Shown piece after piece: positions 1-64,000 of a stretch of DNA of 64,000 bases. Within the stretch, counting starts at the first letter, position 1; the number at the start of each line of letters is the position of its first letter. Under the pieces are notes generated by a model that worked only from the letters and a program-made list of their open reading frames with translations, had not been told where the DNA came from and searched no databases. Source of the DNA: Haliclystus octoradiatus (Eukaryota > Cnidaria > Staurozoa > Stauromedusae > Haliclystidae); the NCBI GenBank assembly GCA_916610825.1, contig OU744452.1:15418110-15482109 (forward strand). The letters run 5' to 3'. Made by a program: the position numbers and the translations under genes.

Positions 1-193
1 TTAAAGGAGCAAGAATTACCGGTGGGCTTAGAATCACGTGCGAGTTTTTCGTTTGTATTGTTTCTGTGCATGAAACTATGCTGAAATTTGAAGTTTGAAG
101 CCATGCAGAAGTCATGACTGACTATAATCGTTGAAACGCTAAAGCCTCGGCCAAATGAGGCCAATACTTTGCCAGCTTTTTCCATAACATCGA

Positions 194-942
194 TGTTGTG
201 AAAATGCTGGCTTCATTTGACCACCCCAGCCAGCATTTTCGCAACATTTGACATATCGAATTCCAAATAATGAAAAAAACGTCTCTACTATTGGTCAATG
301 ATTACGTAATGTTTTTAGTTGTTCACGTAATGACAACAGTTTGGTGTGAAAGTCTTGCCATGAAAATTTTGATTTATCATTTCACAAAGTTACAAAATAC
401 ACATAATAAAGTTTGTCCTTTTTCGCAACGGGTTTTGCTGTTTGTTCGAAATTTTTAAGTGATTTTTATATCTCTGCGATGGAAGACAAAATTACGACAT
501 ACATACGCTTCATAGTGACAAAAGAAAGTACTTACGATCCGATTCAACCATCAACAGAGACTGATTATTAGAATGTATTGAGATTTATTTTAAATTGATT
601 AAAGTCAGACTCAAAATTGAAAGTAGATTCAATAGAGCAAAGAAGGAAATCCAACAAGAAAGATATTATTGAACGAGAATACTTTGAATACTGTAAAATA
701 AATCGAATGAAGCCAAAGATGATTTCCCGTTTTAGGAATTTTTTCCGGTTCCAGATGGTGTGAAAATGCTGTCTTCATTTTGCCAACCCAACCAGCATTT
801 TTCCAGCATTTAGCCAGCACCTTCGATTGATGTTGTGAAAATGCTTGCTTCATTTGGCCACCCCAGCCAGCATTTCGCCAGTATTTTCACAACGTCGCGA
901 TCGATGCTTGGGTGGCCAAATGAAACCAGTATTCTCACAACA
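194..942. repeat. Cluster of related palindromic repeat units
   Basis: Four related units lie at about 194-247, 755-818, 830-893 and 894-942. Each holds TGTTGTGAAAATGCTGG or its complement around a centre like CATTTGGCCACCC. The unit at 194-247 is itself a hairpin, with ends TGTTGTGAAAATGCTGG and CCAGCATTTTCGCAACA. The units lie in both orientations. This looks like a small foldback element that inserted or duplicated repeatedly. No coding sequence is seen here. Confidence 0.6.
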
Positions 943-950
943 TTGATGCG

Positions 951-2064
951 AAATTTTATTCAATGTTGTGAAAATGTAAAAATAATCCGTATGTCAATAT
1001 CATTAGAATTTTAAAAGCTTAGTTCTAAATTGATTTTTATGTTTCTTCCCGTGTAGGAAATTGACACGAAAACTATTTCCAACTATGTCACGTGATTCTA
1101 TATTTTGTTTTGAAATGATTTGCGTTCATGTTGGGGTTGTGAGTAATCGTTATGTTGTAACATCATGTAAGAAATTAACTGAGTTATTATGGGAAGCGTC
1201 TGGCGAAGCTAATTCACCAATTGGCTTGTTATAACGCTTACATTACTTTGAAATGCAATTGGATCAGTGTGTAAATAATTCAGAAGGTAGTTTAATACAA
1301 CCTGCAATGTTTTCTTATATAAAATTATATGTTTTACTTTAAATATACATCAAGTCAACACTGCATTTTTGTTCCAATATATTCTTCACATGTCGAAGTC
1401 TATGCTTTGTCGTGGAGTAAACTAATGGAACAAATGTTTTCATATTCTTAGTTCAAACACTACTAAGAAGTAATTTATATATATATATATATATATATAT
1501 ACATTTATTATATTCAACGAATCTATATTTGATTTATAAAATAATCAATATAAATAGCTTTCTCTCCTGAAGATATTTTTCTTTACGATAATATTTTGGG
1601 TGATTTTGTTTCATCGTTCGAAGCACGAGTTTTATTTTATGTAGCCTGGAGCTGAGTCGTATTCGTGATACATTTGATTGATTTTTTAAAAACTCGTCAA
1701 ACAGAATAAACGGAATTTTGTTATAGCGTCTGCAATAGTATGAATAGTTATTCAGAAGATGAAATAAGTAATTAAAAACTTTTCTCATGACATGAAGTCA
1801 TATAAAATATCCTTTGGAAGAAATCTTTTAACACCACATATTCACGGCGGAGTAACCACAGAAGAACCTTTTCATGTAACTCATGAACGAATTGTTTGTA
1901 GAGCATTCGACATGAATTTTTAATAGACTTGAAAGTGTAGTGCATGAAGCAATAAATCTTGAACAAAACCTCCAATTCCATCATTGTGATAAAGGTATTT
2001 GCTGAATTACAAACGCTGAATCATATAATTATACTACCTAACTTCATTATCAATTATAATTTGC
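951..2064. other. AT-rich stretch without recognised gene
   Basis: Only short chance open frames are present. A dinucleotide AT run occupies about 1476-1501. Nothing else is recognised. Confidence 0.5.
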
Positions 2065-2126
2065 AGCAAACAGCAGACGCATGAAGGTGATTGACGACAA
2101 AACAAAGAAAATAAACACGCAAAGTC

Positions 2127-2830
2127 ATGAAACATCCTGCATCCAATAGTTACGACAAACGAATCCGCACCCGCACATTTCGTGAAGAAATTTTGAAAAT
2201 ATTTTTACGCTTGGGTTTTGCAATAGAATCGCCGTCTGGCGAAATGGAGCCCATTGACCATTTCTTAGGAACAAAATTTCTCTATCCAGTTCATTATGGC
2301 GAGACTTTCAGTCCTATGGAAGTTCTAAATTTTCTGGCTCTTCGATCGTCCACAAACATGCAGTTGATGGACCGAAGAATCGTATCATCCTATGTTACCA
2401 AGTACTGTAGTAGCAAGAACGACATGGGATCAGTAACATTTTCTGCTAATACTGATGACCAGTCGGTACATATGAAGCAGCGTTTGCTGGATCGCAACAA
2501 GATAGCGACCCACAGGCAAGAATGTTCAACATTCTAATTGTATAATTTCCTGCTTTCCTAAATGTTCCGCTATTTCGATAACGTTTTTTCCTTTCCTTCT
2601 TGCACGAATTTTGCTGAAAAACAGCACACGTCAATCCAACGAAAATCTGATCACAGAAAATCTATGGTATGGTACCTCTTACATCTAGATTTCGTGCAGT
2701 CAACAGTGGATTTTGTGCATGTTTCCACTTTGCTAAGGGGTCGTCGAATCTACTTGAAACGCTACAGCAGCAACACACCTGAATCAGTGGCAGATGCGGA
2801 GGGAAACCTGTATGCTATTTCCAAGAGAGC
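2127..2830 (+). pseudogene. Helitron-like Rep/helicase protein fragment, decayed
   Basis: An open frame of 136 codons (2127-2537) contains, around residues 78-93, NMQLMD followed by RRIVSSYVTKY. The Y-x-x-K-Y motif preceded by an N-M-Q segment resembles the end of the Rep (HUH) domain of Helitron transposons, whose paired tyrosines cut and join DNA. After a stop, a different frame continues with MVWYLLHLDFVQSTVDFVHV (near 2664-2723), which resembles the segment that follows this domain in animal Helitron proteins. The start at 2127 is the first ATG after an in-frame stop. Stops and at least one frameshift mean the gene is dead. The family call is from motif memory only; a different large DNA-transposon protein remains possible. 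Confidence 0.45.
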
Positions 2831-2965
2831 GCTTCTATACCTACATGGCATATGCACGTAGATCGACAGGTGATTACAGTACTTCGCCACTTTCATTGCA
2901 TCTCTGTGCATTGAATTTCATTGCACTCTTTCTTAACAACAAACGTATTGCTTCTGTCATTACAG

Positions 2966-3603
2966 ATCAAAATTATGAATGAACATCTTAATAGTTGCTT
3001 TTGCATAGATGCAACTACAACAGTTTCAATCAGACCACAAGAGTTAAGATTAATTGATAGTCTGGAAGCGTACTGTAAATGCTTTTCAAAATCCAAGCTA
3101 ACAAAATATCCTGACATAGGAGCACTGGAAGCAACTCCTCGGATTGACATATATTGTAACAAAGTGAGTTTACAATCATACCATTCACATTTCAATTAAA
3201 TTAGAATAGCGTGTTAACCAATTTTTACATTTATTTATGTCAAGATTCGTTATGCACACATTGAAGATGTGCACCAATTTTTCACAGATGATGCTGACAT
3301 TAATTGAGAGGATAGGGTCATCACACAGGCAACATCCATGCAACCATTTACTTGCATAATTCAACTATAATACATTTTCAATGCACACATGTTGGAAGAA
3401 CAAAACGTTTGGCTCTTCTTACTTTGCTCCTGGAGGAAAATTGAAATGAAAATGAATTTGATGAAAGTCAGTGGACACCGTTCTTTCACATGTTTGTTGA
3501 CGCTACGATAGATAGAAAGAGTGTGGTAGTAATCTCGGCAATCAGACCACAGGACTTTATTATCTTTCCTCAACCATCTCATTATGACATTATGGCGATT
3601 TGA
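2966..3603 (+). pseudogene. Downstream coding remnants with splice-like borders, probably the same relic
   Basis: An open stretch at 2966-3163 (contains DATTTVSIRPQELRLIDSL) is bordered by TCATTACAG on the left and GTGAGT on the right, a convincing acceptor and donor. It can be joined in phase to a second stretch beginning near 3246 (IRYAHIEDVHQFF), which hits a stop at about 3305. A third open stretch at 3448-3603 (contains DESQWTPFFHMF and IRPQDFIIFPQ) follows in another frame. The protein-like composition and order suggest one decayed multi-part protein continuing from the Helitron-like segment upstream. The two IRPQ segments may be homologous or coincidental. The ORF at 3717-3914 could be a further fragment. 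Confidence 0.35.
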
Positions 3604-3912
3604 CAATGAGTGGGATTTGTTTTACCCGGCACGTAACATGACAGAGGTATGAAATTACATTAAATATTGAATCATGATGGGAACAACAGATTATTAATGG
3701 TTCCTGCTTTCCTCCATTGGTATTCTATCAATGTAGCCTACTTCCTGATGATATGCAAGTAGCCCAAAACGATCTTGATATCATCCTTAAGAAATATTTA
3801 CTAACTGATTTGGACTTTCATCCTTTGAAAGCTAAAGATTTTCAATATTCTTCTGGTAATAGTTGGCATAGTTGTTGTTTGCATTCTTCAAAACTGTTTA
3901 TTAAAATGTTTT

Positions 3913-5105
3913 AATAGACCAAATGGGCTAACTCTTCATTTTCCTGGTCACGTGACCCAGATGCGGGACTCTTCGCGCTTTTTCAAGCAAACGTCTTTTT
4001 GCGCCTTGTTGTTGTACGAGAAGGTGGTGCTTTTTTTATCCCATGAAACATATTTTAAACTACCTATTTAGTAGAAATGTCGAATATTTAGTATTTGAAG
4101 GGGTATTATTCAGTATTTGGAAAAGATTTTCTGTCGATTTTGGAATAATGAAGCTTTACTTAAAGATAAATTGCATCAACTTTGATCGCTGTGGATGACC
4201 ATAAAATTGGAACCGAAATTTTTTATGGATTTTGAAACATGGTTTGAAAGTATTTGATAAACTACAGAGAAAGAGGCTAAGCTAAACTGGAGAAGAATAT
4301 GCAGTATGAATTGGAAAGATCTTATATTGTTTTGTTATAGTGAAAAATTACGTACATTGACTATGTAATTTGGAATGAAAAAATGTCATGATTTGCGATT
4401 TTTTGAAGCATTGAAACCAAGCTAATCTTTGCTTATTTAAATAAAATACCAAGCATGTATGACTTAGAAAGTATATTTATGGTATATAAAAGTCATATTT
4501 TACATTTTTTTAACGGAAAAGTTATGTTTTACGAAGAACTAACAACGAGGACTTCGATGGAAATTTCACCAAACTCTGATTTGTTCTATTCTATGTTGTG
4601 TTCTAATTTTACAATTATAAATTGATGTTGTTTTTAGTTTTTTCTTTACGACGCGGCATATCGCGTCGAGTGGAGTTCTGTGTTATACGTCACCAGCTAT
4701 GTTTACGATCAACTCCATAATTCTACTGTACATGCCATATTGATCTTAAAATAATGATTTTTATTGTTTTTTACATCAAATATACTGGATACTATCATAC
4801 ATTATTGTTTTTGAATCGAAATTGTAGCGAAACACGATTATTTCAAGAAATGCTACTTTTTGATGGAATAATTGACGATGATAAAGTACCGCTATATAAA
4901 TGTTAAGGTCACAGGCGTCTTTATTGGGTCTTAAACTACTCGAATCCACCTTCTATTTGCCATAAATTGTTTACATACAAAATTTAAGAGCAAGTTACGA
5001 AGAGGAATATGCGAGAAAAATTGTTGCGCAGACCATTGCGTTTTGTTGTTGAAAACCCAAACACCGCATTCAAGTCACGTGACGCGTTAGCAGATTTCGT
5101 CTATT
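3913..5105. mobile_element. Long element with imperfect terminal inverted repeats
   Basis: The left end begins AATAGACCAAATGGGCTAAC and the complement of the right end begins AATAGACGAAATCTGCTAAC. Both ends then carry a TCACGTGAC box followed by GATGCGG or GAATGCGG. The interior of about 1.2 kb has no long open frame, so the element would be non-autonomous. No clear target duplication was found. Confidence 0.5.
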
Positions 5106-6412
5106 CTGCTGCGAAATAAGCTTAAGGCGAGACACCTTGGCACGTCATTTGTAAGTCACACCTGTATCATGGTAGAGACGAATGGTCACCCCATACATTC
5201 TCTGACGTCACATCTTCAAAACGAGGCTACACTTAGGATTGTATTTCTCTTGAATCTCATCAAATCCGAATTCACTCACAAATCAATCAAACTATTTGAC
5301 TGATTGGGTTCATTTTACTTTGTCACGATACCACCAATTGATTTGAAATCATTATTCAAAACATTACTTATTTTGTTGCCGATGGATTTAAATTTTGTAA
5401 AATAGGATGTTTTGCTGTACTGTTGCTACGTATTTATTATTCAATTTAGTTGTAAGACGAATTATGAAGAAAGGATTTAGAAAGCGACGTAACAATTAAT
5501 GCCTACAGCTTGGACTATTTTCAAGTCTTTTATAGCAAGATATTATATCTAATTTCTACAAATAATATTTTCGACTTTATTACTATACTACCCAGCTAAT
5601 TTATAGAATCATATCCATGATTGCAAGATAAGATAATATATTTGCATAAGAATAAAATTGCCATGTCAGGCAGATACAGGATAAAACATTAAATATTAAT
5701 CCTACCACTTATGTACAGCCTATAAACTACAAGGAACTATAATATAATGAGGGACCATTCAGTTCGAAAAAAGCGCGCCTTGGCGCCATTATTTCACCAT
5801 AACTTTTTGAATAAAAGCGGAAAAAATTTAATTTAAATTTGTAGATTTTTAATTTAAATTTGTAGAAATTTAATTTAAATTTGTCATAGGTGACCAAATA
5901 ACAGGCAATGCCTATGATAACACAGTCTTACTTCTCTCCAACAACAATCGACAGCGAGACAAATTGAAATAACATGTTTACTCGAAAATACCTGACTCAT
6001 AATTTGATGCTTGATTTAATGTATGTCAAAACTTAAATACGCCATCTTTTTCTGGGGATCACGAATAAATTTATTTTCAAAAACACTGTATCATTTTGTT
6101 ACAATTGCTTGAATACTTATCAAACGTATAACACCATATATAATGCATAGAAAAGAAAACACATTATGTTTGAGCTGCTATGAAAAGAGCCCTTGACAGG
6201 AAGGAGGATGAAGTTTGGCTTCCAGTATGAGTATGTGAAAAATTGTTGCAAATAAATAATTGACGAATTTTAGTTGAACATCATATAGGCAATAAAACTT
6301 AATATCCACAATATTGATGCAAGGTTCAATCAAGCAACACTACAAAAAATTGCAAAATATATAATAAACATTTGATTGTAAATAAAGTCAAAGTTGGTGA
6401 CAGTTGTTAGAA
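5106..6412. other. Non-coding stretch, no gene seen
   Basis: AT-rich sequence with no convincing coding frame. It holds the short tandem repeat listed separately at 5825-5883. Confidence 0.5.
5825..5883. repeat. Three-copy tandem repeat
   Basis: TTTAATTTAAATTTGTAGA and close variants occur three times in a row with a spacing of about 21-23 bases. Confidence 0.7.
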
Positions 6413-7187
6413 AAATAGCTCCGCTACGCTCGGACTCTTGGTGAATGATATAATAATCAAAATAAACCAATTAAATCAAATTCAATAGAATATCAAATCA
6501 ATCAAATCGTTATGCAAAGAAAAATAAAATCAAATCAAATTCAAAAAGGTAAATCAATCCAATGGAATGATATAAAATCAGATCAAATAAAAAAATCAAC
6601 TTCAATCAAATAAAATAAATTAAGACTATATCCAACTAATATAATAAGATAAAGAAAAATATATCCAAATAGTAAATCAAATAAAAACAGAAAAAGATGT
6701 TAATGCAGACTGATGGGATGGAACTCCAACCCTATGCGCCTGATGCAGACGCTCCACCCCTAGACCATACCAAGATAGAATAAATGAAGTGATTTTCACT
6801 ACTCATAATACAGGTATGAGTTGTAAATGACGTTCGAAATTGTCTCATCTTAAGCTTATGTCGCAGCAGAATTAAAACATTTTAATAAACAACTTTAAAG
6901 AATGGAAACAACAAATAACCATGAAAACTATTACCAGACGAATATTTATTTCTCACTAATTATACTAGGGGCCTAGCGCAATTTTTTGACATACCGTAAA
7001 TGATGTGATATTTTCCGTTCTTTTCCGTTTGATTTTTTATCTGATCTGATTAATATCATTCGATTGATTGATTTTACTTTATTGAACTTTATTTGATTTG
7101 ATTTTTCTTTGCTGATTTGATTTGATTTCATTCGTTTTTTTTATTATTATCATTTACCATATAAGTCCGAGCGTAGCGGAGCTATTT
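6413..7187. mobile_element. MITE-like element with perfect 24-bp inverted ends
   Basis: Positions 6413-6436 and 7164-7187 are exact reverse complements over 24 bases (core GCTCCGCTACGCTCGG). Just inside each end lies a long run of degenerate AAATC units on the left and its complement GATTT on the right, so the whole element is a loose foldback. It contains a tRNA-like SINE head at 6705-6772. No transposase frame is present. No clear target duplication was found. Confidence 0.7.
6705..6772 (-). repeat. tRNA-derived SINE head (A and B box like)
   Basis: On the minus strand the sequence reads TGGTCTAGGGGTGGAGCG, matching the pol III A box, followed about 30 bases later by GGAGTTCCATCCC, close to a B box. 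The intervening TCTGC...GCATA half-matches an anticodon stem. The acceptor stem does not close well and the B box departs from GGTTCGAATCC, so this is read as a decayed tRNA-derived SINE promoter and not a working tRNA gene. Confidence 0.5.
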
Positions 7188-8164
7188 ATATTTAATATAC
7201 CGATACCAGATATCCTTTCAGACTATCCCATTAATTACACAACAAACATACTATGCTATCAATTAATAACTAATCCAGTGAAGTGCCATTGAAGTGCTTT
7301 TGAAGTGCCACTGAAGTGCTTGGAAAATGTTAACGTGCTCTTCATTGAAGAGCTGGGATTGTTTTCCACAGAACTTTTAACAGTGATGGATACTGTACTG
7401 AAAATGGAATTGGATATCACTGCCAATTGCAGCCAATCATATACAATCAGTCAAAAATGTAAGCAATTTACGGTTCAATGTTTAAACACTGTCTTTAATT
7501 TTTATTTTGTATATAGGGTCCCAATGTCTGGCTCGGCTTCCATGTTTTTTTTTAATTTTTTTTTAATTCTGCCTCTCCAACATCATGTAATGTAATTGAC
7601 AGTAACACATCAGCAAACCTTTAAACAAATAACTCAAATCATTATGCTGGCATATTGTTTAACACATTTAAAATTTAGATTTAGAGGGGAATATTGAGGG
7701 GAATTGAGGTATAAAATATCAGCAGACAACAATATTCGTTTGGCGAACGCCACCATTGCACTGCATCAGCTTCGCATTCAAATTCTTAATGCGGCTGGGG
7801 TTATATAGACGAACCGAACTTAATTGGAATTATTTGCGAAACCGAATAGCATTAAATTCGCATTTGGGGTTATACAGACGAACCAAATGTCGAAGATCTT
7901 TAAAAACTGACCAACGTTTTTTGAAATGTTATAGATCATGATTTTGAAAAATATCAGCTTCCCTGTCAGCCATCTTTCAATCATATAAACAAGTCACCAT
8001 AACAACCTCCCAAAAATGATGCTTTTTCCATCACATTACCTTGAAACATTCTTTAAAATAGTTTATGATTTGCACATCCCCCCCTTTATTGCCATATAAG
8101 GAGAATATAGGAGCTAAGTCACGGCACCGTGATTCAGATGTATTTAGTTCGGTACGATGATAGG
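7188..8164. other. Non-coding stretch with a short internal duplication
   Basis: GGGGTTATATAGACGAACC (near 7797-7815) recurs with one change near 7865-7883. The open frames here show no recognisable protein features. Confidence 0.45.
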
Positions 8165-8916
8165 TTGCTCGTATAACGCGGCGATGACATGTTTGTTTTA
8201 GGCTAAGTTTACACGAGAGCAAAACCCGGGTTTCCAAAAGTCTTTCAAAAGTCCACTTTCGAAAAGTTCAGATAGGGTATCAGTTTACACAAGGCTAGAT
8301 TTATCTATTTTGTCTAAATAAAACGCTGTAAGTCCACTATTTCTTGTCGGTTTATCGTTGAAGTTGGATTTTTATACTTCTTCGATTCTGTAGCTTCAGA
8401 TCGATATGTTTTTTTTATTTAAATCATTCAAAATAACTTATGTTATTCATATCTAATTTAATTCCACGTGAATTGACACCGCTGTGGTAAATAATACATT
8501 TTAAATACATGTTATTCACGATTTTATCTTGTAAAAACAGATTCATTGAATAGTTTTACTAAACTATAGTATTTTATCTTAAAACAGAGCCAAGTGGTTG
8601 CCAATATTTTCTTACCATATCGCCGCGAAATGAAAGTGGACTTTTGTACACCCGCGTTTTCCATAAATCTCTGTTTAGACGACAGAAAGACCCGGGTTTT
8701 GCAAAGTCTGGCTCGAGAAACCCGGGTTTCCTATCCTTACTTTCAAAAGTCCTGATAGACTCGCTAAGCGGACTAATTTCCTCTCGGGTTTCCTGTTTAT
8801 GTGTAGATGCAAGGGCGATCCAGACTAAAATTCACCCGGGTTTCATAAATCCACTTGTAGTGTAAACGCAGCCTTACTCTACATTACATTATTTTGCTCG
8901 TATAACGCGGCGATGA
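8165..8916. repeat. Perfect 23-bp direct repeats flanking a MITE
   Basis: Positions 8165-8187 and 8894-8916 are identical over 23 bases (core GCTCGTATAACGCGGCGATG). They sit 13 and 20 bases outside the ends of the PIF/Harbinger-like MITE. The right copy is preceded by ACATTACATT. Confidence 0.85.
8201..8873. mobile_element. PIF/Harbinger-type MITE, TTA target duplication
   Basis: The left end reads GGCTAAGTTTACAC and the complement of the right end GGCTGCGTTTACAC. TTA flanks both sides (8198-8200 and 8874-8876), as expected of PIF/Harbinger elements (TWA duplication, ends starting GG). The interior has four copies of ACCCGGGTTT and no transposase. The ends resemble those of the element at 30431-31146. 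Confidence 0.7.
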
Positions 8917-8940
8917 ATTTAATTCATGGAGAAGTCCTCA

Positions 8941-8961
8941 GCACGTCAAGGCTTGACGTGC
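8941..8961. repeat. Short perfect palindrome
   Basis: GCACGTCAAG and CTTGACGTGC pair perfectly around a single central G. CTTGACG recurs just downstream. Confidence 0.5.
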
Positions 8962-9494
8962 GGAGCTAGCTTGACGGCTTGACGCACCAGATGTTTTTTG
9001 AGTTAAACTAAGCGCGCTATCGTGAGATTTAAATCGAATGCGAATCAATTGAGTTCGGTGAGTCAAATCATAGATTATAGAATACAGGGATTGGCAACTC
9101 TATTGTTCTCGGCCGCGCGGTCAGATTATGTCGAATTTGGCGCGCAACGAAGTCAAGTGATATTCACCCGACACAGGAATTAAGCCGAGCAGACAAAACC
9201 TTATCATCTTCGTAACTTTCATACTATAATATCCTACGTTGCTCAAAATTTTTTGAAGTTTTATGTTTTAACAATGTTAAATAGAGCTTACTCTTAATGT
9301 CCATGTCAATTTAATTACGTTTAAACAACGAGTTATGAAATAATTACGAGTAGATATGTCCAAAATAATTCACCATGTTTTGCGTTATATTTCACTAAAA
9401 TATTGCTTTGATCACTTTTGCAAGTTGCAAATTAATGTTTGTAACTTTGCAAAAGAAAATGTAAGTGATTGAATTACTCTACAATTATCAGATA

Positions 9495-9980
9495 GATTGC
9501 TCAGATAAAGGGTCCCACAGTAGATGACGCACCGTAAGAGCCTGCTTTTTCCTCTTCAGGGTAACACACGCAATGACGTTTCTTCTGTGTTGGTTACGCC
9601 ACAGACGAGGATCGTCGCAGTACAATCTGCAGAGAATCTGCGATTACTAACCAGTAACAGTGGTGACATGAACACCTTAAGCGCTTCAACGATTCAGTGC
9701 TGCCTGCAAGAAAGCGAAATGGATATTAAAAGAAACCGTACACCCGCAAACCCCTTCCTAATACTGCAACCTCGCTGTCCTCTCTGTGCCTCCCTTCTGC
9801 CGATCCACCAAACGATCCCTGCGCTGCTACCCGACAACCCGCCGCCGATTACTGCGACCATGCAACACACGACCAAACGATTAATTAAAATGAGAATGAG
9901 GACGATACTTGATACGATATTTGATACAGGGAATGAGAATGAGAACGGAAACATTTGAATTATGCGGGCTCATTAGAGGC
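9495..9980 (+). repeat. Dispersed repeat, copy A
   Basis: This stretch matches the reverse complement of about 56875-57240 over much of its length, for example GTGGTGACATGAACAC here against GTGGCGACATGAACAC there, and GCCGATTACTGCGAC in both. The 144-codon open frame at 9524-9958 lies inside the repeat and is not shared intact by the other copy, so it is not called as a gene. Confidence 0.6.
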
Positions 9981-10922
9981 TCATATTTTTTCAGATTATT
10001 TTTAGAATGCAAAAATTTAAAACCTCAACAATAAATAAATGCTACATCATAGCAATACCATTTCCACGCCATCGATGTCAGCTTTTACACACTGCTGTAT
10101 ATTACATACAGTATTGTACTGTACGAGACAAGAAAGTTACATGCGCAGTACTGCGCAGTACAGTACTGTTCATAATAAAACATTGAATTTAGAGAAACAA
10201 AACTCTGAGATAAGAACAGGTTAAGAACATGTTGAGGCTCAAATCATGAAAACCTTAAGAACACTGAGCCTCAGCCAAAATTTACTTGTTCTTATAAAAA
10301 AAAAGTGTATATTAATATCTATACTTTAAATAGCCTTTACTAATTAACTGACTCAAACGTTGATTATTAACAGACATGAAACGTCTTGGCATGATTGAAA
10401 TGGACTACAATGGATTGCACAATTGTTCTTTGTTTTCATTGAAAGTAAGAAAATGAATTACCGCAAAATAAAACTGACCAGTTTACAGCTGCGAAGTCTG
10501 AATATGCATATTTTCAGACTAGGATTGTGTAATGTATTGTCTTGCAAGATATGACTAATCATAACGCCTGAATGCCTGTATAACAATAACCCTTGTCTCC
10601 TTTCCTTGTAATTTGTTTGTCTAGTAAAATCTTGAATACCACATAACAGCATACCTGATCTTGAATACAACAAAAGGAAAAATCAGATCAATTAAATTGA
10701 TTAAAGGCATTGCACTAGCCACTATTTTTCTCACGAAATTTTTTATTTCTCAATCTATAGCAACACGCTGTTGTATTGTTTGTTTAATAATGATAACTAA
10801 CGATGCCTAAAAGTAGAAGTACTCTACCAATATGAAAGCCAACTGGATATTGTATGCTGGAAATAATCAGCAGAAAATTTCATGCACGTGCCAATCACAG
10901 AATATCTACTTTATACCGCATG
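9981..10922. other. Non-coding stretch, no gene seen
   Basis: Contains a small palindromic run rich in CAGTACTG around 10138-10168. No convincing coding sequence is seen. Confidence 0.45.
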
Positions 10923-10932
10923 GCGTATCCCT

Positions 10933-11670
10933 AGCCTTACTCCATCACGGCCCTCATTTCCGCGCGGCACTCCAGTGAGGGCCTAATAAAATTTAAGGTT
11001 AAAAAGTGTGCCAGAAACCAAAAATATGGTGTGCCCAATCACAGCGCACCTTTGTATCACGTGAATTTTTATCGAGCGCTGGTTGCTGAATAGACACTAA
11101 TAATGTAAACAAACTTGGTTGAATCATTTTCAAAGTTTATATTGTGATCGCTTATTCTGTCATATTATCAATTTTTAATTATATATTTACGGAGAAATGG
11201 AATTTTGAATCAGAGTAATGCTGTATGTTGGAGAATTGATTTTAAATTTTGAATATTTCTTTGATTTTGATTATTTAAATCATGATTCAAAACGACGGAA
11301 GTGCTTACAATTTTCCAACGATGGCGATCGCTCCGTCAAAACATGATGTTTCTCCTTTTATTTTGTATTCTACGCCCACAAAAGGTATTCAAGATGTTCA
11401 TACAGTCCTTCGAGATAATGTAATCTATTTATAATTCTGTTGCTCCAAATTGATCCAAAATAATACCGTAAACTTTTTTAGTTTTTTTCGACAGTTTGTT
11501 TACTTCGATGGGCCGACCAACCAACACCTGGCTGTAACTCACATGACACCAAGGTGCGCTGTGATTGGGCACACCATAGTTTTGGTTTCTGGCACACTTT
11601 TTAACCTTAAATTTTATTAGGCCCTCACTGGAGCGCCGCGCAGAAATGAGGGCCGTGATGGAGTGAGGTA
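10933..11670. mobile_element. Mutator-like MITE with long inverted arms, 10-bp target duplication
   Basis: The arms (about 10933-11071 and 11540-11670) are near-identical inverted repeats of roughly 130 bases. GCGTATCCCT is present directly at 10923-10932 and 11671-11680. Long terminal inverted repeats with a 9-10 bp target duplication are typical of Mutator-like non-autonomous elements. Each arm also carries a small hairpin, GGCCCTCA...TGAGGGCC. No coding capacity is seen. Confidence 0.8.
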
Positions 11671-11680
11671 GCGTATCCCT

Positions 11681-13431
11681 TCAATGGAGCCGATGCCCCA
11701 CTAGGAGTACCCACCATTTAAAAATGATTGATACAGTGATGGCGATTAATTTCAGCTCATGATCGGCGTAACATTAAAATATTGCATTTTATCGGGCATT
11801 TTATAAGGCAAGCATCTGGCAAACACGCTCTGTAAGTGTGTATGGTGAAATTAATTGTCAACCAGTTTTAAAAATAAATATTTTCTTGAAATATATAGTG
11901 TAGAAAATGTTTTGTCGGTACTACCTTTTGAGAAAACAGTAAATTTACTATTTGGCACGTGTTTTGCACTCGTTGATATTAGCAAACAGTAATGCGGAAA
12001 TTGTAGGAAATCTATGTTCTATCACATCTGATAGACTGATATCACTAATTGGTTTTTCTTGCATTCTCTCAGAAATACTTATAGCAGCTAGATAAATGCA
12101 AGAACTTCGTGCATTTCTGCTATAATGTCTATTTAATCATTTACCTTTAGAATAAATAAGTTGAATCGTAGCTTTATACTTTTCATAAAGATCTATCAAA
12201 AGCAATCAAATATTGCATATCAAGGCATTGCATTAATTAAATTGTTAATTACGTGCAACACGTTGTATATGAAAGCGAACCCGCTATTACTGATCATATT
12301 ATTGGAACAAAAGCTACAACTTTGTTACAGGAATCTCTTGTAACTGTTGAGCAGATGTGCTGCGTTCATGTTAGTAGGTTTTACCCCGGGTTTTACCTTG
12401 AGTTTGGTAACAATTGTCACAGACGCTTGAGATTCCACAAGAGAATCTGCAAAATTAGGCACCCCTTTAAGAGAATGTCGTGTCTCAGTACAGCCGATGT
12501 ATGGAAGTACTTGCAAATGATATATCATAATTTATACAAGTATACATATATAACTATATGAGTACAACGTCAGGGCCTCGTTCACTGAGTGCAGGAAAGC
12601 ATCAAACCTACAAACACTTCGAATATCTTGGCTTGCTTCAGCTCTTCAGCTAAGATTAAAAAAGGAGTGCTTGCATAGATTAACAAGGAGAGTGGACGCA
12701 TATTGCACCAATACACTAGTTTTCGAGGATAATTTGATGACTTGTTAAAATATTTATAATGTAGGTGTAAGTTATCATATTTATCTTAACGGGTATGAAC
12801 ATTATGTTCATTATTTACTAGCCAAGTATATACTCTCAAGTAAGAATACTTGTCAGATGTTTTTAGAGAAAAGTTTTAGAGAGGGGTGTAAAGGGAGAGT
12901 TGCTGACCTAATCGGTACAAAACCAGCATTGATAGCATTTTATTGATTTTAAAATGACTAAAGAAATCAGTAGAAGCAGAGAATGGAGATTAATAGATTA
13001 ACTTCAAGCTATGGCTTTCAAAGGTATAATCGGGAACAGTATTTTATAGACATGTTTTGCCAAAGGCGAGAAAAGTGAGGATTCACAACAGAAGACTTGC
13101 CTTGCGATACTATTTTACGCAGTGTCTATTTGACAGGCAGTCGCAGCCATTATGAATAGCAACGCATGCGTATTATGAACGAACAGTAACTATAAACACT
13201 TTTTTAGTTTGGAACATAAATAATGAAAACAAACCAAAATATATTTTATTTTAAATCAATGGCTACTTGTGCCTGCAAGAAATCAAGCTATTAATTAACA
13301 TGGTTTGTAAATTTTGCAGGTTGCGTAATATCTTCCTCAGATCCTCGTTACGCCATATGTATGGTGGCCACGGTCTTCATTGAATTTTACTTTCGAAAAC
13401 AACTAAAAACAAAAAAATATATAAATAAAAC
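11681..13431. other. Non-coding stretch, no gene seen
   Basis: AT-rich. The open frames at 12161-12561 and their antisense shadows show no domain or splice evidence. Confidence 0.45.
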
Positions 13432-13436
13432 TATAC

Positions 13437-13643
13437 TGGCGTATAACACAGATAGTGGTGGACAAAGCTATATAGAAGACAACATTCTCTTTTGAAGTCA
13501 GGTTGGATCTGATCATATTCAAACGTGCAAACGTACGATGATACTTATCGTACGACATTGTTTTATACAATAGAATGACATCAGATTTATTACATTACAT
13601 GATTTACAGATTACATAACATTAAAGACAATAGAAATACCACA
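13437..13643 (-). repeat. 3' LTR of the gypsy element
   Basis: In the element's orientation it starts TGTGGTATTTC and ends in CA. It matches the right LTR with few differences over about 205 bases. A polypurine tract adjoins it on the internal side. Confidence 0.85.
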
Positions 13644-13657
13644 AACTCCTCTTTCCT
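13644..13657 (-). promoter_or_regulatory. Polypurine tract
   Basis: On the minus strand AGGAAAGAGGAGTT ends exactly at the first base of the 3' LTR, the position used to prime plus-strand DNA synthesis in LTR retrotransposons. Confidence 0.7.
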
Positions 13658-13798
13658 AAAAATTATCATGTGTTTGGAAAGCCAGCGACTTGGTGAATCT
13701 GCACTACGAGCAGACCGGCGTATAGTAGATTTATGTGCAGTTGTATCGGCAGAGACCGAAACAGGTCGACTACAATCAGATTGTTGATCAGTAGGGTA

Positions 13799-14606
13799 TC
13801 AAGAAGTCGTAGTGACGGCAGGTGGTGTTGGATCAAATTGGTTTCGTGAAACAAAAACAGTTCGACCAGCAATCGTTAGCCATGCTGTGTTGTTTCCTGT
13901 AGCAGCTACATACTCTGCTGTCTGAGCTGTATGAGAGGATGTGGCTCTATACATTACATTGGACCCAGGAGCAAAGTCAGAAACAACAGGGATGCGTATG
14001 GGACGTCCAAGCAACAGTTCAGCGGGAGACCGTCCCTTCGCGAGTGAAGTTGCCCGATGAATAGATAGCACACGATACAGAAACATATCAAAAAATACGC
14101 GTATTGTAGATTTCAAGGCATGCATTGCGCGCTTCACCGTTTGCACTGCACGTTCATCGAAGCCATTTGAACGTGGCTGATAGGCAGGGGATTCCATCTT
14201 GAAACAGCTTGAGTTTTTTTAGAACGATTTCTTCACTTATAAATTATTTAGCATTATCAGAAACGAAAGAGTTTGGAACTCCAAATCGAGAAAATAATTG
14301 GGCTAGCAATCTGATTATAGTTGAAGTTGAACTATCTTTAGATCGAAAAGCCTCTACCCAGCTTAAACCAGCGTCAACAACGATTAAAATCAAGCCGACA
14401 TCTGAAATGTGTCCAAAATCCATGTGAAGACGAAACCATGGGTGGCATGCAAGCCACGTGTGACATGACCTATCACCACGCGGTCTCAAATTGCAACAAA
14501 TTTCACACTTAGAAATAAACGCATTAACGTCGCGGCTAATTCCTGGCCACCAAGCGTTTTGACTTAAAAAACGTGTAGTACTGTTGATGCCTTGGTGGGT
14601 GTGGTG
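13799..14606 (-). pseudogene. Gypsy integrase, broken
   Basis: Integrase inserts the element's DNA into the host genome. The minus strand shows a zinc-binding N-terminal region ending CEICCNLRPRGDR (about 14470-14510), then the catalytic core with HMDFG (first Asp) and FGVPNSFVSDN (second Asp) in the frame at 14244-14489. The third acidic residue lies in DERAVQTVKRAM in the frame at 13799-14197, followed by GRSPAELLLGRP, a typical C-terminal motif. The core is split between two frames near 14200-14240, so no full-length protein can be made. Confidence 0.8.
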
Positions 14607-14609
14607 AGC

Positions 14610-15149
14610 CTAGGATAAAATTAATGACCGTAATTTCAAGGGAATAATTGGTGTCGATTTGTAGTATAAAACATCATTTTCAATAGTTAAATATTCTTTT
14701 GCATGAGCAAAGGGCATCTCTGCCTGAGAGGTATTTGACCAATTGCCTTTTACAACACATTGCTTCACTGATAAAGCAACAGGATCAGAGTTAGTAGCAT
14801 AGCGTAACCCGTTGTGATTAATCATAGGCGCAAAAAATGCATCAGATGTGTTTATTGAAATACTAGCAACAACATCTTCACAAGACTGAGTGTTTTCAAT
14901 CAAACGCGAGAGTGCGTCAGCATGAGGAATAGACGTACCAGGACGATGTTCAATTTCGAAGTCATAGGCCATCAGCTTGATAGCCCATCGCGCAACTCTA
15001 GCAGAAGCACTTTTCGGTATGCCTCTGTTATTGCCAAATAAAAATTCTAAGGCTTAATGGTCGGTGATAATGTTGAAATGTCTGCCTAATAAAAACTGCC
15101 AAAGGCGTTCGACACACCAAACAATAGCTAGGGCCTCGCGTTCTGTAAT
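14610..15149 (-). pseudogene. Gypsy RNase H and linker, broken
   Basis: The minus strand encodes ITEREALAIVWCVERLWQFL, a stop after TDH, then EIEHRPGTSIPHADALSRL. These are hallmark gypsy RNase H and post-RNase-H segments. The 120-codon frame at 14610-14972 carries the linker toward the integrase zinc finger. The 5' edge at about 15149 is abrupt and adjoins unrelated inserted DNA. Confidence 0.75.
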
Positions 15150-15714
15150 ACACCAAATACTACACTTGTATGTCTACACTATGTATACTACACTACAAAT
15201 TTCTTTTTCTGGAAAATTCAAAGCAATTAAACAAATTGGTATACCTCAAAATTGTAATGAACTTTCTAACTAACTGTTATGCAGTTAGTCTTTGAACATT
15301 TCTAAAACCTTGCCTTCATAAATAGCTTATACTATACCATAATTACTTACATTTATATTTACATACATTTCTTACTTACAATTTAGCACATATTATAGCA
15401 TTAATCTTTATCCTTTTCAGCCTATATCATGCACTGTTATTTATGGCTCTGCCGTCTGGCGGGGGGAGTTATGTAGGAAGCTTTCTAAGCCATCTAGAAC
15501 ATTCTAGAACATTGGAGAACCTACATGATTCCCTGCGTGACTCACAAATGACCATGCATGATCTAGCATCTTCTAGCATTTATCTAAACATTATAAATAC
15601 AGTAAATGAGAACTAGGAGAACTATGAGAACTTAATGTACAGTCTACTATCAACATGTCAACTTGGAATTAATACTATTATTTATAAGAAATATACAAAT
15701 CAGTTCAATCTACG
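15150..15714 (+). mobile_element. Fragment of a second LTR element with polypurine tract and LTR
   Basis: Between the gypsy RNase H and reverse transcriptase remnants lies foreign DNA. GGCGGGGGGAG (15459-15469) resembles a plus-strand polypurine tract. It is followed within a few bases by TGTAGGAAGC, a plausible LTR start (15472), and the segment ends near CTACG (15714), an imperfect match to the inverted CTACA. The 300 bases before the tract show no recognised protein. The boundaries and the LTR reading are inferred. Confidence 0.4.
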
Positions 15715-15723
15715 TTGTTATTA

Positions 15724-16420
15724 TTATTTCTTCAACATAACTCTACAGTTCTCATCACTTTCAATGTTCGGAATTGGGTAACTGTCGCTCAAGATTTTAT
15801 TATTTACATGTACGCTGAAGTCAGCGCACATCCTTAGATTACCTGAAGCCTTTCTTTTTAACCCAGACAATAGGAGAGGAGTTCTCTGCCCCACCTGACT
15901 CCATTGGATCAATCACTCCCATGGTTTGCAAACGCTGAAGCTCTTGCGTAGCAGCCTGTTGAAGTGGCAATGGTACAGGACGCGTATTACAGAATTTTGG
16001 TAGTGCATCTGGCTTGACTTTTATCGTGGCAACAACACCCTTAATTGAAGAAAGATACTCAGAATGACAACTGTTAGCATAATTAATGAATTGTTTACTT
16101 ATATCCAAAACATCTCGGCCAAGAAGATCGTATTCCCTGTTGGACTGTACAACTTGCACCGGAATTTTACATGACTTACCTTCACGGATTACATCTAAAT
16201 TATATTTAACCAGTACATTTAGATAGTTATCATCGTACGATTTTAGATGAAATTTGACTGTTGAAGCTCATGTGAGACAATATTGTACCATATGGTTGAA
16301 GAAATGATGCTACATGAAGCACCGGTGTCATGCTGAATTAGGATAACTTGACGATTAACTGTGATGTTTTCTACAATTACTTCCATACTATTGATGTCAT
16401 TAGTATGTTCATAGTAACAC
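15724..16420 (-). pseudogene. Gypsy protease and start of reverse transcriptase, broken
   Basis: On the minus strand HDTGASCSIIS (DTGAS codons at 16315-16329) is the active-site motif of a retroviral-type aspartic protease. The frame at 15839-16159 follows, with YDLLGRDVL (end of protease) and PVPLPLQQAATQELQRLQ, GVIDP and SPIVWVKKKG, the N-terminal part of a gypsy reverse transcriptase. The next frame carries GNLRMCADFSVHVN and DSYPIPNIE. The catalytic fingers and palm with the YxDD motif are absent, so reverse transcription cannot be encoded here. Confidence 0.8.
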
Positions 16421-16559
16421 ATAAAAAATTGTTATTATCGATTACATTGTCATTTCCATTAAATTCGTTATCATTCGATTGTCCATCGCTTACATAGTTA
16501 GCAGAATTATGATAATTAGACACATTTGTCTTACCAGCTGTGTGTAGTTGTTTTTATTT

Positions 16560-17254
16560 TCGTTATACCTTACCAAAGTGACCCATAGTGTTGCACAGAT
16601 TGCACTTTTTCTATACGCCGGATATCTAGCGTGGTGGATGCTGGTAGTCACAGTTACCACAGCTGTTGTTCTTTGAATTAATCGTTCTTGATTTTTTTAC
16701 CATATTGATATTGACGGTGTCATTTTCAGGGGCGTCATTGAATAGAGTGGTCGCTGCTTCATTCGGTTTTGGTTGAATCGTGGTTTTATCTTGTAAAAAG
16801 TTTTCGGTTTGATCGTACTGGCGAACCCTTTCTCTGACATCTTCAAATATTGCTTTTGGTGTTGTGCGCAGAAAGTCTAGCAATTCCATTTTCACTTTTC
16901 GGTCATCAAAGGCATTTATGTATACTAATTGTTCATCTCCTCGACAGGGTCCTCAATCTTTTTAAAATATTCAAAGTCACATCGGTCTGTCAGATTATTA
17001 ATTCACAGATATAAATCTTCTGCTGACTCGTTGGTTGATTATTTGATTGCTAAAAAATTAGTTCTTTCTCTCACAAGTTGTTTTTTGTTAGGCTCTACAA
17101 GCTCCTGTATATAGACATACATTTCTTTGAACTGCAAGTCCGTCAATCTGTGTGGCTTGACTAGCCTATTCAATTTCAATAAGGCTTCCTTCCCACAAAG
17201 CTCGATAAATAAGTCCGCTTTAACATATACTTTTGTCTTGCTATCATCTGTCAC
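16560..17254 (-). pseudogene. Gypsy gag-like region with zinc knuckles, broken
   Basis: The frame at 17039-17254 (contains LFIELCGKEALLKLNRL and FKEMYVYIQELV) and the frame at 16626-16895 (LLDFLRTTPKAIFEDVRERV, then CGNCDYQHPP) match the capsid-to-nucleocapsid part of gypsy gag. Past a stop, CNLCNTMGHFGK forms a second zinc knuckle of the CX2CX4H type. Nucleocapsid knuckles bind the element's RNA. The region lies between the 5' LTR and the protease, as expected. Several stops and frame changes break it. Confidence 0.7.
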
Positions 17255-17426
17255 TGCCTTCCCCTTGCTTCTGCTTCAAATGACATCAACCATGCTTCTG
17301 GTCTTTCTTTGTCATTCAAATGTAACCCTGTTTTCTTGAGATCCATTTTGAAGCTTGTTCACTTGCAAATTGTATATCATATACAGTTAGACGTTGCCCA
17401 TCACAGTATAACACATATAAGTATAA

Positions 17427-17635
17427 CGTCGTATAACACAGATAGTAGTGGACAAAGCTATATAGAAGACAACATTCTCTTTTCAAGTCAGGTTGGATCT
17501 GATCATATTCACAAACGTGCAAACGTACGATGATACTTATCGTACGACATTATTTCAAACAATAGAATGACATCAGACTTCTTACATTACAGAATTTACA
17601 GATTACATAACAGTAGAGACAATAGAAATACCACA
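17427..17635 (-). repeat. 5' LTR of the gypsy element
   Basis: It aligns with 13437-13643, including shared segments such as GACAAAGCTATATAGAAGAC and CGTACGATGATACTTATCGT. The inner terminal bases differ from the TG/CA consensus, consistent with decay. Confidence 0.8.
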
Positions 17636-17885
17636 TATACAACTTTGAAAATATATGTGATTTAAGTAATAAGTAAAATTCCAAAGATAATAAATTTAAA
17701 AATTAAAAATTACACAATAAATCTAATAATTGGAGACGTGAAAATAAAATAAAATGTTCAACGTTTAAAAGTTATGTGCGACTCAGCGGATTCATAGACC
17801 AACATCCTTTGCGGCTGTTGTCGTAGTAACTGCCTGTATATGGTTAATTTGTAGAAATCTGTAAGAGGATGTATAGTTTTTCAAC

Positions 17886-18008
17886 ATGGCTGCTCGAAAA
17901 AGACCAATAAATTGGGAAGTTGTCCAAGAACAAATGGAATTAAAGAAGTTGAAAGGAAGAGGGGCACCAAAATGTCCTACGCCCTCAGAAATTATGATTC
18001 AGGAGTGA
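17886..18008 (+). CDS. Short ORF, 40 codons, possible first exon
   Basis: ATG at 17886 opens a basic 40-residue frame (begins MAARKRPINWEVVQEQMELK) ending at TGA 18006-18008. Its local base composition is less AT-rich than the flanks and the composition is protein-like, with a basic stretch and a predicted helix. No clear splice donor was found before the stop, so it may be a first exon with a lost donor, a small protein or chance. It lies about 370 bases left of the unknown minus-strand gene and points toward it. Family not recognised. Confidence 0.25.
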   Translation: MAARKRPINWEVVQEQMELKKLKGRGAPKCPTPSEIMIQE

Positions 18009-18374
18009 ACGTCTGATCCAGACAGCAAATATGTAAATATCTTTAAAAATAATTGGTCGCCAGCGCCAGTGTTATTATATAAATCACAGGGGATTCACAA
18101 AAGGGAGAGAGGAAACTAATATTTCAATATGCATTAGCATAATAGTTTGTTGATTGTTTATTTCATTTAAAATACCCTAATAATAGACAAACTTGAATAA
18201 TCTGTATTTTACACAACAGTAAAGTGACTGAAATTGTCACTTGCAAATATTTACATGGGTACACAAACAAAAATATATGAGAGTTTTGCAATTCTTAGTT
18301 TGCATATTTACAATATTATACAATGTGTAGACCTACAGAGTAATTGATTTGTATAAAAAAATTGCGGTTTCCTC

Positions 18375-19469
18375 TTATCTACATTCTGCTTTAGCTAGGA
18401 TAGTCATAATAGGTAAAAGTACCCCCTTTGAATTGGAATAAACGCTTTTTAATTTTGAAACATCACTTTGACATTCTGTTTCAAATATATCAATAAAACG
18501 TTTCCATCTTGATATCTTACTTTGTTGATATGATTTTTGCTTAACAGACCATTTACTTAAAGGCTTTTTACCTTGCGAGCCATGATACCAAAACCTAATA
18601 ACATCAAGAGGTGAAACTTTCCTACCATTTACTTTTCTTGGTAGATCATATGGTGCTAGCTCATTATCAACATTATTTTCTTCTACGATTTCATGTTTCA
18701 TAGTTTCATTATTATCTTCTGAAATGTCATCAATGTTATTATTTATATCATTTGGTAAAATGTTTGTTTTATAGAAGCCTGTTCCAGTTATCTCTCTCTG
18801 CTTAGTTTTCTCAGGTGTTGAAAAAATCATTAATTCTTTGGAACAAGAATGAGAAGGTCCTTGTAGCTTTAGAACCGATATATCTGAATCCTTCCGTTCT
18901 TCATTTTTTCCCCGATTGGATAAGGAATTCATTTGTACGACGCCTTTAAAAGCTGAGCCAGAGATATCTACAAGATCATCAAATTTTGTAATGATATTAT
19001 ACGTTTTTGTTGATAAAAACTCTTGCCAATCCATTCGAAGATTTTTTGCCTCAAGATCAAAATCTCTAGATGGAGCTGATAAACTTTGGCTAAACTCTAC
19101 TAGATTTGTTGGATTTTGGTATTTATGTTTATCGCATGGGCTTAATTCTGGACCATTGTACCTAAAATCCTCAGTGTTATATTCTCGATTCGATGTCGAA
19201 AGATTCTCCCATAGTGTCATTTCTTTTTGTCTCCATTTTAAATACAGATGATCTTGTGAACGAGACTCTGATGAGGTATCATTTACTTGATCCGCATTAC
19301 CCGTGTATTGACTGCTCCATGGTCTCTTTCCATTTGACATAGTTGGGTATCGTTGATCATCGTTATCAGTAGAAGAGTTCACACGTTTTCTATAAGACTC
19401 ATTTAATTGTGTTGGGAATATCAATCGTGTTTTCACACGTGACTGGATCTGATTTTCTTCTACTTCCAT
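18375..19469 (-). CDS. Unknown protein, paralogue 1 of an intact pair (364 aa)
   Basis: An uninterrupted 364-codon frame, long for such AT-rich DNA. I do not recognise the family. The N-terminal part (residues 1 to about 110) is hydrophilic with QSRVKTRLIFPTQ and SNGKRPW. The middle is acidic, rich in Asn/Glu and variable. The last ~95 residues are basic and highly conserved with the second copy (GRKVSPLDVIRFWYHG, PLSKWSVKQKSYQQSKISRW). No signal peptide, membrane segment or zinc motif is seen. On the minus strand an acceptor, TTTCCTATTTCCGCAG, ends at 19528, so the start ATG lies 58 bases into an exon whose 5' intron is upstream. Compared with paralogue 2 the C-terminus is shortened: the sequences diverge right after ILAKA through a small indel. 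A possible AATAAA signal lies at 18157-18162. It could be a lineage-specific host gene or a transposon-derived protein. Confidence 0.75.
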   Translation of the reverse strand: MEVEENQIQSRVKTRLIFPTQLNESYRKRVNSSTDNDDQRYPTMSNGKRPWSSQYTGNADQVNDTSSESRSQDHLYLKWRQKEMTLWENLSTSNREYNTEDFRYNGPELSPCDKHKYQNPTNLVEFSQSLSAPSRDFDLEAKNLRMDWQEFLSTKTYNIITKFDDLVDISGSAFKGVVQMNSLSNRGKNEERKDSDISVLKLQGPSHSCSKELMIFSTPEKTKQREITGTGFYKTNILPNDINNNIDDISEDNNETMKHEIVEENNVDNELAPYDLPRKVNGRKVSPLDVIRFWYHGSQGKKPLSKWSVKQKSYQQSKISRWKRFIDIFETECQSDVSKLKSVYSNSKGVLLPIMTILAKAECR

Positions 19470-19526
19470 CGTTAAAGAAATAATCCCTTTTTTGAATTAA
19501 ACTAACAAAGTCTTTATTCCAATTTT

Positions 19527-19542
19527 TCTGCGGAAATAGGAA
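19527..19542 (-). other. Splice acceptor upstream of paralogue 1
   Basis: The minus strand reads a pyrimidine-rich tract ending CCGCAG, followed by an exon start AAAAATTGGAATAAAGAC. The exon start aligns with ATAATTTGGGATAGAGG after the acceptor at 55040-55041 in paralogue 2. Confidence 0.55.
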
Positions 19543-20228
19543 AAGAAATTAAATTATAGGTAGATTCATGTGAAAATTATTTAAGGCAGTGGTGGCTAGT
19601 CCATATGGTCACGCGGGTAGTTCCTTTCCTGTCATTTCAAATAGATATTTAAGAAAGCATGCTATTGATGACATAAAGTTATCCCTTCTTTCATTTTGAT
19701 ATTCGTACCTCTTCGAATAGTTTAAATGCATTTTATGATGTATCGAAATCTGGTTTCTGTAGCATAGCTTAAGAATTAAATTATTTAGAACAAAATTGAC
19801 CTTGAACATGGTATTTTGAAGATTCTCGTGTTGCTCTTTCTGAATCCATAAAAGGAACGATACTATTTTCCACAAGAGAGTTTGACCGTGATTTTTGGCC
19901 AACATTCTAAGTATTGATTGCGGAAAACGAATGTCGGAATTGCATTTTCTTTATTTCATCAAAAATGGCATTGCTTATCCCGATCCTTTTAGCTGGTTGT
20001 CTTATATAGTATAAAATTTTTCAAAAAGAGCTAAGACGGAAAATTTTAACGGAAAAGAGTCGCGCTATGCAAAAACACAACAGTGACGTGTAACTGAGGA
20101 TAGAAAATCAGTTTTATCCAAATCCGTTTTGTTACAAAAGGCAATACGTACACTTTAAAGCTTGTTCAAATGAAGATTTTATGGAAAACAATAATATCTG
20201 TGAACAGACCTTTTTGGATTACAACAGC
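19543..20228. other. Stretch without recognised gene
   Basis: A 98-codon minus-strand frame (19609-19905) lies upstream of paralogue 1 but has no domain and no visible splice link to it. Confidence 0.4.
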
Positions 20229-20237
20229 GGCGTTGGA

Positions 20238-21195
20238 CGGTGTCTGTAACATGCGTGATTGCGTGCTGCGTACGTTTACAGGAAGTACGTCATAATTTGT
20301 CACCTTTTTGACTACGACATTCGCTTACGAATTTTAGCGTCTCGATGTTATGAAAAAAAGCGAGTTCCAGACTTGATTAATTTATTAAGAGATTAAAAAG
20401 TAAAGCCGTATAGCTAAGAATTTTCTATATATGCCACGAATTGTTGAACTTGATTTGGCAGGAAATCTATCACAGGAAAACGCAATTATTTGCAGGGGTT
20501 AGAACGTTCTGAAATGTTTATCGAAGTCTGTATCAATAACATCATGTGATGCATAAATTGAGTTGAAATTACTAAAAATACGTTTTTAATTTTTAATTTT
20601 TCTTCAGCCACTCTAACAACAACTCATCTAATCCAAACGTGTATACTTCTTTCTTCAAATCTTAATTTTTCTTCAATTCTTTTAATCTTATCATGTTATA
20701 ACAATTATTATTATTATCCTTATTTAATTGAATAAATGATAACTGTAAATAATAAGTCCCCCAATAAACAATCTGCACTCAATCATTGTAGCTACACATA
20801 TATCTAAAAGTTTTCTGTAATCTAATTAATTTGCTTTGTTTCAATGATTGAAATATATTTCTACTTCTACTATTTCTATTTGAAATGTGTATGTATGTTT
20901 AATACTGTATATAAAACGGTAATATCATAAAACGTTATAGCTGTCAATAATATCATTATTTAGCCTTCGACTAATGAATGGTTAATAAATCAGAATATTA
21001 ATATAATAATCAAGCCCGGAGTATTGAAATTCCCTGACAATTAAGACATGACAGCGACTGCAAAATTTAACCAAACCTGAACTTTTTTCGTAACATCGAG
21101 ACAATAAAATTCGCTATTCAAAAAGATGATAAATAATGACGTATTTCCTGTAAACGCGCGCAGCACTCACGTACGCACGCAAGTTACAGACACCG
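20238..21195. mobile_element. Mutator-like MITE, perfect 9-bp target duplication
   Basis: The left end starts CGGTGTCTGTAACATGCGTG and the complement of the right end CGGTGTCTGTAACTTGCGTG. The inverted arms run for roughly 135 bases. GGCGTTGGA repeats directly at 20229-20237 and 21196-21204. A 9-bp duplication with long inverted ends is the signature of Mutator-like elements. The interior is AT-rich with no coding frame, so mobility would have depended on a transposase supplied elsewhere. Confidence 0.85.
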
Positions 21196-21204
21196 GGCGT
21201 TGGA

Positions 21205-24010
21205 TAAAAAAATTATTGTCATACTGATGCATGAATTATTTGAAATTTTATATAGAATATGAGAATATCAAACAATATAAATTAATGAGAAGGTTTTGCC
21301 CGATGACACATCCCCTTCCCTCCCTACCAAAAATCCTACGAGACAACACTGATCTAAGGGAAGTGTGCAAGCGTTGATTGTAAAAGAAATGATCCGCATC
21401 TATCCAAAAAGCAAATTAGAGGCAGGATTTGAGGTCATGAAAGTCTAGGATACATGCAGTCCTTATAATGACAACATAATGACCGAAAGTTAAGAATTGT
21501 CTGGATATTCATTAAGCGTTTAGATTGGTTATACAGAGTATGTTCATCTTCCATTTTTTAATCATTTATTATCCGATTTTGTATGTTTTATGTTTCTCTT
21601 CCTTTCTGTGTTTGCTGAATTTTGGGTTGATGAACTACAATATTTTCAAATGTTAGCAATTTTGACAGTAGTTTGGGTGAATAAAAGATGACGAGGATGA
21701 TGGTGAAATATTTCTGGGGTTAAGTCTGATTTGGGATCTATTTTACTTACATGTTTTGAACTCGGAGTCACGTCCCTCTGGAAATTCTTACTCCGTACAG
21801 CCCCTATCCTATGTTGTAGTTAAATGTGGGTGTGTGAGTAGATGGATATGATTCCCCTTGAATGTGGCATTCAGATTCAGGCGCAATTGTACATAGGATA
21901 ACAGTTTTGGAAAATTAATTTCATTAAGAGTAGCAGCATTACATTAATCAATCATGATATAAAGAAATATCATTATCAACAATATTGAATTCTGGTTGAA
22001 ATGCTTCAATTTACTCGGATTAATCCAACTTGCACCCACTGCTGCGATTACAATGGGCGGAGATGACATTTTGAACTAAACTACTAGTCCCAAGTAAACC
22101 TTCACTTAATCAAGTTAAATTTTGATACATTTGATAGTGGTGCTCAGCAAAATCCATAAAAATCCGTAAACATGATAGGGAGAAATCTTCTCAGCGTAAA
22201 AAACAAATCATTTGAAATCATTGTGAAACAAATTCGATAGTAAAAATATCAATAGATTGAAATTTATCAACACAACACTGTTATAATTAGTCAGTATGTT
22301 ATAATAACCATCCTAATGCTAGCAGTAGCATCAAGAACAATTTCTGTTCACTAGTAATTTCGTGGTGGGACAACCTACCTAACGAATTGAACCGAAGTTG
22401 GCATCAACCTTCGAGTCAAGATCAGAAGCCATTGATTTATCAAAGCATTATAAATGCTAAATTTCCCTTGCTTTTTAAATTTCATTCTTAATTAACTATA
22501 TGTATTTTAGACTTAACAATATGTATTTTACGGCTATTTACTGAGTGAAGGCTAACACCTTCCTCTATCTGCCAGAAGTAGTATTGATCTTTATGGACAA
22601 AACTATTCCATTATTTCCATATCATATTATAAAATAAATAATGAATTTAGCCCCGGGGAATATAGGGAGCTGTGACTTACAGCCTGGTAATTGCACTGAT
22701 GTGGTGGCTGTGAGAACACTCGAAACGTTGTAATACTGGAAAATTATCATGCTGCAATTCATGACATTCATAGCTGAGCCATGCATACTCATTTGCTAAA
22801 TAGTGAGTTATAATATTCATCTAAAAAGATTACAAAAATTTGCATTATTTAATAATGTATAAGAAGGCATATCAAGTCAATGTTATATGCACAAACCAAC
22901 GATGGGCGTTTTTTTAAATGACAAAAATGAGTAAATTTAATGACAAACTTAGTTCTTTGCTTTCAAAAATGAATTGAGAAGTAATATTTGTTTAGAAATA
23001 ATCAAAACCCATGCAGATATTAATATCATATTCCTATAATAATAGATGCCTAATATATGTTCAATAACTATTCAATATTAAAATTCACTTACTATGAGCT
23101 ATATTAGAGAAGCCAACTTTTTGTTCACGGTATTTCCTCGGCTACCATCTGGTAATATATATCTTGGTATTAAATAAATGTTAGCCTGTGATTCATATAA
23201 TCCAGACACAAATTAACAAAGAACAATTTGTTTGGGATATTCAATTGTTGTATTAACCTCATCAATGTGATTGTTTACAAGCGCTGAAAACGGTGTGTGA
23301 CGTAATTTGAAGCTCTGTTTCGTAATCAAAACGTTGATATTATGAAGTAAATAAAGTAGATAAACATGATTGAAACCTAAATATTTTTGGATTAGGTTTA
23401 GAATTTTGAGTTAAGTATATTAATCCTAAATGTTTAATTTTTCATAAACACTTTCAACATCAATCTTGAGGTCACGTTCCTACTAGAATGTTGCATAACA
23501 TCAACAACGATTTATCTAGAGCAGGCTATCCGAGTCTATTGTCACGTTAACAAGTTTAAATAGCTTGAAAATCAGTTGAATTAAATTAACTTGAATAAAT
23601 TTTATAGTATTCATACTTGATCGATTCACTTATTGAACTGAAAAAGTATATTAATTATTATAGGACAGTATGTCAGTGCGTTAATTTTTGCAACATGATA
23701 CCTATATATGCCTGTATTTAACCATTTGAGTTGACAAATAAAAATACATATACATCCATTCTTGTTGATGGTGGTATTTCTTGAGGTATGAATATATTTT
23801 AAACCTGACAACGATGTCCAGTTTATTTTCTTTACATCTACAATAAATCTACAAGGAAACCAAAAATGTGGATATGTTTGCATTAATTCATATGCCGGTG
23901 TCTGTAAACTGCGTACGTGGATCAAAATTTAAAAAAAATAATCGCGGTCTTGCTGTGTTAAAATTTTTCCGGGAATTTTTCGCAAATTTACCCCTCAAGA
24001 TACTGGTAAA
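21205..24010. other. Non-coding stretch, no gene seen
   Basis: About 2.8 kb of AT-rich sequence. The 99-codon minus-strand frame at 23626-23925 shows no recognisable feature. Confidence 0.45.
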
Positions 24011-24016
24011 TACTTT

Positions 24017-24430
24017 TTAATACCCTAGTCTTGCCGAATTTCGACTACTGCTCTGTCGTATGGGGGAATTGCAGGAAACAACATATTGATCGCCCAGATT
24101 GATCGCCTCCAGAGATTGCAGACCCGATGGATGAGGACAGTTCTTCTTTCGCTGTAATTATCGAACACGGGTCTCTGACATGCTTATAGTCAACTTGGTT
24201 GGCTATCAGTCAGAGACAGTTGAATAACATCTCACCAGCTAATCTTCACACACAAAATCAAATTCGACATAGCCCCTCCTGTGCTTCTCCATTTATTCGA
24301 AAAACCACATTCCACAAGAACACGCTTGTATTCCCACAACGACATCTACATTGAGTCAAGCCATTCACACTCATTTAAACACGCTGGTGCTCGAAGGTAG
24401 AATGGTCTTGCGTCTGGGATGAAAGTGGTT
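24017..24430 (+). pseudogene. LINE reverse transcriptase C-terminal remnant
   Basis: The plus strand encodes LVLPNFDYCSVVWGNCRKQ, then after a frameshift QIDRLQRLQTRWM. Near the end lies a segment resembling SHSHSFKHAGARRWNGL. This order is typical of the C-terminus of ORF2 in CR1/Jockey-type non-LTR elements. No upstream domains remain, so this is a 5'-truncated and mutated copy. Confidence 0.7.
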
Positions 24431-26440
24431 GGTTAGTAGTGGCGGTGCCAAATTCAGCATCTCCTCAATAATCAAATGCATGTCAATAACACATTTAACT
24501 AATTTTTGCTCACTTATGTATATATTGTTCGCTCTGTAAATAATTATTTTTTCTACTATAACTTATTATAACCTGTTGTTATATTTTGCTGGGGGGACTT
24601 CACACGGAGACGCGCCATTTCATTTTTAAGGGGTAGCTTTTCCAAATTCTTGTGAAATTTTAGGGTGTCAATTTAGAGATTTTCGAAATTTTTAAAACTT
24701 TTCCTTTGTTTTACTCGTAAAAACATGAAATTTTAGGGTCTCCGTCCTCAGTTGTTGTGCAATTTTAAGGATTTCCTCGATTAGAAAATGGCACACTTTT
24801 GTCTAAAATATATTGAAGTACTCCCCTCCCCCGAGTTTATACAATAAAAATTAAAATCAAGTTTAAAAAGCGTACTATAGATCCATATAGGCCTATAAGC
24901 TTACATGTGAAAGTGCTCGATTTTATTTGAAGCATGATATAATACCTCAAATGCTTGTGAAACTCTGATATACGGTTTTACCTATATATTATTAGGTCTT
25001 ACAAATTGTTGATGATTTCTGGCGACTTCGATCCGTAATCACAGACAACATTAATTGTTTTGATTATTTGTCTGTACTACCAAATAACTACAAATTTCAA
25101 TATGAAAGCTAAGAAGTTTATCAAATAATCAAAGTTTAAATCAACTTTCAAGGCTTTTTGCTTCTCATTAGATATCCAATGAAATGATTCGGTTGTGTTG
25201 TAAGAGGATAGTATTAATGCATGGAATTCATTACTCAGTTATGAATAGGTCAGTCTGATTTAACGACCGTATTTGATGAAATTCCTTGGAGGTTTTTGCT
25301 AACAACTCTGTTTCGGTAATTAAACACCAAACACTGAAGTCTCTCATGAAATGATCCATAATTGCACTCAACGATTACATGTTGGGAACTCAACCAATCA
25401 ATGATATTTATAAACTAATTTATTCTGAGCGCATGATATTCCTGTATCAATGTTTTTACAGCATAATAGAATAAAATTATTGTCAAAATCTGAACTAGAG
25501 CTCCATACGTTTTTCTTTAACGGCAAACCATCTGGAAGCTTGGACACCTGTGTGCAAATTTCTGAAAATCGGGTTAATAGGCCACCAGAAATATAAATAA
25601 TACCTCGCCCCTTATAGTGCGTGTATTGAAATATCCCACGCATCATTACCTTTTATATAATAATAGCGTTTCTTGCATAATAACAGTGCTCCTTATGCAA
25701 TAATAATATAAATAATTATGCGTATACAATAAATATCACGATTCACGAGTACAAAAATCGGATGAAAAATCCTCTAGATTCACGCGTCTGAATTACTCAA
25801 ATATATTATTTCTATTAGATAGACTAGACATAATTTTATTTCAATCATGGAACATTTACATAGCCTACCAGTACAAAAAAATTACATGCATGTTTCGGTT
25901 TACAATAATTGTTGTCACCCCTTACGCAGTTCTGCTTGTTTATGGCGGGGGACAATTTATTTACATGTTGGTTTATTTATTGATAACAAAGACATGAAAA
26001 ATGGAAATAATGAAGAATGAAGTTAAAAGAAAAAAGAAAGAGAGGAAATCTGTCGGTTATGATTAAACATAAACAAACATAAATTAATGATAAAAATTGA
26101 TGAAAGTAATGAAACTAATTATACAAAATATCTAAAGGGTTTAATTTCGTCATCTATTGTACAGAATTGCGATTTTAATTGAAGTTATATGTATTTATGT
26201 GTTGTGTATTGTATATATTAATGTAGAATACGTAGCTAATATTGTAACACTTGTATTTATGTAATCACATGTTTCTGTTAGTGGATTAGATTCATTCAAA
26301 CATCCAAACATTCATCACATGGCGCAGTTGATATTATGGAACCTCTTCATATTATTACAGATAACATTATGATATTTATCTGTTCATTGACTTTATTATA
26401 TTCATTTTGTAAATAGTTTTTTCCGTTATTTTTTATCATC
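24431..26440. other. Non-coding stretch, no gene seen
   Basis: AT-rich sequence. The minus-strand frame at 25398-25646 has no domain. Confidence 0.4.
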
Positions 26441-26441
26441 A

Positions 26442-26862
26442 TGTCTCGTAGTTCGAAAAGTAAATCTGTAACTTCAGAATCAAGCACCGCTATGTAAGGC
26501 GCGGTTAGATGGTCTAGAGAAAATGTTATTGTCCCTCGTTAGCAATTTAGAAAAGCTTACATGCAAAAGCCAGCAAGATGATGTAAAAATACAACCAACG
26601 AAAGCAAAAGTGCATAAAAAGCCTGGTATTGTGATTGGCGATATCAAATTGACAGTTATTTAATCTTAATACGCAATTAAATCAATGTCCTAATGAAAAT
26701 CAAATCATCATAGTTTTTTATATCTCGTCTTACACAAGAATTTATAGACATGGTTAGAATTGTTTTGAAAATTGATTTATCCTCTTGTTCTGCTACTAAC
26801 GACTTAGATGAATTATTTTCATTTTACAAAAAGAAAGATAACTCACGAGTTTGTCGATCTAC
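26442..26862 (+). pseudogene. Unidentified coding relic
   Basis: ATG at 26442 begins MSRSSKSKSVTSESSTAM and meets a stop. In a neighbouring frame RLDGLEKMLLSLVSNLEKL and KKPGIVIGDIKL follow, then FISRLTQEFIDMVRIVLKID and NDLDELFSFYKKK. The Ser/Lys-rich start followed by a short coiled-coil-like helix resembles ORF1-type or gag-like proteins of retroelements, but no family can be named. Multiple stops show it is not functional. Confidence 0.3.
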
Positions 26863-27082
26863 ATGATGAGTCGTAAACAATGCAAGAATGAAACATTCAC
26901 AACATATTATAGAGAATTATTAAAATTATATTATATCTTATTGATCCTTGTATACAGATTGTCACGATAAAACTTTGGGTGATTTCCTCATAGAAGAACT
27001 TTTTGATTCTGACATTCGCCGGAAATGTTGTGCGCTGAGCGAAGACTCATCTGTTTCCGGAATAGTAGTAGTAGCAGTAGTA

Positions 27083-27233
27083 TAGACAGTCACATTATAG
27101 GAATGTGCCGCCCCTCTTACGCCTTACATATTTGCTACACAAAGAACGCCACAAATCACGGTCAAACATAGCTGACAAAAAACTTGTAAATAACACAATT
27201 CACGATACATGACATTATGAAAAGATACTACTA
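27083..27233 (+). repeat. Dispersed repeat, partial copy
   Basis: It matches the reverse complement of about 57600-57755: both contain TATAGACAGTCACA, TTTGCTACACAAA and AATTCACGATACA in the same order and spacing. The repeat may extend to about 27300 with weaker similarity. Confidence 0.6.
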
Positions 27234-27540
27234 CTATTTCCGGAACGTGCACCCTTTGCGAAGCGGAAGAATTTGCACGATCAGAAGAACGGAAAATTGT
27301 TGAATGCAATATTTTCACAAAGTTATTAAAGCAGAAACAAATGGTTCAAAATTGAAAATCACACAAGAAATCACATCGGATATCTCATGTAAACATTGCA
27401 GAAATAAAATCCAGCTCTTGATTTTAATAATTGCTGGGCTAACGACAAACTTTGTCATAATTGTAATCGGTCGTAAAGCATATCAGACCGATTTGCAGGG
27501 ACGGGATAAAAGTAAACTGTGCTAGCGTCGACGAGAATCA

Positions 27541-29062
27541 TGTGGTTCAAATCCAAGGTGTTAAATTGAACAAATCCCATATTAACGTTAACGCTGTTAC
27601 TCAGCATTCACGACGAAGTAAACAAATTTACCTGGATATTGTTTTATTCATTACAATTCGAAGTAGTCTATTTTGCATGTAATCAATGCTTGCTTATATC
27701 AAAGTATGAGGTATTTTGATATTGTTTCAACACAATTCGCATTTATTACATATGCGATGCTCTCAAAACAAACTCCACATATGCTCAAGGAAACTTTTAA
27801 TCTGAAATCGATCTGGCAGATCTTAAATTCGGGACAATGAAGACGCGGAGAAAATTACGGAAGATTTAAAATAGAAGCGTATTTTTGAGTATCAAAACGA
27901 GGTTACAGGTTAGTGATCTGCCATCCTTTCCTGCCATTTATCTGCCGCTAGCAGCTAAAAAACAAAAGTGTAGTGAATGAACAGAGCATAAATGTGAAAG
28001 TAAATCCGATTCAAGAGGTGACAATATTCATTGCTTCGATCACAGAATGTATTCTACGATCTTCAATCAATTTGGGTAATGTTATTTATTACAATTTGAT
28101 GATTAAAAACATTTATCATTGTGTGTATAATTTATAGTAATTAGAAATAAGGTCAAAGACTAGACATTGTCTCCGTCAATCAGAGTTTCGCGAAAAAGTT
28201 CCGGGGATAGTGCTCATCAGACTTTTTTTTTCTCATATATTTCTGCATCGAGCACACTGTAGATGTTTTTGCCACCAATAAAGTTAGTAATTTACAATAT
28301 TATATATCTTGTATACAGAATGTATTAAGAATATCTAAAAAGCAGTACATTCATCTTACCATCTAAATATGTATCTATTAAATAAAACCATATCAAGAAA
28401 GAGACTTTTTTTATAATGGAGCAGCTTTTGGACTGAATAATGGCTATGATGATTCACCCAATTATTAGAAACACTACAGGAATGGGGTATAGACATTAAT
28501 AATTGTTAAAAATTTCGAGCCATTATCATGGAATTCTTCGTTATTAACTTGCCGAACTCAATCTGTATCAGTTTGAAATTGTTTGTCATCATCATTGAAT
28601 GTTATCAGTGGAAGCATCGTCGTCAAATCTTTTACCCAAAAAGTGACCAAGTGGTATGTAACGGGAATCGAAATGATCTAGAGTCAATAAGTAAATAGCT
28701 TAACTGTGTCCAATTGAGAAATGTTTGGAATATATCTACTATCTAACTTAGAGGCAATCCCAATAAAAAAATTGTGAAAAAGTGCACACCTGAAATAGTC
28801 CCCAACCCTTCTAGTCAAGATTTTATAGTACATCATCTAAAAACGCAAACGTGTAAATTCTGTTTCAAGCGATTTTCAAAATTATTTTTTCATCTAGTAC
28901 CTTGGTACATTTACTACACATCTACCACAAGCTTTTTATTATATAAAATGAAAAATAAAAAAATTATTACAACAAATGTCAGTCGACAAAAACGTTAACC
29001 TTCACATGCAGTTTTGAAGTAGAATAAGAAAATTGTACGTTGTATCGAAAGTGTTTGTAGAC
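27541..29062. other. Non-coding stretch, no gene seen
   Basis: AT-rich. The 74-codon frame at 28774-28998 has no recognised feature. Confidence 0.4.
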
Positions 29063-29070
29063 TTAGTTTG

Positions 29071-29322
29071 CAGGGGTTGCACCAGAGGGGGGACAGGGGG
29101 CTACAGCCCTCCCGTCGGGGATGCTCAGCCCCCCTGTCGGGGAAGTCCAAATTCTCTGTCGGGGAATTTTTTTAAGATATTTCGTAAAAAAAAATAGAAA
29201 TTAGCTCCATTCCAGTATTAGAGACTTTTGCCAAATTGTTTCTATGTAACATAGAAATTTGGCATAGCCCCCCTGTCGGGGATGCTAGCCCCCTCGTCGG
29301 GGAAATCCTTGTGCCACCCCTG
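29071..29322. mobile_element. hAT-type MITE with repeated GTCGGGGA boxes
   Basis: The ends are CAGGGGTTGCACCA on the left and, as complement on the right, CAGGGGTGGCACAA. The flanks TTAGTTTG (29063-29070) and TTGGTTTG (29323-29330) match at 7 of 8 bases, the target duplication length of hAT elements. Five copies of GTCGGGGA lie inside, close to the two ends. No coding capacity is seen. Confidence 0.8.
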
Positions 29323-29330
29323 TTGGTTTG

Positions 29331-30200
29331 TCTAGTGCAAGCGATGCAAACTGAATTGTATTGCCTCCGTGGCAACAACATTTCATTCAACCGATTTAAA
29401 ACAGACATTAGCAAACCTTTAGGAATGGTCTCCAACGTGGTAGCTATACGGTTAGCTTTCAAAAATGTTTAGTTCTAACTACCAATAAGGAAAATTTATA
29501 GACGATATTAAATACACTTTGCGTGTTCATTCTCTGGCATTGGCATTGTCAGTAGAATCCAAGATCTTCAGTGGCGGATCGAGACAGTCGCAACTGTCAC
29601 ACAAGCCACAGTAAGTATTCATTAAAAAAATATAAATAAACATTGTTTTATTTTCATATGATTGGTCGGGATGTTATTATTATTGTATTCCCTACTTGGA
29701 TAAATATCGTATTCTCCATTTTCCCGTTGTCCCACCGAGTTTCAGCCAAGTGAATCATTTTCAATATTCTGTATTCCAACCTCTATCATTGGAATCCTAG
29801 TCTAGTCTCCCTGTTTCATTAACACCATTCGACGCAATAAAAATTTGTAGACGCCGGCGTCAGCATTTTGTAACATATTTTTAAACTATTATATTCATCA
29901 ATTTCCCTTCCATGTCATTGCTATGTTATTAGCCTATTAAATTATTTTTATTATTGTAATAAGCTGTATGTAAGTGGAATAATTTGTGAATATAATCTTC
30001 TCATTTGCCTGTTACATTTTAGAAGACGAGAAAATCAAATAACAAAAATCATGAAGATAAAAGTAAATTAATGCATTGAAGATATATTTTCCTTCTGTCA
30101 CAATCAAGTATTGATAGGTGCCATTTTAAAATGATATTATTCAAGTTTTATCGAAAACTTAAAAACAATTATTTACCCACCCCTTTTCACCGCTTTCAAG
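29331..30200. other. Non-coding stretch, no gene seen
   Basis: AT-rich with no convincing coding frame. Confidence 0.4.
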
Positions 30201-30330
30201 ATGATATGATATATTTTGTCATTTGACCGGCAAATAAAGGACACTTTACGCTATAGAAAGTGTCACTTACATACAGCCTTGATATTAATTAAGAACTAGA
30301 TTAAATAAAGGTTATTAATTAAGCATGAAT
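30201..30330. repeat. Dispersed repeat with conserved hairpin, copy 1
   Basis: It shares GGCAAATAAAGGA, a GACACTTT...AAAGTGTC hairpin (30240-30264), CACTTACATAC and CAGCCTT with 48100-48227. A diverged third copy is at 39860-39925. Confidence 0.7.
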
Positions 30331-30430
30331 ATGACCCTTTCGCTATATGCATAAATACATATGACCCTGTCAAGATTATGCGTACCCGTACAATCTTGCT
30401 GTCAAAATTTGCAAGGAAATGAAGCTTTCA

Positions 30431-31146
30431 GGCTGATTTCCACTAGGTGAAAATTTCGCTGTAGCGAATTTTTCTATGCGAAATAAGCTTATACATATGC
30501 GTAGTGTGACGTTGGAGCCACACAGGAGCTGTTGTGGTAATTCGCTTTTAGTTGGAACTGTTCCTACTATTTTGCGATTCACTTCAGCGAAAAATACTTG
30601 AAGCCAATCAGAGCATTGCATTGATGTTACCATGGTATCAGTATCGAGCGAAAATGCTGTATAATGATTTCCTACGTCTTGTGTAACCCTAATTCAAAAT
30701 ACTGTTTATGTGAATCAAATGCAGTTCTATACTGTTCTATACTTTTATATTACTGAAATTATGAACAAATAATGGTCTACAAAGCATTTGCAAAACGTCC
30801 TGTTTACAAGACTTGTCATCCCGCTTATCATGAATTTCCTAGAGCCTTCTTCAATCCCCTGTTAAAATTTGAAGCACGCCGTGTATGTTTAAGCAACCCC
30901 TAGGTTGCGTTAAGCTCTGGGGAATTCACATGAGCTAATTATTCTTCTTCCAAGTAAAATATGCAAAATAAGTTTCAAAAATAAAAACATTCTGCTATTC
31001 ACCGGTGCATGATGGATTAATTTACAAAATTCTAATTTCAAAATAAAAATTCATGCATGGGTAGTGGTAATCAAGCATCGAATTTTCGCCGAAAGTCCCC
31101 AAGCAAAATTTGCTGCAGTGAAATTTTCGTCTAGTGGAAACCAGCC
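30431..31146. mobile_element. PIF/Harbinger-type MITE, second copy type
   Basis: The left end is GGCTGATTTCCACTAGGTGA and the complement of the right end GGCTGGTTTCCACTAGACGA. Similarity runs for about 45 bases. TCA lies before the left end and TAA after the right end, compatible with a mutated TWA duplication. The first bases resemble the GGCTG-GTTT-CAC ends of the 8.2-kb MITE. No transposase frame is seen. Confidence 0.7.
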
Positions 31147-31149
31147 TAA

Positions 31150-33270
31150 ATGACAGCGAATATTTTACCCTTCGTTTCGTATGTGTCCTTCGACATTTTA
31201 GCAATTTGATATGATGATTGGTTCAAAGATTGAGAAGAAGGATACTCACATGAGAATACCAATTGGTTCTCTGGAGAGGGTATGTGTTTGTTTGCGTTAT
31301 TTGGTGACTGGAGATTCGCAATTGGCAATCGCAACAAAGCAATACATGCTACAAGTTTCATCCCGCCATCTTGCTTGCTGAAGATGTCACCTTGAGATGA
31401 TTTGCATTGGTTTGACTCACTATTCGCTGCAAAGGATTTAATAGACGATTTCTCTCTGTTTTTATTGACAACGATTTACCGTAGAATTACAGCTGCTATA
31501 TATGGAATTTATATATATATATATTATAAATAATACAGTGTGGTACAATGGCTTATTGGCAAATGAAACAACAGAGGATATTTATAAATTCATCCTCAGT
31601 TGCATGTGGCCTTGAAAATTCTGAAAAGAACCCTTGTTGATCGTAAGGTACAGAGAAATATCAATAAGTGGTCTATAGATAAATTAACTTTGTTAATTTC
31701 GTTTGGAATATTTCCAAAGATTTGGAAGAAATCACATATTTAAAAAGAAAGGCAATTCCATGGAGTTGTAGCAGTGTTAAAGATAGAGAAGAGATACTCA
31801 AATAATACTAGTTGCTTTGCTTAGTAAAGTTATAATGAATTACTTTCGACTACATCATGTCGATAATTATCTATTTCGCAATACATATTTATGTCGCTAA
31901 TTACAGTACAGTTGTGACGTAGATAACGGTCACTACAGAGTGATGATTCTGTTGGAGAAGGTATATTTACAAATATCATAGTTGCAATTCATTTTTGAAC
32001 AAAGTCTTAAAGATTGTTTACGAAAAGGATACTTTGACTGTGCAATTGTAAAAAAGCCGTATGGATCTAAATCTATTGAATTATATAACATTCTCAAAGT
32101 AATATGCAGGTCGAATTTTAATCGGTGCAATTTTAGGATTTCTAATTCCAGATAGGTTAGGCGGTTGTTGTAGGACTTGTCAAACCTGCAAATGAAAGAA
32201 AATATATCTTGTAAAAATCGTTGGACCTGCTCGAGAATATTTATGTCCTTAATAAGATGTGGATTCGAAACCGAAGTGATGATCCAAGAATTAGTCGTAC
32301 CTATGCTATAAATGACTGAATTAGTAATTATCTGGATTATTTGATGAAAATTTCTCCATAAGAAAAGGCTAAAAAGCTTTTGCGAATATCATTGTGCAAT
32401 GTTTTGAACACTTCAAATCAGATGTGAGCTGGACTCCAAGATCCTTTAAAGAGGCCCTCCATTCCATTACTAATCAAACAAATTTTCAGACTAGTATTTT
32501 GAAATCTATATATTGTCTGCAAAAGGCATAAAAATAACTGAACCTGTAAGGATAGAAATAACCAGACATGTTTTCTATCCAATGTTATGAACTAGCAAAC
32601 ATGATACATGCAACAATCATGGCACCTACAATTAATGGAGACCCAGTATAATTATTATGTAGCTTCCATAGGCTAAAAGTAATGATCTGACTATCTTTTA
32701 GCGTCATTTTTTTTATTCAAACAGTACAAATCGTGTATATATACAGCTGGTGGTTAGTGAAAAGAGTGCACTTTAGCTTTTGGTTGTTTTATGTTGAAAA
32801 ACGACATTTGGGATGATTATTTTCAGGCATGGTGCATACTCCTATACACGCGTGGGGTGTGAGTTTTATTTCACTTATATTATGATCAAACATTTTATTT
32901 ATCTTTAGTATTTACTTTTTGCCTCATGTGTGAATTATCATTTATATTGAATAACTTCATTGTTACGTGTGCACTTCCTGGCCTGTGTATATTGGTTCTT
33001 GAAAAATTCAAAAAATGGAGTGGGAGTTTGATTAACTGAAGTGACTTTTATTACTAAGATCGGTTGTATAGCGCTGTTCATTTCGGCTTCATTTCAAATT
33101 TTCATTAACTGCGGAAAAGATGAAATGAAGTGTGCAATACCTACGCAAAATTGTTTTATCCGACTTATTGTCAATTATTTACAAGCTTTTTCTCCCGTTT
33201 TGCCAAAACACTTTATTTGAAAGGAATTCGAGATTATTGATCTTTCCTATACATTCGGACGAGTTTAAAA
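31150..33270. other. Stretch without recognised gene
   Basis: Contains a short TA run near 31508-31525 and small frames, for example 31933-32130 on the minus strand, without recognisable domains. Confidence 0.4.
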
Positions 33271-33955
<685 letters not shown>

Positions 33956-34097
33956 GTTATATTACAATTATAACATGTTTCTTACTTTTTCCTTGTATTC
34001 ACATTTACAGCATATTTACAGTGATGTTCTAATTTTTGACTGTTGCTCATTAGTTTAGCACCTTGAAAAGCAAACAGTCTTTTTCCACGGTCTGCAG

Positions 34098-34946
34098 TAA
34101 AGGCCTGCGTCTTATAGGATTTACAGAAAATTGGTTACGGGTACAAACGTGATACTGATCCGAATCCGATTCGATTCGAAGTAATAATTATAAACATTAT
34201 CCGATCCAATCCGAAACTGAAGTTTCTAAATTAATCCGAAATAATCCGAAATTTTTTGCATGAAATCCGAAAAAATCCGAATTCCACAGGGCATCAAATA
34301 GATATAAAACATGCAAACTTCCGAATAGTCGTAAATTTAGCCAACATAATTTGACACAGTTGTACTTATTTTTAAATCTATCGACGCTTGTTTACAGTCT
34401 CAGATGCATTGCCATATCTTTCTTCAACTGATTTTAAAAAATTTTCTTTTCAATCTGGGTTGATGGACATTCAACGTCGGGCTAAAAGTTTTAAGTCACT
34501 ACTGCTGGAATAAAATACGAAACCATCATACTCTAAAAACAGATTCCAGGACTTGAATATACGATGTTTGACTTACTAAGCTGTCCCGTCGTTATTTAAA
34601 GTTATCGCATTATATTTAAGCGAACTGTCGAGGAGAGCATGACAAACAGCACACTGATATTGAAACGATGTACGATCAATTAAGTCATCTTAATCATTTC
34701 TTTGGTAAAATTTTATTTCATTTCACAACAATCGAGTCAATCGAAAACAGTAAAAATGATCACATAAAAATGGCATATTAACGTAGCCGCTATATTTTTG
34801 AAATCCTAAATATTCCGAACAAAAAATATCACTACAAATCCGATCCGAACAGATCCGAAGACCAAAAATATCAAACTGAATCCGATCGGATCGGATCGAA
34901 TTCGGACTCTAATTCTGGTCGGATTAGTCGGATTCGCAAATCTCTA
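34098..34946. mobile_element. hAT-type MITE rich in ATCCGA motifs
   Basis: The left end TAAAGGCCTGCG and the complement of the right end TAGAGATTTGCG match except for transitions. The flanks GTCTGCAG (34090-34097) and GTCTGCAA (34947-34954) match at 7 of 8 bases. Both halves are crowded with ATCCGA/TCGGAT motifs in inverted orientation. No open frame is seen. Confidence 0.65.
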
Positions 34947-34954
34947 GTCTGCAA

Positions 34955-37900
34955 TGTAAACTTGTGAAAGTATGTACAAATGATTTTGAGTATCATATAC
35001 GTTGAAATAACGTTAAAATTGATTCAGCAAATAATGACTTCAAATATTCTCTATTTTCTCCAAGTGTTCGAGCTATGTGCTGCAGGCATCCTCACGTATG
35101 TTTTACCGGTTTAATTCAGTTAACAATTGTCGTAAATCTTATCGTAATTTCTTTTTCTCACAGTCAACTTCGCAGCCCAGTTTTAAATGCTCGCTTGCAC
35201 TTCACGTAGATTGGTTACATGTTGACCATACAATCAAATTCTAAAGGATACAGTCTTGGTTGAACAATTTTAGACTCTACAAAGTACATTACAAGTATAT
35301 TAAAAATAAACAAAGATACTCATGAACAAAGATTCTTGGAACATTCTCATCTATATAAGGTTATATTTTTATATTGCAAAATAAATTGTAAATATTGCTC
35401 TAGTATTCAGAATTCATTACATCTGAAAAGCAATATGAAGTATATTGTACCCAACAATTTGTCATATTGCAAAATGAAATGAAAATGATAATGAGACTTT
35501 TGCATGATTATAATTAAGCAGTATTAACTTTCGCTTTTGTTCAACTAAAGAAGGCTAAATATTTTAAATTATTCAAACTTCCTCCACCCAGGGTCATTTG
35601 AATTAGTTCAAAATATTGGCTATTATTTAACAAACAATCACGTCTTAGTCTCACATTGTTCGATTTTTTATAAGTAGAAGCAATCAAAATGATAGCCATA
35701 GATTTTAAAAACAAAACGTTCACAGTTCTAATTTGAAACCATTATGTTGTATAGCTTTATGTTGTAAATTGGGTACTTATAAAAAATATAATGACAAACG
35801 TAACGAGACAATTAATGCAAAGCATGTCATGTCAAGACAGTTTCTGTCTATGTATATTAAACAAAACAATACAAGCACGAATTTGTAATAGCTCTAATAG
35901 TATGCTAGCAGCGCATTTGAATATTAATAGATTCAGTAAAAGCGTCATATGAATATTAACAAATATTGATCAGTTGTAAAAAATGATAATTTTAAAAATT
36001 ATAAACAAAATGAAGTCATTTATTTTACTCAAAATATGGTAATTTTTTTGGGGAAATGTTGGTTGTAAATATATTAATAAATCAAGGTTTTCCATATTTA
36101 TTTTCAAAGATTGTTGATGTAGTTTTAACAATTCTTTCAAATTATTAATAATAATCAAAGTACAAACAAGGGCCAATAATTGATTATGGATATCTTATAA
36201 CAACCACATATTTGGTAGAAATTACAATATTTAAATTGAATGAAGATAGTAAAACTAGGCAAACGGGGAAAGAGAAATCCCTAATACATATATAGGTATC
36301 AATTTAAACGTAATTCTCTACTACTGGATATAGCCTTAGTATACAATTTATTCAAGATATTTTTTGACATGAAAAATATTTTTGATGCCCAACTCTCAAT
36401 CGCTATACACAAAGATATCCATTGTACATCATGGAACTCTATTCTTGACAATTGATGTGTAAGGTATAATAAAGAATAGCTGAAATGGAAGTGGTTCACA
36501 GCATCAGCAAGGCAATGGGAATTGTAACCAGTTCTGCTCATTATTATAATCAGTAAGCTGCTTAATACATATTGTAATCGAGCATGTAGTAATTGAACCT
36601 AAATCAAACTAATTTTGAAAGACGAATGAGACAAGCTTAACAACTAAGTACATCATCAAGACATCACCTTATCATAGTTTATTCAGTAAACCTTTCAAGC
36701 ATATCCACCTAATCGTGGCACAGAATTGAATATTGGATATTTTTTGAAAGCAGATATAGAATATTGGACTGAAAAAATTATCTGTTAGTATTTTGTAAAA
36801 TGAATAACTATTATAAACTATTATATTGATCTAACTATCTAGAGATATCTTCTTAATATATTCACTTTATTTCTCTGACTGTTATGAGAATGGATTTAGA
36901 CGGTGTTAATCTACAGAAGATACCTCTCTAATATATTTCTATAGATATAGGAGTACTGGCTTTTTTTTATCTCAAAGTAATAATTGCAAATGCCTCTAAT
37001 ATTGATTATTTTATGAATAATATTTTAAATATAAATAGAGAATGCATTCAGCAGCTGTAGATGTGGTAGGAAAAGTAGGAAAGGTTTTTGAGTTTCGTAT
37101 GCGAGTCTGGGAAGATTAGATACATAATATCTACATTTGGCAAATCTACTTTATTCAACCATCGGGGCTCTTGTCCTCCTTATATTCCGCCTTATTTGCA
37201 TCGGAGAAATACTCTTAGTCCTCTGTTTTGCTACATAAAATGCAGGCACCATGGTATTCATACTAATGCAGTTCACTTAGATACCCTCATAGTAACGAAC
37301 ATGATGTAATGTATAGTGGAAATATGTTGTAGCCATATTTGATTGTTTGATTGTATAGCTAATTCCCTGTTCACCAATTTGACTTTCCTTATTATTCGAA
37401 ATGGACTGAGTTATAACTATAAGAGAGTTGATGTACATGACATTTCTGTCGATTTTTACACGTAGATAATATATAGGTGTCTGCTTATTTACTATATATG
37501 TAATCTATATCATATGTGATCTATTCTTTAACTTGAGGAGAGAATAAGATTGATAAAATGGAGATAATATATGTGACTTTAATCAGCAATTAGCTTTTTT
37601 TAACTTGGAAGCAGGAAGCGAATGAGCAAAGATTAGATTCAACAATAAATATCAATTTTTTGCATAAATTATGCCAATCGTGGCAGCATCAAGATTCAAG
37701 AGCATGTTTTCTGTGTAAACCGCAAACTAATATGTAAAAACATTGATTGATTCACAAATGCTGAAATTCAAATCATCAGAAATTGATATGCTACCTTGCC
37801 CTATATTATACCCTATCAAAATCGTTAAGTTTTATCATACTCAATTTATATATTAATAAATACTAATTAAGTAAAAGTTAAAAACCACAATTACACAGCT

Positions 37901-37990
37901 TGTAGATTATTATTATTATTGTCGAACAGTTATTTTGATGACGGTAATACAGTCATTGAATATTCTTAACAAATTGTTCTTTTGTTTTTT
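34955..37990. other. Stretch without recognised gene
   Basis: About 3 kb, AT-rich. The minus-strand frame at 36299-36541 and the plus-strand frame at 37088-37309 are open but have no splice or domain support. Confidence 0.4.
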
Positions 37991-37995
37991 CATAG

Positions 37996-38133
37996 CTCAA
38001 TTGGAGTGTTCCCATTGTGTCTGACTTATAAACCAAGAATAACCAAGGGAACCAAAGTGAATGCGAAGACTGTTTTTCCAGTTTGTAGCCGAGAAAGAAT
38101 CGATATCAAAGAGCTTGAGTCTTTACACGCACT
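37996..38133 (+). CDS. Orphan internal exon (46 codons)
   Basis: An acceptor, TTTTTTCATAG, ends at 37995 and a consensus donor GTAAGT starts at 38134. Between them one frame is open across all 138 bases and reads SIGVFPLCLTYKPRITKG and so on to CSRERIDIKELESLHAL. The base composition is less AT-rich than the neighbourhood. This is what an internal exon of a host gene looks like; the phase is 1 base in, 2 bases out. I cannot identify the protein. A possible next exon lies 68 bases downstream. It could also be a pseudogene exon. Confidence 0.5.
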
Positions 38134-38201
38134 GTAAGTGAATAAATTATACATTGTTATTAAGGAATAAGTATTTGATATACTTTAGGCCTTTTTTGCA
38201 G

Positions 38202-38416
38202 GAAACAATATCAAATACAATCATTTTCACTATTTCTCGCACGTTGCTTAGTCATGCTGCTGCCAAATTCATTTTTGAAAGCAAAACAATAAGTCTGTCA
38301 TTTTATTTAATGATTTTGATAAAGCGTTGCTCTTTTAATACCGAATATCTAGTTGACTTAATTATTGAAACAACGATTCCAAATGATGTCTATTTCACGC
38401 TTCTTCAAATTTACGG
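38202..38416 (+). CDS. Possible second exon after the orphan exon
   Basis: An acceptor CCTTTTTTGCAG ends at 38201 and GTAATT follows 38416. One frame is open throughout (contains HAAAKFIFESKTISLSFY). That frame does not match the phase left by the upstream exon; joining in phase instead gives about 30 codons before a TAA. Either the donor or acceptor used differs, or one of the two exons is spurious. Confidence 0.25.
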
Positions 38417-38444
38417 TAATTGTTAAACTATCACAACATAATCC

Positions 38445-38834
38445 TTAAATAATATTAAATACTTTCTTACGCTTAGCAACCATATATGCCCTCATGTGCA
38501 ACCCCTTAAATTCTGAAATGAAAGATGTCAACATAGAAGTAATATGTTCGTAAAGAAAAGTAAGATTACTGATTATACTGTGTAGTTCGTATTGGTGGAT
38601 ATTTATTATATTGTGATTAGATTGATCGTGAACGAGAAACTGAATTTGTTGATTGTAGACATTGTAGTTAAAATGCTCGAAGAACTCAATTTCATAGGTA
38701 TTCATATGTATTCTCTTTGATGCATCATCGTAAACATAGAAATAATGGTTGTCATTCCTCGTTTCTAAAAATCTAGGCCTTAAACATTGAATAATGCATT
38801 TAGATTTAAACGAGGGGATGAAACACGTTGTCAA
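38445..38834 (-). CDS. Unidentified 129-codon ORF
   Basis: A minus-strand frame from ATG at 38834, rich in His, Asn, Tyr and Phe, with a basic C-terminus (VAKRKKVFNII). There is no recognisable domain, signal peptide or neighbouring partner. A frame of this length is uncommon by chance in DNA this AT-rich, but the composition follows the local base bias. It remains a weak candidate. Confidence 0.2.
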   Translation of the reverse strand: MTTCFIPSFKSKCIIQCLRPRFLETRNDNHYFYVYDDASKRIHMNTYEIEFFEHFNYNVYNQQIQFLVHDQSNHNIINIHQYELHSIISNLTFLYEHITSMLTSFISEFKGLHMRAYMVAKRKKVFNII

Positions 38835-39421
38835 GTTCTGAGGTTTCTAAATAAAATGTCATCACTGCAAGCCACAGCTCTGCAGCAACAAAACACTCAT
38901 ACATTATCCGAATTAACTGTACTTTCCTTTCTAACTACTGTATACGAAAAGTACTTATTATTCGACATACAATGTATTATATAAACGTCGTGGCATGCAA
39001 AGGCCTTGGTTTATAAATATAAAGGTTCGCTTTCTTGTAAAAGCTCGTGACGAAGGGTGAAGAAGCGTGTTCATAACCTGCTTTAGTCCGGACATAGACT
39101 ATCGATCACATTGATGCGTATAGGAATTTCTCTCTCTATATATATGTATTTACATGTTTGAGTTAGGAAAATATCCTGCAATATAACAAAATGTTGTATA
39201 TTTTCATTTGTTATCCAATCACCAGCATTTAGTGCACGTATTTTCATTTTCAAATAGCTTGTTGAAGAATTTTCTCCTAAAATATTATTCATTAAAGTTG
39301 TTTATTTACTCTGAACCGCTATATCCTTATCATCCTTATAAGAGTTACAGACTCGCGATGACTTTAATGAGTATGTAATTTAGTTTTCTTAGTTTGGTAA
39401 TAGAGCAAGTCGTGGAGTCAA

Positions 39422-39482
39422 CTAGCCTGCGTCGCAGACCAAAACATTTCGAGAACGTTGTTTGGTCTGTGACGCAGGCTAG
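39422..39482. repeat. 61-bp near-perfect hairpin
   Basis: CTAGCCTGCGTCGCAGACCA pairs with the complement of the right arm, CTAGCCTGCGTCACAGACCA, with one mismatch. About 20 bases separate the arms. It looks like a minimal foldback MITE. No certain target duplication was found. Confidence 0.7.
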
Positions 39483-39859
39483 GAATCAACAAGTATATAG
39501 AAGATTTAGTTGTATTAGATCGAATGTAGTCTTGTTCGCTTCGCTATGCATAATTTATACTTGTCAAGGTGTGCCATATATATAGAAAACTCTTTTTGTT
39601 TTGTTTTGATCTGATCGATTGGTAAAATATGTGAAAGATACATTTTATTATAGTTTGTATAATTACATCACAAAATCTTTTAGCAAATGTGCAAAATAGG
39701 CTAAGTATATTACATATCAAATCAAACACATAACATGCACAAAAATCTCTACCACAAAAACTTTTTGTGTTTATAACTAGTTTAGTTTGGAGATAAAGTT
39801 TATGCTCACTCGCTGGACTGTTCAGAATATTGAAAGTATAATTTTAGGATGTATATATA

Positions 39860-39925
39860 TGGTATAATATACTTTGTCGACTGACTGGCAAATAAAGTTC
39901 ACTTACTTTATGAACACTTCAATGT
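39860..39925. repeat. Dispersed hairpin repeat, diverged copy 3
   Basis: ACTGGCAAATAAAG is followed by AAGTTCACTTACTTTATGAAC, which again can fold (GTTCA with TGAAC). It parallels the copies at 30201 and 48100 in layout. Confidence 0.4.
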
Positions 39926-41159
39926 TTATATTGATCATATTTATTATGAAATATATTTTAAATATCAGAAACTTTTCTTACTTTATCTTGTATATGCAAT
40001 AGATGTAAACAGATCACATGGAATGGTTATTAGTTTTAATTTTCAAAAGAAGGCTAGTGACGACGGGAAATTTAATGAGATGAGAATCGAACTTTTCCAA
40101 AATTTTTATTGCATCTAAATCATTTCTGTGACAAGTATCATTACTTTATGCAATCATTTGAAGGCAACGTAAAAAGATAAGATTATTTTTTTTAGATCCA
40201 TTATAAGTACATAGATATATTATAATGATAATGATATCCAGCACTTTATCATGAAGGTTTTCACAAAGTATCAGCCTTGTCGTGTATGTATCTGTATGTA
40301 TCACGCTTCTCCGTCGCAGGACACTGTGCGGTCAACAATTGTCTGCCATGTTTTTCTTTCTTTAGGCTTTTATTTGTGTTGAATTTAGTTAACGTTTGAA
40401 TGTTTTTCCAGGATTTGTATTCATTTTTATGTGCATTTCTACGTTCAATAATTTTAAATCGTTTTCCAGCAATTTCAACCATGTGTATTTTCGTGCTCTA
40501 CGAGGCTTTGGCCAGAATTTATACGATTTTAAATGTCTGGCTTTAACCTGGAGACTCCATGATGATTGATTTGTGATTGATTTGTGAATTTGTACAGGTT
40601 AGAATTTGTTGTTCTATCTTCCCATGTCCAATTCATTATTCTTCTTACAAATTTTCTTTGAAATATTTCTATATTTCAATATATAATATAATATAATATT
40701 TCATTGATGTTCATTATTATTTGTTAGTGTCCATAACTCTGAACTCACAATTGTAGAATAAAATACTTTCTACGTGTGTTCTAAAATTCTCATTTTGATT
40801 TCAATGTTTATCTTTTTGTCTTCGAATAAATACTTTAGTTATTAAATGCGCTTATCGTTAAATTCTTTCTTCTATGTATATCTTTGTCAGTGTCTAGCAT
40901 GCTTGCTGGGTATTTTCGTTTTTCCCATTCGTCATTATACTATCATAGTCCTCTCTTTTGAAATTATATTTTTCTGTTTTTGTGTAATTTACTTGTAGAT
41001 CGTATTTTTTTATCATAGATGGTATTTATTTTCTTATTGTTTGTAATTCTTGATGACTATTTTTAATGTAACTTATATCATCAGAATAGTGCTGGTCTAT
41101 TAAAATTCTATTGTTTTTTTCAATGGTATATGTGTGATCGTGTGTATATGATAGATTAA

Positions 41160-41566
41160 TTATATTTTTAGTTGTACTATAATGCATTGGCTAAGTAAAT
41201 TATAAATAACAAAGGACTGAAGAGAGTCACCTTGTGGCACACCTATATTACTAACTACATTATTTCCTGTATTGTTATCTAGTTTTACTTTCAAAACTAC
41301 ATTTTCCATAAGTATTTTTATCATATGTAATTCGTCTTCATCATCTACTTCTTTTAAAATATTTACAATGTGATCACGTTTTACAGTATCAAAAGCCTTG
41401 GACATATCTAATAATAATAGAAAATATGCTAAAATCTTCTGAGGTTAGAGTTTTCTGCTAGAATCATAAAAGCAAAAACATGTACAGTGGTGCTCCTACA
41501 TTTCTGGTAGGCTGATTGTGATTTTGGAATTAGCCCCATGAACTTATCTAGACAGCACCTCAGCAT
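41160..41566 (-). pseudogene. LINE reverse transcriptase core, broken
   Basis: TCMLRCCLDKFMGLIPKSQS begins the piece, followed by AYQKCRSTTVHVFAF, MSKAFDTVKRDHIVNIL and NIGVPQGDSLQS. These are conserved RT motifs (the first catalytic Asp region and the GVPQGDSLSP-type motif). The catalytic YADD segment was not found. The reading changes frame near 41405. Confidence 0.75.
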
Positions 41567-41575
41567 GCATGTAGC

Positions 41576-42390
41576 AAAGAAGCCGCCAACAAAAATCTCG
41601 TCGATGACGTTGTTTATCTGAGTATTCTAGGGTGTAACACAGTCAACAGTGAACGAATCGTAAAATATATAAGAGCCTGAAATTTTAAAAGCTGCTAAAA
41701 TGTTTGACAGAAATGGTGACTTGAGTCACTTGTTGCATATATAATTCAGGGTATTGGAGCTAATTAAACTGGAAAACTGATTTTATTATTCTAACTTAAT
41801 GATTCTGGGGAGTCATTGATGTAGCGAACGATCCTGTTTACTGCAAACTTTTTGAGCGCTCGTCGGAGATCGAAATTCAGGTTGAAATATGATTCATTGT
41901 GGAAATGATAAACATTTCACTTGAAGGTTGCTATGTTCTGAATAAATCTTTCCCTTGCTCTTGTAAATGACGTGGAACTGTTGGACTTTTCGATGGTAGC
42001 CCAAAGCATTCACAATGATACAATATTAAACGATCTTGGAGGGTAAAAACATTTACAGATAATTTCGCCATCTGTATTCTGAATGATGATGTTGAAATAA
42101 GTTTGTAATTTTTGACAAGCATCAGTTAATCGACTTGATTTAATAACCATAAGTTTCCATATAGATTTAATTCATTTTATTTTGGCTTGCATGTTGCATC
42201 TTTCATTAATTTACGAAATGTTGGACCCCGTCTTTCCCCGTACATCAAATGCGTGATAATTTGTCAGAACAATACGATCGAACAGAATGCCGTTGTGCAG
42301 AATCCTGCACAACGCTGTACGAAGAGAATAAGTCCCGCTTACCGCTCGTCAAAGTGCGGTATATCAAAGCGTGACTTATAGATCAGTCAA
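41576..42390. mobile_element. Insertion with 9-bp target duplication inside the LINE relic
   Basis: GCATGTAGC occurs at 41567-41575 and again at 42391-42399. If the segment between and one copy are removed, the LINE reading from LRKILATC to MLRCCLDK becomes continuous, which proves an insertion of about 815 bases. The ends show no inverted repeats. Minus-strand frames inside (MLVKNYKLISTSSF at 41931-42122; MYGERRGPTFRKLMKD near 42200) are not recognised. Confidence 0.7.
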
Positions 42391-42429
42391 GCATGTAGCC
42401 AATATTTTCCTAAGTGAAGACTAGAGAAT

Positions 42430-42760
42430 CACTGGTCTTAGGTTTGCTGCAGGTCCAGGATTTTTACCTGATTTAGGGTGGGGAACTAATTAGCCGTCTT
42501 TAATCTCTATTGGATAAGTTCCTGTTTTTAAAATGTCATTAAATATGCTGGATATCAGTTGACAGGACTCATCAGGACCATCATCATATAGCAGTTCGGC
42601 ATGCAAGGAATCGATTCCCGGGCTTTCATCATCTTTTAAACTTTTGATTGCATCTTTATTTCTTTCTCTGTAAAGGAGATTTTAATTTCTATGGGATTTA
42701 TGTTGTTTAATTCTTTTTCTGATGTTTTCATAAATATGCCTTGGAAATACTTTGTTATAA
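42430..42760 (-). pseudogene. LINE reverse transcriptase N-terminal part, broken
   Basis: The minus strand reads AIKSLKDDESPGIDSLHAEL, SIFNDILKTGTYPIEIKDG, then PKSGKNPGPAANLRPVIL and SSLRKILATC. This is the conserved start of LINE RT domains (SPG-D...IPAE; NLRPI-LLS..RKIL). Confidence 0.75.
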
Positions 42761-43271
42761 TATTAATTTGCTGTTTTTCATCCGTGGTGATGCCATTTTC
42801 TCCAATTACTATTACTTTTCTTTAACTATTTCTTCGTTGTAGATGTTTAACCACTTGGAACATTCTTCTTGAATCCGGTTTTACCTTTCCTTTTTCTTCT
42901 ACCAATTCCATGATAATGTGGGCTGATTCTTCTTCTTGTAGTTTACTGTGAATTTCCTTCATAATTCTATTTCGATTTTTTATAAGATTAAGGTTTTCTT
43001 TTTATTTGTACTATTTATTTTATCTCCAAGGGCTTTTTGTTTATCTGAAATTTGTAAAATTTCTTTATTTTGACTTTTTTATTCTTTTTCGTTATTCCAA
43101 CAACTTCTTTTGCTGCTTCGCTGAAAAGAATTTACAGTATCTGTCCATTTATCTTGAATGGTAACAGAATTTGTAGAGCCTACTTTTGCTATAACTCTGC
43201 CTTGACTTGATATGCTTTTTTGTTTTCCGTGTCTTTTAATGCGTGAATATTTACACTTTCTTTGGATTTTC

Positions 43272-43903
43272 TCAATTTAACTTGTGCCACTTTATGTTAA
43301 GCTTTTCTTTTACTAATCTATGATCTGTGTACGTTTCTATGTCACTGTAGGGCCTAGAATCTTCTATAAATGTTCTATGATTTTCTTTCATCATTATATA
43401 GTCAATTTGATTTCTGTTGGGGTTTTTCCTCAATGTTCCATTTTTGTCATTATCGTCTTGTACTCTGATATGGGCGCTTCCCAAGTGGGTAGATGCACCA
43501 TTTTATGAGGAAATATTTTGTTGCATAGTATCATTTCATTTCTGAGAAGCATTTTTGCAAGTGACCTGTCATTTGAGTTCATGGTATCGATGCCATATCT
43601 TCCTATCACGTCTGGGAATTCTTCTCTGCCAAGACCTGTTTTGGTGTTCTGATCTCCTCCTACGATGAAGATATCTCTGTTATTTATTTGCTGCATTACG
43701 TTTTCTAATTGTTCATAATTTTCCTCTTTTATTTTGGCTTTTTTTTCACTCGCATGCAAAACTGGTGCATATGTTGAGATAAATATTATATTTCTATTAT
43801 TAGTTTTATTATTTCGATTTACATTGTTAAGTTCTATAGTGGCTATATGATCAGAAATTGTCTTACATTCTGGATGTATTCCTTTTTCTATACCAATACC
43901 CAC
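43272..43903 (-). pseudogene. LINE endonuclease domain, broken
   Basis: Frames at 43430-43903 and 43272-43484 contain GIGIEKG, IFISTYAPV, IFIVGGDQNTKTG and NRNQIDYIM, characteristic of the APE-like endonuclease that nicks target DNA for LINE insertion. Two frames are needed, so at least one frameshift lies near 43440-43480. Confidence 0.75.
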
Positions 43904-44379
43904 TCCATGGTAGATTTTTTCTTGATTTCCCGTATGAAATATTTCGTATGTTGTCTTTTTATTTTATGTTTCTTGTATAGCTAACATAGATAGTTTATAA
44001 TTACGTATATCATTTGCTAATTGTTGTTTTTTTAATGCCTGTGTTTAAGCCTCTTACATTTAAAGTACCTATACATTGAAAACTTGTCTGTAGTATTAAT
44101 AGTTTTATCAGACATGGTTGACGGATGTTGATCATGACTTTAATAACACTTCTCTAAGATAGAGTTTGCGAGGAGTCACCCGTCACAGCCGGCTTTTGCA
44201 GAACCTGTGGCATTATATTTGGCAAAATATTGAGGTTATTACGTACCAGGAAAGATGACATATATATTCTTAACTTGTAGTGGTTTTCTTTGCAGATTTT
44301 AAACAAATATATACCAATCACATAATACACAAGAAAATAGATATATTAAGTGTCACAGCGTATTGAAATGGCTTTGAAA

Positions 44380-45060
44380 TATACAAAATAATATACAACA
44401 ACAAATTTGAGACCAGGTAGTTGGAATGTGTTATAGCAAGATATTTCAATATATGTAAAGTCTAACTAATCTTAAATCTACTCCGTTAATAGTAGACAGT
44501 AAAAACAAATAAATATATTTGCTATCAAACGGTATCATAGTAAACACAAGAAGAGCCAATTTTCAAATAAACAAAATAATATTACAACAAATTGGAACCA
44601 GGAGTTAAACATTTGATAACAATGAGATATTATTATTTCAATCTATGTGTAGTCTAACAAATTATTCAATCTTCTCCGTTAGCAGTAGACAATAGAATAA
44701 TAGATGAAATTAATATTTTTTTATCAAACGGTAATTGATCAGAGTGACTGAGTGAGCAACAATAAAATAAATGGAATATACACTTGTCTGAATAGAATTC
44801 ACTATAGGATATTTTACCAGATTTCAAAAAGACTTATAACTATACGTTGCTATCAAAATTCAATTATTTCAATTTCTCACTGACAAACTCTCTCAAGCAC
44901 GTCTCAGGTCGGCAGTTTAAAAATCAAAATCAAAACAGCTGACCATCAAGAACAGAAAACGCCCATTTCCAAGAATAATACGAATTTCAATTTTATCTAC
45001 TGATTAACCATTTCAAGCACGTCTGAGGTTGACAGCTTTAAAACGTTTTCATGAAAACCA
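44380..45060. repeat. Diverged tandem duplications next to the LINE relic
   Basis: A unit of about 190 bases appears twice (about 44380-44570 and 44571-44750), sharing CTCCGTTA...AGTAGACA and TATCAAACGGTA. A shorter unit occurs twice further right (about 44885-44930 and 45010-45055), sharing TTCAAGCACGTCT or CTCAAGCACGTCT and GACAGCTTT or GGCAGTTT. They lie beyond the 5' end of the minus-strand LINE. Confidence 0.6.
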
Positions 45061-45480
45061 AAACAAACCACGCAAATAATTTACATGATTTTTCATTTGT
45101 AAACCAATTTGAAATGTTCATGATGTTTTTGTATGACTTTTTTGAGCGCCTGATATCACTTTTTCATTCACAATAGAAATGATTTCTACAATCACAATAA
45201 TTATATTCTGCCAAAACATTTTTGATAAATGAAATTTTATCCCTGTTTATCCTAAATGATGTAACTGCTATATGAGCATTCCTGTTTATCCTAGTGAAAT
45301 AGAAAACTTCTCTGTATTGTTATGAGTTCTACAATTGTACGGAATCACTGTAGGACTCTCAAGGCTCAGGGCCACGTGGCTCTGCGATAGAGTGCTGGCA
45401 ATATTCTATCTGTGTACGTATGTATACATCACATGTGTGTATACATTGAAGATGTCTTCCCAAATATGAGCAATTGTTAG

Positions 45481-45762
45481 CAGGGCTATCTATTTACAAG
45501 AGTTGGGACACGCTTTCATGTGCCGCTATCGTCTCCAATTGGACAGATGCCAGTCACATGATTTTGGACGCCATCTTTGTTCTTTCGGAAACGGGTTCTC
45601 AATTATTTCAAGTGAACCGCGCGAAAAAATACAATACAATATGGCTGAAAAAAACACACAACATTCTCCTGCACATGCGCACTGTTAAAAACGTGCTCGG
45701 GTCCAGGCAAAAAAAAACAAAAATGGCATGAGTGTCCCAACTCTTGTAAATGGATGGCTCTG
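45481..45762. mobile_element. hAT-type MITE, 282 bp
   Basis: The left end is CAGGGCTATCTATTTACAAG and the complement of the right end CAGAGCCATCCATTTACAAG, both followed by AGTTGGGACAC. The flanks ATTGTTAG (45473-45480) and ACTGTTAG (45763-45770) match at 7 of 8 bases. The overlapping short open frames are chance. Confidence 0.85.
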
Positions 45763-45770
45763 ACTGTTAG

Positions 45771-46689
45771 AGCGAGAAACAGAACGTATATATACACGAT
45801 GTGTGCATAACAGATACTAATCACATGACGATCTACGACAAGCCAATCACACATTCACAATTTGCATTACTAATTATCACGCGGCATCATTTTCGTAAAA
45901 TATCACGAAGGTTTTCTGCGATCTGATTTTTCTAAAGAGCGTCCATGAATACCCAAGGGTAAAAAATATAGCACCGAAAACCAGAGAAAACCGCTAGCTT
46001 TAAAAAGTTTTATCTGTGATGAAATATAGAAATTATAACTTTCGGATAACAATCCAGTAATATCCCAATTATAGCAACGATTTACAAAACGATATTTATA
46101 GCTCAAGATGTTTATATTTATCGAAAAGCGTGAGAAAGGAGTTACTGGTCTTATCTTACAAAATTAGCATGAATAAAAAGAAAAAGAAAATAAAGTATGA
46201 AAGACAATTATATGCTAAGTCGTTTCAAAGTAAAGCATAAATTTAAAAAACAATTAGAACAACAATTTCCTAGAGAATAATCGTACAATTTATATTTCAG
46301 ACGTTCTTGTGTATGTCGTTCTTTATTCAACAATATTTATCTTGTTGAGGGATTAACTTTGCTTGGTTTATGAACTGAAATTGAATTTGAAATTGTGAAT
46401 TCGTGAATTGAGAATTCGCCGTCAAATGAGATTCCGACTTTTGTCTGATTAGAGTCATTAGACGGCTCCGCCAATGTGATACCTATACCAATTAAGACTT
46501 AATGACAATCTTCAATTTGTGTCGATTATAGACCTATACGTTTGACATCCACTGTTTGTGTCCTCGTGGATCGAGTCTTGAAGGTGTATATATCACAGAA
46601 TTTTTCAATAATAACAAGCTGACCAGTATTTATCAACATGGTTTTAAATCATTAAAATCAACTGTTACTCAACTTGTTGAAACAGTTAA
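45771..46689. other. Non-coding stretch, no gene seen
   Basis: AT-rich. No coding or repeat structure recognised. Confidence 0.4.
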
Positions 46690-48006
46690 TCAATGAAGCT
46701 CCACTCTTGACGAAAGAGGTAGTGTTGACATAATTTATTTGGATTGTGTAAAAGCATTCGACTACGTGTTGAATGATATAAACTGATAGAGAAAATAGAA
46801 ATATTTGGTATCGGAGGTTATTTTCTCAAATGGCTGAAATTCTTCATATACTAATCGTCGTCATTGTAATATTGTTAATGGAATTTATTCTGATTGGTCA
46901 CCTGTGATATCTTGTGACTCTCGACTAGATTCTGTTCTGGGACCATGCATTATTGTTTACCATTTATATCAATGATATATAAGACGTTCTAAAAGATAGC
47001 TCGATAAGACTCTACATAGATGATTGTAAGGTGTATTTTACATGCAACAGCTATGATGACTCTGTTCTTTTGCTAAAAAGATAATGACATGATTATGAAA
47101 TGGGTTAATGATAACTAACTAACTATAAATATTCATAAATGCAAAGTGTTACGCCTTGAGAAGCATGACATTTTAGCAAATAGTAATAAAATAGAATTAC
47201 CTATTAGAGTCTGTATCAGAAATTCCAGACTTGATAGTTTTAATCGACCCAAAATCAGATTTTCGTAGCCATATTTCAAAGACGGCTATAGTCGTGTTGG
47301 TATTATAGATCCAAGATGATACATAGGGTATTCAAGTCGCGTAACATTTCTTTTAAAATATAACTATTATGTTGCTGTGTACGACCTAATTTGGAACATT
47401 CCAGTCTGTTTGTCAAACCATTGCCTTGACCATTGCCTTGTTGTTCATAGCGATTGTTCATAGATAAGCCGGGTAGATAAGTCATTCTCTTATGTTAATA
47501 ATATCTCCAAGTCGAATATTAAAACGTTACAGCTACGTCGACACCATGCAGATAGACCGAATTTATTATTTTGATGGCTATGTAGATCTTGATAAAATTT
47601 AATTTTTAAATGTACTCCACATGATAGAATTGAGTTCCCCTATTGCAACTCTGAAAGGCATCGCCATTCGTTTGCTTTGAAGGCCATCAAAGCATATAAC
47701 CTGTTATCAGTTAACACAAAGCAATCGAAGATCATACTTCCATTCGTTCAAAAGAGCAATCGAAAATGTATCACTCGATAAATTTTGGTACATAAAATAG
47801 GTAATCATAGCGAAATGATATTTCATATAGATATAATAAGATTCATAGTTTGTGCATAATTTATGTCAAACATCATACTCTTATACAATCAATTTAAAAT
47901 TTAGCATGTCATTTGATATATTTACTATACAGTATATTCCGTTTTAGATTGTAATACCCATTAACATGTCGTTTCGTTAAAATAAATGCCACATTACATT
48001 ACATTA
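46690..48006 (+). mobile_element. Decayed LINE fragment with ACATT tail
   Basis: Plus-strand remnants in order: DIIYLDCVKAFDYVL (RT catalytic region, 46730-46775), a segment resembling GIYSDWSPVIS (46872-46910), RLYIDDCKV (site of the catalytic Asp pair, near 47010) and RIEFPYCNSERHRHSFALKA near 47630. The copy ends AATAAATGCCACATTACATTACATTA (47981-48005), a short tandem tail of the kind left by target-primed insertion. No continuous frame survives. Confidence 0.65.
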
Positions 48007-48099
48007 AATTTGAGATTTCATTGATTATATTATGATTATATGATTAGAACGTTACATAAAAACGCTACATTAAAATCGAGATATCATTAATAATTATTA

Positions 48100-48227
48100 T
48101 ATATGATATATTTCGTCAGTTTGACGGGCAAATAAAGGATACTTTACATTATAAAAAGTGTCACTTACATACTACAGCCTTAATTAAGATTAATAATTAA
48201 TTTTGGTTACTTGAGGCATGATGATAC
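48100..48227. repeat. Dispersed repeat with conserved hairpin, copy 2
   Basis: Parallel to 30201-30330: TTTGACGGGCAAATAAAGGA, a GATACTTT...AAAGTGTC stem with one G-T pair, CACTTACATAC, CAGCCTT and a final GGCATGA. Confidence 0.7.
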
Positions 48228-48757
48228 TATGATTTTAATGCTATTACTGATTATTATTTCTAATTAAATACTTTACAGAATGTTGACAACTCAAATGATT
48301 CAATAGTCTCTCTTTGAATTGAATAGAAGTTTGTGATGTAACAATATCATCTGTCAGATTGTATTAAATCATAATTATATTAATAAATTATAAATAATGC
48401 ATAATCTTCACCTTGAATTGTGGTACCGCTAAGTGTGCTAAATGTTTTGATCAATCTGCCTGCCAAGTGTATCAGTAGTTTTGGAGATATAAGCGTTTGA
48501 AAAGAGTCGCGGCACTCGTTTGGTCGTTAATATTCACTAGGTTCTTCAATTTATCATTATTTTGAATATAACCATATTTAAGATATAATTTATTATTGCT
48601 CAATGACTGATTTGGTAATAATATCGAAATATATCACATCTTGAACAAATGGTGTTAAAGAATTGATGTAAACTTATCAACTTATCTTTTGCTTCAATAT
48701 CCTCATCAACGATCAACGATCAACGATGTAAACAATCGATAGGTAAGCACAGATATT
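48228..48757. other. Region upstream of LINE ORF1
   Basis: Probably includes the 5' untranslated region of the LINE that follows. The start of the element could not be located. A three-fold TCAACGATC repeat lies just before 48728. Confidence 0.35.
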
Positions 48758-49813
48758 TTGAATTTGCTAGAGATGGGAAAGAAACGGGCCAAACAGAGTA
48801 CCAGTGACAATGAAGGCTTAGAATGTAAATGCAATGATAAACTGAAGGAATCGATCAATGAAATGAGGGAAGAAATATCTGAATTAAAAGAAATTATTTC
48901 TAAATTTATCGAGCGGGAAAAGTTGCCATGTCAACCAAATTCTTGGTCACAGGTAGTGGCTACAGCCCCTAACAATGCATTAATTGTCAATAGAACAATT
49001 AATGGAACAACAAAAAACTGCGCAAAGCTTCTTTCAGATGAACCTTCTGAAAAAATAATAGAAAAACTAAAGAAAAGTAAAATTAATGTTAAAGGATCAA
49101 TAATTACAACAAAAGGGAAAACAACCTCGATCGAAGTGCCGAATGAAAAGCTAGCCAGCATAAAATCATCCTTAAGTAAAGGTAAAATTACCTACAAAGA
49201 AATAAAAAAAAGGGACCCAGTCGCAATTATACCAAATGTTCCGAAATGGATGACATCTAAAGCTATGCATGATTCACTGCTTGCTGACAATCCAGACATT
49301 TTTGAGAGTCAAAATGGCATTATTAATTTATATCTGTTTCCAACAAAAGAGAATGCTCTTGATCAAAGAGTATCCTTACGACTAGCATCCAAAGCATTCT
49401 CTAAGCTTGCCGAGAACAACATGTGGCTAAGACTTGATTCAATACTAAATGTATGCGCCTATCCAGATCTGAAGCCAATTCGATGTTTTCATTGTGGCCG
49501 TCTTGGTCACAGTACAAAGAATTGTGAAATGATTGACGAAGAGTCAATTTGCTTTGATTGTGGTGATCAACATCCACTAGACAGGAAAAAGAAATGCAGC
49601 AGGAAAGAAAGAAAATGTGCCGCATGCTGCAAATCGAAGGCATTCCAATGCAAAGCAACATCGCATCACACCTTTGATGGCAGTTGCCCACTACTACTCT
49701 TACACATAAAACGCAACATCGGAAATACAACTTTCACAAACGCCACTTATGGAATCATCGAAAAACAACTTCAGCATATGACCCAAACAAAATACCGCAA
49801 TGCCCATCAATAA
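48758..49813 (+). CDS. LINE ORF1 protein, zinc-knuckle RNA-binding (351 aa)
   Basis: ORF1 proteins bind the element's RNA and form the particle that carries it back to the nucleus. The N-terminal ~50 residues after a basic start are helical with heptad-like spacing (LKESINEMREEISELKEI), a probable short coiled coil. The C-terminal third has a CX2CX4HX4C knuckle, CFHCGRLGHSTKNC, followed by further Cys/His pairs (CFDCGDQHP, CAACC, HHTFDGSCP), the multi-knuckle layout common in CR1/L2/Jockey ORF1. The start could be this ATG or the later one in MGKKRAKQ (residue 6). Its end overlaps the ORF2 start by 14 bases in another frame. Confidence 0.8.
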   Translation: MNLLEMGKKRAKQSTSDNEGLECKCNDKLKESINEMREEISELKEIISKFIEREKLPCQPNSWSQVVATAPNNALIVNRTINGTTKNCAKLLSDEPSEKIIEKLKKSKINVKGSIITTKGKTTSIEVPNEKLASIKSSLSKGKITYKEIKKRDPVAIIPNVPKWMTSKAMHDSLLADNPDIFESQNGIINLYLFPTKENALDQRVSLRLASKAFSKLAENNMWLRLDSILNVCAYPDLKPIRCFHCGRLGHSTKNCEMIDEESICFDCGDQHPLDRKKKCSRKERKCAACCKSKAFQCKATSHHTFDGSCPLLLLHIKRNIGNTTFTNATYGIIEKQLQHMTQTKYRNAHQ

Positions 49814-52800
49814 TCAACAATTCCGAATATCAACTGGATTATTTAACTCATCCATCCGTAAATATCAAGTAACTACGACTAACACGAAAACAAAACTTTA
49901 TAAAATATTGAAGCATATCGTATTATCCACCATAAACAATTTGTATGTCACAATAGCTACATCATTCACTACTGTACTCAAATGTTTTTCACAGATCAAC
50001 CAATATTTTATAACACTTATATATCTAATAATGCTCTGCTGTGGTGATATACATCCCAACCCTGGACCAATTCATAATATTAACATCGTCAGCTGGAACT
50101 GCAACAGTCTAAGGGGGAAGCAGCACGAAATCGACCACCTCACTAATAAATTATCACCGAATATCATTGCCCTATGTGAAACCAAATTAAACACTAATAT
50201 CAGCAATAAGCAAATAGACTTAGATGGATTCACTCTACATAGGAAAGACCGTCCCAACAGCACTGCTGGAGGTGGACTTGTATTCTACATCAACGACAAC
50301 ATCGCTTGCAGAAGAAAACCTCAATGGGAAAATAACGAAATTGAGATGATGGCATTCGATATTAAATTTGGCTTAAAAAAGGTGTCAATAATATTAACAT
50401 ACCGGCCACCAAATTTTGCACTGAAAAAGTATTTTGACTGTCTGAATAGTATTATGGAAACATTACTTAGATCAAGATCTGAGGTAGTATTGCTAGGTGA
50501 TTTGAATTGCGATATTAGCAAAAAAGTGAATAACACTCCTGGACAATCCCTTCAAGAATTTATTGATAACTACGCTCTCATCAATCTGATCAATGGACCA
50601 ACCAGACCATCATCAGGGACATCACTTGATGTCATACTCGTATCGCATCCAAGACACTTCGTTGCTAGTAACATCATCGCAACTGGAGCTTCCGACCACA
50701 GTATCTGCATGACAACATACAAAACTAAATGCCTACGCACACAGCCAAGATTAATAACTTACAGAAAAACGAAAAATACAAACTTTACTTCACTCAATAA
50801 TGATCTCTGTGGGATACAATGGGAACGTATGTACACTAATGATAACGGTGAGCTACTGTCAGCCGATGATGTATGGAACAGATGGTTCTTTGAAGTTAAC
50901 TCAGTCATAGAGAAACATTCACCATTGACATCTAAACTTATCAAGGCACAAAGACCACCATGGATTACAGCTAAAATCGACGAAGCTATCAGACTCAGAG
51001 ATCACTTATCGAAGTTACCACGAAATGAAGAAAATATCCGCCGCTTCCACACTCAACGGAATCTAGTCACAAAACTTAAACGACACAGCCTCCAACAATA
51101 TCTCGAAACATCTTCAAAGACTGAACCCTCAAAATTTCACCGTAACCTACAAAAAATCACTGGTATTGGGAAAAACAAATCTGCTAATGTAGCTAATTTA
51201 TTGGAAAACAATTGCTTAATAACTTCTGCTAAAGAAAAAGCACAAATAATAGGAAGATATTTTAAAAATTGTATACCACCTACTCCAAACTAGACTGCCG
51301 ACTATCTCAAAAATCACCCAAGCATACATCAAATCATGAATCGCTCCTGCACTTCCTTCTGTTTTAAATACACATCAGACAATGAAGTAAATAACATTAT
51401 CAAAAGATTCAGAACTAATAAGGCAACTGGGGCCGATAACATATCCGTAAGCTTCCTCAAAACTATCCTACCTAGCCTCACCTCTCCTATTACCGATCTA
51501 TTCAATCACTTAATAACAATAAATGAAATACCAAAAGCCTGGAAACATGGAATAGTCTCACCAATATACAAAAAAAACGATCCATCAAATAAAGAAAATT
51601 ATCGACCAATTACCATCCTCACTCATATCTCCAAAGCATTCGAGAAAATCTTAGCAAATCAACTCCAAAATCACTTCAAACCAATTTTCCCACCTGATAT
51701 GTTTGGATTTGTACATAGTCACAGTGCTGAAATGGCCCTCATGAAACTCACACAAGATTGTAGAACAGCCATCAACAAAAAACAAACTACTGCAATCGTC
51801 TCCCTCGATCTCTCCAAGGCATTTGATATGGTACACCATAAACTTCTGATGGAAAAATTGAGAGCTTACGGTGTAAATCCATCAAGTTGTAACTTAATCA
51901 ACAATTACCTAAGTGGAAGAACACAATCTATCAGAGTTGAAAGTCAGACTTCCTCGCCCTTCTCCTGCCCTCGGGGAGTCCCACAAGGATCGATAATATC
52001 ACCACTACTATTTAATATCTACGTAGCAGACTTTTCATTTCTTCCAATAACCTCTTCCATCATACGATACGCAGATGATACAACGCTATACTATTCCTCC
52101 AACCACAAAAACACTGCTGTCCAACACCTCAACAAAGACTTGGAAAAGGTGCACCAATGGTTCCAGCTGAATTGTCTAAAACTGAACCCCTCAAAAACTC
52201 AATGCCTACTAATCACTCACATTCCAGAACCCGACATTCACGTTACGAGCGCAAATCTTCTAAGTACTAATCAAATACATAACAAAGACATTACAATCGA
52301 TGATGTAACCTTACCTTGGCTCAATATAATAAAGATACTCGGTGCTCACATTGACAGTAGATTAAACATGAGATGTCATCTTCGCAATTGCATCAGAAAA
52401 GCCAATCTCTCCCTATATCAAATCACACAGGTTAAGAAATCCCTAAACCCACACCTTGCCAATACACTTTACAAGACATACATCCGTCCTCACCTAGAAC
52501 ATTGTAGCCTACTTCTTCTTGGAATTAATCAAACGGATAGACTAAAATTAGAAAGAATTCAAGAAAAATCACTAAAACACCTAACACGACCCAATACTGG
52601 TAAAGAATATCGTCTTCCATCTCTACACGTCAGAAGAATAGTAAAATTAACCAATATGATCCACAAAACACTCATAACAGAAACTCCAAAACTTTTACAC
52701 TCCCTCTTCAAGATATCCAACACTAAATATACGTCATCTTGCCGTCCAAACAAACTCATCCCACCCATTTGCAGAACAACCCTGATGAAATGGTCGATTG

Positions 52801-52946
52801 TAGCAGTAGGTACTAGAGTTTGGAACTTTATCCCGGAAGTAATACGTGGGGAAGCAACAAGAACATTCAAAGAGTCAACTCTTGCGTATTTGACATCCCT
52901 GGAATGGAAAATAAATTATTGGTTTATGTCAATCAGCTGTCGATAG
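49800..52946 (+). pseudogene. LINE ORF2: endonuclease and reverse transcriptase, one stop codon
   Basis: ORF2 nicks the target DNA and copies the element's RNA onto it. Residues 82-90 form a 2A-like motif GDIHPNPGP. The APE-type endonuclease follows: NIVSWNCNSLRGK, CETKLN, GDLNCDI (residue 233 on) and ASDHSI (Asp at 299). A TAG at 51291-51293 interrupts the frame; the same frame continues without shift into the RT half (51294-52946) with NYRPITIL, SLDLSKAFD, GVPQGSIISPLLFN and YADDTTLY (YADD at 52068-52079). The C-terminal part has RPHLEHCSLLLLG and a tail typical of CR1/L2 elements. A single nonsense codon is the only visible lesion. Confidence 0.85.
50043..50069 (+). other. 2A-like motif in ORF2 leader
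   Basis: Codons for GDIHPNPGP follow a hydrophobic stretch (ITLIYLIMLCC). 2A peptides make the ribosome skip the Gly-Pro bond at NPG/P. They are known at this very position, just before the endonuclease, in some CR1/L2-type elements of marine invertebrates. The usual Glu of D-x-E-x-NPGP is His here, so activity is uncertain. Confidence 0.6.
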
Positions 52947-53199
52947 TTAGATTATAATGTTATATCTACCAAAAACACTAGCATTTTCCTCATAAATATA
53001 ATACAATTAGCATAATTATGGAACTTGTCTCGTTCAAAAAACGAAAAAAAAAAAAAAAAAAAAATAAATAAAAATAAAAAAATAAAAAAAATAATAAAAT
53101 AATAAAATAATAATAAAAATTATATTATATTATTAATACTATTATCCTTATCATTATTTCTACTAATTTACAATATTATAATTAATAACTTACTTTTAA

Positions 53200-53246
53200 A
53201 TTCGTATCAATGTATAAACGAGCATTTGCTCATTTTGGTTACGAAT
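53200..53246 (+). other. LINE 3'-end hairpin
   Basis: ATTCGTA (53200-53206) pairs with TACGAAT (53240-53246), and inside lies GAGCATTTGCTC. A stem-loop close to the 3' end is what CR1/L2-like reverse transcriptases recognise. The tail ATACACACACACACC follows. Confidence 0.6.
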
Positions 53247-53311
53247 CGAAATAAAATTATACACACACACACCGTTTCAAAACTTCGAAAACGGAGAGTC
53301 AAAAATGAAGT

Positions 53312-53513
53312 GACGTCATAAGGTCTAATTTCTGATCACGACGAGTGAGCATGATACGTTCACGACAGTTATCGATCACATCACTCGTTTTGAACAACGG
53401 AACATTCGAAAATCGTGCTCACTTGTTATGAATGAAATCCGACGAATGATCGACAGCTGTCGTGATCTAGTCGCGCTCATTCATCGTGAAATTAGAAGTT
53501 GTGACGTTACCTA
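53312..53513. mobile_element. Foldback element downstream of the LINE
   Basis: TCTAATTTC and the following ~60 bases (GAGTGAGC..., TCACGACAG, TCGATCA) recur in inverted order toward the right end (GCTCATTC, CTGTCGTGA, GAAATTAGA). Both ends carry ACGTCA or its complement. The arms match imperfectly. The boundaries are approximate and no target duplication was established. Confidence 0.5.
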
Positions 53514-53515
53514 AC

Positions 53516-55041
53516 TTTTAAAAATTTGAGTTTTTATTATTTATGGGTCGACCCTATTTGAGCTACAGTAGAAACTGTTTGCAACGTCACCTATTATAAA
53601 GGATTATTGTTTATAGCGTACAAGTTTATTGCTCCCGGCATATTTTAGTAGGTTTTCTCTTAATAATTATCTCCTATAACGTCACCTATTTTTATTCCCG
53701 TGAACTAATAAAATCGTAAAATAACGTTTCATTTACAAAAATCTTTGGTGTATATGCAATTCCCCGGCTAAATATACTACTATTTCAGCTAAAAATTTTT
53801 CTGAAATTCAACACTTTCTAATACTAATTTACCAGCAGAACAACCGACAAATTACAAAATTAAGAGGGAAATTCTGCGGGAAACATCATTATTTAATGGC
53901 AAATTGTTGGATAAGAAGATGACATGATCAACACTCCTAGTAACGTATAGTTCTCTTGTCCTTAACTTAAACTTCAAGTTTTCTCTTTGTCATCAAATCA
54001 AACCAAATTCTTGGTTAATGCAATTCAAATATTAGATCTACAGAACAGTCAAAATGAACTAATTCGAGATTTCAGCTTTGAATTTTGGATTATCTCTGGA
54101 ACACATGGGTATAAAGCTGCATAGTTCATGTAGAATATTGTAAAATCGTTGTCTTAATTACTGACTGAACATGCATAGGGCTAAATGCAATATATAGCAG
54201 AGCTTTAAATATTAATAGCAGTCAGAGAGCCGCAGAGAACCAGACAGTCATATTATCTTTCCGGTTCCATAGCTGGAAACCGGAAAACTTCCAGCAGGAT
54301 TCCAAAATTGTAAATTTGATACCCCAAAATTGCCCTCATGGTGATAAAGTGGTTCCCCAAAAATAGGCACATCCCTGTATAGCACCTACATATAAGTATC
54401 CCCTGGGCATCTGGTACTTTATTCAATTCAATTGATTAAATAAATTGCCTTCTAGTTGTCTTGGCGTAAAAATTCATGTAGTAAATATGTTCGTCTGATT
54501 TTCTGACTACTATTATCAGTTCATCTATTATATATTTTACATTTCATTGATTAAAAAATACAGCTAACATTTCCTTTACCCAGTCAAACACAAGAAAATA
54601 AAAATAAATTTCGAAGCTATGAAACCATAATTTTTGTTAAGCATCCATTTGTTCAATTTCAAGAGAAGAGAATTCTTAATCAGACAGTTTCTCCTAAAAA
54701 TAATTTTTTGAATGGATTCAAAGTTCAAAGGCTACAGCTCTATCGACGTCACTATAGAATAGAAGATCGAGAATCATTGGGAAATAAAGATTTTTCCAAC
54801 CAGCTTTAATGTGGTATTTTAGTTTTATCTTCAAGTTTGGTTCCTTTTTCGAGATTAAAATTAAAAGCAATGTTTCTACTTTAGCTGACACAAGTATATT
54901 GCATAACAGCCAATCATCAATCAGAACTACATCCATGATGTGATTGGTTGTTAACATTCAATTTCCCATGTTCTGCATTATATTCAGTTCTCATGATATT
55001 TTCAATTAAATCTAATCCAGCTGTTATGTTATTGTTCACAG
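53516..55041. other. Stretch upstream of paralogue 2, no gene seen
   Basis: AT-rich, with a CCGGTTCC...GGAAACCGG hairpin near 54261-54284. It should hold the promoter and first non-coding exon of paralogue 2, but neither can be pinpointed. Confidence 0.35.
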
Positions 55042-55091
55042 ATAATTTGGGATAGAGGTGTTTTATCAATAAAACGGATAATCCTCAATCG
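55042..55091 (+). other. 5' untranslated exon part and splice acceptor of paralogue 2
   Basis: TTATTGTTCACAG ends at 55041. The next 50 bases up to the ATG align with the 58 bases upstream of the ATG in paralogue 1, and contain an in-frame stop, so translation starts at 55092. Confidence 0.55.
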
Positions 55092-56228
55092 ATGGAAGTG
55101 GGAAAAGATCAGATCCAGTCACGTGTGAAAACACGATTGATATTCCCAACACAATCAAATGAGTCTTATAGAAAACGTGTGACTGATAATGATGATCAAC
55201 GATACCCAACTATGTCAAATGGAAAGAGACCATGGACCAATCAATACACGGGTAATGCGGATCAAGTAAATGATACTTCATCAGAGTCTCGTTCACAAGA
55301 TCATCTGTATTTAAACTGGAGACAAAATGAAATTACAATACGAGAGAAGCGTTCAATATCGAATCGAGAATATTACACTGAGGATTTTAGGTACAATGGT
55401 CCAGAATTAAACCCATGCAATGAACATAAATACCCCTCAAAAGCCATGTCAGAAGTAAGTGCCAGTTTGTCAGCTCCAGCAACTAGAGATTTTAATCTAG
55501 AGGCAAAAAATCTTCGACTTGATTGGCAAGAGTTTTTATCAACAAAAACGTGTAATATCAATAGAAAATTTGATAATCTTATAGATATCCCTGGCTCAGC
55601 TTTTAAAGGCATCGTACAAATTAACACCTCATCAAATCGAGAAGGAAACGAAGACAGAAATGGGTCAAGTATATCACACTTAAAACGACAAGGACCTTCA
55701 CATCTTTGTCCTGCAGAAATTATAACTTCTGAGGAAACTGTGAAGAGAGACACTCCTCAAGAGACGAACAGTGAACCAGAAATTTCACCTCGCGAAAATA
55801 ATATTAACATTGCTACAAATATAGAAGAGAATAACATGGATGAGGAAATTGAAACCGTAGAAGAAATCTATGTTGATAATGAACTAGCACCGTATAATCT
55901 ACCAAGGAAAATAAATGGTAGGAAAGTGTCACCTCTTGATGTTATCATGTTTTGGTATCATGGATGGCCAGGTAAAAAACCTTTAAGTAAATGGTCTGTT
56001 AAACAAAAATCATATCAACAAAGTAAGATATCAAGATGGAAGCGTTTTATTGATATTTTTGAAACGGAATGTCAAAGTGATGTGTCAAGATTGAAAAAAG
56101 TTTATTCAAATTCAAAAGGGGCACTCTTACCTGTTATGACTATCTTAGCTAAAGCAGATTCTGTAAATATTGATGAAACTGCATATTCTGCTAGTGCCAT
56201 CTCTCAAGATCATTTACTTCATATATAA
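55092..56228 (+). CDS. Unknown protein, paralogue 2 of an intact pair (378 aa)
   Basis: An uninterrupted 378-codon frame, clearly homologous to the minus-strand gene at 18375-19469. N-terminal identity is high (QIQSRVKTRLIFPTQ, DDQRYPTMSNGKRPW, DQVNDTSSESRSQDHLYL). The middle third is acidic and divergent, with many indels. The C-terminal ~95 residues are the most conserved part (PLSKWSVKQKSYQQSKISRW, KRFIDIFETECQSDVS, ending MTILAKA). Unlike paralogue 1 it continues about 18 residues further, to SQDHLLHI. The conserved basic C-terminal block could bind nucleic acid or a partner, but this is a guess. No signal peptide, membrane helix or catalytic motif is seen. It is followed by AATAAA at 56284-56289. 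I cannot assign a family. Confidence 0.8.
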   Translation: MEVGKDQIQSRVKTRLIFPTQSNESYRKRVTDNDDQRYPTMSNGKRPWTNQYTGNADQVNDTSSESRSQDHLYLNWRQNEITIREKRSISNREYYTEDFRYNGPELNPCNEHKYPSKAMSEVSASLSAPATRDFNLEAKNLRLDWQEFLSTKTCNINRKFDNLIDIPGSAFKGIVQINTSSNREGNEDRNGSSISHLKRQGPSHLCPAEIITSEETVKRDTPQETNSEPEISPRENNINIATNIEENNMDEEIETVEEIYVDNELAPYNLPRKINGRKVSPLDVIMFWYHGWPGKKPLSKWSVKQKSYQQSKISRWKRFIDIFETECQSDVSRLKKVYSNSKGALLPVMTILAKADSVNIDETAYSASAISQDHLLHI

Positions 56229-56283
56229 AGTGTGAATATGTTGCACTTTTTCTGCGATATACGTTCTAATGGTGCTTATTAGC

Positions 56284-56289
56284 AATAAA
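56284..56289 (+). terminator. Polyadenylation signal candidate for paralogue 2
   Basis: AATAAA lies 55 bases after the stop codon of the gene on the same strand. Confidence 0.4.
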
Positions 56290-56874
56290 TATATATCCAT
56301 TCGTAGTTTTCTTCATTCAAACCTATACACATATTGTAGTTTATAAATAGACGATTGTAATGTAAATTTGCTACATATAATGTACTAGACTATATAATAG
56401 TCTCAGATGATACTACAAATACATATATTTGCATTAATATGAAAGATCCCATCATGAACTTTAACAAAAAAAAATTCCATATTGAAGTCCCGTGATCGGA
56501 TCAGTTCGCCTAATATGATAATATTCTGATAATATGAAATCCGATAACTTGTAGTGCAACAAGATGAATTATAAAGTCAAGGTATGTTGAACTTAAATTT
56601 GTTCCTATTGAGATAACATATCAAACTACCTATTCAAATCATTACTCTGGATTGATGCGGAACATTTAACGCGTGCATTCATTGCCTATATGTACGACTG
56701 ATCTTGGAATATGCATTAGAGGAATTCTCTACATATTTGAAAACAAACGTACGCTGTATAATTTTAGATTTATGCATGCTACATATATTTGTTAATGTTC
56801 AGAAACAGATGCCTGGAAAGTTTTGTGTGCAGTCATCAAGTACAACAAGTGGCAACAACTCTAACTCTATTTAC

Positions 56875-57760
56875 CACTTGTGAGCCCATCAGTGAAATGT
56901 CTCCTTTTATCCTGTCGTCCTCATACTCCTTCTTTTTAATCGTGTGACCAATTGGCCATGTATTGTCGCAGTAATCGGCAGCGGTTTGTTGGGTAGCAGT
57001 GCAATGATCATTTGGTTGGTAGTGCAGGGCGGCACAGAGTTGACAAAGAGGTTGCAGGCGGGGATATGGGTAAATAGTATCTTCAATTCACTTCCCTACA
57101 AGCAGCAATCGTTGTAATAATTAACGTGTTCATGTCGCCACTGTCACCGGTTTATTATTGTATTTAAAGTTTTCATTTTCACAGCACTGAGACGTGCTTG
57201 CTTTATATATAGTCTATGAAACCTCTTTATCTGGATTTGTGGTTCAATACCTTTGTTAATGGGCCAAATCATATACAGAATAATTAATCAAATACTCTGC
57301 AATTCAGACGCCGTCACCGATTGCGTTCTGATTTCTACAGTTCTGAAAAAATTCGTATATTGATTAGTCCCAAAAAAGATCTATATTAAAATACTTTTTA
57401 CTTATGCCTCACTGTCCTATATAAGCTTACATTCATCGCCGAACTTACTATCTATTGCTAAACTTAGAGAACTTTCCCCCTTCTGCCTCTGCTATTTATC
57501 AACAACGTCAGAACGTCAGATGCGTATTCTCCACAACCTCTGCATGACATTCTTCACATGAAACCTAAGGAGATCGTTTGACGTGGCTACGAGCAACTGG
57601 TATCTTTTCGTAATATTTTGTATCGTGAATTGTCTTATTTACCAGCTTCATTGTTAGCTATGTCTTACTGTGATTGTTGCGTTTTGTGTAGCAAATTTAG
57701 TTGAAAGAGAAACAGCACAATCCTATACAGTGTGACTGTCTATACTATACTATCTATATC
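56875..57760 (-). repeat. Longest copy of a dispersed repeat
   Basis: Its complement matches 9495-9980 over about 56875-57240 and matches 27083-27233 over about 57600-57755. The two partial copies therefore look like different pieces of one element represented most fully here. No clear inverted ends or coding frame were found. Confidence 0.5.
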
Positions 57761-60027
57761 CATCGCATCTTTGAACGGTTTTCTTCCAAGAGATGATTCA
57801 GCTTCAGTATGCAAATTTTATTTGCCATCTTTCTTAATGCATGAAAATATCATTTTAAACCAATCAATGAACTCCATTTGTTAATCTTATAACAAATTTA
57901 TTTTGCTGTTTCTATTAATACTCAGAATATTTCAAAGTTGAAAATTCAATTTTGATTTGGCGGAAAGACTTGATCATCAGAGTTAAATGTTCCGACCAAG
58001 ACAGAAATTTAGAACAAGATGTTTAATCGCAATAAGTATGCTTTGTTGGATTGCTGTTGAAAAATGGAATCCAATTCGAACTATTAACACATTAAAAAAG
58101 TTACATTAAAAGCAATTATCTGTCTCTGAGTGGCTTTTCCATCTTTAGGGACGAGGAACAATTTTCAGTAAGAGCATGTGCCACGACTCTTGAATCGCTG
58201 ACAATTCGGACAGCAATATTTTCGGTCCATGATCTCGGAAGGCCGAAAGATGAACCCTTGGATATAAGAAAAGACTTTAGAACGGTATAGAATCAACATT
58301 TTTCTCCTGTTTAGTGACTTCTTTCAAGCTTTCAGAATACAATTTTGTGGTACAGAATTTTACTTCTCCGGAATAAAAAAGGAGTTTTTGTGCTATCTGG
58401 CTTTTTAAGTTACTCCATTTTTTACGTCAATAAAATTACATATTATAAAAACAATCATTTTTCAAAGGAAACACACAGAAACAGACTAACGGTCACATAT
58501 TTCAATGAAGCAACACAAATAACCGAGAATAAAAGTATCTGCAATAATTATAGTAAACTGTGAAATGAAACATAATCGGGAAAAAAAACTTTAGTTTTAA
58601 TCATTGATGTAAAAGTATACTTCAAGAGTGATGATGAAAGAGACACCACCAGTGAAACTCTAAAGTATTGCCATGCCAACATATGCTAGAAAAAGACCTT
58701 AATTTCATACCCATTATGTATCAACAACCAAGTGCCCAATAAGCTATAAAATTGTTTTGAAAATTACAGAGTAAGGCATTATTTTTATTTCAAAATTGTG
58801 TCTACTATTCGAAACCTCCTTATATAGTGTCAATATAATGTTATAAATAGTTTGATATAGGAATCGTTAGTTTAAGTATTAGATGTGAAAATTTAATTTT
58901 TAAGCTTTATTTTAACTTTGTATAATTACGCAAAGCAGGACTTCATCAGGGTCTGGTTTCTAAATGTATTGATACTGTTCCATTTTTTAATTGCACTGAT
59001 CTCTCGACCAATCAAATTCAGATTCACTTTATGAACTGTGTGTGTTGTTTTTGGTATCGTTTTAAAAGATATTCAAAAATAATAGCTTCTCTCTTAGCGA
59101 ATCAGAATCGAGAAGGTTTTATGTCTATTACTACAAAGAACATTAGCATATATCCATGTAATGTACACACCCACTTGCACATTGTGTAAAGAGATATAGG
59201 GAAACGGTTTTTATTTTCCACGCAGGTTTGAATTTGTCAGACCTTTTGTCTACATGCTAATGGGACTCATTGGAGAAACGTCGTCCAATTCATCAGCTGA
59301 ATGAAGGGTTTGAGTAAAAAAATTTTAAACTTTGTCAATCTTCTATCCCAATTCATATCTCATGTTTCGATCCATTTAATTTTACGTCAATGTCCCTTAC
59401 GAATTGGCCTCAGTTCATAATAATGCAGAATTACATTACGTAATCTCAATTCCCTGAAGTTGATAGTAGGGTACCATGATTTGCAAAACTTGGGCCAGCT
59501 TTCAGTAAGAAGTTTATCCAGGTCATGTGCCATGAACCTCCGTTTCATGGAGCTGAACATGGGCTAGAGGCTCTTGCCTAGCGAAGAAAATCATCTCTAT
59601 GATTATTATTTCAATTGAGTTGTCAGAATATAGGATACTATACATGTTGATCAAAAACAACAGTGAATTATATTACAAGTTATTATATCAAGTAGCAACG
59701 AACTCATTTTAAGTCATTTTCATTTTCGTTTGAACGTTACATTATTAATTTTCATAGACATTAATTCCCCCCGTGCATTGCTATGGATTATTAAGTACTT
59801 TGTCGATGGAAATCATCTAATGACTTATTCAAAACTTGGTTGCGTTAACATGATTACGAACGCTTCTATCCCCAGAAATATTAATTTGACATATACATAA
59901 GGTGCAATTAACATATGGAAAGTTGTTCTTTTTCAGATCATTTCGATGAAATAGATGTTCGAATATCATGCTTCAACTCACCACAGCTTCATCTGGAATG
60001 CTCGCTGGAATGATAAACCATAATATT
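57761..60027. other. Stretch without confirmed gene
   Basis: At 58140-58262 a less AT-rich segment is open on the minus strand (contains GLPRSWTENIAVRIVSD) and might be an exon, but a donor is missing. On the plus strand, 59938-60013 follows an acceptor-like TTCTTTTTCAG and is open for 24 codons before a stop. Neither is convincing enough to call. Confidence 0.3.
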
Positions 60028-60127
60028 TATGAAGCGTAAACAGGTCTATTTGACTTGTCATCTTTGTATAGTGTATTTGGAGCAGCCTCATACTCTTTTA
60101 TGTAATCATTCCATTCATCAATGATAA
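60028..60127 (-). CDS. Terminal coding exon of an unidentified host gene
   Basis: On the minus strand a strong acceptor, TATTTTTTCTTTTCAG, ends at 60128. The exon then encodes IIDEWNDYIKEYEAAPNTLY and KDDKSNRPVYAS before TAA (60028-60030). The sequence is strikingly protein-like: acidic, with Trp and Tyr, and no bias from the AT-rich background. The first two bases complete a codon from the previous exon. Upstream exons are not visible in the ~290 bases before the Mutator-like element starts, so the element probably lies inside this gene's last intron or the intron is long. The C-terminus resembles a cytosolic tail, but I cannot name the protein. Confidence 0.55.
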
Positions 60128-60414
60128 CTGAAAAGAAAAAATACCATTTTCTAACAAAAACTTGTAATTAGATCTAAATGAACAGTAAAAATGATGCAAT
60201 TTAAACCATGTATCATTGAACAACATTCTACAGGCCTCTACAGTGCCTCTACAAAGAGTGTGTAGGTTTCGACAGTTGGGGCATATAGGGCGATAAAATC
60301 TTCAGATACATTTACTAAAAATACTAATCGAACAGTTACATAATATTCCCTCTTTATGAGAACCATAATTTTAAATCCTTATGTTTGAGAAATAACGACA
60401 ACTGAAATGTTTTA

Positions 60415-63306
60415 GGGGACTCTCTGGGTCAAACTTTTGTAAAAAAAATATATCAATTTTTTTTTTTACTTATATTTTGCTAGTTTAACATGTTGGTTTT
60501 TAAAGTATGTATTGCCATTTTAGTCAAATGTATCACAAATGCAGAAAAACTGCTTTTAAAACAAGCCACTTACTGTTTTGCATGGTTTTTTCCTGTCAAA
60601 ATCCACACTTTTGATGTAATTTTTGCCCCTACATATTCAAGTTTTTGAGGACATGTTTGGTATCGTTAGAATGGTAATGAAACACTCTTGGTAGCCATGT
60701 TGAATGTTACGATAGACAGCAGTACTGGGCACCCTATTAGAGAAAGTTTCGGATGCCTTGTTTTCAGTTTTCTATTGTTTCACTGGAGCCTGAAAGTCAT
60801 GTGACAAAATCTGAGAAATTTATTGGTTTGCCCATCCATAATGGCTCCTTCCATCTAAAATCATCTGATCAATATTATTGTTTACATCTATCAAACCTGT
60901 TATAAATCGCTATTGTATCCGAAGTTTTTGACTCTACTTTTGTGCGTTTTGTGCTTATTATATATTATCATGTCGGAAACAAAAAAACAACAGCTCAATA
61001 ACAAGAGTAAAGCAGTTTTGATGAGGAAACGTAGATGGGGTTCTGACAAGGAATCTTGTGGTCAAGGGCTTGAAGGTATGAAACAGAATAGGCTTCATGT
61101 TTATTAGAACATTAGTTCGATCATATAGCAGCTACTTATAGTTATAATTCTACTTTACAGGTAGCTCTACAGAATTTGTTGATCCTGATTTATCATCCTT
61201 TGATATTGAATGCAAGACAGAAGCAATTACATCTACATATGCTTCTATCATAAATCAACATAACCAGGCAGCTGCCCAGGCTAGTGTGCAAGCCACAAAC
61301 AAAAAAACAGCATTTGAGTTCAAAATTGGCACAGTAAATTCTGAAAATAGTACTGAATTTACACATTTTATTTGTCAGACATCAAGTATTTAAAATTTAT
61401 TTGAAAAAGTGGCCTGCCCGAGTTGCAACAAAAATACTATAAAATTTCACTGTGAAAAAAGGTTTGGTTTATCGTGTTTGCTGTATATATCTTGCACTGA
61501 ATGTGGCTCAATTGACAACGATAAAATATATTCATCTAAATCTTTGAATGGGAGCACAAATTCCTTTGACATAAATAGACGAATAGTTTCAGGCTTCTTT
61601 AAAATTGGTAAAGGGCAAACCGCTTTGCAAACAGTTTGTGCTGCATTAGATATGCCTTGTATGTCAACCAGTGCATATAAAACTAATCAAGAAATAATGA
61701 GTAGAGCCATGGTTGATACTAGTAAAGATATACTTAGTGAGAGTTGGAAGAGAATAAAAGAATGTCATATTGAAACTGGCAACGAACCTTCTGAAGATGG
61801 TATTCTGGATTTGTCAGTGTCGTTTGATGCCACTTGACAGAAGAGAGGATTTTCCTCAAACTATGGTGTAGGCTTTGTTATTGACATTCTAACTGGATTA
61901 GTTATTATTAGCGATGCAGAAAATGTTCCCTGAAGGAAAATCAATTAGGAAGAAGTAGCGCAGAATTCATTGAGTGATATTGCAACCATGAATCATCCTG
62001 TGATAAAAACTGGGCAGGGTCATCGCCTGCAATGGAGACAGGCAATGCTGCGGAACTATGGGGACGATCAGAAGAGAAACCTGGAATGCGCTACACAAAG
62101 GTTTTATCAGACGGGGACTCAAAGAGTTATGACCACTTGTGCCAGATCAAACCATACGGAGACGATGTTATTATCACAAAGGAAGAATGCGTGAACTACG
62201 TGGAAAAAAGATTAGGTAAAGGGCTAAGAGAATTAGCCAAAAAGGGGAAATTAAGTGACAAAGGAAAAGGCAATGTCACAATCGCAATCATTACTAGGCT
62301 CACTCATCTGTTTGGCCAAGCAATAAGGACCAACAACAATGGTAACCTTGATGAAATGAAAACAGCCATATTTGCTACCCTTCTCCACTACAATCCAACT
62401 GATGAAAAACCTCGTCATGAGAAATGTCCGATAGGCGAAAACAGCTGGTGCTTTTACAGTTTGGCAACATTTGAAAAGATGGTCCCATGCTCTCACGAAA
62501 CCAAATTAGGCACCAAGATCAGTGATGCATCTTTTGCTGGTATAATGCCTGTATATCAAAGACTTGCAAATGATAAATTGCTTTCCAGATGTTTGGCTGG
62601 AAAAAGGCAGAACGCTAATGAGAGCCTCAACGGTGATTTATGGACCCTTTGTCCCAAACCAAAAATGTATATGTTGGTAAGGAAAAAGTTGAAGGATGTA
62701 TTGCTATATCAGTGAGTCAGTGGAATACAGGGATCACAAAAACAATATCACCAGTAATGGAGAACTTAAATAATTTTGAAAATATTTAACCCTTGTTTTC
62801 TCTAATAAGTAATTCGAAAATGCTTAATTCTATTTCAAAATTTTATTTTTTGCTGAATTGCTAGCAAATATTGTCTGTGAATAGTTTAAAAACCCTTTTT
62901 CAAATATTGGAAAGAGGAATTTTCAAATTTTCAAAAAATGTCGGCAGAAATTGCAACAGTCGAACACATAGTAATCGTATTTATGGGCGTCGCTCTTATA
63001 TTTTCTCTAATTCAACAAGCAATTATGCAGAAAATTTATATTATTGATTATTACATAACATCATATAGTCATCAAGACTACTTACAAGCAATCTGTCCTT
63101 TAAAAATATTATTTTGCTAGCTCTCGCTGACGTGTCAACCTCATACGAAAATTATGACGTCATCATTTATTCTAAAAATAGCCACAGTTGGTAATTCAAA
63201 ATTTCCTCTTTCCAATTTCTTTTTACTAGTTCAAACTCCATATATGCAAATCTCAGCTAATCGCATGCACAAATGTGGATTTTGGGTTTTGACCCAGAGA
63301 GTCCCC
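60415..63306 (+). mobile_element. Decayed autonomous Mutator-like transposon, about 2.9 kb
   Basis: Positions 60415-60433 and 63288-63306 are perfect 19-base inverted repeats (GGGGACTCTCTGGGTCAAA). Between them lies a Mutator-type transposase relic on the plus strand. The 9 bases outside the two ends (AATGTTTTA and AATTCCATT) do not match, so the target duplication is lost or the boundaries moved. The ends do not resemble those of the two Mutator-like MITEs at 10.9 and 20.2 kb. Confidence 0.8.
60970..62715 (+). pseudogene. Mutator-type DDE transposase, broken
   Basis: The transposase cuts the element out and inserts it elsewhere. A short first exon from ATG 60970 carries a basic segment (AVLMRKRRWGS) and joins through an apparent intron 61076-61160 (GTATGA...TTTACAG) to the next coding part. 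A zinc-ribbon-like ACPSCNKN...CTECGS follows (about 61412-61510). The first catalytic Asp is in SFDAT (61826-61828), the second in LSDGDSK (62110-62112) and Glu in NESLN (62620-62622), in the order of the Mutator-like domain. Damage: TAA at 61391, TGA at 61835 where this family normally has Trp before QKRGFSSNYGVGF, loss of sequence between about 61925 and 62030, and a frame change before 62032. From 62032 to 62715 the frame is intact. Confidence 0.85.
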
Positions 63307-63793
63307 AATTCCATTAATTTTGTTAAAATTGAAATCTCCTGTAATTAACAATAAAGTTTTAACAAACAAAATAATAATAGTTTTGTACACAAACATCATA
63401 AAATGTGATTTGAAGACTCATTGATGAACTCTTGTGTGATATTTTCATTTTCTAAAATAGTCCTAATTGGACTTGATTGGTGGGAGCCAGCGTATGATGG
63501 TATGATGGAATACAACGGGTAGAATGGTCTTTACAAATCTGAATAGAGTCTTAGGGATACAAAATTCTATTATTATATTATGAGAACGGTTTCAAATTGT
63601 AATTCAAATTCAAGTTGATTTAAATTATAAACACAAAACACACAGCTAGTTGAGAGAACAGCTCTATCCAAGGCAATCTTATTATAAATAAAGATGATCG
63701 GATCTTATAATCAAATCGAAAGCGTATCGAAATGACAATAACGTCCATATCCAAGTAACAGGAGGAAAACAATCAAAGAACATCCCTTAGATT
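63307..63793. other. Stretch without recognised gene
   Basis: AT-rich. No coding sequence or repeat recognised. Confidence 0.4.
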
Positions 63794-63961
63794 TTACTCA
63801 CAAATGCTCAATCACTGACCAACAAAATGGGTGAATTTAAAATACTACTAAGCAATGAATGCATTGAAATAGCTATCATCAGAGAAACATGGGGACATGA
63901 AGAAAAACTATGTCTTCAGCAAGTAATAATAACTTTTTTAATAATAATAACAAGTGTATAG
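63794..63961 (+). pseudogene. LINE endonuclease N-terminal fragment
   Basis: A frame of 55 codons reads LTNAQSLTNKMGEFKILLSN followed by IEIAIIRETWGHEE, the start of a LINE endonuclease (N-A-Q-S-L..K..E......I..ITETW). After about 40 codons it loses similarity and stops at 63959-63961. It differs from the other LINEs here, so it represents another family. More may lie beyond the window. Confidence 0.65.
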
Positions 63962-64000
63962 AAATGTATACAAGCAGAATTTTGTTGTCAGGAGCAGTAT

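Follow-up and report, generated by a model that had tools for sequence, protein, structure and literature searches.

Small orphan multigene families of animals have few copies, lie mostly on one chromosome, change fast outside one conserved module and are likely to undergo conversion. The family described here, from the stauromedusan Haliclystus octoradiatus, resembles them in all these respects (few copies, mostly one chromosome, one conserved module, likely conversion) and differs in that its module has no entry in the libraries searched. A likeness can also be seen with the GCR1_C domain (PF12550; CryptonF, yeast Gcr1, Msn1, Hot1 and Cbf2), which is likewise short and basic, lies near the C-terminus and has W, G and P residues at intervals. 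In contrast to GCR1_C, however, the module occurs in tandem in four members, there is no recombinase in the frame and the profile scans did not list GCR1_C. Domesticated transposase-derived regulators, as presented in PMC3212892, share with the family that it is low-copy and open, whereas no transposase relative was detected for the family.

Two long open frames

The window, i.e. the whole stretch of 64,000 nucleotides that was analysed (contig OU744452.1), holds two full-length frames in opposite orientation, each a single open coding exon: copy A at 18375..19469 on the minus strand (364 aa) and copy B at 55092..56228 on the plus strand (378 aa), with the positions and lengths given in the original prediction. 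The stop-free runs measure 373 codons (A) and 390 codons (B), whereas in 60 simulated 64-kb sequences (first-order Markov) the longest run averaged 138 codons and never exceeded 238. The frames are longer than chance gives. Protein identity between the two copies is 73%, and DNA identity, over 1155 aligned columns, is 82%. At the 5' end the DNA similarity extends to about 30 bp before the ATG, and at the 3' end it ceases near the stop codons. Neutral change was simulated 5000 times per copy, with substitutions only: after 90 changes the frame was intact in 22 runs for A and 33 for B, and after 180 changes, the observed number, in 0 and 2 runs, respectively.

Both proteins carry a conserved, basic and tryptophan-rich C-terminal module of ~95 residues, which we call D2 (18384..18677, minus strand, in A; its counterpart at 55866..56159, plus strand, in B) and which is common to four further genes elsewhere in the genome. 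The net charge of residues 263-364 is +8 in A and +9 in B. The N-terminal and middle part (18678..19469, minus strand, in A; 55092..55865, plus strand, in B) is near-identical between the copies over the first ~75 codons and fast-evolving beyond. The middle had been described as acidic and full of indels; the first holds clearly for B only (net -13, residues 186-262, vs -3 in A), and the second was an overstatement, as a frame-blind alignment contains four small gaps (9, 3, 3 and 9 nt) from the ATG up to the C-terminal tail. The same alignment has an 8-nt gap before the ATG and gaps of 3, 2 and 1 nt in the tail and beyond. Nor is it quite right that almost everything around the frames is broken, since a LINE at 48758-52946 is nearly intact.

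A six-member family sharing one module

Searches of the 262-Mb genome returned six family members, a count to be read as a lower bound; the same six were recovered by three query proteins, with no seventh. All have open frames, and they lie at four places, five of them on one contig. A DNA pattern for the signature QQSKxSRW occurred 6 times genome-wide, once per member, and its backwards control 0 times. Outside the A/B pair, D2 is 33-71% identical among members, and 21 of its 95 gap-free columns are invariant in all six. The proposal of a gene family is thus borne out by six open, mutually diverged members with a conserved D2.

The four longer members carry D1, a diverged second copy of the module, in tandem before D2 (hhalign probability 98.9, E 2e-17), and in three of these four a CxxC segment lies at the N-terminus. 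Of these elements, A and B possess D2 only, without D1 and without the CxxC segment; a hidden D1 in their N-terminal half was not found (probability 0.1%). In the tree, D1 and D2 form separate clades (support 0.93) and D2 of A/B adjoins that of L004 (support 0.80). A and B may descend from an ancestor with both D1 and D2, with subsequent loss of D1, and the family would have spread through DNA duplication, mostly along one chromosome. A search for D1, D2 and the CxxC segment in the window, in ~170 kb of flanking sequence and in the 30-kb surroundings of the other members recovered nothing beyond the known members, the next best score being E 0.22.

None of the six members has a Pfam match reaching the curated cut-off, and NCBIfam, PHROGs and PDB gave nothing convincing for the family proteins. 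Below the cut-off, TXNDC16_N matched L007 over D1 (residues 273-326, E 0.0024, 18.8 bits vs 27), DUF547 matched L006 (E 0.019), CrtO matched D2 of A (E 0.14), and other matches had E 0.07 or more. The PDB sequence search (queries A1 and A2, alignment A3) gave nothing better than E 0.6. No relatives were found among viral contigs (P0002, A1, A2 and A3), phages and plasmids (P0001 only) or prokaryote genomes (A1 and A2). The sole prokaryote-genome match, L001, was discarded, as its 22 residues overlap the search pattern itself. A literature search with short peptide strings and general terms returned nothing relevant to the module. Structure models made from two-sequence input were poor, with a pLDDT of 32.5 for full-length A and 48.2 for D2 alone, and Foldseek found 0 matches in PDB for the latter. 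Judged by these sequence searches, the module is absent from the protein-family libraries searched here.

Probable exon structure and flanks

The flanking sequence suggests that each gene has a single large exon, which follows a splice acceptor and one or more upstream exons. Acceptor-like sites lie at -58 (A; AG at 19529-19528) and -50 (B; AG at 55040-55041) relative to the ATG, which would leave a 5'UTR part of the exon at 19470..19527 (A, minus strand) and 55042..55091 (B, plus strand); in both, an in-frame stop precedes the ATG. In L005, L006 and L007 such sites precede the CxxC segment, measured to its first Cys, by 21, 9 and 15 nt, respectively, and L004 has several, with an ambiguous exon start. 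Scanning 360 nt in each of the six members gave 13 sites where about 8 were expected from background, a mild excess, so that the evidence lies only in their agreeing positions, which were noted afterwards. An alignment of the 5' flanks of the two copies does extend across the acceptors, weakly (score 44 vs a shuffle maximum of 47.5), and no homology of these flanks was found beyond about 45 bp; a dS of about 0.3-0.4 should have left some there, which counts against our preferred explanation. AATAAA hexamers, read by eye and common by chance in AT-rich DNA, occur downstream of A (18162-18157) and B (56284-56289).

Selection and synonymous divergence

Between A and B the dN/dS of D2 is 0.15-0.22 (Fisher p between 2.5e-6 and 1.1e-4, according to how transitions are weighted), and between L005 and L007 D2 has a dN of 0.21 and a dS of 0.68. 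D2 is under purifying selection. Outside D2 the ratio of A vs B is about 1, and whole-length estimates range from 0.44 to 0.82, with 0.58 by one count (bootstrap 0.41-0.84) and 0.82 when transitions are weighted threefold (interval 0.59-1.15). By such counts the whole-length value comes near to the 1 that had been named as refuting the proposal, while D2 alone lies clearly below it. That some counts do not place the whole-length ratio clearly below 1 is a further point against our preferred explanation.

At codons encoding the same residue, silent changes number 3 of 65 in residues 1-74 vs 31 of 183 beyond (p = 0.012; the break points were picked after the data were seen), and the longest conserved run was matched in 55 of 10000 permutations. 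The first ~175 codons of A and B have probably been homogenised, by gene conversion that would have acted between the two inverted copies. The same silent changes would be expected from a constraint on RNA or DNA in the N-terminal region. We consider such a constraint rather unlikely, because in codons 76-175 the per-site frequency of amino-acid changes matches that of silent changes (dN/dS 0.96-1.28, with 1 inside the intervals), which fits recent shared ancestry better than a constraint on silent sites.

Host genes, mobile element or pseudogenes

We put at roughly 0.6 the probability of our preferred explanation, in which A and B belong, as short members, to a host family of six genes. Their features suggest fast-evolving host genes rather than a mobile element. 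The suggestion that the protein was recently taken from a transposon found no support: the six frames gave no transposase, integrase or reverse-transcriptase match and no transposition domain, and there are no convincing terminal repeats. Many transposon pieces do occur in the surroundings, and the A/B similarity in DNA does not go beyond the coding exon, as would follow from the copying of a small unit. The flanks of B match those of L004 on the same strand (77% identity along 221 bp, at 1.3 and 1.8 kb beyond the frames) and, twice and on the opposite strand, those of L005. The L004 match, however, coincides in part with a repeat that recurs at 27078-27228 of the window and therefore looks like a dispersed repeat. 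Inverted arms (exact seeds of 11 within 5 kb) scored at best 15 for A, where they are AT-rich, and 12 for B, vs 17, 13 and 13 in three control regions, and flanking direct repeats (within 400 nt of the assumed ends) were 8 nt long vs 8 and 9 nt in two control regions, so that neither terminal inverted repeats nor target-site duplications around A and B are convincing. Nor were the many near-identical copies of a multicopy element found; the members are few by the lower-bound count, diverged and mostly on one contig. A transposon is unlikely, and it is very improbable that an element that still moves or was recently immobilised carries A and B as cargo or as its own protein genes.

An older origin, with D2 as a far-diverged GCR1_C (CryptonF-type) DNA-binding domain and the family as an old Crypton domestication, appears improbable as well. 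D2 resembles GCR1_C in how its W, G, P and basic residues are spaced, and L007 matches, far below the cut-off (E 0.15), QRICH1, which we take to be a Crypton-related name. GCR1_C is found in CryptonF elements and in domesticated yeast regulators, according to PMC3212892. Nevertheless, this domain was not listed for the six proteins at E up to 10 (the program filters drop most matches above about 0.1), a genome search for it gave no match, though its controls gave none either, and Pfam matches to a tyrosine recombinase were absent from the six frames. There is also only a small chance that one or both copies are recent pseudogenes with frames that are still unbroken, as the dN/dS near 1 outside D2 and the lack of the D1 and the CxxC segment found in their relatives might suggest; against this stand the low ratio in D2, the gaps in multiples of three within the main part of the frame, and the simulations, in which a frame seldom outlasts the observed divergence by chance.

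Proposed function

As proposed here, D2 probably binds nucleic acid or a partner. Least certain is how: D2 may be a basic helical nucleic-acid- or partner-binding module with the invariant QKxxQQSKxSRW as its working face, held on a flexible, fast-changing linker, and the proteins may act as nuclear adaptors or regulators. Bolder still, and in our estimate a long shot, is the idea that D1/D2 is an undescribed family of nucleic-acid-binding domains and the six genes a young system of regulation or genome defence: this strictly conserved face would sit on freely changing linkers, which gene conversion between inverted copies would reshuffle.

What emerges is a small gene family defined by a module missing from the protein-family libraries searched. 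It provides a six-sequence alignment and a DNA signature, in this genome exclusive to its six members, with which other genomes can be searched. If D2 binds nucleic acid, one domain would be added to those known; if it does not, the family would be a clean case of low-copy genes diverging around one conserved module.

Open frames and selection in copies A and B

Two intact frames had been predicted in the window and both were recovered: copy A, an open frame of 364 aa on the minus strand (18375-19469), and copy B, an open frame of 378 aa on the plus strand (55092-56228). The two proteins are 73% identical. The frame of A is itself open, the only TAA listed inside it being its terminal stop. 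At the DNA level 55060-56183 and 19502-18363 are 82% similar, and we found no similarity past these limits. The stop-free runs at the two frames measure 373 and 390 codons, against a longest run averaging 138 codons, and at most 238, in 60 simulated 64-kb sequences, which rules out chance as the source of runs this long. When the 180 substitutions observed between A and B were simulated as neutral changes, the frame stayed open in 0 of 5000 runs for A and 2 of 5000 for B; neutral substitution in these simulations nearly always breaks the frames. In an alignment built without using the reading frame, four gaps, of 9, 3, 3 and 9 nt, fell between the ATG and the C-terminal tail. The remaining gaps, 8 nt long before the ATG and 3, 2 and 1 nt long within or past the tail, were not all multiples of three.

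Selection along A and B is uneven. The Nei-Gojobori method put dN/dS at 0.58 for the full-length pair (bootstrap 0.41-0.84) and at 0.15 (0.06-0.35) for the C-terminal block (B residues 256-356). At transition weights of 1, 2 and 3 the whole-length ratio became 0.61, 0.73 and 0.82 (the intervals at 2 and 3 include 1), that of residues 76-175 became 0.96, 1.15 and 1.28 (intervals including 1) and that of the C-terminal block 0.17, 0.20 and 0.22 (Fisher p = 2.5e-6, 2.3e-5 and 1.1e-4). Whole-length dN and dS were 0.161 and 0.196 by LWL85, 0.165 and 0.341 by YN00 and 0.158 and 0.357 by maximum likelihood, so that the ratio lies between about 0.44 and 0.82 depending on the method. The original prediction had named a dN/dS near 1 as a result that would refute it; most of the protein comes near that value and the C-terminal block is clearly removed from it.

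The N-terminal part of the pair is a mosaic. Among third-base-variable codons for the same residue, 8 of 133 differed in residues 1-175 and 26 of 115 beyond, a split picked after the data had been seen. In residues 1-74 such differences numbered 3 of 65, compared with 31 of 183 in the rest (p = 0.012). Of 10000 permutations, 55 gave a conserved run at least as long as the longest one observed. This low synonymous change would be read most simply as gene conversion between the two inverted copies.

A family of six open frames

The genome comprises 33 contigs and 261,861,806 bases, with the window at C8:15418110-15482109. Searched with B, it yielded six loci, namely A and B themselves and four more open frames that are 35-46% identical to B and share the C-terminal block only: L004 (332 codons, contig C7) and L005, L006 and L007 (582, 379 and 500 codons, all on C8). 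With L005 and L004 as queries the identical six loci were recovered and no seventh was found at E up to 1. Since such copy counts are lower bounds, the signature QQSKxSRW was tested separately as a degenerate DNA pattern; it occurred six times in the genome, once per member, and its backwards control not at all. All of these searches could miss a copy that no longer carries the signature. Five of the six members lie on C8 (21.3 of 261.9 Mb), with A, B and L005 within about 90 kb of each other.

The family consists of six open frames that share a single conserved module, D2, which is basic and lies at the C-terminus (net charge of residues 263-364: +8 in A, +9 in B). All six members are invariant at 21 of its 95 gap-free columns, nine of them within QKxxQQSKxSRW. 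Each of the four longer members carries a second, diverged copy, D1, before D2 (profile comparison: probability 98.9%, E 2e-17). In a tree of all ten copies, every D1 is set apart from every D2 (support 0.93). Both results fit one old internal duplication with a later loss of D1 in A and B, where D1 was not detectable in the N-terminal half. D2 of A and B adjoins that of L004 (support 0.80). D2 is the conserved one of the two modules; the ten D1 and D2 copies together share no residues beyond P, W and W. L005, L006 and L007 also have an N-terminal CxxC segment in common, which was not found in A, B, L004 or the surroundings scanned.

Gene structure and flanking sequences

Acceptor-like sites, defined as a YAG with no nearer AG and with 8 or more pyrimidines among the preceding 12 bases, were sought in 360 nt around each frame start. 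The six members had 13, against about 8 expected from the window background of 0.37 per 100 nt, so the count alone carries little weight. Sites lie at -58 (A) and -50 (B) relative to the ATG, and in L005, L006 and L007 they precede the first CxxC cysteine by 21, 9 and 15 nt, an agreement noticed post hoc; L004 has several sites and no clear one among them. In both A and B an in-frame stop falls between the site and the ATG, which is therefore the likely start.

Aligned directly, the 5' flanks of A and B scored 44, no improvement on shuffled sequences, which reached 47.5. Comparison of 3-kb flanks between members gave three matches besides the coding ones: two between B and L005, on opposite strands, and one same-strand match of 221 bp (77%) between B and L004, lying 1.3 and 1.8 kb beyond the frames. 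The last is taken as a dispersed repeat, since it overlaps one at 57534-57748 that recurs at 27078-27228 and downstream of L004. None of the three marks shared ends of a unit.

Relatives and the transposon alternative

No Pfam family reached its cut-off in any of the six members (strongest match below it: TXNDC16_N in L007, E 0.0024, 18.8 bits versus 27), NCBIfam listed nothing for A or B, PHROG gave one chance-level match (A, E 0.24), a PDB sequence search produced no convincing relative, and searches of viral contigs, phages, plasmids and prokaryote genomes produced none at all. One prokaryote-genome match was rejected, being 22 residues long and overlapping the search pattern itself. Inverted arms and direct repeats around A and B resembled those of control regions. 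On these results a transposon is unlikely. "Lineage-specific" and "undescribed" apply here only to the libraries named and this one genome.

A possible resemblance of D2 to the GCR1_C domain of Cryptons was considered. The GCR1_C profile was listed for none of the six members, and a genome search for it was negative, as were that search's controls. PMC3212892 places GCR1_C in CryptonF elements and in domesticated yeast regulators.

Other elements in the window and genome

The window holds a nearly intact LINE (48758-52946, plus strand) with an ORF weakly matching a zinc knuckle and endonuclease and reverse transcriptase ORFs that share a frame, with just one in-frame stop between them; its endonuclease ORF contains CGDIHPNPGP, which we take to be a 2A-like motif. 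Pieces of another non-LTR retrotransposon lie at 41160-41444 and 43430-43963 (minus), with a reverse transcriptase match below cut-off (E 1.3e-4) and a frame that only inspection by eye marks as endonuclease-like. A broken LTR retrotransposon occupies 13799-17360 (minus); at 14244-14609 an integrase zinc-binding piece is above cut-off and a core piece below, the rest being recognised by eye. A Mutator-like transposase (PF20700) is present in two pieces (61394-61837 and 62032-62715, plus), and 33270-33954 is ATT repeated 228 times (99% matches). Some 10-20 kb downstream of the window, long open frames resemble by eye LTR and tyrosine-recombinase retroelements. In another scanned stretch (L027:2091-2805), 46-codon open segments, three of them spaced 144 bp apart, suggest a tandem array. 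The transposon content suggests an animal genome. At C33:3135-4475 (minus) a COX1 frame contains eight TGA codons in frame; presumably this is a mitochondrial gene in which TGA encodes an amino acid.

Proposed function

We put the probability that the six frames form a host gene family at roughly 80%. AlphaFold2 models from two-sequence alignments were poor for A (pLDDT 32.5) and for D2 (48.2; a low-confidence hairpin and helices), and Foldseek gave 0 PDB matches for the latter. Nucleic-acid binding by these proteins is a tentative proposal, which we consider somewhat doubtful. The invariant stretch of glutamine, lysine, serine, arginine and tryptophan in D2 would be what holds a fixed partner, most probably nucleic acid; D1 would be a relaxed copy of the module, the CxxC segment may bind metal or pair proteins, and the linkers would be free to vary.
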